Origin: an uncultured Bacteroidota bacterium
Lineage (GTDB): Bacteria; Bacteroidota; Bacteroidia; Bacteroidales; 4484-276
DNA length: 36,137 nucleotides
Assembly (NCBI GenBank): GCA_903944895.1
Contig: CAJATL010000017.1
Location: 1-36,137, forward strand
Reading direction: 5' to 3'
Below the pieces are notes generated by a model that was not told the origin of the DNA, did no database searches, and saw only the letters and a list, made by a program, of their open reading frames with translations. Below are positions 1 to 36,137 of the stretch, one piece after another. Each line of letters starts with the position of its first letter. Position 1 is the first letter of the stretch. The position numbers were made by a program, and so were the translations under genes.

Positions 1-249
1 AGCTACGTTGGTAGCAAGTTCTTCGATGGTTTCCTCGAATGCCAGAAAAACGCCGGGTTCGTTGTACTGAAGCGCTCCGCGAACCAGAAATTCCATGGCG
101 AACAAGGTCTTTCCACAACCTGCATTTCCGCATACCAGGGTTGGCCTTCCTTTTGGCAATCCGCCGAAAGTTATTTCATCGAGTCCTTTGATACCAGTCG
201 GCGATTTTTCAAGGACGATTGGCTGAAATTGTTGTTTTGTCTCATTCAT
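1..249 (-). CDS. KaiC-like RecA-fold ATPase, N-terminal part (cut by window edge)
   Basis: The first 83 codons of a gene read leftwards off the window, starting at the ATG at 249-247. The Walker A motif GNAGCGKT lies at residues 41-48, preceded by the KaiC/RadA-type lead-in 'TGIKGLDEITFGGLPKGR'. A glutamate pair follows in 'AFEET' (E72-E73), where KaiC carries its catalytic glutamates. KaiC-family proteins are RecA-fold ATPases with one or two CI/CII domains. Outside cyanobacteria they are not clock proteins but often sit beside histidine kinases and response regulators, as here. About 60 bp separate it from the upstream response regulator, so co-transcription is likely. Domain number and C-terminus cannot be seen. 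Confidence 0.85.
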   Translation of the reverse strand, partial: MNETKQQFQPIVLEKSPTGIKGLDEITFGGLPKGRPTLVCGNAGCGKTLFAMEFLVRGALQYNEPGVFLAFEETIEELATNVA

Positions 250-310
250 GACAGTTTATTTTTAAATTCTGTATTTTTCAAGTCGTTTAGGTCTGTTTTT
301 TATGAATTTT

Positions 311-748
311 TCATAATCTGGGAAGTTTAACTAATGTGAGCCAAAAATCCTCAATTGATTTTATCACTTCAAAGAATTGGTTCAAGTCAATTGGCTTGAT
401 TAAAAAGCAATTGGCATGTAAATTATACGACCTAATAATATCCTGTTCCTGTTTGGATATGGTAAGAATAATTACAGGTATACTTTTCAGGCTGTCATCG
501 GCTTTAATTTCGGCCAGCACTTCCTGCCCGTTCTTTTTTGGCAGGTTAAGGTCGAGTATGATAAGGTCGGGCCGGGAGGCATTTTTATATTGATTTCTTT
601 TGAAAAGAAAATCGGTTGCCTCTTCTCCATCATACACAATATGAAGGATGTTTCTCACCTTCCCGTCTTTTAATGCCTCCTGGGTGAGCCGTGCATCGCC
701 CGGATTGTCTTCAATTAAAAGAATTTCAACTAATTTCAGGTTTTCCAT
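311..748 (-). CDS. Rcp1-type single-domain response regulator
   Basis: This 145-residue protein consists of one receiver domain and nothing else. The acidic pocket is E13-D14, the phosphoacceptor is D66 in 'LIILDLNLP', the switch threonine is T96 and the conserved lysine is K118 in 'LIKPID'. The insert after the first helix ('VYDGEEATDFLFKR') is typical of Rcp1-like regulators that partner phytochrome-type kinases. With no output domain it must act by protein contact or pass phosphate onward. The histidine kinase upstream is the obvious partner; the KaiC-like gene downstream may be its target. The start is the only ATG that gives a full first beta-strand. Confidence 0.93.
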   Translation of the reverse strand: MENLKLVEILLIEDNPGDARLTQEALKDGKVRNILHIVYDGEEATDFLFKRNQYKNASRPDLIILDLNLPKKNGQEVLAEIKADDSLKSIPVIILTISKQEQDIIRSYNLHANCFLIKPIDLNQFFEVIKSIEDFWLTLVKLPRL

Positions 749-767
749 AATTCAGATTTTAAATTTT

Positions 768-999
768 GCCACGGATTCACAGATTATAAAACAATTCTTT
801 TTGTTATTAATGAGTTTTCGCCAAAGTTTACTATAGCATCTTTATAAACTATTTCGAGCAATCCTCTGCCCAAAATTCTATGAACCTCCATGCATATTCC
901 GATGATCTGATACGATTCATCTTGAAGTGGGTATTGTTGCTCTGAATATTTCATACTTAAAAGTATATTTTTTTATCTATTAATCTGTGAATCTGTGGC
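768..999. repeat. Inverted 19-bp repeats bracketing a broken gene
   Basis: The 19-mer GCCACGGATTCACAGATTA lies at 768-786 on the plus strand. Its near-identical counterpart (A for G at position 6) lies on the minus strand at 981-999. The pair brackets the GxxExxY remnant. The right copy forms the last codons of the neighbouring kinase (residues ~354-360, 'IATDSQI'), so that reading frame has apparently been extended or truncated into the repeat. Confidence 0.6.
784..954 (-). pseudogene. Truncated GxxExxY-family protein remnant
   Basis: A 56-codon reading frame begins with ATG at 954 and ends with TAA at 784-786. It starts 'MKYSEQQYPLQDESYQIIG' and continues through 'EVHRILGRGLLEIVYKDA'. The signature G-L-L-E-I-V-Y matches the GxxExxY motif that names this family, whose intact members are about 120-130 residues with a PD-(D/E)XK-like fold. 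Only the first 40 or so residues match; the tail 'NFGENSLITKRIVL' does not look like family sequence, so more than half the protein is missing. The remnant separates the response regulator from the kinase and is flanked by inverted repeats. I read it as a decayed insertion, not a working gene. Confidence 0.7.
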
Positions 1000-2061
1000 G
1001 ATTTGCTCCGGTATTGTAAAATAAAAAGTAGACCCTTCGTTTACAGTCGATTCAAACCAGATAGTTCCTCCATGTCGCTCTACGATGCGTTTACAAATAG
1101 ATAGCCCGATGCCGGATCCGGGGTAATCTTTTGCTGAATTTAAACGCTGAAAGACGATAAAAACCCTGTCGTGATATTGCATTTCAATTCCTATTCCGTT
1201 ATCTGCTACCGAAAACTGATACATTTCTTGCTGCTTTGTACAAGTGATATGTATTTTGGGCAATTCCGTTTTCTTTTTAAACTTAATGGCATTTTCAATA
1301 AGGTTTTGAAACACCTGTAAAATCTGCATTTCATCGGCTTGAATAACCGGCAAGTCATCGTTGGTTATCAGGGCAGCATTCTCACGTATCAATTGCTGAA
1401 GATTTGAAATAGCCTGCCCGGCAATCGTTTTGGTGTCAACTTGTTTAAAAGTCTTTGAACGGGTGCTTACCCGCGAAAAATCAAGTAAACTGATGAGGAG
1501 TTTTTGCATGCGAATTGCTCCATCTACCACAAAATGAATATAATCGTTTGCATCCTGGTCTAATTTATCTTTGTATCTGCGTTCGAGCAATTGGGTGTAG
1601 CTCGAAATCATGCGCAGAGGTTCCTGAAGGTCGTGTGAGGCAACATAAGCAAATTGTTCAAGATCTCGATTTACATTTTCTAATTCTTTAGCCCGCTTTA
1701 CTTTTTCCCCATTCTGAAAGACAAGTTCTTTATTGGCAATGACCAACTCGGCTGCTCGTTTTGCTTTTTCCTCGTTTTGAAATACAAGTTCAATATTGGC
1801 AATGACCAACTCGGCTGCTCGTTTTGCTTTCTCTTCTGTCTCAAACTTAAGCTTTAAATTTGCAATGATTAACTCGGCTGCACGTTTTCCTTTTTCTTCA
1901 TTCTGAAAGGCAATTTCCTGATGAGCTTCAGCTAATTCCTGCTCAAGTTGCATGCGCCTGGCGGCGTCAATATCTTTTAATAAATTTAGGTAATTAAAAT
2001 TGCTCTGCAATTCCGTTAACTCCTTTTGCAGCTCTCCCTTGGTTTTGTCCTGAATGTCCAT
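973..2061 (-). CDS. Histidine kinase with coiled-coil repeats and no sensor domain
   Basis: This 362-residue kinase begins with a helical region (residues 1-50). Four copies of a 21-residue repeat of the type 'AFQN-x-EKxKRAAEL(I/V)IAN' follow (about 51-135), then a HisKA domain with H143 in 'SHDLQEPLRM' and an HATPase_c domain. The N-box asparagine is N257, the G1 box DNGIG spans 287-291 and the G2 box GSGIGL spans 315-320. No PAS, GAF or membrane segment is present, so it is cytoplasmic and must be driven by partner proteins or by the coiled coil itself. The HisKA type is the one common in phytochrome-like kinases, which fits the Rcp1-type regulator downstream. The last ten residues derive from an intergenic repeat, so the native C-terminus may have been altered. 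Confidence 0.93.
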   Translation of the reverse strand: MDIQDKTKGELQKELTELQSNFNYLNLLKDIDAARRMQLEQELAEAHQEIAFQNEEKGKRAAELIIANLKLKFETEEKAKRAAELVIANIELVFQNEEKAKRAAELVIANKELVFQNGEKVKRAKELENVNRDLEQFAYVASHDLQEPLRMISSYTQLLERRYKDKLDQDANDYIHFVVDGAIRMQKLLISLLDFSRVSTRSKTFKQVDTKTIAGQAISNLQQLIRENAALITNDDLPVIQADEMQILQVFQNLIENAIKFKKKTELPKIHITCTKQQEMYQFSVADNGIGIEMQYHDRVFIVFQRLNSAKDYPGSGIGLSICKRIVERHGGTIWFESTVNEGSTFYFTIPEQIATDSQINR

Positions 2062-2138
2062 AGGAAAAATTGTTTAATGATGAACTTACTGTCAACGTTT
2101 TTTCAGCATTGGCTATAACATGTTTATAACCCTGAACA

Positions 2139-2180
2139 TTTCAGGGGTATCCGACTAATGCTTCCCGACTACCCCTGAAA
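2139..2180 (-). promoter_or_regulatory. Inverted repeat in the kinase leader region
   Basis: TTTCAGGGGTA at 2139-2149 is the perfect complement of TACCCCTGAAA at 2170-2180, with a 20-bp loop. A smaller hairpin (CCTGAA-CAT-TTCAGG, 2131-2145) overlaps the left arm, so two folds exclude each other. It lies between the candidate −7 element (2202-2209) and the kinase start (2061), hence within the predicted 5' leader. It could be an operator or a leader structure; no known riboswitch was recognised. Confidence 0.45.
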
Positions 2181-2201
2181 AGTATCAGATACTATTAAAA
2201 A

Positions 2202-2209
2202 CAAATTTA
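2202..2209 (-). promoter_or_regulatory. Candidate −7 element for the kinase gene
   Basis: On the minus strand the sequence reads TAAATTTG, an exact match to the Bacteroidota −7 consensus TAnnTTTG. It would start transcription near 2195 and give a leader of about 135 nt. No clear −33 TTTG was found at the usual spacing, so support is moderate. Confidence 0.45.
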
Positions 2210-2292
2210 GGAAAAATACCTTAGAATGATATTTTTAGACTTTATTTAAAGCCATTACCAATAATAAATTAGATTGCAAATGATTTGAAACC

Positions 2293-2460
2293 TCATTTCA
2301 TCTTTCCCAAAACCCTGATTATCCCATCACTTTTCTCTTTAGAGCCGGAACTACTGCCAAAGAAAAAGGCTGCGACAGTAACAACAATGCCGATAAATGT
2401 TCCAAAGTGCACTGGAATCAAAGTTTGTCGTTTTTTGTTGAAATACAAATTCAACCATGG
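2293..2460 (-). other. Possible remnant of a small membrane protein
   Basis: An open minus-strand frame contains 'LIPVHFGTFIGIVVTVAAFFFG', a convincing single membrane span, followed by a short charged tail ending 'RVLGKMK' and a stop at 2293. The only in-frame ATG lies upstream inside the G/A-rich repeat (near 2557), which is not a credible protein N-terminus. Either a non-ATG start is used or the 5' end was replaced by the repeat. I do not recognise the family. Confidence 0.25.
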
Positions 2461-2463
2461 ACA

Positions 2464-2604
2464 AAGCGGTATTACAAATGCCGCTAAGCTGCGGGGAAGA
2501 ATGGAAGAGTGGAAGAATGGAAAGATGGAAGAATGGAATGTTGGAACTCCGATAGCCATCGGGAAAAAACTGGAATGTTAGAAGGTTGGAACAGAAGAAT
2601 GAAC
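2464..2604. repeat. GCGGCATT palindrome plus GGAAGAATGG-type satellite
   Basis: A degenerate hairpin of the GCGGCATTTGTAATGCCGC family (2465-2485) is followed by about ten imperfect copies of a GGAAGAATGG/GGAAGAGTGG unit. An imperfect CCGATAGC(C/T)ATCGG palindrome sits inside at about 2550-2563. The same parts recur in four other intergenic spaces of this window. Reading frames across it ('MEEWKNGKMEEW' style) are artefacts of the repeat. Confidence 0.75.
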
Positions 2605-2619
2605 ATTCAATTTAGAATT

Positions 2620-4461
2620 TTACTGAAACCCTACTGGTGCCGGTTTTCCGATCTCAAAATCCTTGAAACCAAAATCGGTGGTTTTGAAGGAATTAATTTT
2701 TAGAATATCGGAACCTAAACCCGGGATGGTGGGATAAAAAGCGATCGATAGCTGGAATGTATTAATCACGAGGTAGTCGTTTTTTATTAATACACCCAAT
2801 CCAATTTGTGAATACACTTTGCTGTTGCTAAATCCGGTTGTGGCATCGCCAAGCATACCCAGCGAACAGATAAAATATGGCCCAAACCGGAATCCGATAA
2901 AATTCCATGGGGCGTAGGATTGCGTCTGCAAGGTAAATAAAACCCGGTTTGTTCCAGTTAAACCGCTGCTATTGAATCCATCCAGGCCATAACCGTCTTT
3001 TATCGTCAAACTGTCGGTGGCAAAACGGTTTAATCCGCCCGTGAACTGCAACTTCACAAATTGCCTGAATTTCCACTTGCCGATTTCTTTAAGGCCCGTA
3101 AAATAACTCAGTCCGGCTAATGCAACACCCTGTTCAGCCTGAGCTGCGCGAAAGAAAGTCCCGTATTCGAAGTTTGAACTCAGGTAGCCCCATTCGTAAT
3201 AATTACCAAAAGAAACCCGCGCCCCAAGATAAACCCGACCGACGTCATTTTTGACCTGGTAACCACCCGTCAGAGCGTAAACTTTGCCAATCGGGACATC
3301 CTCCGTCAATCCAAAATCAAAGATGTATTTATCCATCACATATTTTCGGGTGGAGATGCCGATGCCGGCGAGGTAAAAATCTTCGTTGGTATAAAAATGC
3401 AGTGTATCAATAGTTTCGCTGGGTTTTTCGAGATAACGGATTCTTAAAAACCGCGCAGTGGTAATCAGATTGGTGGTTCGGCTAAATTCGGTATTTCCTT
3501 TGAATATTCGCGTGGCATGTCCTGCCCAGTAATCCTGCAAATTATATTTAAACCGTTGCGGCACATAGCTCGAATCGCTATTCATGATCGAGTCGTTGCG
3601 AAATATCTGCGCAAAGTTTACGCCTGCCGCCCATTTGGCAAAGGGTGAAAAAAAAGGACGATCAACAGCGAAGCTTTTTACAAAATTTTCGTATTCATCA
3701 ATTCCGTAAAGTAGTGTCGAATTAATATAGGTGTTACGGATGTTTGGAATGTAATATCTGGTACTGAAGGCATCTTCACCGGTGGTGTGATTCCAGGTGT
3801 AGATATTCCGAAACTCATGACCTGATCCTAAGAAATTTTTTTCGAGGAGATTTATAGTGAAACTCGAAGCCGTTGATTCGGCCTTTGGAATAATGCTCCA
3901 GTTATCTAATTCGCGGATAAAAATGTCAACCGAGTCGGAGTTTTTGGAGACGGACTTTACAAAAAATGAAACATCGTGGACATAACCCTGGCTGCGCACC
4001 AATCTTTCCGATTCTTTGACCAGCAACGAATCGAAGGGCTGGTTTTGCCTGATGAGCAAAAGGTTTCGGATGGTTATCGGCTGGGTTTTAAGATGAAGAC
4101 TGTTTCCGGTTTTTGCGAGGAAGTTTTGATTAGCAACAATGGTATCGGCAATCGTATAGCCAAAAGGGTCGAGCGTTTCGATATTGATGTGGCGGATGGT
4201 TTTTCCCTCAAATGCGCTGTAAGGTTTTTGAATCAGCTTTTTATAAACTTTCTTTTTAGGGCTGTTTTTGTTTTTGACCGTTGCAACGGGCTTAAAAAAC
4301 AGGCCGTACATGAACTTTGTAAACCTGCCCTTTTTTGAAAAGTTTTCGATATTCCGGTAAATTCTGGTCGAATCGGTTTTGACGGCGATTTGTTGCGCAA
4401 ACGCGAAATCAGTCATCACAACCGAAACAAAAAACAAACCGATGATAAATTTGAACCACAT
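2620..4461 (-). CDS. Omp85/BamA-like outer membrane protein
   Basis: This 613-residue protein has a clear signal peptide, cleaved after 'MTDFAFA' near residue 22. Residues ~84-190 form a POTRA-like region ('IRHINIETLDPFG' and 'FDSLLVKESERLVRSQGYV'), with lysine- and arginine-rich segments before it. The remainder is a series of alternating aromatic beta-strands fitting a 16-strand outer membrane barrel. BamA proteins carry five POTRA domains and are about 800 residues, so this is a short relative, not the essential assembly factor. It lies about 430 bp downstream of the MCE lipid-transport genes on the same strand. A role in moving lipid or protein at the outer membrane is plausible but inferred only from family and position. 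Confidence 0.65.
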   Translation of the reverse strand: MWFKFIIGLFFVSVVMTDFAFAQQIAVKTDSTRIYRNIENFSKKGRFTKFMYGLFFKPVATVKNKNSPKKKVYKKLIQKPYSAFEGKTIRHINIETLDPFGYTIADTIVANQNFLAKTGNSLHLKTQPITIRNLLLIRQNQPFDSLLVKESERLVRSQGYVHDVSFFVKSVSKNSDSVDIFIRELDNWSIIPKAESTASSFTINLLEKNFLGSGHEFRNIYTWNHTTGEDAFSTRYYIPNIRNTYINSTLLYGIDEYENFVKSFAVDRPFFSPFAKWAAGVNFAQIFRNDSIMNSDSSYVPQRFKYNLQDYWAGHATRIFKGNTEFSRTTNLITTARFLRIRYLEKPSETIDTLHFYTNEDFYLAGIGISTRKYVMDKYIFDFGLTEDVPIGKVYALTGGYQVKNDVGRVYLGARVSFGNYYEWGYLSSNFEYGTFFRAAQAEQGVALAGLSYFTGLKEIGKWKFRQFVKLQFTGGLNRFATDSLTIKDGYGLDGFNSSGLTGTNRVLFTLQTQSYAPWNFIGFRFGPYFICSLGMLGDATTGFSNSKVYSQIGLGVLIKNDYLVINTFQLSIAFYPTIPGLGSDILKINSFKTTDFGFKDFEIGKPAPVGFQ

Positions 4462-4605
4462 TTTAACAGGATACCGTTAGTGTCCTCTTTTTTATTTTAA
4501 AAATTTATCTGCCAGAAAATTACACAATCCAAAAAGCAAAACTCAAATTTGACAATAGAATTTTGTTATGATGGAATTTCCCGATGCTTACCCCATGCAG
4601 AACTG

Positions 4606-4646
4606 TCCGCCAGACTTCGTCATGAGCTCAATCGAACGCTGGCGGA
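4606..4646. other. Small inverted repeat
   Basis: TCCGCCAG (4606-4613) pairs with CTGGCGGA (4639-4646) across 25 bp. It lies in the gap between the Omp85-like gene and the MCE gene. The rest of 4462-4700 shows nothing recognisable. Confidence 0.3.
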
Positions 4647-4704
4647 TTGGGATTATTTGAAACACCAAACTAATGATGGCATGGCGTTTACGCCCTTATT
4701 TCCT

Positions 4705-4860
4705 TAGGCTGAGCGGCATTTGTAATGCCGATCAAATAATTTGTTCTTTAAGCTGAGCGGCATTTGTAATACCGGTCTATCATCTGATCGACTTTCAATT
4801 TTGGTGAATTGCAAATTCACCAGCCTTCAAAGCGGCATTGCAAATGCCGCCTAGCAGCGG
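4705..4860. repeat. Composite palindromic (REP/BIME-like) cluster
   Basis: It contains GAGCGGCATTTGTAATGCCG (4711-4730), a second degenerate copy (4751-4778), a hairpin GGTGAATTGCAAATTCACC (4803-4821) and the inverse GCGGCATTGCAAATGCCGC (4832-4850). The order is forward hairpin, AATTGCAAATT hairpin, inverse hairpin, the same as in the elements at 23775-24097. It lies downstream of the MCE gene. Confidence 0.75.
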
Positions 4861-4887
4861 TTTTTACCTTCTGCTGCCAGGAGTACT

Positions 4888-5607
4888 TTATTTCTTTTCA
4901 TTTTTCGCCTCTTGATCGGCGGCTTTCTTTTCGGCAGCTTTTTTCTTTTTGTTAAAATATCCTTTAAACAGGAAGTTATGTTTTACGGCTTCCATGTTTT
5001 CTTCCAATCCTTGCGAACTGCTTTTAAGATTGACCATGGTTTGGTTCAGGTTTTCAGCAAAAACCGTGTCCTGAATCAACCGCCCCAGTGTACCTTCTCC
5101 GCTGTTAATCTTAATCATAATCTCGGCAAGCTGAAACGTAATAATCTCGGCATTGGCAGCGGAAATCTCCAGACTGGCCATGATGGCATCGGTTTCGACA
5201 GGTTCGGTGGATGAAAGCTGCTCTCCTTCTGCTGCTTCCGGAGCATCAGTGCTGCCTTGCGTAATAATCAGCAGGCGATCGCCAATAAGTCCTTCGGAGC
5301 CGATGGTTACCTCTGAATCTGATTTTATAAACTGCTTAATCTCTTTTCGCACCAGCATATCCACCCGCACCGTGGAATCGTTGATAATGTTGATTCTGTC
5401 GACTGTACCCACGTTGATTCCCGAAAAGCGGATATTATTCCCAACCTGCAAACCACTCACATTATAAAAAGTTGTGGTGATTTTGAAAACAGGGTTGAAG
5501 AGATTTTTCTGTTTCCCGATGATAAAAACGGCAAGTACAAAAAGCGCCAATCCTGCGGCAACAAAAAGACCAAGCCGTATTTTAAATTTTTGTGTGTGCG
5601 TTTCCAT
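4888..5607 (-). CDS. mlaD: MCE-domain lipid-transport protein (MlaD-like)
   Basis: This 239-residue protein has a short cytoplasmic start, one membrane anchor at ~11-33 ('LGLFVAAGLALFVLAVFII') and an MCE domain at ~37-115 ('YNVSGLQVGNNIRFSGINVG', 'IGSEGLIGDRLLII'). A helical region follows, with a lysine- and alanine-rich C-terminus. MlaD-type proteins form periplasmic hexameric rings that carry phospholipids between the membranes with MlaE and MlaF. The ATPase and permease lie directly upstream on the same strand, supporting the assignment. The charged tail (residues ~215-239) is longer than in E. coli MlaD. A 142-bp AT-rich spacer separates it from the ATPase gene. Confidence 0.88.
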   Translation of the reverse strand: METHTQKFKIRLGLFVAAGLALFVLAVFIIGKQKNLFNPVFKITTTFYNVSGLQVGNNIRFSGINVGTVDRINIINDSTVRVDMLVRKEIKQFIKSDSEVTIGSEGLIGDRLLIITQGSTDAPEAAEGEQLSSTEPVETDAIMASLEISAANAEIITFQLAEIMIKINSGEGTLGRLIQDTVFAENLNQTMVNLKSSSQGLEENMEAVKHNFLFKGYFNKKKKAAEKKAADQEAKNEKK

Positions 5608-5749
5608 TTTATTTATGATTTGTGATTTCAGATTGATGATTTATGATTGATGATTGACTGCGTATTTGTAATTTGAATTTTATGATTTATCTAAGTCGCT
5701 ATGCGCTTAGCGCAGAGCGCACTGCCCTTTGTGATTTGAGATTTGAATA
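5608..5749. repeat. ATTTGTGATT-type AT-rich repeats between MCE and ATPase genes
   Basis: The spacer is made of imperfect copies of TGATTTGTGATTT / TGATTTATGATT with a central GC-rich imperfect palindrome around GCGCTTAGCGC (about 5703-5713). No gene is visible. Such a long repeat-filled spacer is unusual between genes whose products form one complex. Confidence 0.55.
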
Positions 5750-6541
5750 TTAATTAAAGAAAGCCTTAATAACCGGATCGGTAGATTTTTCGAAGTCCAT
5801 CAGTTTCCCTTCTTTATAAACTTCACCGTCCATCAGCATAAGTACCCTGTCTGCAGTGCTGAGCGCGCATTTTATATCGTGCGTGATGATGATGGATGAA
5901 GTTTTGTACTTTTTCTGAACTTCATTGATGAGTTCACTGATTTCGTTGGAAGTAACGGGATCAAGACCGGTTGTAGGCTCGTCGTAGAGCATAATCAAAG
6001 GATCAATAATGATGGTTCGTGCCAGGCTGATCCTTTTACGCATGCCGCCCGAAAGCTGTGAGGGCATTTTATCCAGGGCATCAGGTAAACCTACGTTTTC
6101 GAGAACTTCGTTTACCTTTTCTTTAATTTCATTTTCGGTAAGATTTTTCTTGATCCGCCGCAGCGGAAATTCCAGGTTTTCTTTCACCGACATCGAGTCG
6201 TACAAGGCGCCACTCTGGAAAAGAAATCCGATTTTTGTCCGAAGTTCTTCCAGTTTTTTCCGGTTTAAACCGGTAACACTTTCTCCAAAAACGTTAATTG
6301 TACCACCATCAACGCTCAAAAGACCAACGATGCATTTGATGAGAACAGATTTCCCACTCCCCGATTTACCAAGCACCACAAGGTTTTCGCCTTTAAATAA
6401 TTTTAAAGAGGCATTTTTCAAAACCTCCTGGGTTCCAAATGATTTTTTCAGGTTATTAATTTCGATAACCGGCTCACGGCTTTTTTCATCAACCGAGGTA
6501 TCTGTTTTGGTTTCATCTATTGTGTGGATTGTTTTCATCAT
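5750..6541 (-). CDS. mlaF: ABC transporter ATPase (MlaF-like)
   Basis: A 263-residue ABC ATPase with every motif intact: Walker A GKSGSGKS (58-65), Q-loop Q109 ('FLFQSGALYDSMSV'), signature LSGGM (163-167), Walker B 'LIMLYDEP' with D187-E188, and H-loop H221. The sequence after the Q-loop, 'GALYDSMSVKENLEFPLR', is characteristic of the MlaF/MKL lipid-transport group. It powers lipid transfer by the permease and the MCE protein encoded on either side. An N-terminal extension of about 25 polar residues precedes the ABC domain; a second in-frame ATG is at codon 2. Confidence 0.92.
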   Translation of the reverse strand: MMKTIHTIDETKTDTSVDEKSREPVIEINNLKKSFGTQEVLKNASLKLFKGENLVVLGKSGSGKSVLIKCIVGLLSVDGGTINVFGESVTGLNRKKLEELRTKIGFLFQSGALYDSMSVKENLEFPLRRIKKNLTENEIKEKVNEVLENVGLPDALDKMPSQLSGGMRKRISLARTIIIDPLIMLYDEPTTGLDPVTSNEISELINEVQKKYKTSSIIITHDIKCALSTADRVLMLMDGEVYKEGKLMDFEKSTDPVIKAFFN

Positions 6542-6548
6542 TTTCTAA

Positions 6549-6690
6549 ATTTCTTCCATCATTGCAATTTTCCATTCTTCCATTATTCCAATCTTCCTTC
6601 TCAGTTCTTTCTCCGTGTACTCCGTGCCTCCGTGGTAAAAAAAATCCATCATTCCATCATTCCATCATTCCATCATTCCATCATTCCATT
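6549..6690. repeat. GGAAGAATGG satellite between permease and ATPase genes
   Basis: On the minus strand this spacer is an array of GGAATGAT/GGAAGAATGG units; the plus strand reads CATTCCATCATTCCATCATT. It includes one copy of the 'ACCACGGAGGCACGG' phrase (6612-6645, complement). It separates two genes expected to be co-transcribed, so it must be transcribed or the operon must be split. Confidence 0.75.
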
Positions 6691-6691
6691 C

Positions 6692-7534
6692 TTAAAGCAT
6701 ATCTGTTATCTGCACCGCAATCATATCAACAACCAGCACCAGTAGCGAAGCCAAAACAACTGCTGAATTAGCTGCCACACCTACACTTTCGGTCCCACGA
6801 CCGGCATTGTAGCCTTTATAGGTTCCAACCAGGCCGATGACTGCTCCGAAAAAGAACGACTTAATCACGGCAGGGAATAAATCCATAAAACTAACCTGGC
6901 CAAAAGCCTGCGAGAAAAACAAGGAAAGCGATACGTCGCCTTTAAGATTGGCGCCGATCCAGCTTCCAAAAATTCCAAGCGCATCGGCGTATAAAATCAA
7001 TAAAGGGATCATCAGCGTTGCGGCCAAAACGCGGGTTACCACCAAAAACCGGATTGGATTTGTGGAGGAAACCTCCATCGCATCAATTTGTTCGGTCACT
7101 TTCATCGAGCCTAACTCGGCTCCCATTCCCGAACCAATTTTTCCAGCACAGATCAATGCAGTAATCACCGGCCCCATTTCCCTGATCAGCGAAACGGCAA
7201 CCATTCCCGGAAGCATGGCAACAGCCCCAAAACTAACTAACGCCGGCCTTGACTGGATTGTTAGCACCAATCCCATGATGGCGCCGGTGACCGAGATCAG
7301 TGGCAACGATTTATAGCCTATCTGGAAACATTGGCGGAAGAATTCTTTAAATTCAAATTTTCGCGAAAAGGTTTCTTTTACAACCAGCATGATGAACAAA
7401 AATACATCAGCAACAACAGTTAAAAAGTTGCCTGCTGCTTTGGTTTTAGCCATTGTTTTTTCGCTAAGCCTCACCGATTGTGCGGTTGCAAAACCTTTTA
7501 CTTTTTTAATGTTGACCGGATTAAATTTTTTCAT
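6692..7534 (-). CDS. mlaE: MlaE-family ABC transporter permease
   Basis: A membrane protein of the MlaE/YrbE family. It has a long amphipathic N-terminal segment and several membrane spans, including 'FLTVVADVFLFIMLVV', 'LPLISVTGAIMGLVLTIQ', 'VLAATLMIPLLILYADALGIFGSWIG' and the final 'NSAVVLASLLVLVVDMIAVQI'. The central stretch 'GPVITALICAGKIGSGMGAELGSMKVTEQIDA' is the family hallmark. It forms the inner-membrane channel of the Mla complex with the ATPase and MCE protein downstream. I chose the ATG at 7534 ('MKKFNPVN'), giving 280 residues; an upstream ATG at 7579 would add 15 residues that do not look conserved. Confidence 0.9.
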   Translation of the reverse strand: MKKFNPVNIKKVKGFATAQSVRLSEKTMAKTKAAGNFLTVVADVFLFIMLVVKETFSRKFEFKEFFRQCFQIGYKSLPLISVTGAIMGLVLTIQSRPALVSFGAVAMLPGMVAVSLIREMGPVITALICAGKIGSGMGAELGSMKVTEQIDAMEVSSTNPIRFLVVTRVLAATLMIPLLILYADALGIFGSWIGANLKGDVSLSLFFSQAFGQVSFMDLFPAVIKSFFFGAVIGLVGTYKGYNAGRGTESVGVAANSAVVLASLLVLVVDMIAVQITDML

Positions 7535-7582
7535 CTGCTTATGTTTGATTTCATTCCCGAATTTTGATGTTTCGTTCAAGCG

Positions 7583-7620
7583 GGCCAGCCTTTACCGCCT
7601 TAAGGCGGTAAAGGCTGGCC
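7583..7620. repeat. Perfect 38-bp palindrome upstream of the permease gene
   Basis: The half-site GGCCAGCCTTTACCGCCTT is followed directly by its exact complement, with no loop; one more pair beyond a mismatch extends it. It is much more GC-rich than its surroundings. Neither side has a run of T, so it is not a typical intrinsic terminator. It sits about 50 bp before the permease start, in the path of any transcript from csbD-1. Confidence 0.85.
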
Positions 7621-7666
7621 GGATGAACTGTTTGAGATTTTTAGATTTGAACAATCATTAAAATCG

Positions 7667-7695
7667 GTAAAAATGTGCTGAAAGACCTGCACATT
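7667..7695 (-). terminator. Intrinsic terminator after csbD-1
   Basis: On the minus strand AATGTGC (7695-7689) pairs with GCACATT (7678-7672) around a 10-nt loop and is followed by a short T run (7671-7669, continuing from the stem TT). It lies 17 bp past the csbD-1 stop codon, where a terminator for a single-gene transcript is expected. Confidence 0.6.
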
Positions 7696-7711
7696 AAACA
7701 TGGTGTTCTGA

Positions 7712-7897
7712 TTAGAGTGAAGCGATTATCTTATGTAATTCTTCCTTTGTTTTGCCAAGTTTAGCTTGTAGTTTTCCCAACATTTCCTCTTTTTTGCCTG
7801 ATACGAACATCAGGTCGTCGTCGGTCAAAATTGCAAATTTCTGTTTGAGTTTGCCTTTTTGCTCATTCCAGTTTCCTTTTACTTCGGTAGTATTCAT
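7712..7897 (-). CDS. CsbD-family stress protein (copy 1)
   Basis: A 61-residue CsbD-like protein starting 'MNTTEVKGNWNEQKGKLKQKF' with the family's conserved 'GNW' and 'GKLKQKF' elements, and ending in the helical 'KLGKTKEELHKIIASL'. CsbD proteins are small, highly charged and induced by general stress (sigma B in Bacillus); their biochemical role is unknown. It is nearly the same as copy 2 at 17173-17358. Both copies have the same promoter architecture upstream, so they are probably induced together. Confidence 0.92.
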   Translation of the reverse strand: MNTTEVKGNWNEQKGKLKQKFAILTDDDLMFVSGKKEEMLGKLQAKLGKTKEELHKIIASL

Positions 7898-7954
7898 TTT
7901 TGTGTGTTTTAATCCCGCAACTGGCAGGTCAGGTATGAAATAATTTTCACGTTA

Positions 7955-8023
7955 CAAAGGTCGCTAACACACACTCCAGGATCATTACATAATTAGGAGA
8001 AAGAGTTACAACATTCACACATT
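7955..8023 (-). promoter_or_regulatory. Regulon box a: twin hexamer promoter of csbD-1
   Basis: Minus strand, towards the gene: TTGTAA (8011-8006), 15 bp, ATGTAA (7990-7985), 23 bp, ACCTTTG (7961-7955). The distal hexamer is preceded by AATGTGTGAATG. The ATG of csbD-1 lies about 58 bp beyond the −7 element. Spacing is identical in all six boxes of the window. Confidence 0.85.
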
Positions 8024-8054
8024 TCGGTTTTAAACAATACCCTTTTAAAAGGAG

Positions 8055-8086
8055 AAGGGCGTTCTGCAATGAAGCAAAACACCCTT
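8055..8086 (-). terminator. Hairpin after the TSP3-OmpA gene
   Basis: On the minus strand AAGGGTGTTTTGC (8086-8074) pairs with GCAGAACGCCCTT (8067-8055), including two G·T pairs, around a six-base loop. CTCCTTTTAAAAGGG follows. It lies about 28 bp past the stop codon and probably ends the ompA-like transcript. Confidence 0.6.
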
Positions 8087-8113
8087 TAAAATTAGAAGAA
8101 ATGGTAGATAGAA

Positions 8114-9571
8114 TTATTGAACAAGGCGTATTTCGACGCGTCTGTTTTTTGCTCTTCCTTCAGGTGTGGCGTTTGTATCTCTGGGGCGTGATTCGCCATA
8201 TCCTACAAAAGTCATACGTTTAGGGTCGATGCCTTTGTCGACAAAATATTGATGCATGGCATAAGCACGGCTTTCGGATAAAACCTGATTATCTGCATCC
8301 TGGCCAACATCATCGGTGTGACCTTCGATAGCAAATTTTGCATCAGGATATTGCTGCATGAGCGTAACAATTTCGTTGAGGTCCTTGTACGATTTTTGTT
8401 TTATCACGTACTTATTGGTCTCAAATTCCACATAATCAGAAAAACTGTTTAATTGGCTTTCGACTTCTTTTACCTTGACCTCAGTCATTTTCATGGTGGG
8501 GCAACCTTTATTTTCGATGGTTCCTTTTTCGTTGGGACAAGCATCTGAAACATCGGGAATACCATCAAAATCGGCATCCGGACAACCATTTGCTGATTTT
8601 GGACCAGCCATGGACGGACATTGATCTTCATTATCTGGAATACCATCACCATCACTATCAGGGCAACCACCAAACTGGGCTAAACCAGCAACATTTGGGC
8701 ATTTATCGTTGTCATCAAAAACACCGTCACCATCAGCATCAGGACAGCCATCAGTAATTTTTGGACCAGCAACTGTCGGGCATCTGTCTTCGGTATCAAT
8801 AACTCCGTCGCCATCGGTATCAGGGCAACCACCTAAAACTTTAGGACCAGCCACGGTAGGGCATTTATCTTCTTTATCAGGCACACCATCACCATCGGTA
8901 TCAGGGCAACCTTTAAATTCGGCAAGTCCGGCAGTATTTGGGCATAAATCTTTTTTATCGGAAATACCATCTTTATCTGCATCACTCTTTTTTCCAAACC
9001 TGGCCACAACGCCAAATGAATAATGGAAATAGTCGTTCCAATCGAAAACCCAATCGTAAGAACCTTCGGCGTTAACGCCAAGCCAGTCAGTTACCCAGAT
9101 ATTTACACCAACACCGGTTGATTGCGCCAGAAAGGTAGTTTCGTCAATAATCGAACCGTTAACACCCAGAAAAACATAAGGATCGAACATGGCGTCTTCC
9201 TTTAAAAGATAACCGTTCGTAAATTTGTAAGCAAACTGGCCCTGAATCCTCCACATGTTGTTATTTGAGATTGCTGGCTGATATTCTCCATCGGTCCAGG
9301 CATTTAACTTTTCCTTCTCCAGTTTAATCATCGAAAATTCGGTGCTGAATACGATTTCTTTGCTAAGTAATCTTGCCACTTTTAATTGCGAAAGAACTGT
9401 ATTTCCCATCCAGTTGGCATTGGTTAACTGCTCGCTGACAGGCATTGGAACAGCAAGAAAGTCAACGTAATTAGTACTTGCCCCAACAAGCCAGGGGCGC
9501 ATTTTGTTTTGTGATTGTGCTGCAAATGTTACAGCAAAAAACACGGCTAACAGTAAAATAATCTTTTTCAT
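8114..9571 (-). CDS. TSP3-repeat OmpA-family outer membrane protein
   Basis: A 485-residue protein with a signal peptide cleaved near residue 20 ('FAAQSQ') and an N-terminal beta-barrel region (~25-192). Thrombospondin type 3 calcium-binding repeats follow at ~197-357 (units like 'DTDGDGVPDKEDKCP'), then a C-terminal OmpA domain (~380-485). The OmpA domain contains 'IEGHTDDVG' and ends 'NRRVEIRLVQ', so it should bind peptidoglycan and tie the outer membrane to the wall. The repeats form a stiff, calcium-stabilised spacer. The gene has its own box-b promoter 43 bp upstream and a hairpin downstream, so it is probably a single transcription unit in the same regulon as the CsbD genes. Confidence 0.95.
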   Translation of the reverse strand: MKKIILLLAVFFAVTFAAQSQNKMRPWLVGASTNYVDFLAVPMPVSEQLTNANWMGNTVLSQLKVARLLSKEIVFSTEFSMIKLEKEKLNAWTDGEYQPAISNNNMWRIQGQFAYKFTNGYLLKEDAMFDPYVFLGVNGSIIDETTFLAQSTGVGVNIWVTDWLGVNAEGSYDWVFDWNDYFHYSFGVVARFGKKSDADKDGISDKKDLCPNTAGLAEFKGCPDTDGDGVPDKEDKCPTVAGPKVLGGCPDTDGDGVIDTEDRCPTVAGPKITDGCPDADGDGVFDDNDKCPNVAGLAQFGGCPDSDGDGIPDNEDQCPSMAGPKSANGCPDADFDGIPDVSDACPNEKGTIENKGCPTMKMTEVKVKEVESQLNSFSDYVEFETNKYVIKQKSYKDLNEIVTLMQQYPDAKFAIEGHTDDVGQDADNQVLSESRAYAMHQYFVDKGIDPKRMTFVGYGESRPRDTNATPEGRAKNRRVEIRLVQ

Positions 9572-9613
9572 ACGTCTTATATTTTTTAAATAATTAAATT
9601 AAAATCATTGGTA

Positions 9614-9682
9614 CAAAGGTCTTTCCTTTGGTGCCGGAAAGCGTTACATAATTAAGTTTAAGAGTTACATCATTCACACATT
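9614..9682 (-). promoter_or_regulatory. Regulon box b: twin hexamer promoter of the OmpA gene
   Basis: Minus strand: ATGTAA (9670-9665), 15 bp, ATGTAA (9649-9644), 23 bp, ACCTTTG (9620-9614). The flank AATGTGTGAATG precedes the distal hexamer. This copy matches the consensus at every position I compared. Confidence 0.88.
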
Positions 9683-9701
9683 ACCAGGTATTCTTAGCCT
9701 T

Positions 9702-10262
9702 TTAATGAATTGCAAGTCCAATGGTTGAAACACCGGTCGACAGATCGAGGAATAATCCGACCTTGTTATTCAGGTGGTATTCGGTACCGATATGTAAATC
9801 GAGAAATAAAGGATTTGGATAGGGGTAATAATCTTTATCACCATTATAGCCATCTTCCCATCTCGAGGTTATCAGAACAAATCCCAAAGAGCCCGCAAGG
9901 TAAAAATCCCAGTCGGAGTTTGCTTCGAAAATCCGGTCGAAATAGTAGGTGCCTTTTATACCAATTGGGATGTCGGTCTGGCGATAATAGTAAGAATTAT
10001 TCTGCCATTCGTGATCGTTTCGGTAGGTGTAAAAACTGATGAATGGAGCCAGCGTAAAACTGTTTGCCACATCAAATTCATAGTCAAGATGGAGAACAGG
10101 CATCATGTGCCCGGAGTGGTGGTAATACCCTGCATATCCGCCAATACCCACGCCCAGGTTTAATGTCTTGCCATAGCTTTCAGAATTTCTGGTATTCTGA
10201 GCGTCCAGATTAATCCCTATCATCATAAGGAATAATAGCATTGTTACTGTAATTGTTTTCAT
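9702..10262 (-). CDS. Small outer membrane beta-barrel protein
   Basis: A 186-residue protein with a signal peptide ('MLLFLMMIGINLDAQ', cleaved near 21) and about eight alternating beta-strands rich in tyrosine, tryptophan and glycine, ending in 'LSTGVSTIGLAIH'. Size and pattern suit an eight-stranded barrel of the OmpA/OmpX N-terminal type without a periplasmic domain. No promoter box precedes it; the gap from the extended YYYLPD frame is only 87 bp, so the two may share a transcript from box c. Specific function unknown. Confidence 0.75.
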   Translation of the reverse strand: MKTITVTMLLFLMMIGINLDAQNTRNSESYGKTLNLGVGIGGYAGYYHHSGHMMPVLHLDYEFDVANSFTLAPFISFYTYRNDHEWQNNSYYYRQTDIPIGIKGTYYFDRIFEANSDWDFYLAGSLGFVLITSRWEDGYNGDKDYYPYPNPLFLDLHIGTEYHLNNKVGLFLDLSTGVSTIGLAIH

Positions 10263-10349
10263 TTGTATAAAGTTTTAGATTAATATTAATTTTTGTTTGA
10301 TAATTTATTTTGTCAACACTTTTAGTCATTTAAAAATTCAGGAAATTGC

Positions 10350-10880
10350 CTACTTCTTTTTATTCTTCTTACCATTTCCATTGTCGTGTTTGAGTGCCTT
10401 TTGATTATTTTTATGGTTATCATTTCCATTGTATTTACCCTTGTCATGACGCTCGTTTTCATTTTGGTGATCCTGAGCTTTAAAGCGATTCCGGCCAGGC
10501 TTTTGGCCTATGGTCCGTTGCTTTCCTTAATGATAACCTTTATAATATTTTTTCCGGTAATCGTTATGATGAATGTATGGTGTGTTCCCGTGATAATCGT
10601 GCATGACCACTTTATAGCCGTTGTACAGGTCATAATTCCGGTAACGGACAGGCAGATAAGTTCTTTGAACCCAGATTCCATCGAGGTCGTAAATAAACAC
10701 CGACGATTGTACATCATAATAAGCCTCTACATCCGGCAGGTAATAATAGCGTACTTCGGTATATCCCACAGGACCCCAGGGTGGCGGAGTCCCAAGGTTT
10801 ATATTTACTGAGACCTGGGCTTGCACTGCAATTGCAGCAAACAACACCAATCCCAATACGAATAATTTTATCGTTTTCAT
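10350..10880 (-). pseudogene. Secreted YYYLPD-type protein with an in-frame TAA
   Basis: The frame opens with a signal peptide (residues 1-21, ending 'AAIAVQAQ') and encodes 'PPWGPVGYTEVRYYYLPDVE', a secreted Bacteroidota protein type that I recognise but cannot name functionally. After 117 codons it meets TAA at 10529-10527. The same frame then stays open for 58 codons ('GKQRTIGQKPGRN', then a lysine-, asparagine- and histidine-rich tail) to TAG at 10352-10350. The continuation is compositionally typical of the charged tails of this family. This points to a recent nonsense change, a sequencing error or stop readthrough. The first 117 residues may still be made. The gene has a full regulon box 42 bp upstream, so the promoter is intact. 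Confidence 0.7.
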
Positions 10881-10921
10881 GCTACTATTTTTTTTCAGGT
10901 TTGTTTGTAATTTTCACAGTA

Positions 10922-10990
10922 CAAAGGTCTCGCTGTTGGCAGCCGAAAGCGTTACACAATATTATGAAAGAGTTACATCATTCACACATT
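10922..10990 (-). promoter_or_regulatory. Regulon box c: twin hexamer promoter of the YYYLPD gene
   Basis: Minus strand: ATGTAA (10978-10973), 15 bp, GTGTAA (10957-10952), 23 bp, ACCTTTG (10928-10922). The upstream flank AATGTGTGAATG is conserved and borders a GGGCGGGGA stretch that also borders box e. Confidence 0.87.
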
Positions 10991-11293
10991 GGGCGGGGAA
11001 GGGAAGAGTGGAAGAATGGAAAGATGGAAGAATGAAAGAGTGGAAGAATAGGAGAAGTGAAGAGTGGGAAAATGGGAGAATAGGAGAATGTGGAAATTCG
11101 ACAATGGAAGAATGGAAGAGTGGAAAGGTGGAAGAATGGAATGGTGGAATGGTGGAAGAGTGGAATGGTGGAAGAGTGGAATGGTGGAATGGTGGAATGG
11201 TGGAAAAATAAACACGGAGGCAGGGAGAACACTGAGAAACACAGAGAAAGCGACAAATTTTCGATGTTGATTGGCATTATAAATGCCGCTTAA
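10991..11293. repeat. GGAAGAATGG satellite plus 'cacggaggca' and GCGGCATT modules
   Basis: About 215 bp of GGAAGAATGG / GGAATGGTGG units (10998-11208). The module CACGGAGGCAGGGAGAACAC (starting about 11214) follows and runs through 'AAATTTTCGATGTTG' into a degenerate GGCATTATAAATGCC palindrome (about 11271-11287). Module order is the same as at 17734-18002. Frames crossing it encode only W-, E- and G-rich or H-, S- and P-rich repeat peptides and are not genes. Confidence 0.8.
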
Positions 11294-11330
11294 CCCGACT
11301 GAATTTTTGGACTACGACCTGCCAATAAAT

Positions 11331-14300
11331 CTAACCATTGCAAAACTGCTTTAACTTGGCGAATAAAATACGCTTATCAATGGGTTTTATAATGATGTCG
11401 TCGCAGCCGGCGCTTAACGCAAGTTTCTTTTCTTTAACAATCGAATAGGCGGTGAGCGCGATAATCTTTATGTCGGGCCAGATGGCTTTAATCTGAGTGG
11501 TGGCTTTATAGCCATCGAGAACAGGCATTTTTAAATCCATCAAAATCAGATCGATGTTTTGAAACTCAGCCATCTTTTCGATGGCTTCCTGTCCGTTTTC
11601 GGCTTCAACGAGGGTTGCGTTTGTGGTTTCGAGCAACATTTGGATCAGCCGCATACTGATGGGATCATCTTCGGCGACGAGTATGGTTTTACCAGTCAAA
11701 TCAGGAATTGTTACGTCTTCGTCGCTTTCCTGCATTTGTACACCTAACGAAGTGATTTCGACAGGCACATGTAAAAAGAAAGTCGTGCCTTTGCCAACCT
11801 CCGATTCGACAACAATCCGTGCATTCATGGCCTCTGCAATCCTTTTTGAGATTGCCAGACCTATTCCAACACCTCCATAATAGCGCGTATTTGAATCGTC
11901 GAGCTGCCTGAAAAACTCGAAAATTATATCCATTTTATCTTGTTGAATCCCAACTCCAGTATCTCTTACATAAAACACAATCTCATTTTGGTCCTTTTGA
12001 TAAAAACCAAATTCGATAGTGCCTTTGCTTGTGAATTTTGATGCATTTTTAAAGAGGTTTACCAAAACCTGGTTTATTTTGCTCCGGTCTGCGATCAGAA
12101 AAGTTTGGAGTAATGTGCTGTCGGGTTTATAAACCAATTTGATTTCGTTTTCTTTACCGGCATTAACAATTATTTCGTCGAGGGCTTTCCGGTTTTCAAG
12201 AAAAATATCAATCCCTTTAAAAGATTGCTTTCTGATTTTAATCTGTCCCTGCTCGGCGAGTGCAAGATCGAAAATATCTTCGATAATATTTAAAAGGCCG
12301 GTGCCACTTTTAAAAATAATATTTGCCCAATCTTTAATTTCGGCGCTTTCGGCCATAGAATTTATGATTTCGCTAAACCCCAGAATATGGTTCAGCGGGG
12401 TTCTCAATTCATGATTCATCGTAGCGAGAAAAGCCGATTTCAGATGGTCGCTCTCTTCGGCTTTTTCTTTTGCCACAATTAACTCGGCAGCGCGATGTTC
12501 CTTCTCATGATTTTCGAAAACAAGTACTTCGTTGGCAACAATTAACTCGGCAGCCCGCTTTTCTTTTTCCAGGTTTTGAAATGCAAGTTCTCTATTGGCA
12601 ACAATTAATTCGGCTGCCCTACTTTCTTTCTCTTCATTTTCGAAAAGAAGTACCTTGTTGGCGATAATTAATTCAGCAGCCCGATTTTCTTTCTCCTTGT
12701 TTTCGAAAGCAAGCCTTTTGTTGGCGACAACTAATTCGGCTGCCCTACTTTCTTTTTCCAGGTTTTGAAAAGCCAGTTCTTGATTGGCGATAATTAATTC
12801 GGCTGCCCTACTTTCTTTCTCTTCATTTTCGAAAAGAAGTACCTTGTTGGCGATAATTAATTCAGCAGCCCGCTTTTCTTTCTCCTCGTTTTCGAAAGCA
12901 AGCCTTTTGTTGGCGACAACTAATTCGGCAGCCCGATTTTCTTTTTCCAGGTTTTGAAAAGCCAGTTCTTGATTGGCGATAATTAATTCGGCAGCCCGAT
13001 TTTCTTTTTCACGGTTTAAAAAGGCAAGTTCCTTGTTGGTAATGATTAATTCCTGCTCTATCGCAGTGATGTCTCTGATGGTAACTTGCTGCACATTTTC
13101 GCCACCCGATAAAAAAGCAGAAAATTGAATTATTGCCGGGAAAATCTCACCATTTGAGCGGGTAAAAATCCAGTCGATTTGTTTATCAGGCAGGTGTGCT
13201 TCGTTAATTATTTCATCAGCAATTTCGTCCGAAATCCTTCCATGGGCTTGTTTTAACGGTGAAAACCGGAGTGGATGCAACCCAAAAAGTTCTTCTTTAC
13301 GATCAATCTTAAAAATTTCTAAAGTTCGTTTATTGCAATCAAAAATGCCGTCCTTATTTAACAGCATGATTGCGTCGTTTGAACCTTCAAAAATTGATTT
13401 AAACTTTTCTTCGCTCTCGAGCAGTTTAATTTCGGTTTGCTTACGCATGGTTATATCACGACCAACGCCAAGCACCCCAATGATGGCTCCCGTGGAATCA
13501 AACATCGGCATTTTGTTGGTGTCCAGAAATAAGCTTTTTCCATCAGAGGCAAAAGTAACCCACTCTTCGTTACTGATGGGTTTGCCCGCAACCATGGCTG
13601 CACGGTCGTGTTCACGAAAGAAATCAGCAAGCTCCTTGTCAACAAAATCGTAATCGGTTTTACCAATAATGTCCTTTTCTGTGGCGCCAAAAAAGCGCTC
13701 GAACATCGAGTTGCACGACAGGTACACGCCCTCCGTATCTTTAAGCCAGATTAAATCGGGTATAGTTTGAAGGAGCGCACGCAAACGGATTTCGTTATTA
13801 CGAGTTTCCGTTTCGGCCAATTTGCGTTCATTGATATCAAGCACCAGCCCACTAACAAGCAGTGGTTTTCCGTCCGAGTCAGTTTTAGTAACGGAACCGA
13901 CATCGTAAAACCATTTATATTCACCCGATTTGGTCAAAATCCGGTATTCGATTTCAAATTTATCAACTAAACCAAGCAGATGATTTTTCATGGCTTGCAT
14001 CGTTCGTTCGGCATCTTCGGGATGAACAAGAGCGATAAAATCTGAATAATGTTCTAATTTTTCGTAAGGGTGCCCAAGCATTTTGGCTTTCCCTTTTTCA
14101 AAAGTAACATTTCCGGTAATGAGGTCCATCTCCCACCAGGCCATATTTCCCGACTTCAGGGCAAGTTCGAGGCGGAGGTTATTTGCTACCAATGCGGCTT
14201 CGGCCAGTTTGCGTTCGGTGATATCGATGTTGGCTCCTTTTAATTTACAAAGGTTACCATTGGTAAAAAAAGGAATGATGTTGTTTTGCAGCCATTTATA

Positions 14301-15023
14301 CGTTCCATCAGGAAAGGTTATTCGTATCTCGAATTTGGTGGGTGCTTTGCTTGCAAGCATATTTTCAAGCCCCTCATCAATCAGGTGAATATCATCAGGA
14401 TGGATTCTGCTTTTGAAATACGCTAAAGTGGGTGTAAACACAAAGGGTTCTAATCCGAACATTTCGTAACAATTTTTCGACCATTTACTTTTTTGATTGA
14501 TAAAATCATATTCCCAATCGCCCATTTTTGCAATTTCCTGGGCGTACTGAAGCGAAGATTCGCTTTCGCGAAGTACTTCCCCGGCCCATCGGCGCTGCGT
14601 GATGTCGCGGATATTGCATTGGATTACCTTGTGCCCGTTAACTGAATAGACATTACTGACAAACTCGACATTGATTTGTTTACCGGTTGCTGTTTCGAGT
14701 GGCAGGTCTTCGTAGCGGACATATTCTTTCTGCTGCAATTCGATAAATTTATCCCGGTTGGCAATAATATCTTTAAAAAATCCTATTTCCCAGATTGTCT
14801 TCTCGATGAAATCTTCCTTTGAATAGCCCAGCAGGTCAATCAAAAATGGATTAACATCATCAATTTTGCCGTTGTCGGCATCGAGGATAAGAATCCCATC
14901 TTTTGATGTTTCGAAAAGCCGCCTGTAGCGCGCTTCGGAAGCAATTAAGGCTTCCTGTATGGTAGATAATGATTTGTTTTCCGGATGTTTTTCACTTTGT
15001 TGAATTCCGACCAATGTTTCCAT
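11331..15023 (-). CDS. Hybrid histidine kinase: five PAS, 21-residue coiled-coil array, kinase, receiver
   Basis: A 1230-residue soluble kinase. Five PAS/PAC domains span ~26-145, 150-273, 280-403, 408-530 and 535-655; several end in the PAC motif 'DIT(E)RK'. Nine 21-residue coiled-coil units follow (~663-851). The HisKA domain has H871 ('MNHELRTPLN'). The HATPase domain has N993, DTGVG (1021-1025) and GVGIGL (1051-1056). The C-terminal receiver has D1163 and K1213. No membrane segment is present, so it senses cytoplasmic cues such as redox state or ligands. It has no output domain and probably phosphorylates its receiver, then another protein. Its promoter is box d, 33 bp upstream, making it the only kinase in the regulon. 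Units 2-4 and 5-7 of the array are a 63-residue duplication. Confidence 0.95.
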   Translation of the reverse strand: METLVGIQQSEKHPENKSLSTIQEALIASEARYRRLFETSKDGILILDADNGKIDDVNPFLIDLLGYSKEDFIEKTIWEIGFFKDIIANRDKFIELQQKEYVRYEDLPLETATGKQINVEFVSNVYSVNGHKVIQCNIRDITQRRWAGEVLRESESSLQYAQEIAKMGDWEYDFINQKSKWSKNCYEMFGLEPFVFTPTLAYFKSRIHPDDIHLIDEGLENMLASKAPTKFEIRITFPDGTYKWLQNNIIPFFTNGNLCKLKGANIDITERKLAEAALVANNLRLELALKSGNMAWWEMDLITGNVTFEKGKAKMLGHPYEKLEHYSDFIALVHPEDAERTMQAMKNHLLGLVDKFEIEYRILTKSGEYKWFYDVGSVTKTDSDGKPLLVSGLVLDINERKLAETETRNNEIRLRALLQTIPDLIWLKDTEGVYLSCNSMFERFFGATEKDIIGKTDYDFVDKELADFFREHDRAAMVAGKPISNEEWVTFASDGKSLFLDTNKMPMFDSTGAIIGVLGVGRDITMRKQTEIKLLESEEKFKSIFEGSNDAIMLLNKDGIFDCNKRTLEIFKIDRKEELFGLHPLRFSPLKQAHGRISDEIADEIINEAHLPDKQIDWIFTRSNGEIFPAIIQFSAFLSGGENVQQVTIRDITAIEQELIITNKELAFLNREKENRAAELIIANQELAFQNLEKENRAAELVVANKRLAFENEEKEKRAAELIIANKVLLFENEEKESRAAELIIANQELAFQNLEKESRAAELVVANKRLAFENKEKENRAAELIIANKVLLFENEEKESRAAELIVANRELAFQNLEKEKRAAELIVANEVLVFENHEKEHRAAELIVAKEKAEESDHLKSAFLATMNHELRTPLNHILGFSEIINSMAESAEIKDWANIIFKSGTGLLNIIEDIFDLALAEQGQIKIRKQSFKGIDIFLENRKALDEIIVNAGKENEIKLVYKPDSTLLQTFLIADRSKINQVLVNLFKNASKFTSKGTIEFGFYQKDQNEIVFYVRDTGVGIQQDKMDIIFEFFRQLDDSNTRYYGGVGIGLAISKRIAEAMNARIVVESEVGKGTTFFLHVPVEITSLGVQMQESDEDVTIPDLTGKTILVAEDDPISMRLIQMLLETTNATLVEAENGQEAIEKMAEFQNIDLILMDLKMPVLDGYKATTQIKAIWPDIKIIALTAYSIVKEKKLALSAGCDDIIIKPIDKRILFAKLKQFCNG

Positions 15024-15055
15024 AATTTCCTGTTTGGAGCTAGTATTTCAGTTTG

Positions 15056-15124
15056 CAAAGATGTATTTAATCGTTCCGGAGGGTTTTACATAATTAAAGT
15101 TATTATTTACATCATTCACAGATT
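15056..15124 (-). promoter_or_regulatory. Regulon box d: twin hexamer promoter of the hybrid kinase
   Basis: Minus strand: ATGTAA (15112-15107), 15 bp, ATGTAA (15091-15086), 23 bp, ATCTTTG (15062-15056). The upstream flank is AATCTGTGAATG. The −7 core has T for C at its second position; spacing is unchanged. The remainder of the gap to 15241 shows nothing recognisable. Confidence 0.85.
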
Positions 15125-15241
15125 ATTTGATGGTCGTTTTGTTTTTGTTTAGATTCAGGCTTTTGCTGTAAGCTATTCGTACGAAAATACATCCGTTAAC
15201 AATCAGATTTATGTGCTGCCAACTTTAATACCTCAGAAGCA

Positions 15242-16507
15242 TTAAGGTTCAGTAATCCGCATATAAATTAAAACCCCGGCGGCGGCAGTCATTAATATTA
15301 GGGCGGCAAAACCAAAAATATTCGACTTCCTGCTATTGGTAAATTTACCCATAATTTTTTTATTATTCGAGATATGAAGAATAATTACGATCAAAACCGG
15401 TGCAGTCATTCCATAAAGTATGGCCGAATAAATCAATGCATCAATCGGCGAAATGCCCATGTAGGTCATCGACAAACCTAGCACCAGTGAAATACCTATG
15501 ATGATATAAAAAATCTTTGCCTGATGGAATTTTTTATCCAATCCATTTTTCCAGCCAAATGTTTCGGTAAAAATATACGACAACGATCCGCTCAATACCG
15601 GGATGGCCAACAGGCCGGTGCCGATTACACCAATGGCAAAAAGCAGATAGGCCGAATCCCCGGCTAATGGTTTTAAAGCCTGAGCGGCCTGCTCAACCGT
15701 TTCAATCTGATGAATACCTGCATTAAATAAAACTGTCCCGGTGGTGAGAATAAGGAAAAACATGACAATATTTGAAAATAGCATTCCAAAGTCAACATCT
15801 TTTTTCATTTCGGAAATGATTCTTTTGTTCACCACCAGATGCTTTTTCTTTTGCTGCTCAACTTCCATCGTAGCCTGCCAAAAGAAAAGATACGGCGAAA
15901 TAGTAGTGCCAAGGATGGCAACCAGCATGCTGATATAATTTTTGTCGAATTTTATGGTAGGGATAAAGGTGGCTTTAAGAATGGCCCCCAGGTCCTGTTT
16001 ATATAAAAACGGAATAATGAGGTACACAACAAGCACGATGCTGAGATATTTCAGCACCGAAGCAATTCGTTGATAGGGCAAATAAATAATCAGTGCTAAA
16101 AGAATAACTGTAAAAAAGACACTGAAAAAAGATGCATGGATAGCCGGAAACAACAAGTTTCCCACGGCCCCCATTCCTGCAATATCGGCGCCGATATTCA
16201 TCACAATGGCCGGAAAACTAAACAACAGCATCAAATACAAAACAAATTTCGAATAATTCGCCCGAAGCGTTCCGGCCAAACCACTCGAAGTTACCAGCCC
16301 GATTCTGGCACACATTTCCTGGATAGAAGCCATCAGCGGAAATGTGATCAATGCGGTCCAAAGTGTTGAAAGGCCATAAGCGGCACCGGCCTGCGAGTAA
16401 GTCGCAATTCCCGATGGATCGTCGTCGCTGGCACCGGTAACAAGACCGGGGCCTAATATTTTCCAGAACCGAAAAAGCTTATTCGTAGTTTTTTTGCCCT
16501 TATCCAT
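15242..16507 (-). CDS. NRAMP-family metal transporter with variant binding site
   Basis: A 421-residue inner-membrane protein with about 11 spans and the NRAMP (SLC11) fold. The first span should carry D-P-G-N; here it is D30-P31-S32-G33. The sixth span should carry M-P-H; here it is S204-P205-Y206 in 'GTTISPYLFFWQ'. The aspartate is kept, but the asparagine, methionine and histidine are lost. Loss of the sulfur ligand and the asparagine is a feature of NRAMP-related magnesium transporters (NRMT group), so transport of Mn2+ or Fe2+ should not be assumed. Aluminium or other substrates are also possible. The gene is about 105 bp downstream of the lipoprotein gene and may be its own unit. Confidence 0.85.
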   Translation of the reverse strand: MDKGKKTTNKLFRFWKILGPGLVTGASDDDPSGIATYSQAGAAYGLSTLWTALITFPLMASIQEMCARIGLVTSSGLAGTLRANYSKFVLYLMLLFSFPAIVMNIGADIAGMGAVGNLLFPAIHASFFSVFFTVILLALIIYLPYQRIASVLKYLSIVLVVYLIIPFLYKQDLGAILKATFIPTIKFDKNYISMLVAILGTTISPYLFFWQATMEVEQQKKKHLVVNKRIISEMKKDVDFGMLFSNIVMFFLILTTGTVLFNAGIHQIETVEQAAQALKPLAGDSAYLLFAIGVIGTGLLAIPVLSGSLSYIFTETFGWKNGLDKKFHQAKIFYIIIGISLVLGLSMTYMGISPIDALIYSAILYGMTAPVLIVIILHISNNKKIMGKFTNSRKSNIFGFAALILMTAAAGVLIYMRITEP

Positions 16508-16612
16508 TTTTCTGTTTCTGCCGGATTACATCTCATAATTTACTATTCCAAAAAAAACCACTAAACATCGGCTGTAAAATACCGGTTTTGGCTTTTTTAA
16601 GGCGAATTTTGT

Positions 16613-17080
16613 TTACTCATTATTGTTTATTGCCAGGTCCTTTAAAGCCTGGGCAAGTTCACCCAGATCATGATTAAATTCACGTTTGAAGGAAGCCCAA
16701 TCGCTTTGATTTTCTTTATAGGCTTCAATCTTAATATTCAGCGCATTGTTTTGCTGTTCGAGAACGATGATCCTTTTCTCATAAAGTATATCAAGCGTCT
16801 TGCATGGTCTCTTCATCTTTACTTTTAATTCGGAAATCCTGATTTCATTATTCCTGATTGTAGCAATGGATTCGCTCATAAAGGTTTCCCAATTTTCGGC
16901 AGAGACCGTTTTCAACTTATCTTCTTTTGTGCTATTTTGAATATCAATCAACTTTTGCTGGGCACGCTGCACCTTGATCTCGGCTGCTTCCACTTTTTTA
17001 GCTGCCGACCTGCATCCTGCAATGATTATTCCCGAAAACAACAATGCCGCAAGAGAGAGTACAAAAAAAGGACTTTTCAT
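16613..17080 (-). CDS. Coiled-coil lipoprotein
   Basis: A 155-residue protein with a lipoprotein signal peptide: hydrophobic core 'LSLAALLFSGIII' and lipobox I-A-G-C with C23 as the lipidated cysteine. The mature part is almost wholly helical, with predicted coiled coil ('VEAAEIKVQRAQQKLIDIQNS') and a central C-terminal helix pair. I recognise no named family. It lies 92 bp after csbD-2, beyond that gene's terminator, so expression may depend on readthrough or an unseen promoter. Given the neighbours, an envelope-stress role is possible but not shown. Confidence 0.75.
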   Translation of the reverse strand: MKSPFFVLSLAALLFSGIIIAGCRSAAKKVEAAEIKVQRAQQKLIDIQNSTKEDKLKTVSAENWETFMSESIATIRNNEIRISELKVKMKRPCKTLDILYEKRIIVLEQQNNALNIKIEAYKENQSDWASFKREFNHDLGELAQALKDLAINNNE

Positions 17081-17112
17081 GCTGATGGTTTTTTGAATTT
17101 TAAGATGATGAC

Positions 17113-17155
17113 TTAAAAAGTACTGTTTAACGGGCTTTCCCGCCGAACAGTACTT
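17113..17155 (-). terminator. Intrinsic terminator after csbD-2
   Basis: On the minus strand AAGTACTGTT (17155-17146) pairs with AACAGTACTT (17127-17118), with an inner CGGG/CCCG stem, and a T run follows immediately (17119-17115). It lies 18 bp past the csbD-2 stop. This is the clearest intrinsic terminator in the window. Confidence 0.85.
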
Positions 17156-17172
17156 CTAACAAAAACCAGTGG

Positions 17173-17358
17173 TTAAAGGTCAGCAATCAACTTATGCAAT
17201 TCATCCTTTGTTTTGCCAAGTTTAATCTGAAGTTTTCCTAACATCTCATCTTTTTTACCGTCTTCAAACATCAGGTCGTTATCGGTTAAGATGGCAAATT
17301 TTTGTTTTAGCTTACCTTTCTGGTCATTCCAGTTTCCTTTTACTTCTGTAGCGTTCAT
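17173..17358 (-). CDS. CsbD-family stress protein (copy 2)
   Basis: A 61-residue CsbD-like protein, closely matching copy 1 over its whole length ('MNATEVKGNWNDQKGKLKQKF' through 'KLGKTKDELHKLIADL'). I chose the ATG at 17358 because it aligns exactly with copy 1; the longer frame to 17415 would add 19 unrelated residues that run over the promoter. Box e lies 59 bp upstream and the terminator 18 bp downstream, so it is a compact single-gene unit. Substitutions between the copies are mostly conservative (T/A, D/N, E/D). Confidence 0.92.
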   Translation of the reverse strand: MNATEVKGNWNDQKGKLKQKFAILTDNDLMFEDGKKDEMLGKLQIKLGKTKDELHKLIADL

Positions 17359-17416
17359 TGTACTTTTATTTAATTCCCGTAACTGCCGGGACATTTGTGA
17401 ATTAATTTCCACCACA

Positions 17417-17485
17417 CAAAGGTGATTCTATAAACACCTTAAAGCATTACACAATAAAAGGAAAGAGTTACATCATTCACACATT
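17417..17485 (-). promoter_or_regulatory. Regulon box e: twin hexamer promoter of csbD-2
   Basis: Minus strand: ATGTAA (17473-17468), 15 bp, GTGTAA (17452-17447), 23 bp, ACCTTTG (17423-17417). The upstream flank is AATGTGTGAATG, next to GGGCGGGGA as in box c. Confidence 0.88.
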
Positions 17486-18003
17486 GGGCGGGGAGGAGAT
17501 GAAGAGGGGGAGAAACGGAGACGGGGAGAAGTTTTTACCACGGAGGCACGGAGAGCAAAGAGATGAGGAAAATTGGAATGATGGAAGATTGGAAGAGTGG
17601 AAGAATGTGACTATTTGATAATTCGACCCCCGATAGCTATCGGGGCGACAATGGAAGAATGGAATGTTGGAAGAATGGGAGAATGTGGAAATTCGACAAT
17701 TCGACAATGGAAGAGAGGAATATTGGAATATCGGAAGATGCTTTTACCACGGAGGCACGGTGAACACTAAGAAACACAGAGAAATGGACAAATTTTCGAT
17801 GTTGAGCAGCATTTGTAATGCCGCTTAGCTTTGGGAGAAGAATGGAAAGATGGAACGTTGGAATGTTGGAATGTTGGAATGATGGAATGTTGGAATCCTG
17901 GAAGATGCTTTTACCACTGAGGCACGGTGAACACTAAGAAACACAGAGAAATGGACAAATTTTCGATGTTGAGCGGTATTTGTAATGCCGCTTAGCTTTG
18001 GGC
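17486..18003. repeat. Composite repeat region with a 102-bp unit in two copies
   Basis: Satellite units of GGAAGAATGG type alternate with a conserved 102-bp unit at 17734-17835 and 17901-18002. Each unit runs from GAAGATGCTTTTACCAC through GAGGCACGGTGAACAC and AAATTTTCGATGTTGAGC to TAATGCCGCTTAGCTTTGGG. The copies differ at only a few positions. A third, shorter 'ACCACGGAGGCACGG' copy lies at about 17536-17550. A perfect CCCCGATAGCTATCGGGG palindrome sits at 17628-17645. No gene is visible from 17486 to 18105. Confidence 0.8.
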
Positions 18004-18105
18004 TTAAAACAGAAAAGAGAAAAACAGATATTTAAACCCGCCTTTCTCATCCTGAATTTAGTGACATGAAAAACCCAAATACATCTTACAAATCCACTAT
18101 TATTA

Positions 18106-18540
18106 TTACATCCGCTCCATGTACCAGCTCAGTTCCTTTTCCATTTTCCTGAACCTGAAAATGGTGGTGATGATTTTTTGTAAACGGATGAAAGCTGTTT
18201 CACTTTTTACAACATAGTCGAAAGCCTTGTGGTGCATGCAGCTTATGGCAACATCAATTTTATCCTGTGCCGAAAGTATCACCACCGGAATATCCGGATT
18301 GAAGGCTTTTATTTTATCCAGGGTTTCGATTCCATTCATGGCCGTTTTATTAATCCCATCGAGCATATAATCTAAAATGATTATATCGGGGGTATGCTGC
18401 AGATTTTCCAAACAAAGTTCGCCGGTGGCAAAGGTTTCGATGGTAAAATCGGCGCTCTGAAGAAATTCGATTTCCAACGATTTTAAGAAAACGGCGTCAT
18501 CATCCACCAGGAACAGTTTTATTTTATTTTCAGTTTTCAT
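18106..18540 (-). CDS. Single-domain response regulator
   Basis: A 144-residue receiver-domain protein with acidic residues D13-D14-D15, phosphoacceptor D57 ('IIILDYML'), S90 in 'VVILSAQ' as the switch residue, and K112. The C-terminal helix is extended ('IFRFRKMEKELSWYMERM') but has no DNA-binding domain. It lies 75 bp after the 1041-residue hybrid kinase on the same strand. That kinase ends in an HPt domain, which makes a phosphorelay to this regulator plausible. Confidence 0.92.
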   Translation of the reverse strand: MKTENKIKLFLVDDDAVFLKSLEIEFLQSADFTIETFATGELCLENLQHTPDIIILDYMLDGINKTAMNGIETLDKIKAFNPDIPVVILSAQDKIDVAISCMHHKAFDYVVKSETAFIRLQKIITTIFRFRKMEKELSWYMERM

Positions 18541-18615
18541 TTTTGCGTGTTCAAGTTTTTTTTGGTAAGATACATTGTTTTCCCGGCTTCGCTGATGAAT
18601 TTTTATTTTAGAATT

Positions 18616-21600
18616 TCACCTTTTAGCATTTTTGATCCGGTTAAACTCCTCCTCCAATTCCTTACAAGCCTGCGTGCAAACGGCTCCAAGCTGTAAAACC
18701 AGGTCATGGATTCCTTCGGTTTGCTGCTGCGTGCTGGCAAATTCCTGCACTTTTTTTGCCATATTTTCGAAATCGTGACTGATGCCCATGATCGAAAAAG
18801 AAGGGATCATCTTATGAACGGCTGCATGTAACGAATTCCAGTCGTGATCTTTAAAACTTCTTTTCATCATGACAATTAACGGTGGGGTCTGTTCAAGATA
18901 AGCTGCAATCATTTCCATCATCAATGTCGGATTGGATTTTGTTCGCAGCATTAAATATTCCAGGTCGATGCACTTTTGCTTCTTATTTTCGACTCCTGTT
19001 TCCCCATTAATCTCGTTTAATTTTACAATCGTGGGCTTCCTGACCAACCCCATAATTTTTCCATACAAAAGCTTTTCGTCTATGGGTTTTGCGATGTAAT
19101 CGTTCATGCCAACAGCCTTGCACCTGGCCAGGTCAACTGTGGTAACATCGGCAGTCAGTGCAATAATAGGGATTTCAGAACCCATTTTGTCCCGAATGTA
19201 GGCCGTTGTTTCAAACCCGTTCATCTCGGGCATTTGAAGATCCATTAAAACGACATCAAACGATTTCGATTCAAGTTTTTCGATGGCTATTTTTCCGTTT
19301 GAGGCAATCTCACATTCAAAACCGAAATCATCCAAAAGTGTGCGCATCAGCAACTGGTTGAGCGGGATGTCTTCGGCTACCAGAACTCTTATACTTTTTA
19401 TTTCGTTATCCAAATCCTCAACTTCTTTTTCGTTTTCGACTTCAACATTTGTTTTCGCAAAGCTCAGAATAAAGCTAAAAGTAGAACCTTCGTCAACTTT
19501 ACTGGTTACACGAATACTTCCGCCTTGCGGCTCGACCAATTGACGGACTATGGCCAGGCCTAAACCGGTTCCGCCATAAATCCTCGATGTACCGCTGGAA
19601 CCCTGCGCGAAGTTTTCGAAAATCTTTTCGATTTTCTCTTCGGCGATTCCAATTCCAGTATCTGCGACAGCAAATTCGATGGTAGCCTTTTCTTCGTTCT
19701 GGCTCAGCAAACGAACACTAACCGTAATTTTTCCTTTAGAAGTAAACTTTACAGCATTGCTCACAAGGTTTAAAATAATCTGATGCAAGCGCACCGGGTC
19801 GCCAACCAACACTTCAGGGACATTGCTGTCGTATTCTTTGATGAGTTTGAGATTCTTTTCCTGAATTTTGGTTTCGAACAGATGGAGCATGGCCGAAATG
19901 GATAATTCCATTTTAAAGGGAATTTGCTCGAACGTCATTTTTCCGGCATCAACTTTTGCAAGGTCAAGAATATCGTTAATAAGCACAATCAAGGCGTCGC
20001 CACTCATTTTGATGGCATGCAGGTATTCGTTTTGCTTAGCCGATAAATCGGTTTTTAGCAAAACTTTGGTAAAACCGATAATCGCATTCATGGGCGTACG
20101 GATTTCGTGGCTCATATTCGACAAAAACTGCTGCTTTGCTTTTACCGCATTTACTGCGGTTCGGGTGGCGCTTTCGGCTTTGCTTTTTTCGTCTTCGGCA
20201 ATGGCCGTTGCCAGTTCGGCAAACACTTTTGCTTCGATCAGTTCTTTTTCGGTAATTTTTTGTTCGGTGATATCACGTGCTACCACCACTGCGCCGAGTA
20301 CTTTTCCGTTTTCATCTTTATAAACCGAGCCATTAAATAAAACATCGGTCAGCTTTCCATCCCTTATCGTAAGCGGATAATCGCTTACAGAGCCATTGGC
20401 AAAAATTTCTTCATAAACTTCACGTGCTTTTTGCGGATTGGTGAAATAATCAAAAAAGTCGGTGCCGGTTAATTTTTCTCTGGAAACTTCTGTAATGTTC
20501 GAAAATGCCTCATTCATGTCGGTGATTTTACCGCCGGCACTGATGGTAACCAATGGGTCGAGGCTGGCTTCGATCAAACTGCGGGCATAGTTTGCAACGA
20601 CTAACTCCGCTGCCCGTTTTTCCTTTTCATCGTTTTGAAATGCCAGCTCTTTATTGGCGATGATTAACTCCGCCGCACGTTTCTCCTTTTCGTTATTTTG
20701 ATAAGCAAGTTCCTTGTTGGCGATACCTAATTCGTCGGCGCGTTTTTCTTTTTCATTATTTTGATAGGCAAGCTCCTTGTTAGCGATGATTAGTTCAGCT
20801 GCACGTTTTTCCTTTTCATTGTTTTGAAAAGCCAGTTCTTTGTTGGCGATGCCTAATTCCTGTGCCCGTTTTTCTTTTTCATTGTTTTGAAAAGCAAGTT
20901 CTTTATTAGCAACGCCTAATTCCTGTGCTCGTTTTTCCTTCTCATCGTTTTGATATGCCAGCTCTTTGTTGGCGATGATTAACTCAGAAGCTCGTTTTTC
21001 CTTTTCGTTATTTTGAAATGCAAGTTCTTTGTTGGCAACGCCTAATTCCTGGGCACGCTGTTCTTTTTCACCATTCTGATAGGCAAGCTCTTTGTTAGCG
21101 ATGATTAACTCAGAAGCCCGTTTTTCCTTTTCGTTATTTTGAAATGCAAGTTCTTTGTTGGCAACGCCTAATTCCTGGGCACGCTTCTCTTTCTCATCGT
21201 TTTGAAATGCCAGTTCTTTATTGGCAATGATTAACTCGGCAGCCCGCTGTTCTTTTTCAACATTCTGGAAGGCAAGTTCTTTATTGGCAACGATAAGTTC
21301 ATGTGCCCGTTGTTCTTTCTCATCATTCTGGAAAGCAAGTTCTTTATTGGCCTTTCGCAATTCGGTTGCCCATTTTTGCTCTGAAATGTCTCTGGCAACA
21401 ACAACTGCACCCACTACATTTCCATGAATATCTTTATAAACCGATCCATTAAACAAGACATCGGTAAGCTTGCTGTTTTTATGACGAAAAGTAAGCGGCG
21501 AATCGGCAATATTTCCTTTTGCAAAAACTTCCTGATAGACTTCTCTCGCCTTCTGAGGTTCGGTAAAATAGTCGTAAAAATTAGTGCCAATGAGCTTATC

Positions 21601-21741
21601 ACGTTCAACTCCGGTGATATTAACCTTTGCCTGGTTCACGTCGGTAATTTTGCCTTCCGGGCTGATGGTAATCAACGGATCCAGGCTGGCTTCGATCAGG
21701 CTGCTGGCATATAGCGAATTATGTGTCTTTGTCCGTTCCAT
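18616..21741 (-). CDS. Hybrid histidine kinase: PAS, 12-unit coiled coil, PAS, kinase, receiver, HPt
   Basis: A 1041-residue soluble kinase. PAS domain 1 spans ~10-122. Twelve 21-residue units occupy 133-384, each like 'KELAFQN-x-EKEKRA'. PAS domain 2 (~385-495) closely resembles PAS 1; both open with 'SLIEASLDPL(I/V)TIS'. A second helical linker leads to HisKA with H545 ('MSHEIRTPMN') and HATPase with N662, DTGIG (694-698) and GTGLGL (724-729). The receiver has D834 and K885. The C-terminal HPt domain has its likely phosphohistidine at H976 in 'HKMIPSFSIMG'. This is a complete His-Asp-His relay that needs an external receiver, supplied by the gene 75 bp downstream. An AraC-type regulator lies 29 bp upstream, so the three form an operon. 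Confidence 0.95.
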   Translation of the reverse strand: MERTKTHNSLYASSLIEASLDPLITISPEGKITDVNQAKVNITGVERDKLIGTNFYDYFTEPQKAREVYQEVFAKGNIADSPLTFRHKNSKLTDVLFNGSVYKDIHGNVVGAVVVARDISEQKWATELRKANKELAFQNDEKEQRAHELIVANKELAFQNVEKEQRAAELIIANKELAFQNDEKEKRAQELGVANKELAFQNNEKEKRASELIIANKELAYQNGEKEQRAQELGVANKELAFQNNEKEKRASELIIANKELAYQNDEKEKRAQELGVANKELAFQNNEKEKRAQELGIANKELAFQNNEKEKRAAELIIANKELAYQNNEKEKRADELGIANKELAYQNNEKEKRAAELIIANKELAFQNDEKEKRAAELVVANYARSLIEASLDPLVTISAGGKITDMNEAFSNITEVSREKLTGTDFFDYFTNPQKAREVYEEIFANGSVSDYPLTIRDGKLTDVLFNGSVYKDENGKVLGAVVVARDITEQKITEKELIEAKVFAELATAIAEDEKSKAESATRTAVNAVKAKQQFLSNMSHEIRTPMNAIIGFTKVLLKTDLSAKQNEYLHAIKMSGDALIVLINDILDLAKVDAGKMTFEQIPFKMELSISAMLHLFETKIQEKNLKLIKEYDSNVPEVLVGDPVRLHQIILNLVSNAVKFTSKGKITVSVRLLSQNEEKATIEFAVADTGIGIAEEKIEKIFENFAQGSSGTSRIYGGTGLGLAIVRQLVEPQGGSIRVTSKVDEGSTFSFILSFAKTNVEVENEKEVEDLDNEIKSIRVLVAEDIPLNQLLMRTLLDDFGFECEIASNGKIAIEKLESKSFDVVLMDLQMPEMNGFETTAYIRDKMGSEIPIIALTADVTTVDLARCKAVGMNDYIAKPIDEKLLYGKIMGLVRKPTIVKLNEINGETGVENKKQKCIDLEYLMLRTKSNPTLMMEMIAAYLEQTPPLIVMMKRSFKDHDWNSLHAAVHKMIPSFSIMGISHDFENMAKKVQEFASTQQQTEGIHDLVLQLGAVCTQACKELEEEFNRIKNAKR

Positions 21742-21770
21742 TGTAATCGAATTTCGTATTCAGGTTAGTG

Positions 21771-22343
21771 TTAATCATTATTCCCGATTTCTTCAATCGG
21801 GCTGCGTCGTTTATTTTTTAATTGCTTAAAGTGACTCGGCGAAAGCCCCGTCATTTTCTTGAACTGATTGGATAAATGCGCCACGCTGCTGTAATTCATC
21901 TGCCAGGCAATTTCGGTAATGCTCAACTCGTCGTAAATGATCAATTCCTTGATCCGCTCAATTTTATGTGAAATGATAAATTGCTCGATACTTGTTCCCT
22001 GAACTTCCGAAAAGAGGTTTGCCAGGTAGGTGTAATCGTGGTTTAATTTTTCGCTCAGATAATCTGAAAAATTAACTTTAACTGCCTCATTTGTATGATG
22101 AACCATTTCGACAATGGCATTTTTGATCTTTTCGATTAACACCGCACGTTTGTCGTCCATCAATTCGAGTCCGGAACTGTGTAAAGCAATTTTGAGCTCT
22201 TCGCGCTGCCCGATGGTGAGGGTTTCCATGATCTCTACTTCACCCAGATCGACCACAATAAAATGCAGTCCCAGATTTCGTAAAGCCTCCTTCACCGCCA
22301 GTTTGCAGCGGTTGCTCACCATGTATTTAATGTGTATTTTCAA
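21771..22343 (-). CDS. AraC-type regulator with HMA-like N-terminal domain (copy 1)
   Basis: A 190-residue regulator. Residues ~95-180 form an AraC/XylS DNA-binding domain with two helix-turn-helix units ('SITEIAWQMNYSSVAHLSNQFKK' and 'TGLSPSHFKQLK'). Residues 1-65 ('IKYMVSNRCKLAVKEALRNLG', 'VVDLGEVEI', 'HSSGLELM') follow the beta-alpha-beta-beta-alpha-beta order of a heavy-metal-associated (HMA) domain. In the loop where HMA proteins have M-x-C-x-x-C, this protein has M-V-S-N-R-C, keeping only the second cysteine. It starts the operon with the hybrid kinase and response regulator. It may bind the regulon boxes described here, but that is inference. The HMA likeness rests on pattern only. Confidence 0.85.
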   Translation of the reverse strand: MKIHIKYMVSNRCKLAVKEALRNLGLHFIVVDLGEVEIMETLTIGQREELKIALHSSGLELMDDKRAVLIEKIKNAIVEMVHHTNEAVKVNFSDYLSEKLNHDYTYLANLFSEVQGTSIEQFIISHKIERIKELIIYDELSITEIAWQMNYSSVAHLSNQFKKMTGLSPSHFKQLKNKRRSPIEEIGNND

Positions 22344-22471
22344 GTTTATATTATCTTTAAAATTAGCGGCAAAGTTGAGTAGCGCGTATCAAAAAAAATA
22401 GTTTTATAGTTAGCAGATCAAGACACTTCATCCAGAAATTATTACGCTGATCGTACCTTTTGTGAAGAAGA

Positions 22472-22810
22472 TTACTCATACCCACTTTTAATAACCGTCA
22501 GTATCATTTTAAACCGTCCGTTAGGTTTGATATAATTTCGTGCATGAGCCGGAATGATAACCGATTGGCCGGTTTCGAGCACACAAGAGGCACCATCAAT
22601 TACAATTTCGGCTTTACCTTCGATAATCTGAGCGTAGGAATCGAAAGGAGTAGTCTTTTCAGTTAACCCTTCGCCACTGTCGAACGACATTACGCTGATA
22701 TTGCCTGTCGATTTTTTAAGAATGGTCTTGATGACCACCGAATTAGGCACATACTCGATAATTTCGACGGTAATGTGTACTCTCGACTTTTCCATTTCAC
22801 TTGTTTCCAT
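22472..22810 (-). CDS. Small cupin protein
   Basis: A 112-residue single-domain cupin ('GEGLTEKTTPFDSYAQIIEGKAEI' and 'ETGQSVIIPAHARNYI'). The usual first metal ligand, a histidine in 'SEHTAPFD' of relatives, is a lysine here ('TEKTTPFD'). The second motif has a histidine in 'AHARNY', shifted from the common 'IPHAL'. Metal binding is therefore doubtful and a sensing or binding role more likely than catalysis. I chose the ATG at 22810; the longer frame to 22879 adds a hydrophobic 23-residue start that looks accidental, though it would give a leader length like those of the other box genes. Its promoter box f lies upstream, overlapping the end of the second AraC gene. Confidence 0.8.
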   Translation of the reverse strand: METSEMEKSRVHITVEIIEYVPNSVVIKTILKKSTGNISVMSFDSGEGLTEKTTPFDSYAQIIEGKAEIVIDGASCVLETGQSVIIPAHARNYIKPNGRFKMILTVIKSGYE

Positions 22811-22922
22811 AAATTTAGTTTTAATAAGATGCTTAATAAATATGAGATGAACAAAAACCTTAGCATGAAAAACCTGCATTTTTTTGGTTTTTCACGTAAA
22901 TTACGGGAATATGTTCAAGTTA

Positions 22923-22991
22923 CAAAGGTGATCCCTTCATAACCTAAAAACATTACATAATTAAATAAAAGATTTACATCATTCCCAGTTT
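22923..22991 (-). promoter_or_regulatory. Regulon box f: twin hexamer promoter of the cupin gene
   Basis: Minus strand: ATGTAA (22979-22974), 15 bp, ATGTAA (22958-22953), 23 bp, ACCTTTG (22929-22923). The distal hexamer includes the TAA stop codon of the AraC-type gene (22976-22974), so the final codons of that protein (L-G-M-M) are part of the operator. The upstream flank is degenerate (CTGGGAATG). Confidence 0.85.
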
Positions 22992-23543
22992 ATCAAGCGT
23001 ACTGAGCCGTTTATGCTTGAGCTTTTTGAAAAAGGTAGGAGTTAAACCCGTGACCTTTTTAAACTGGTTCGAAAGGTGAGCTACGCTACTGTAATTCAAC
23101 AGGTAGGATATTTGGGAAAGATTAAGTTCATCGTAAAGGAGCAGTTCTTTTACGCGCTCGATTTTGTGGGCAATGATAAAATGTTCGATGGTGATGCCAG
23201 TAGTCTCCGAAAAAAGGTTGGCAAGGTGGGTGTAGTCGTAATCGAGCTTTTCGCTAAGATAATCGGAAAAGTTAATTTTAAGCGGTTCGTCGGTGTAATG
23301 CACCATCTCGACGATGATATTTTTGATTTTATCAATCAAAATGGCTTTTTTATCATCCATCAGCTCCAGCCCGGCTTTGAGCAAACCGGTTTTGAGTATT
23401 TCACGCTGATCGGGGCTAAGGTTCTCTTTAATCTCCACTTCGCCCAAATCGACCATCTTGTAGTGCAGCCCGAGTTTATCCAACTCCGACTTCACCACCA
23501 TTTTGCAGCGTATCGAGACCATGTATTTGATAAAAAGCTTCAT
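22974..23543 (-). CDS. AraC-type regulator with HMA-like N-terminal domain (copy 2)
   Basis: A 189-residue paralogue of the regulator at 21771-22343, alignable over its full length. The N-terminal HMA-like domain has M-V-S-I-R-C in the metal loop, again with one cysteine lost. The middle holds 'GLELMDDKKAILIDKIKN', and the C-terminus an AraC DNA-binding domain ('LNLSQISYLLNYSSVAHLSNQ', 'TGLTPTFFKKLKHKR'). A canonical −33/−7 promoter precedes it at 23582-23611. The gene is not within an operon with copy 1: the cupin gene lies between them. Both are about the same length, so this looks like a gene duplication with the cupin gene placed between the copies. Confidence 0.87.
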   Translation of the reverse strand: MKLFIKYMVSIRCKMVVKSELDKLGLHYKMVDLGEVEIKENLSPDQREILKTGLLKAGLELMDDKKAILIDKIKNIIVEMVHYTDEPLKINFSDYLSEKLDYDYTHLANLFSETTGITIEHFIIAHKIERVKELLLYDELNLSQISYLLNYSSVAHLSNQFKKVTGLTPTFFKKLKHKRLSTLDKLGMM

Positions 23544-23581
23544 CCGGTTTTTTATAGCTTACTTCTGAATTTCCATCAATG

Positions 23582-23611
23582 CAAATTTATACTTTTTATT
23601 TAACCGGCAAA
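23582..23611 (-). promoter_or_regulatory. Canonical promoter of the second AraC-type gene
   Basis: On the minus strand TTTG (23611-23608) is followed after 18 bp by TAAATTTG (23589-23582), matching the Bacteroidota primary sigma consensus TTTG-N18/19-TAnnTTTG. Transcription would start near 23575, about 30 bp before the ATG. Confidence 0.7.
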
Positions 23612-23678
23612 GTTTCTCCAAAAATTCATGGACATCAAATGCCAGTTGAGTTTCCGGATGATTTGAAGTTGATGGTCA

Positions 23679-23758
23679 AAATGTCACCTGTGATAAAAAA
23701 AATGTCTCAGGTGACATTTGGAAATGTCTCAAGTGACATTTTAAAATGGCTCAGGTGA
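23679..23758. promoter_or_regulatory. Array of TCACCTG/CAGGTGA half-sites
   Basis: AAATGTCACCTG (23679-23690) is the exact inverse of CAGGTGACATTT (23708-23719) with 17 bp between. Related sites follow as AATGTCTCAAGTGACATT (about 23723-23740) and GGCTCAGGTGAG (about 23748-23759). Four near-palindromic sites in 80 bp suggest an operator cluster or a repeat element in the divergent region between the AraC-type gene and the GH144 operon. Confidence 0.5.
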
Positions 23759-23774
23759 GAAATAATACCCCCAT

Positions 23775-24097
23775 GCTGAGCGGCATTTGTAATGCCGCTC
23801 AATGCCGCTGACAACACTGGACAATTTGCAATTGTCCAAAAAATATTTGACTGATGGAACATAATGCATTTTGTTGAATTGCAAATTCAACAAAGCTCAA
23901 AGCGGCATTACAAATGCCGCTGAGCCGGGGCTGATTTGAATGCCTCGCTGAGCGGCATTTGCAATGCCGCTCACAACACTGGACAATTTGCAATTATCCA
24001 AAAATTATTCTGACGAAACATAATGCATTTTGTTGAATTACAAATTCAATCCCGATAGCTATCGGGAATCAAAGCGGCATTGCAAATGCCGCTCAGC
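23775..24097. repeat. Tandem pair of 151-bp composite palindromic elements
   Basis: Element 1 spans 23775-23925 and element 2 spans 23947-24097. Each starts with GCTGAGCGGCATTTG and ends with its near complement. In between are the hairpins GGACAATTTGCAATTGTCC (or a one-base variant) and TTGAATTGCAAATTCAA, plus a shared ACATAATGCATTTTG stretch. All hairpins share an ATTTGYAAT-type core. Element 2 carries an extra CCCGATAGCTATCGGG palindrome at 24051-24066. The pair ends about 60 bp before the GH144 promoter. Confidence 0.8.
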
Positions 24098-24157
24098 CTG
24101 GGCATCAAACAAACTTCAAATGTTTTCGCTAAAACTTCCCCAAATGTCCTATTTTAC

Positions 24158-24165
24158 TAAATTTG
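24158..24165 (+). promoter_or_regulatory. Candidate −7 element of the GH operon
   Basis: TAAATTTG matches the Bacteroidota −7 consensus exactly. It lies 29 bp before the ATG of the first GH144 gene. A clear −33 element was not found, which would fit activator dependence. Confidence 0.5.
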
Positions 24166-24194
24166 CAAGCTAACGCACTCAGGAATAATTTGAA

Positions 24195-25550
24195 ATGAAA
24201 ACACGACTTACCTTAGCATTTTTACTTTTGACTATGATGGGTTTAAATGCCCAAAATGCGGTTAATACCGGGAATATCCCAAATTCGATAAAACCCGTCG
24301 GCATCATCCAGGGATTATCCGATTCGGCTTTGCTGGATGTCGTGCAGCGACAGACTTTCCGTTATTTCTGGGATTTTGCCCATCCGGTAAGCGGAATGGC
24401 CCGCGAACGCAGCAATGTAGCCTTCGGTTATGGCGATGAAGTTGTTACAACCGGCGGAACCGGGTTTGGGGTTATGGCCACCATCGTTGCTACGGAACGG
24501 GGCTGGATTCCGAGAGATGATGCTGCAAAGCATTTATTAAAAATGGTAAAATTCTTATCCAAAGCAGAAGCTTACCACGGCGTTTTCCCGCACTGGATGG
24601 ACGGTTCCACAGGAAAAACAATTCCTTTCAGCCGCAAAGATGATGGCGCCGACCTGGTTGAAACTTCCTATTTATTTCAAGGCTTGCTGTGTGTGAGGCA
24701 ATATTTTGATGGCCGCAGCAACATCGAAACCGAATTACGCAACCGCATCAACTGGCTTTGGAACGACATCGAGTGGAACTGGTTTACAAAAGGAGGCGAA
24801 GAAGTTTTGTACTGGCACTGGAGCCCCAATAACGGCTGGGCCATGAATTTTCCGGTGAGGGGATTCAACGAATGTTTGATTTTGTACGTCCTGGCAGCCA
24901 GCGGCGAACAATACCCGGTAAACAGCGCCGTGTATCACCTGGGCTGGGCGCAAAGCAGCTTTTTCAAGAACGGTAAAGAATTTTATGGCATCAAACTGCC
25001 ACTTGGATTCGATTATGGCGGGCCGCTTTTCTTCTCGCATTATTCGTTCCTTGGCCTTGATCCGAACGGATTGTCCGACCGCTACGCCAATTATTGGGAA
25101 CAGAATAAAAATCACACGCTCATTAACCGTGCACATTGCATCTCAAATCCCAACAAATTTAAAGGTTATGGCGAAAATTGCTGGGGGCTGACGGCAAGCG
25201 ATAATCACCAGGGTTATGGCGCACACGCTCCCGACAACGATTTGGGTGTAATTTCGCCAACGGCGGCACTCTCGGCATTTCCTTACACACCGGAATATTC
25301 GATGCGGGCTTTGCGGCATTTTTATTACGATCTGGGCGATAAAATCTGGAGCGATTACGGTTTTGTAGATGCTTTTAACGAAAGTGAGGGCTGGTACGCC
25401 AAATCCCACCTTGCCATCGATCAGGGTCCCATCATTGTGATGATCGAAAATTACCGGTCGGGCTTACTATGGAAATTATTCATGAGCTGCCCGGAAATAC
25501 AGCAAGGGCTGAAGAAGTTGGATTTTGAAAGTCCGTGTTTCAATCACTAA
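24195..25550 (+). CDS. GH144-family beta-1,2-glucanase (copy 1)
   Basis: A 451-residue secreted protein with a signal peptide (residues 1-20, ending 'MMGLNAQ'). The (alpha/alpha)6 catalytic domain fills the rest. It has the family's 'RQTFRYFWDFAHP' start, 'GGTGFGVMATIVATERG', 'DDGADLVETSYLF' (D153, E156) and 'RGFNECL' (E226). These acids seem to correspond to the Asp/Glu/Glu set studied in the Chitinophaga pinensis enzyme. GH144 enzymes cut beta-1,2-glucan to sophorooligosaccharides; a related Parabacteroides enzyme releases sophorose. It is the first gene of the operon and probably periplasmic. Its closeness to the next gene points to tandem duplication. Confidence 0.9.
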   Translation: MKTRLTLAFLLLTMMGLNAQNAVNTGNIPNSIKPVGIIQGLSDSALLDVVQRQTFRYFWDFAHPVSGMARERSNVAFGYGDEVVTTGGTGFGVMATIVATERGWIPRDDAAKHLLKMVKFLSKAEAYHGVFPHWMDGSTGKTIPFSRKDDGADLVETSYLFQGLLCVRQYFDGRSNIETELRNRINWLWNDIEWNWFTKGGEEVLYWHWSPNNGWAMNFPVRGFNECLILYVLAASGEQYPVNSAVYHLGWAQSSFFKNGKEFYGIKLPLGFDYGGPLFFSHYSFLGLDPNGLSDRYANYWEQNKNHTLINRAHCISNPNKFKGYGENCWGLTASDNHQGYGAHAPDNDLGVISPTAALSAFPYTPEYSMRALRHFYYDLGDKIWSDYGFVDAFNESEGWYAKSHLAIDQGPIIVMIENYRSGLLWKLFMSCPEIQQGLKKLDFESPCFNH

Positions 25551-25577
25551 AATCCTCACAGGTTTTGCAGCGGGTTG

Positions 25578-25655
25578 AAACCTACCAGGTCTATTAGACC
25601 TGTGAGGTTTTGTGACTTGATGAAACCTCACAGGTTTTGCAAACCTGGTAGGTTT
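25578..25655. repeat. Two AAACCT-type hairpins between GH144 genes
   Basis: AAACCTACCAGGTCT (25578-25592) pairs with AGACCTGTGAGGTTT (25596-25610), and AAACCTCACAGGTTT (25623-25637) pairs with AAACCTGGTAGGTTT (25641-25655). Both are imperfect. A third relative lies at 27165-27197. They could act as weak terminators or RNA-stability elements that set expression of each gene; no T run follows. Confidence 0.65.
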
Positions 25656-25726
25656 AAAACCAGGTATTTAACAGTAATTTTTATCGAAAATTAAGAAGAA
25701 AACAAACATTCTGAAACAAGAAGAAA

Positions 25727-27151
25727 ATGAATACAAAAAAACTATTTACGCTTACTGTGTTTTTGATGGTGAGTTTTGTTTTGATGGCTCAGAAAGCCAG
25801 AAAAAATGATGAGCAGCCAGGTTACATCAAGCCTGTCGGAATTATTCAGGGTTTATCCGATTCAGCTTTGCTGGATGTGGTGCAGCGACAGACTTTCCGG
25901 TTCTTCTGGGAATATGCCCACCCGGTGAGTGGCCTCGCACGTGAAAGAAGCACAACAGTTAAATGCGATTATTACTGGGATTTTATAAACGAAGCCGACG
26001 ATGTTCCCAATTTTGGCACCGGAACTTTTGGTTCCGAAGATTGCGCCATCGGCGGCACCGGCTTTGGCATTATGGCCACCATCGTTGCGGTGGAACGTGG
26101 GTGGATTGGTCGCGACACTGCCGTCAGGCATTTGGTGAAAATGGTTGATTTCCTGAACAAAGCCGACAGCTATCACGGCATTTTCCCGCATTTTATGAAT
26201 GGAACAACCGGCAAAACTGTCCCTTTCGGCAATCTGGATGATGGCGCCGACATCGTCGAAACCAGCTATTTATTTATGGGACTGCTGTGCGCACGGGAAT
26301 ATTTTAATGCCGACACTCCCATCGAGACTTATTATCGCAACCGCATTACCAACCTATGGAATATTGCCAACTGGAACTGGCACACCAACGGCAATAATGC
26401 CATGCTTTGGTGGCACTGGAGCGTCGAAAACGGTTTTGATATGAATTTCCCGATCCGTGGATTTAACGAATGTCTGATAACGTACATCATGTCGGCCTCC
26501 TCCCCTACCCACGCGATTCCTTCTGATGTTTATTTTAACGGCTGGGTAAACAGTACATCTTATCTGAATGGAAAAACCTATTACGACATCAAGCTGCCCC
26601 TGGGTTTTGAATACGGCGGACCGCTGTTTTTTGCGCATTATACCTTTTTGGGAATAGACCCGCGCGGCCTCAAAGACTGGCACACCGATTATCTGGAACA
26701 AAATACCAATCACACGCTCATCAACCGGGCTTACTGTATCGATAATCCCAAAAATTTTAAAGGTTACGGCGAAAACTGCTGGGGGCTAACCGCAGGCGAC
26801 AGCTACAAAGGTTACGTTGCGCACTGCCCGGAGTGGGACAAAAGCGTGATTCAGCCAACAGCGGCCTTATCTTCGTTTCCCTACACCCCGGAATATTCGA
26901 TGCAGGCTTTACGGCATTTTTATTACGATCTGGGCGATAAAATCTGGTCGGAATACGGCTTTGTAGATGGCTTTAGCGAGGAGCAGAACTGGTACGCCAA
27001 ATCACACCTCGCCATTGATCAGGGACCCATTATCGTGATGATCGAAAACTACCGGACAGGCTTGTTTTGGAAGCTTTTTATGCAAATTCCGGATGTACAG
27101 AACGGATTAAAAAAGTTGGGATTTGAAAGTCCGTGGTTAAACAATAAATAA
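25727..27151 (+). CDS. GH144-family beta-1,2-glucanase (copy 2)
   Basis: A 474-residue paralogue of copy 1 with a signal peptide ('FVLMAQ', cleaved near 22). The region before the catalytic domain matches copy 1 almost word for word ('GIIQGLSDSALLDVVQRQT'). The acids are D175 and E178 in 'DDGADIVETS' and E248 in 'RGFNECL'. It has an insertion of about 20-25 residues near 78-105 ('DYYWDFINEADDVPNFGTG') that copy 1 lacks; by position it may lie near the substrate cleft, which could alter chain-length preference. Hairpins of the AAACCT type lie before and after the gene. Confidence 0.9.
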   Translation: MNTKKLFTLTVFLMVSFVLMAQKARKNDEQPGYIKPVGIIQGLSDSALLDVVQRQTFRFFWEYAHPVSGLARERSTTVKCDYYWDFINEADDVPNFGTGTFGSEDCAIGGTGFGIMATIVAVERGWIGRDTAVRHLVKMVDFLNKADSYHGIFPHFMNGTTGKTVPFGNLDDGADIVETSYLFMGLLCAREYFNADTPIETYYRNRITNLWNIANWNWHTNGNNAMLWWHWSVENGFDMNFPIRGFNECLITYIMSASSPTHAIPSDVYFNGWVNSTSYLNGKTYYDIKLPLGFEYGGPLFFAHYTFLGIDPRGLKDWHTDYLEQNTNHTLINRAYCIDNPKNFKGYGENCWGLTAGDSYKGYVAHCPEWDKSVIQPTAALSSFPYTPEYSMQALRHFYYDLGDKIWSEYGFVDGFSEEQNWYAKSHLAIDQGPIIVMIENYRTGLFWKLFMQIPDVQNGLKKLGFESPWLNNK

Positions 27152-27164
27152 GTCTGAAAAGCCA

Positions 27165-27197
27165 AAACCTAACAGGTTTTAAAAACCTGTTAGGTTT
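27165..27197. repeat. Perfect 33-bp palindrome after GH144 copy 2
   Basis: AAACCTAACAGGTTTT (27165-27180) and AAAACCTGTTAGGTTT (27182-27197) are exact complements around one base. It is 13 bp past the stop codon and could slow or end transcription or protect the 3' end of the message. Confidence 0.7.
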
Positions 27198-27271
27198 ATA
27201 ATCAGCAAGTTAATAATTATAAAAAGCATAAAGCACTTTTTTTGGTGCTAACATAATTAACTTTAAAAAAT

Positions 27272-29437
27272 ATGTCGAAAATCTATTTACTGTTTTTTTG
27301 TCTCGTGTTCTCCCTGCCATTATTGGCACAGGAGTATGAATATAACTACAGTTTTTTCACCAACAGCCCGATTGCCGGTGGTTATTATTATAGTTGGGTA
27401 AGTTCGGTCGGTGGTTCTTTGGTTAAAGATTCCGACAAAAGACTGCCCATTAGCGAAACGGTTTTTCACACTCCCGGCACTGCGTTGGAATTGCAATACC
27501 AAAACGCAGCCGATGGAAATTGGCAGGTAAGCGTTTACTACAACGAAAAACGGGGAATGGATCATTTCAGGAAAGCGACTGTTCTTTCGTTTTGGATGTT
27601 GACTTCATCAACAACAAAAAATGACTTACCACAGGTACAACTCATGGCAAAGGACAGCAGCCTTTCTTCGCCTTACGCGCTAACTACCATAAAAGCAAAT
27701 GAATGGAAGCAGGTGATGTTACCACTTTCTTCATTTAAATATTTTGATAGCAGAAATGTCGAAAATTGCATCGCGGTTGTTTTTTCGCAATCCAGAAAAG
27801 AAGCAGGCAACCTACAAACCATCTATATTGATGATATCGAATTTTTTCCTTCTGCCATCTCCGCGCCTGTTTTAACCGAACCCAAAATAACCTCCGCCAA
27901 AGGTTACGCCATGCATGTTGATCTTACCTGGCCGGTTATTAAAGATAAAAACATTCACCTTGTCAAAATTTACAGGTCCGAAAAAGGGAACGATTGTCAG
28001 GCGGTGGGCATCCAACAGCCTTACACCAACTGTTATGCTGATTTTACCGGCGAAACAGGTAAAAAGTACGATTACATAATTTCCTTCCTGAACGATAATT
28101 ATCAGGAAACGGAATTATCAGCGCCGGTTTCAGCCGAAACAAAACCGATGACCGACGATGAATTGCTCACCATGGTTCAGGAAGCCAGTTTCCGGTATTA
28201 TTGGGATGATGCCGAAACAAACAGTGGAATGGCAAAAGAGAACATTCCCGGCAGACAAAACATGATTGCCTCCGGCGCTTCCGGTTTTGGTATCATGGCT
28301 TTAATTGTTGGCACCGAAAGAGGTTTTATTTCACGGGATGAATCCGTAGCCCGCTTTGTAAAAATTGTTGATTTCCTGGAAAAGGCCGAAACTTTTCACG
28401 GCGCTTACCCTCATTTTATTGATGGCCCAAGCGGTAAAGTGGAACCGTTTTTCGGCAACCGGGATAATGGAGCCGATCTCGTTGAAACTTCCTTTTTATT
28501 GCAGGGATTATTGGCTGCCCGGCAATATTTTACCGGCAACAGCGATCAGGAACAACTCATCAGGGACAAGATAACGGCCATTTGGGAAAAGGTTGAATGG
28601 GACTGGTTCAGGAAAACGCCGGACAGCAAATTTTTATTCTGGCACTGGTCGCCTGACCAGAAATGGATCATCAACCATAATTTGATCGGTTGGAACGAAA
28701 CAATGGTCACCTACCTCCTGGCCATTGCATCGCCATCGCATCCAGTTCCAGCCAGCATGTATTACAGCGGTTGGGCGAATCAGGATAAAACAGGGCAGGA
28801 ATATCGCTCAGCCTGGGGCCAAACCACTGATGGCTCGATGTATTCAAATGGAAATACCTATTTTGGGATTAAACTCGATGTGGGCGTTTCAAACGGCGGT
28901 CCGCTTTTCTTTACCCATTATTCATACATGGGCTATGATCCACACTTGATTACCGACAAATACACCAATTATTTCGTCAACAATCAGAACATTGCTCAGA
29001 TAAACCACAGCTATTGTGTTCAGAATCCCAACAATTACAAGGGTTACGGCGATGATGCCTGGGGTTTGACGGCCAGCGATGGCCCATTTAATTATTCGGC
29101 AGATGAACCTGTTTCCAGGCAGGATTTCGGGAAGCTCACGCCTACCGGAGCTATCAGCTCTTTTCCTTACACACCGGAGGAATCGATGAAAGCGCTCAAA
29201 AATTATTACTTCAATTACGGCAAATTCCTTTGGGGCGAATACGGCTTTAAAGATGCTTTTAATCTCACCCACAACTGGTGTTCCGAAATTTACATGGGAC
29301 TCAACCAGGCACCAATGACCGTGATGATCGAAAACTACCGCACAGGCCTGATCTGGAAGCTTTTCATGAGCAATGCCGACATCCTGAATGGGTTAAAAAA
29401 GCTGGAAGATGAAACTCAGAAACAAACTAAAAACTAA
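27272..29437 (+). CDS. Multidomain GH144 protein with N-terminal beta-sandwich
   Basis: A 721-residue secreted protein. After a signal peptide (residues 1-20) it has a beta-sandwich, CBM-like domain (~21-192) ending 'YIDDIEFFP', then an FN3-like domain (~196-290), then a GH144 domain (~293-712). Acids corresponding to the other copies are D402 and E405 ('NGADLVETSFLL') and E476 ('GWNETMV'). The third motif is GWNE where copies 1 and 2 have GFNE. The C-terminal part resembles the other copies less closely than they resemble each other. The N-terminal domain may bind glucan or the cell surface. It starts a tight cluster: GH31 follows after 12 bp. Confidence 0.87.
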   Translation: MSKIYLLFFCLVFSLPLLAQEYEYNYSFFTNSPIAGGYYYSWVSSVGGSLVKDSDKRLPISETVFHTPGTALELQYQNAADGNWQVSVYYNEKRGMDHFRKATVLSFWMLTSSTTKNDLPQVQLMAKDSSLSSPYALTTIKANEWKQVMLPLSSFKYFDSRNVENCIAVVFSQSRKEAGNLQTIYIDDIEFFPSAISAPVLTEPKITSAKGYAMHVDLTWPVIKDKNIHLVKIYRSEKGNDCQAVGIQQPYTNCYADFTGETGKKYDYIISFLNDNYQETELSAPVSAETKPMTDDELLTMVQEASFRYYWDDAETNSGMAKENIPGRQNMIASGASGFGIMALIVGTERGFISRDESVARFVKIVDFLEKAETFHGAYPHFIDGPSGKVEPFFGNRDNGADLVETSFLLQGLLAARQYFTGNSDQEQLIRDKITAIWEKVEWDWFRKTPDSKFLFWHWSPDQKWIINHNLIGWNETMVTYLLAIASPSHPVPASMYYSGWANQDKTGQEYRSAWGQTTDGSMYSNGNTYFGIKLDVGVSNGGPLFFTHYSYMGYDPHLITDKYTNYFVNNQNIAQINHSYCVQNPNNYKGYGDDAWGLTASDGPFNYSADEPVSRQDFGKLTPTGAISSFPYTPEESMKALKNYYFNYGKFLWGEYGFKDAFNLTHNWCSEIYMGLNQAPMTVMIENYRTGLIWKLFMSNADILNGLKKLEDETQKQTKN

Positions 29438-29449
29438 GCCGCATTTCCT

Positions 29450-31939
29450 GTGAAAAACAAAATCATCCTTATCCTTTTCTTATCAGCGCTTGCCTTTACT
29501 GCCTTTTCGCAGGTAAAAAGTGTTGGGAAAATCACTTCCTGGAAAAAAATACACGGCGGCATCGAAGGCAAGACGACAACGGCCATTTTCGATGTTCATG
29601 CCTATTCTGACAATATTATCAGAATAAGAGTTTCTAAAAATGAGGCGCTGAACGATTTTTCATACACTTTGCAGGATAATAAAATTCCTTCTTTCGAAAA
29701 CGCCATTATCACCGACAAGGGTAATTTTATCGAAATCGCTACTTCAGCCATCGTTGTTGAAGTTGAGAAAGCGCCTTCGTTTCGGATAATTTTTAAAAAC
29801 AAGCAGGGCGAGTTAATTAATGAAGATTTTCCAGGCGAAGGATTCGGAACAACCTTTATCGGCGATAAAGTAAGTGTTTATAAAAAACTACACGAAGGCG
29901 AACGCTTTGTCGGGCTTGGCGAAGTGCTTGGAAACCTCGACAAACGCGGCAGTGGCTTCACGCTCAACAACACCGACACCTACAAATACGGCGATCCACG
30001 TATGCCGATGTATGTGAGTGTTCCTTTTTTTGTGGGCATTCATCACCAGATGATTTATGGCCTGTTTTTTAACAATTCGTATAAGACCTTTTTCAATTTC
30101 GGATTATCAACACCGGAGTTTTCTTCGATAAATGCCGAAGGTGGCGATGCCGATTATTTCTTCTTTTATGATCAATCGGTTGGAAAAATTATTGAACATT
30201 ACACTTCCATAACCGGTCGGATGCCTCTCCCGCCTTTATGGAGCCTGGGTTATCACCAATCGCGCTGCAGTTATTATCCGCAGGAAAATGTAAAAATCCT
30301 TGCCGAAACTTTCCGCCGGAAACAAATCCCGATTGATTGCATCGTCCTGGATGCCGATTATTTGCACGATTATGAACCTTTCAGGATTAACAAAATTCGT
30401 TTTCCGGATTTGCCCGGTCTGGCTGTCGGTTTAAAGAAACTGAACATCGAAATCACCGCTTCGGTAAACCCGGGAATTAAGATCGACAGCACCTACTTTG
30501 CCCATCACGACGGATTGAAACAAGATATTTTTGTAAAATATGCTGATGGCAGTTTGTTTGTTTCGGATATTGCCCCCAGCACGAACCATTTTCCGGATTT
30601 CACCAATCCGAAAGCCCGTGAATGGTGGATCGAAAAGATGAAATTCCTACCCGAAAACGGCATCCACGGCTACTGGAACGACATGAACGAGCCGGCAGTT
30701 GGCGGTAGTTACCTGCCCGATAATTTGCTTTTCGATTTTGATGGAAGAAAAGCCAATGCTTTGGAAGCCAAAAATGTTTTTGGGTTGCAAATGGCACGCA
30801 GCAGCTTTGAATCGGCTTTAAGATATGGTGAAGGAAGGCGTCCTTTTATTTTAACGCGCTCAGGCTTTGCAGGAGTTCAGCGCTATTCGGCGGTTTGGAC
30901 CGGCGATAATACTGCGTCAGATGAGTTTTTGCTGGGCGGCGTTTTGCTGAACAATCAGATGGGACTTTCCGGGATTCCTTTTGTCGGTCCCGATCTTGGT
31001 GGCTACATCGGCGACGGGACAAAGGAACTTTTTATAAAATGGATGGAAGTTGGCGTATTTTCACCCTATCTGAGAAACCACAAAGGATTTTTTACCACGG
31101 CCAACGAACCCTGGTCCTACGGCGAAGAGGCAGAGGCCATCGCAAAAACCTACATAGGTTTGCGATATCGCCTGATGCCTTACATTTATTCGGCTTTTTA
31201 TGAGGCTTCAACCACCGGAATGCCCGTTGCACGGAGTTTGTGCCTCGATTATCCTTTTGAAGAAAAGGTTTACAACAACCTTTTCCAGTACCAGTTTTTG
31301 TTTGGTGATGCGTTGCTGATTATTCCGGTGACCAGCCAGGAGAAAGTGAAGAAAGCCTGGCTTCCCGCCGGAGAATGGTACGATTTATTTACGGATGAAC
31401 TAATCGCCGGCGACAAGGAATGGTTGCAGGAAATCCCGGTTTATCAGATCCCCATTTATGTAAAAGCCTCTTCAGTCCTGCCGTTACAAAGCCTCGTACA
31501 ATCAACTAAAGACGAGCCTTTGGATACTTTGTTCGTTCATATCTATAATGGAAACGTAAAAAAATCATGGCTTTATTACGAAGATGCCGGCGATGGTTTC
31601 GATTATCAAAAAGGAAATTTCTGTAAAAGGAATATAGAATTTAACCCGGCCACAAACCAGCTTATCTTTGGAAGGCAGGAAGGCGATTTTTCTTCTAAAT
31701 TCAAAAAACTTAAAGTTATTTTGCACGGTTTTAATGAAGAATTTCATGTCGTTTTAATTAATCAGGCAGATTTGAAACTTGAAGATTGCAGCATCAAAAT
31801 CCTGGATGGACTCGAAAACCTGGCCGATTATTACGACAAAAATTACTACAAATCATTAAGAGAAGCAGAACCGGTTTTAAGACAAAAAATGTTCGTCATC
31901 AATAATTCATCAAACGAAATAAAAATTCAACTCAAATGA
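29450..31939 (+). CDS. GH31-family alpha-glucosidase
   Basis: An 829-residue secreted enzyme with a signal peptide (cleaved near residue 21). The start is GTG at 29450, 12 bp after the previous stop. An N-terminal beta-sandwich (~25-245) leads into the (beta/alpha)8 barrel. The catalytic nucleophile is D411 in 'GYWNDMNEP' and the acid/base is D486 in 'WTGDN'. GH31 enzymes release alpha-linked glucose or xylose from non-reducing ends. An alpha-acting enzyme in a beta-1,2-glucan operon suggests a mixed or decorated substrate. The stop codon overlaps the next start (ATGA). Confidence 0.92.
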   Translation: MKNKIILILFLSALAFTAFSQVKSVGKITSWKKIHGGIEGKTTTAIFDVHAYSDNIIRIRVSKNEALNDFSYTLQDNKIPSFENAIITDKGNFIEIATSAIVVEVEKAPSFRIIFKNKQGELINEDFPGEGFGTTFIGDKVSVYKKLHEGERFVGLGEVLGNLDKRGSGFTLNNTDTYKYGDPRMPMYVSVPFFVGIHHQMIYGLFFNNSYKTFFNFGLSTPEFSSINAEGGDADYFFFYDQSVGKIIEHYTSITGRMPLPPLWSLGYHQSRCSYYPQENVKILAETFRRKQIPIDCIVLDADYLHDYEPFRINKIRFPDLPGLAVGLKKLNIEITASVNPGIKIDSTYFAHHDGLKQDIFVKYADGSLFVSDIAPSTNHFPDFTNPKAREWWIEKMKFLPENGIHGYWNDMNEPAVGGSYLPDNLLFDFDGRKANALEAKNVFGLQMARSSFESALRYGEGRRPFILTRSGFAGVQRYSAVWTGDNTASDEFLLGGVLLNNQMGLSGIPFVGPDLGGYIGDGTKELFIKWMEVGVFSPYLRNHKGFFTTANEPWSYGEEAEAIAKTYIGLRYRLMPYIYSAFYEASTTGMPVARSLCLDYPFEEKVYNNLFQYQFLFGDALLIIPVTSQEKVKKAWLPAGEWYDLFTDELIAGDKEWLQEIPVYQIPIYVKASSVLPLQSLVQSTKDEPLDTLFVHIYNGNVKKSWLYYEDAGDGFDYQKGNFCKRNIEFNPATNQLIFGRQEGDFSSKFKKLKVILHGFNEEFHVVLINQADLKLEDCSIKILDGLENLADYYDKNYYKSLREAEPVLRQKMFVINNSSNEIKIQLK

Positions 31940-33681
31940 GATTTATAAAATTACTTTTGATCATCCTGGTGGCTGTCACAACTGGCTTTCAGGCCGCAGC
32001 CCAGCAAAAAACCTACTGCAATCCGATGAATCTGGATTACGGCTTCACCCCTATTCCAAACTTTTCGGAATGGGGAAAACACCGCGCCACTGCCGACCCG
32101 GTAATTGTGAATTACAAAGGCGATTTTTATCTCTTTTCGACCAATCAATGGGGCTATTGGTGGAGTCCGGATTTAAGCAACTGGACTTTTGTTTCAAAGT
32201 CGTTTCTGCGGCCCGACCACCACGTTTATGACGACCTTTGCGCGCCTGCCGTCTGGGTTCAGGGTGACACTTTGCTGGTTTTCGGATCTACTTATTCGCG
32301 GGAATTTCCAATCTGGATGAGCACCAATCCCAAAGCTAACGAATGGAAAGAAGTTGTTCATAAATTCGACATCGGCGGCTGGGACCCTGCCTTTTTTGTG
32401 GATGACGACGGCAAACTTTACATGTACAACGGCAGCAGCAACAACTTCCCGCTTTATGGCATTGAGCTGAACCGCAAAACCTTCGAACCTTACGGAACAC
32501 GTGAACCTTTGTTACTTTTAAATGACGACAGGTTTGGCTGTCACCGCTTTGGCGAAAATATGGACAACACTTTTCTCGATCCGTTTATCGAAGGCGCCTG
32601 GATGACCAAACACAACGGCAAATACTACCTCCAGTATGGTGCGCCGGGAACCGAGTTCAGCGGTTATTCCGACGGTGTTGCCATCTCCGACAAGCCACTC
32701 AACGGATTTCAACATCAGTCGTTGCCGCTTTCATATAAACCAGGCGGATTTGCCCGTGGTGCCGGTCATGGATCAACTTTCCAGGATAACTGGGGAAATT
32801 ACTGGCATGTGAGCACGGTTCCGGTTTCGGTAAAAAACAACTTCGAGCGCCGCAATGGCTTTTGGCCTGCAGGTTTCGACAAGGATGATGTGATGTACTG
32901 CAACACTGTTTTTGGCGATTTTCCGCATTACCTCCCTGATGGAAAAGCCGACCACCTGCAAAGCCGTTTTACAGGCTGGATGATCCTGAACTACAATAAA
33001 CCGGTCACGGTTTCGTCAACGTATGGAAGTTTTTATGCAAACAATGCCGTCGACGAAAAAATCCAGACTTACTGGTGCGCCGCCAGCGATAAGGCCGGCG
33101 AGTGGATCGCTTCCGATTTGGGCGAAGTTTCGACAGTTAGGGCCGTCCAGATAAATTACGCCGACCAGGATGCAACCATTCTTGGGAAAAGCACCGAAAT
33201 TTATCATCAATACAAAATCTGGTATTCGATGGATGGAAAAAAATGGAGCATCTTGATTGATAAAAGCAAAAATACTACCGACGTCCCACACGATTACATC
33301 GAACTGCCTCAGCCTGTGGAAGCTCGCTACATCAAACTCGAAAACATCCATGTTGCCAACGGGAAATTTGCCATCAGCGGCCTGCGTGTTTTTGGCAATG
33401 GCCACGGCGAAAAACCCGGACAGGTTAAAAATTTTATCGTACTTCGCACCGAAAAAGACAAACGCAGCGCATGGCTGAAATGGAAACCTGTTGACAATGC
33501 TTTTGCTTACAACATTTACACTGGAATCGATGCCGATAAATTGTACAACTGCATCATGGTATATGGCAGCAACGAATATTATTTTAAGGCTATGGATAAA
33601 GATAAATCCTATTATTTTACAATCGAAGCAATCAACGAAAACGGGGTTTCGATAAGAACAGAAATCATTAAAAGTGAATAA
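31936..33681 (+). CDS. GH43-type protein with discoidin and FN3-like domains
   Basis: A 581-residue secreted protein with a signal peptide (residues 1-23). The five-bladed propeller (~26-340) has the expected acids: D54 in 'ATADPVIV', D150 in 'GGWDPAFF' and E219 in 'FIEGAWM'. A discoidin (F5/8C) domain follows at ~345-475 and an FN3-like domain at ~483-577. GH43 usually acts on arabinose, xylose or galactose. I cannot assign the subfamily or sugar. It overlaps the GH31 stop codon by four bases, so translation is probably coupled. The discoidin domain may hold it to glycans. Confidence 0.87.
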   Translation: MRFIKLLLIILVAVTTGFQAAAQQKTYCNPMNLDYGFTPIPNFSEWGKHRATADPVIVNYKGDFYLFSTNQWGYWWSPDLSNWTFVSKSFLRPDHHVYDDLCAPAVWVQGDTLLVFGSTYSREFPIWMSTNPKANEWKEVVHKFDIGGWDPAFFVDDDGKLYMYNGSSNNFPLYGIELNRKTFEPYGTREPLLLLNDDRFGCHRFGENMDNTFLDPFIEGAWMTKHNGKYYLQYGAPGTEFSGYSDGVAISDKPLNGFQHQSLPLSYKPGGFARGAGHGSTFQDNWGNYWHVSTVPVSVKNNFERRNGFWPAGFDKDDVMYCNTVFGDFPHYLPDGKADHLQSRFTGWMILNYNKPVTVSSTYGSFYANNAVDEKIQTYWCAASDKAGEWIASDLGEVSTVRAVQINYADQDATILGKSTEIYHQYKIWYSMDGKKWSILIDKSKNTTDVPHDYIELPQPVEARYIKLENIHVANGKFAISGLRVFGNGHGEKPGQVKNFIVLRTEKDKRSAWLKWKPVDNAFAYNIYTGIDADKLYNCIMVYGSNEYYFKAMDKDKSYYFTIEAINENGVSIRTEIIKSE

Positions 33682-33697
33682 ATTAATAAAGTAAACA

Positions 33698-35986
33698 ATG
33701 AAGAATCTAACAACAATTTTAGCGGTATTTTTAGTAATGATGCTGGCTTCGTGCCAACAAAAGCAAACTTCATCAAACGGAGATATGGACAAATTTATCA
33801 GTGAGCTGATGAGCAAAATGACTCTGGAAGAGAAAATCGGACAGCTTAATCTTCCGGGTGCGGGCGATATTACCACCGGTCAGGCATCCAATTCTGATAT
33901 TGGCCAAAAGATCAGGGAAGGTAAAGTTGGCGGGCTTTTCAACATCAAATCGGTAGCTAAAATACGCGCTGTCCAAAAAGTTGCTGTCGAAGAGAGCCGT
34001 TTAAAAATCCCTTTGATTTTTGGGATGGACGTCATTCACGGTTATCAAACGGCTTTTCCGATTCCACTTGCGCTTTCGTGTAGCTGGGATATGAACCTGA
34101 TCGAAAGGACAGCCCGCATCGCTGCTCAGGAAGCCAGCGCCGACGGGATTTGCTGGACATTTTCGCCCATGGTTGACCTTGCCCGCGACCCACGCTGGGG
34201 CAGGATTGCCGAAGGTGGTGGCGAAGACCCGTATTTGGGCGGACAAATTGCCAAAGCCATGGTAAAAGGTTATCAGGGCGACGATCTCACAAAAAATAAT
34301 ACCATCATGTCATGCGTGAAACATTATGCGCTTTATGGCGCTTCCGAGGCAGGCCGCGACTACAACACCACCGACATGAGCCGTCTCAGGATGTACAACG
34401 AATATTTCCCACCCTACAAAGCGGCAGTTGATGCAGGCGTAGGCAGTGTGATGGCTTCGTTTAACGAAGTTGATGGCATTCCCGCAACCTGCAACAAATT
34501 CCTGATGACCGATGTTTTGAGAAACCAATGGGGTTTTAAAGGTTTTGTGGTAACCGATTACACCGGCATCATGGAGCTTACCGAGCATGGAATGGGCGAT
34601 ACGGCCACCGTTTCGGCGTTAGCGCTTAAAGCAGGTATTGACATGGACATGGTTAGTGAATTCTATCTTTTAAAATTAAAAAAACTGCTCGAAGAAGGAA
34701 AAGTTACACAGCAGGAAATTGATAATTCGTGCCGCCTGATTTTAGAAGCAAAATACAAACTCGGGCTTTTTGAAGACCCGTTCCGTTATTGCGACGATAA
34801 CCGCGCTGCAACCGAAATTTATACTGCCGAAAACCGTGCTGAAGCCAGAAAGATTGCAACGCAAACCTTTGTCTTACTCAAAAACCAGGGAAGCATTTTG
34901 CCAATCAAAAAAACACAATCCATTGCTTTGATTGGACCTTTGGGCGATAACAAAGAAAATATGCCCGGAACCTGGAGCGTGGCCGCCGATTTTACAAAAG
35001 CCATTTCGTTACTCGAAGGGATGAAATCGGTGATGGGTGAAGGTGCGAAAATTAATGTGGCCCGCGGCGCCAATATTGTGAGTGACCCTGAACTCGATGC
35101 CAGGATCAGCGTTTTTGGCAAGTCCACCGGCCGTGACGGGCGTTCGGATGCTGCCTTAATCGAAGAAGCCCTGAAAGTGGCTAAACAATCCGACGTAATT
35201 GTTGCTGCCCTTGGCGAATCGGCCGAGATGAACGGCGAATGTTCGAGCCGTTCCGACATCAGCCTGCCACAAAACCAGCAGGAGCTTTTAAAGGCTTTAT
35301 TAAAAACCGGTAAACCGGTAGTTTTGGTGCTCTTTACAGGAAGGCCGCTTACCATCAAATGGGAAAACGAAAATGTTCCTGCCATTTTAAATGTTTGGTT
35401 TGCCGGTAGTGAGGCCGGTTTTGCCATTGCCGATGTTTTGTTTGGCGATGCAAACCCTTGTGGAAAACTTACGACTACTTTCCCGCAAAATGTAGGACAA
35501 ATTCCGCTTTATTACGGCCACAAAAACACCGGTCGCCCGCTTAACGACCACAAATGGTTTTCGAAATTCCTCACCAACTACCTCGATGTTTCAAATGATC
35601 CGGTTTATCCGTTTGGTTTTGGATTGAGCTACACCACGTTTTCGTACTGCGATATTACGTTAAATAAAACCGCCATAAATGCTGCCGAAAAACTCGAAGT
35701 AAAAGTTACCGTTACAAATACCGGAAACTATGATGGGGCCGAAGTAGTTCAGCTTTACACCCGTGATATGGTTGGAAGCATCACCCGCCCGGTAAAGGAG
35801 CTTAAAGCTTTCCAGAAAGTCTTCATCAAAAAAGGCGAAAGCGCCGAAGTTGTTTTTACACTTGGTATCGAAGATTTGAAATTTTACAACAGCGACCTTA
35901 ATTTCGTTGCCGAGCCAGGCGATTTTAAGGTGTTTGTTGGCGGCAATTCGAGGGATGTAAAAGAGGCGGGGTTTGTATTGAATTAA
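33698..35986 (+). CDS. GH3-family beta-glucosidase, lipoprotein
   Basis: A 762-residue enzyme of the BglX type. The N-terminus is a lipoprotein signal peptide with lipobox L-A-S-C (C19). The (beta/alpha)8 domain carries the nucleophile D287 in 'FVVTDYTG', where relatives usually have SDW. Also present are 'KHYALYGASEAGRDYN', the alpha/beta sandwich domain ('SIALIGPLGDNKENMPGTWS') and a C-terminal FN3-like domain (~650-762). GH3 enzymes remove glucose from beta-linked oligosaccharides; sophorose is the expected substrate here given three GH144 neighbours. The lipid anchor suggests display on a membrane face. The gap from GH43 is 16 bp. Confidence 0.93.
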   Translation: MKNLTTILAVFLVMMLASCQQKQTSSNGDMDKFISELMSKMTLEEKIGQLNLPGAGDITTGQASNSDIGQKIREGKVGGLFNIKSVAKIRAVQKVAVEESRLKIPLIFGMDVIHGYQTAFPIPLALSCSWDMNLIERTARIAAQEASADGICWTFSPMVDLARDPRWGRIAEGGGEDPYLGGQIAKAMVKGYQGDDLTKNNTIMSCVKHYALYGASEAGRDYNTTDMSRLRMYNEYFPPYKAAVDAGVGSVMASFNEVDGIPATCNKFLMTDVLRNQWGFKGFVVTDYTGIMELTEHGMGDTATVSALALKAGIDMDMVSEFYLLKLKKLLEEGKVTQQEIDNSCRLILEAKYKLGLFEDPFRYCDDNRAATEIYTAENRAEARKIATQTFVLLKNQGSILPIKKTQSIALIGPLGDNKENMPGTWSVAADFTKAISLLEGMKSVMGEGAKINVARGANIVSDPELDARISVFGKSTGRDGRSDAALIEEALKVAKQSDVIVAALGESAEMNGECSSRSDISLPQNQQELLKALLKTGKPVVLVLFTGRPLTIKWENENVPAILNVWFAGSEAGFAIADVLFGDANPCGKLTTTFPQNVGQIPLYYGHKNTGRPLNDHKWFSKFLTNYLDVSNDPVYPFGFGLSYTTFSYCDITLNKTAINAAEKLEVKVTVTNTGNYDGAEVVQLYTRDMVGSITRPVKELKAFQKVFIKKGESAEVVFTLGIEDLKFYNSDLNFVAEPGDFKVFVGGNSRDVKEAGFVLN

Positions 35987-36114
35987 TAGAGACAAACCAT
36001 TTAAAATCAGTAGTGTCCGGTATAATTAAAATTTATCGCTTATTTGAAATCAGATTCCTCTCCGCCTTTAGGCTGATCGGAATGACAAGCAGTTACGTTG
36101 TTTTGGGAGGGGGT

Positions 36115-36137
36115 TGGTGGCGGCTTCGCCGCCACCA
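36115..36137. other. GC-rich hairpin at the window end
   Basis: TGGTGGCGG pairs with CCGCCACCA around CTTCG. No T run can be seen because the window ends here. The rest of 35987-36114 shows nothing recognisable. It could be part of a terminator of the GH operon or of an unseen convergent gene. Confidence 0.4.

Follow-up and report, generated by a model that had tools for sequence, protein, structure and literature searches.

What regulates six promoters of one build that lie together on a contig of an uncultured Bacteroidota bacterium? In the window, that is, the whole stretch of 36,137 nucleotides that was analyzed, the first-pass annotation had described six boxes (a to f), each consisting of two TGTAA-type hexamers separated by 15 bp and followed, 23 bp further on, by an A(C/T)CTTTG element. 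All six were found on the minus strand where it had placed them, and the spacings of 15 and 23 bp are identical in every one:

7955..8020, minus strand: site a, twin repeat and -7 element (7955-7962), exact pattern, 5' of csbD
9614..9679, minus strand: site b, twin repeat and -7 element, exact pattern, 5' of the TSP3-OmpA gene
10922..10987, minus strand: site c, twin repeat and -7 element, exact pattern, 5' of the gene for the secreted YYYLPD protein
15056..15121, minus strand: site d, twin repeat and -7 element, exact pattern, 5' of the 1230-aa PAS hybrid kinase gene
17417..17482, minus strand: site e, twin repeat and -7 element, exact pattern, 5' of the second csbD
22923..22988, minus strand: site f, twin repeat and -7 element, exact pattern, 5' of the cupin gene

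These are the only sites returned by a scan of the window with up to three mismatches, and each has none, whereas dinucleotide shuffles of the window (n = 100) gave a mean of 0.23 matches and a maximum of 2. The pattern is thus not as common in shuffled sequence, nor is it as common inside genes: the sites are mostly intergenic, and across many genomes 10 of 332 distinct sites fall inside an ORF of at least 100 aa, with 30 bases at each ORF end ignored. Site b also matches the extended core without a mismatch, and at site a 58 bases separate the G of the -7 element from the ATG of csbD.

The full conserved element, taken from the logo of 114 distinct sites, is GTGTGAATGATGTAAC-TCTTT ... AATTRTGTAAC-nCTTT ... 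ACCTTTGT. Of the earlier description as direct repeats 21 bp apart, the spacing stands, while the repeats proved imperfect (9 to 13 of 17 aligned bases agree in the six window sites) and the conserved element longer than described. Beyond the repeats and the -7 region the logo drops to background, on which ground we rejected the idea that the boxes represent copies of some mobile or repetitive element. Several near-identical copies within one window would be in keeping with such an element, but the spacer bases differ while the spacings are constant, the copies precede unrelated genes, and the motif is kept between families, so that its probability is negligible.

The -7 element, A..TTTG, played no part in the site search. 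Of the 332 distinct sites from many genomes, 218 have it at a distance of exactly 23 bp, 9 at 22 bp, 2 at 24 bp, and 0-3 at each of the other tested offsets; a looser A..TT occupies the 23-bp place in 305 of the 332, and in 103 no A..TTTG is present there or up to 3 bp away. As had been noted, no -33 element is evident, and the proximal repeat occupies its position. Rigid spacing over hundreds of promoters, together with genes of stress type, could also suggest promoters read by an alternative, ECF-type sigma factor, in which the repeats would serve as extended -35 elements. Repeats 21 bp apart outreach a single sigma factor, however, and no sigma-factor family was recognized, by reading, among the recurrent neighbors in 117 loci selected by the motif. 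This explanation, which we regard as highly improbable, was rejected on the downstream box, which is of the sigma-A type: the logo agrees with the Bacteroidota -7 consensus TAnnTTTG (positions -12 to -5) and not with the CGT box of ECF promoters, as both are given in the main text of PMC9723704. The promoter classes SM1-SM6 of Flavobacterium psychrophilum described there have the same sigma-A consensus at -7, and in the main text of that paper the terms AraC, TGTAA, CsbD, and direct repeat are each counted 0 times (PMC9723704).

The regulon was initially taken to be local. It is instead genome-wide, and present in several orders. The genome of origin, 7,167,115 bases in 424 contigs, contains 8 exact matches to the pattern and 0 to the reversed pattern, and a shorter tolerant core with at most two mismatches gives 11 sites on four contigs; at three mismatches the short core is at control level (24 matches in all versus 22 in the control), and these matches were not counted as sites. 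Within the order, 85 of 393 genomes contain matches, 530 altogether versus 5 in the reversed control, with a single match in 20 of the 85. Named carriers extend to Flavobacterium and Ignavibacteria among the matches listed, a taxon list from an exact-match contig scan that covers 80 of the 117 loci and is incomplete, so that no rate is derivable from it. Among cultured carriers, Mariniphaga sediminis has 14 sites and Sunxiuqinia indica 8. Literature searches at the level of titles and abstracts found, among the papers listed, no published description of the motif, the regulon, or its regulator, in agreement with the earlier statement that no described Bacteroidota regulator with this site was known.

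The genes downstream of the six sites are those named at first:

7712..7897, minus strand: csbD copy 1, target of site a (Pfam CsbD, 1.1e-14)
8114..9571, minus strand: TSP3-OmpA outer-membrane protein, target of site b (Pfam OmpA and TSP_3)
10527..10880, minus strand: secreted YYYLPD protein, target of site c; relatives stand behind sites in 6 loci
11331..15023, minus strand: 1230-aa PAS hybrid histidine kinase, target of site d (Pfam)
17173..17358, minus strand: second csbD copy, the site e target; over the longer frame 17173-17415 it matches Pfam CsbD at 2.5e-13
22472..22879, minus strand: cupin gene, target of site f (Cupin_2, 2.1e-05, under the family cut-off)
6692..7579, minus strand: MlaE permease, the next gene past csbD copy 1 (Pfam MlaE, 1.3e-69)

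Their reading as an envelope and stress set holds by gene names, and it is from such names that the regulon as a whole appears to be one of stress. Across genomes, the set includes CsbD, DUF5670, OmpA, Ice_binding, MlaE, Dps-like, and BON, among others. MlaE comes directly behind a site in other genomes too, and a cluster of 14 first-downstream genes has an MlaE as its representative. The Pfam families YtxH, Usp, and DnaJ-type occur in runs behind sites, and the YYYLPD protein has no match in Pfam or NCBIfam.

Two small AraC-family proteins are encoded next to the cupin gene:

22974..23543, minus strand: AraC1, small AraC-family protein of 189 aa, the proposed activator (Pfam HTH_18, 1.8e-15)
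21771..22343, minus strand: AraC2, a paralog of AraC1 (65% identical), 190 aa (Pfam HTH_18, 4.6e-17)

The first-pass annotation had overlooked this likely regulator, encoded within or beside its own interval. The stop codon of AraC1 sits in the distal repeat of site f (ATG ATG TAA).

The linkage of the sites to one AraC subfamily is established by computation, as are their architecture and distribution. In six genomes selected for many sites and long contigs, 12 of 18 small AraC-family genes (frames of 180-216 aa) have a site no more than 2 kb away, versus 0 of 66 other AraC-family genes. When loci were fetched by the motif alone, the small AraC was the commonest family among ORFs of at least 75 aa, being present in 24 of 117. 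Conversely, among 32 genes chosen by AraC similarity (30 loci, own genome included; up to four mismatches allowed in a site), 26 have a site within 1.5 kb, 16 of them one at most 350 bases upstream, and 6 have none within 1.5 kb. Over the 393 genomes, with AraC presence called at E<=1e-70, 56 have at least two sites and the AraC, 9 the sites only, 18 the AraC only, and 310 neither; the Fisher value of 3e-42 overstates independence, because the genomes are related. Seven genomes have at least three sites yet no AraC at this threshold (G057, G117, G160, G209, G312, G367, and G389), and 10 of the 393 encode the AraC while lacking any site with three or fewer mismatches, G044 among the genomes with no site in spite of an AraC match of 1.3e-104. 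Some of the discordant genomes are incomplete MAGs.

Known LytTR sites likewise consist of direct repeats, spaced by about 21 bp and close to the -35 region, and a LytTR-type response regulator could be proposed by virtue of this identical repeat period; one such gene (Pfam, 9.2e-16) does lie 0.9 kb from the C272 site of the own genome. In the six site-rich genomes, however, 1 of 92 LytTR genes has a site at most 2 kb away and 3 of 92 have one at most 5 kb away, and the comparison at 2 kb with 12 of 18 small AraC genes led us to reject this candidate. No LytTR family was recognized, by reading, among those present in at least three of the 117 motif-selected loci, and the architecture reappears at the loci of AraC relatives. 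Binding by a LytTR protein is very unlikely, and the original reading of a single invariant promoter architecture with a common regulator is upheld, with the small AraC as the candidate for that role.

AraC1 consists of a predicted chaperone-like N-terminal domain and two helix-turn-helix (HTH) motifs. In the structural model the C-terminal helices form the double HTH, for which Foldseek matches AraT, YesN, MarA, and GadX. Both hallmarks of the AraC/XylS family were found, namely two C-terminal HTH motifs that fit the family profiles and tandem direct-repeat half-sites spaced by about 21 bp close to -35. The N-terminal part has the predicted order beta-alpha-beta-beta-alpha-beta, as compared with the Atx1/CopZ fold. 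Here the Foldseek matches to TTHA1718, Atx1, CopZ, and ATOX1 are weak (E 0.056 to 0.17; TM by target 0.58-0.69), and among the matches listed the designed protein 9dia_C ranks ahead of them (E 0.033). The Pfam HMA (heavy-metal-associated) domain has no match in AraC1, AraC2, or the three relatives scanned. An intact MxCxxC motif is absent from the window copies, which read MVSIRC and MVSNRC, and in 59 site-linked proteins the first motif position is serine in 40 and cysteine in 18. Because the fold search supports the N-terminal assignment weakly, we go no further than to suggest that this domain may bind metal.

In our judgment it is highly probable that the small AraC, present in two copies in the window, uses the six boxes as class II activator sites, and that these drive sigma-A promoters of an envelope and general-stress regulon spanning several orders. 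Each repeat of about 16 bp (AATnRTGTAACnCTTT) would be occupied by one AraC monomer, and two monomers would bind in tandem, 21 bp or two turns apart, on the same face of the DNA. The promoter-proximal monomer would sit at the spot where sigma-A would seek its -33 element, and transcription would start from a normal sigma-A -7 element (nAnCTTTG) at the fixed distance of 23 bp. The regulon is probably in part self-regulated via sites before the AraC gene itself, and a neighboring hybrid kinase and receiver protein may supply the signal, presumably a stress. These belong to a recurrent regulator cassette:

18616..21741, minus strand: hybrid PAS histidine kinase (Pfam), with a homolog in 19 of the 40 regions from the order and in 10 of the 117 loci selected by motif
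18106..18540, minus strand: receiver-only response regulator (Pfam Response_reg), homologs in 19 of 40 order regions and 11 of 117 motif-selected loci

Since the proximal repeat overlaps the core promoter, the AraC could also act as a repressor that blocks polymerase over the -33 place until a signal frees it. Such an arrangement would leave polymerase without a -33 element for unaided use, and the fixed 23 bp to the -7 element (218 of 332 sites) fits a contact with polymerase rather than a roadblock, which lends activation indirect support. We consider repression unlikely, also given that XylS, with a similar layout, activates (PMC5481539).

Tandem direct repeats near -35 appear typical for AraC/XylS activators. 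In E. coli AraC, the half-sites araI1 and araI2 are likewise in tandem 21 bp apart, the proximal one at the -35 element; the cupin-like sugar sensing and DNA looping of that protein are not indicated for AraC1 or AraC2. The XylS repeats are 21 bp apart and overlap -35. According to PMC5481539, the Pm promoter carries a tandem pair of 15-bp direct repeats, both containing an A box and a B box, and XylS, with a double-HTH C-terminal domain, activates with DNA bending and polymerase contact; a title in its reference list states that the XylS and polymerase sites overlap. The likeness to XylS/Pm lies in the two tandem direct repeats and the double HTH (PMC5481539). The box sequences differ, the promoters here are of Bacteroidota sigma-A with its -7 element, many promoters rather than one carry AraC sites, and in place of the benzoate-binding domain of XylS there is a small predicted chaperone-like domain with no known inducer. 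For MtlR, PMC4514859 places the blocks at -72/-58 and -50/-36, a distance of 22 bp.

Close relatives of the small AraC at metal-efflux loci have this operator geometry as well. In 20 further loci, hand-picked from the AraC listing, TRTAA-21-TRTAA-N23-A..TTTG was found 13 times, versus a mean of 0.26 and at most 2 for 109 other spacing combinations, and the 21/23 architecture there mostly precedes metal-transport genes. The small AraC relatives of this metal-transport branch, from the same order (L291-L330), resemble AraC1 in domain layout and in the 21/23 promoter. They differ in that, of 17 aligned proteins from L291-L310, 16 have an intact MxCxxC, the TRTAA repeats are looser, the GTGTG extension is mostly missing, and the targets are the neighboring metal-transport genes. 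In a midpoint-rooted FastTree tree of 95 sequences, in which sampling is skewed to site-linked proteins, one clade (support 0.79) comprises 16 of the 17 proteins from motif-free loci and two from other motif-free genomes, and holds no site-linked protein. A scenario to which we give even chances is that a metal-efflux regulator of the copper type was duplicated early in Bacteroidota, lost the first cysteine of its metal motif in most of the descendants sampled, and became the master regulator of general and envelope stress, a functional counterpart of sigma-B/RpoS that stands in for the -33 element at as many as two dozen sigma-A promoters in a genome and keeps the ancestral 21/23 bp geometry. 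The direction of descent between the metal and stress branches is one that we infer.

The general stress regulons of sigma-B and RpoS overlap in content, with CsbD, YtxH, Dps-like, Usp, OmpA, and DnaJ-type genes, and by Pfam names the regulon described here shares this content. Sigma-B and RpoS are alternative sigma factors, whereas the regulator proposed here would be an activator on sigma-A promoters. We know of no sigma-B or RpoS counterpart in Bacteroidota, and a literature search found, among the titles listed, no answer as to how general stress is coordinated in this phylum. For the role of master stress regulator in Bacteroidota the small AraC is a concrete candidate, and with it would come its operator, a mechanism at the promoter, and lists of genes from many species. 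Small proteins of unknown role, such as DUF5670, DUF6600, YYYLPD, and Ice_binding, gain a functional context, and the occurrence of one operator geometry in two AraC branches, metal-transport and stress, would make the evolution of the regulon traceable.

A pattern scan of the window found the six boxes reported in the first-pass annotation exactly as described there: with up to three mismatches allowed, the scan returned only these six minus-strand sites (a-f), each of them perfect; in shuffled sequence the mean is 0.23. The exact pattern occurs eight times in the organism's own genome (GCA_903944895.1) and its reversed control zero times. Allowing up to two mismatches, a shorter core yields 11 sites in this genome; once a third mismatch is allowed, the control is equally frequent (22 vs 24 matches in all). 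Outside the window, the sites are located on contigs C135 (three), C272 (one), and C366 (one). On C135, one site lies upstream of a DUF5670-YtxH gene run followed by Phage_holin_3_6 and AI-2E_transport genes, another is upstream of an OmpA-family gene, and the third precedes a small gene and then one for a 525-aa protein with no match in Pfam. On C366, a short ORF comes first after the site, and behind it stand an oxidoreductase-like gene (by reading), a gene of DnaJ type, and a MerR_2 gene. Short-core matches also occur every 21 bp at C271:5847-5920 (loci L030-L033), where GGATGATGCAATTACATTATT is reiterated; this 21-bp tandem repeat is probably unrelated to the regulon.

Further sites were collected with the upstream core only, GTGTGAATGATGTAA-N12-ATTRTGTAA, the -7 element being ignored in the search, which at up to four mismatches gave 126 sites in 46 loci (reversed control, 0). 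In the logo of 114 distinct sites, the half-site AATnRTGTAACnCTTT has a second copy 21 bp off, an additional GTGTG stands ahead of the distal copy, and ACCTTTGT appears downstream at a fixed position, despite being outside the search pattern. Among 332 distinct sites (up to three mismatches, 163 sources scanned), A..TTTG lies exactly 23 bp away in 218, one base nearer in nine, and one base further in two, with zero to three cases at each other tested offset. Counting against the reading proposed below, 103 of the 332 have no A..TTTG within 3 bp of the fixed place; the shorter A..TT is found there in 305, and in all 54 perfect sites. Ten of the 332 fall inside an ORF of at least 100 aa; an ORF begins no more than 450 bases from 298 of the 332. 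On sequence grounds, the collected element is a predicted promoter of rigid architecture. Its -7 element matches the Bacteroidota sigma-A consensus TAnnTTTG, which an excerpt of PMC9723704 places at -12 to -5 in Flavobacterium psychrophilum; counted from the sigma-A -7 position, the proximal repeat would occupy about -44 to -29 and the distal one about -65 to -50.

A first gene starts within 300 bp downstream of 290 of the 332 sites. The largest clusters of first genes (membership by BLAST single linkage; names by Pfam on representatives of the main clusters, the remainder by reading) are Ice_binding (39), CsbD (25), OmpA with glycine zipper (21), and small AraC regulators (15), followed by MlaE (14), lipoprotein-like (12), cupin-like (11), DUF6600 (8), and YYYLPD (6). 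Dps-like ferritins and others form smaller clusters, and 70 first genes cluster with no other; several of these read as DUF5670-like. Judging by gene names, the first genes make up a putative envelope and general-stress set. On the strand opposite to the stress cluster, at 24195-29437, the window also contains three consecutive Glycoamylase-type genes, two of them assigned by Pfam PF10091 and one by reading, with glycoside-hydrolase-like genes after them.

The proposal of a new local regulon was right in kind and too small in scope, as sites are found genome-wide and in other orders. At a tolerance of three mismatches, the extended core has 530 matches in 85 of 393 Bacteroidales genomes (reversed control, 5), 20 of the 85 having a single match; in a phylum sample it is present in 28 of 395 genomes, many with one three-mismatch match (control, 1). 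The exact full pattern occurs in three of 12 genomes of the window's family. Since the majority of genomes lack a site, the system is patchy. An exact scan of named genomes returned at least 117 stretches. The 80 matches listed include many Bacteroidales, among them Mariniphaga, Sunxiuqinia, Draconibacterium, and Paludibacter, as well as Mucilaginibacter, Arcticibacter, Flavobacterium, Lutibacter, Saprospiraceae, Chitinophagaceae, and three Ignavibacteria records (L168, L202, L217) with exact extended sites, far from the window's order. Whole-genome searches of seven such named genomes gave 8, 2, 14, 13, 2, 1, and 11 sites (control, 0). One Bacteroidales genome carries a regulon island (G266:C1:959058-1001801, partly L126), with 14 sites and two divergent AraC genes in about 43 kb of one contig.

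The candidate regulators and their neighbors in the window are the following.

22923..22988, minus strand: site f
22974..23543, minus strand: AraC1, small AraC-family regulator
21771..22343, minus strand: AraC2, paralog of AraC1
18616..21741: PAS hybrid histidine kinase
18106..18540: receiver-only protein
11331..15023: second hybrid kinase

AraC1 and AraC2 are 65% identical and match Pfam HTH_18 (1.8e-15 and 4.6e-17). The distal repeat of site f holds the AraC1 stop codon; elsewhere, in motif-selected loci, 12 of 27 small AraC genes have a site lying across or after their 3' end. Five tests link small AraC to the sites, the last of them on loci chosen without regard to the motif. Among ORFs of at least 75 aa in 117 motif-fetched loci, small AraC is the commonest family (22 loci by clustering, 24 by profile). 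When 30 loci were selected by AraC similarity alone (own genome included), a site with up to four mismatches lay no more than 1.5 kb from 26 of their 32 AraC genes, in 16 cases at most 350 bases upstream; the other six have no site nearby, which counts against the linkage. Among the 393 genomes, with AraC presence defined by a match at E<=1e-70, 56 have at least two sites and AraC, nine sites only, 18 AraC only, and 310 neither (p = 3e-42, too small as the genomes are related). Seven genomes with at least three sites and no close AraC, and ten with AraC and no site, also count against the linkage.

Also counted against AraC was a LytTR regulator on C272 (L039:6268-7005), 0.9 kb from the site at L039:5293-5358. 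In six genomes chosen for many sites and long contigs, one of 92 LytTR genes lies within 2 kb of a site, as do 12 of 18 small AraC-family genes and none of 66 other AraC-family genes. The six small AraC genes away from sites, again a count against AraC, are perhaps metal-type paralogs. A further LytTR gene in G157 is 1.3 kb from a three-mismatch site.

In the AlphaFold2 model of AraC1 (23 sequences; mean pLDDT 88.1, pTM 0.74), the N-terminal domain runs beta-alpha-beta-beta-alpha-beta and the C-terminal domain consists entirely of helices, the latter matched by Foldseek to AraT, YesN, MarA, and GadX. For the N-terminal domain, the copper chaperone matches are weak (E 0.056 to 0.17) and rank below a designed protein (E 0.033). 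At the position of the chaperone motif MxCxxC, the window copies have MVSIRC and MVSNRC; the second cysteine is invariant across 23 sequences, and the first is serine in 40 and cysteine in 18 of 59 proteins adjoining sites. On the weak fold match and the cysteine motif, metal or redox sensing is at most a possibility.

AraC relatives were also taken from 20 genomes where the order-wide search gave no stress site. MxCxxC is kept in 16 of 17 alignable proteins of this set, and an exploratory look revealed 21-bp-spaced repeats in neighboring promoters. A rule fixed afterwards (TRTAA, 21 bp, TRTAA, at most one mismatch, 23 bp, A..TTTG) was applied to this set and to 20 new loci hand-picked from the AraC listing (E about 1e-57 to 1e-76, part of the range omitted; several of these genomes also carry stress sites). 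The 21/23 combination has 13 matches in each set, and 109 other combinations of repeat distance and spacing have means of 0.25 and 0.26 and maxima of 3 and 2 (first and new set), some loci being from one genus and hence non-independent. Twenty-two of the 26 matches are upstream of a gene in which Pfam recognizes an E1-E2_ATPase domain, an HMA domain, or both, the distal repeat being 69 to 142 bases away in 19 cases and 415 to 427 in three; the other four comprise one DUF3347 gene, one gene without a Pfam match, and two outside the Pfam scan. By our reading of the ATPase type, the transported metal would be copper. The geometry therefore tracks the AraC subfamily, and this is the strongest argument, at the sequence level, for AraC as the putative regulator. 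Small AraC relatives in L291-L330, most of which have MxCxxC, adjoin genes for HMA-type ATPases, RND, cation-efflux, or ArsP-type permeases; they form a candidate Bacteroidota metal (copper?) regulator family with a predictable operator.

We propose that two AraC monomers would bind head to tail on one DNA face, the proximal one replacing the missing -33 element and recruiting sigma-A polymerase at a fixed distance. The XylS repeats at Pm are 21 bp apart, like the tandem repeats of sites a-f. An excerpt of PMC5481539 describes the XylS sites as two tandem repeats of 15 bp, and in that of PMC4514859 the MtlR binding blocks are 22 bp apart, compared with 21 bp here. The hybrid kinase and the receiver-only protein may carry the signal. 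They recur beside AraC in 19 of 40 regions of the order; in the 117 motif-selected loci, they are found in 10 and 11, with AraC also present in six and seven, respectively. Both hybrid kinases of the window contain long KELAFQNEEKEKRAAELIIAN-like repeat runs, in many similar copies, between their PAS and kinase parts.

Among the titles and abstracts listed by literature searches, there was no description of this regulon. On this reading, AraC-type class II activation would be the backbone of a widespread stress and envelope regulon of Bacteroidota.
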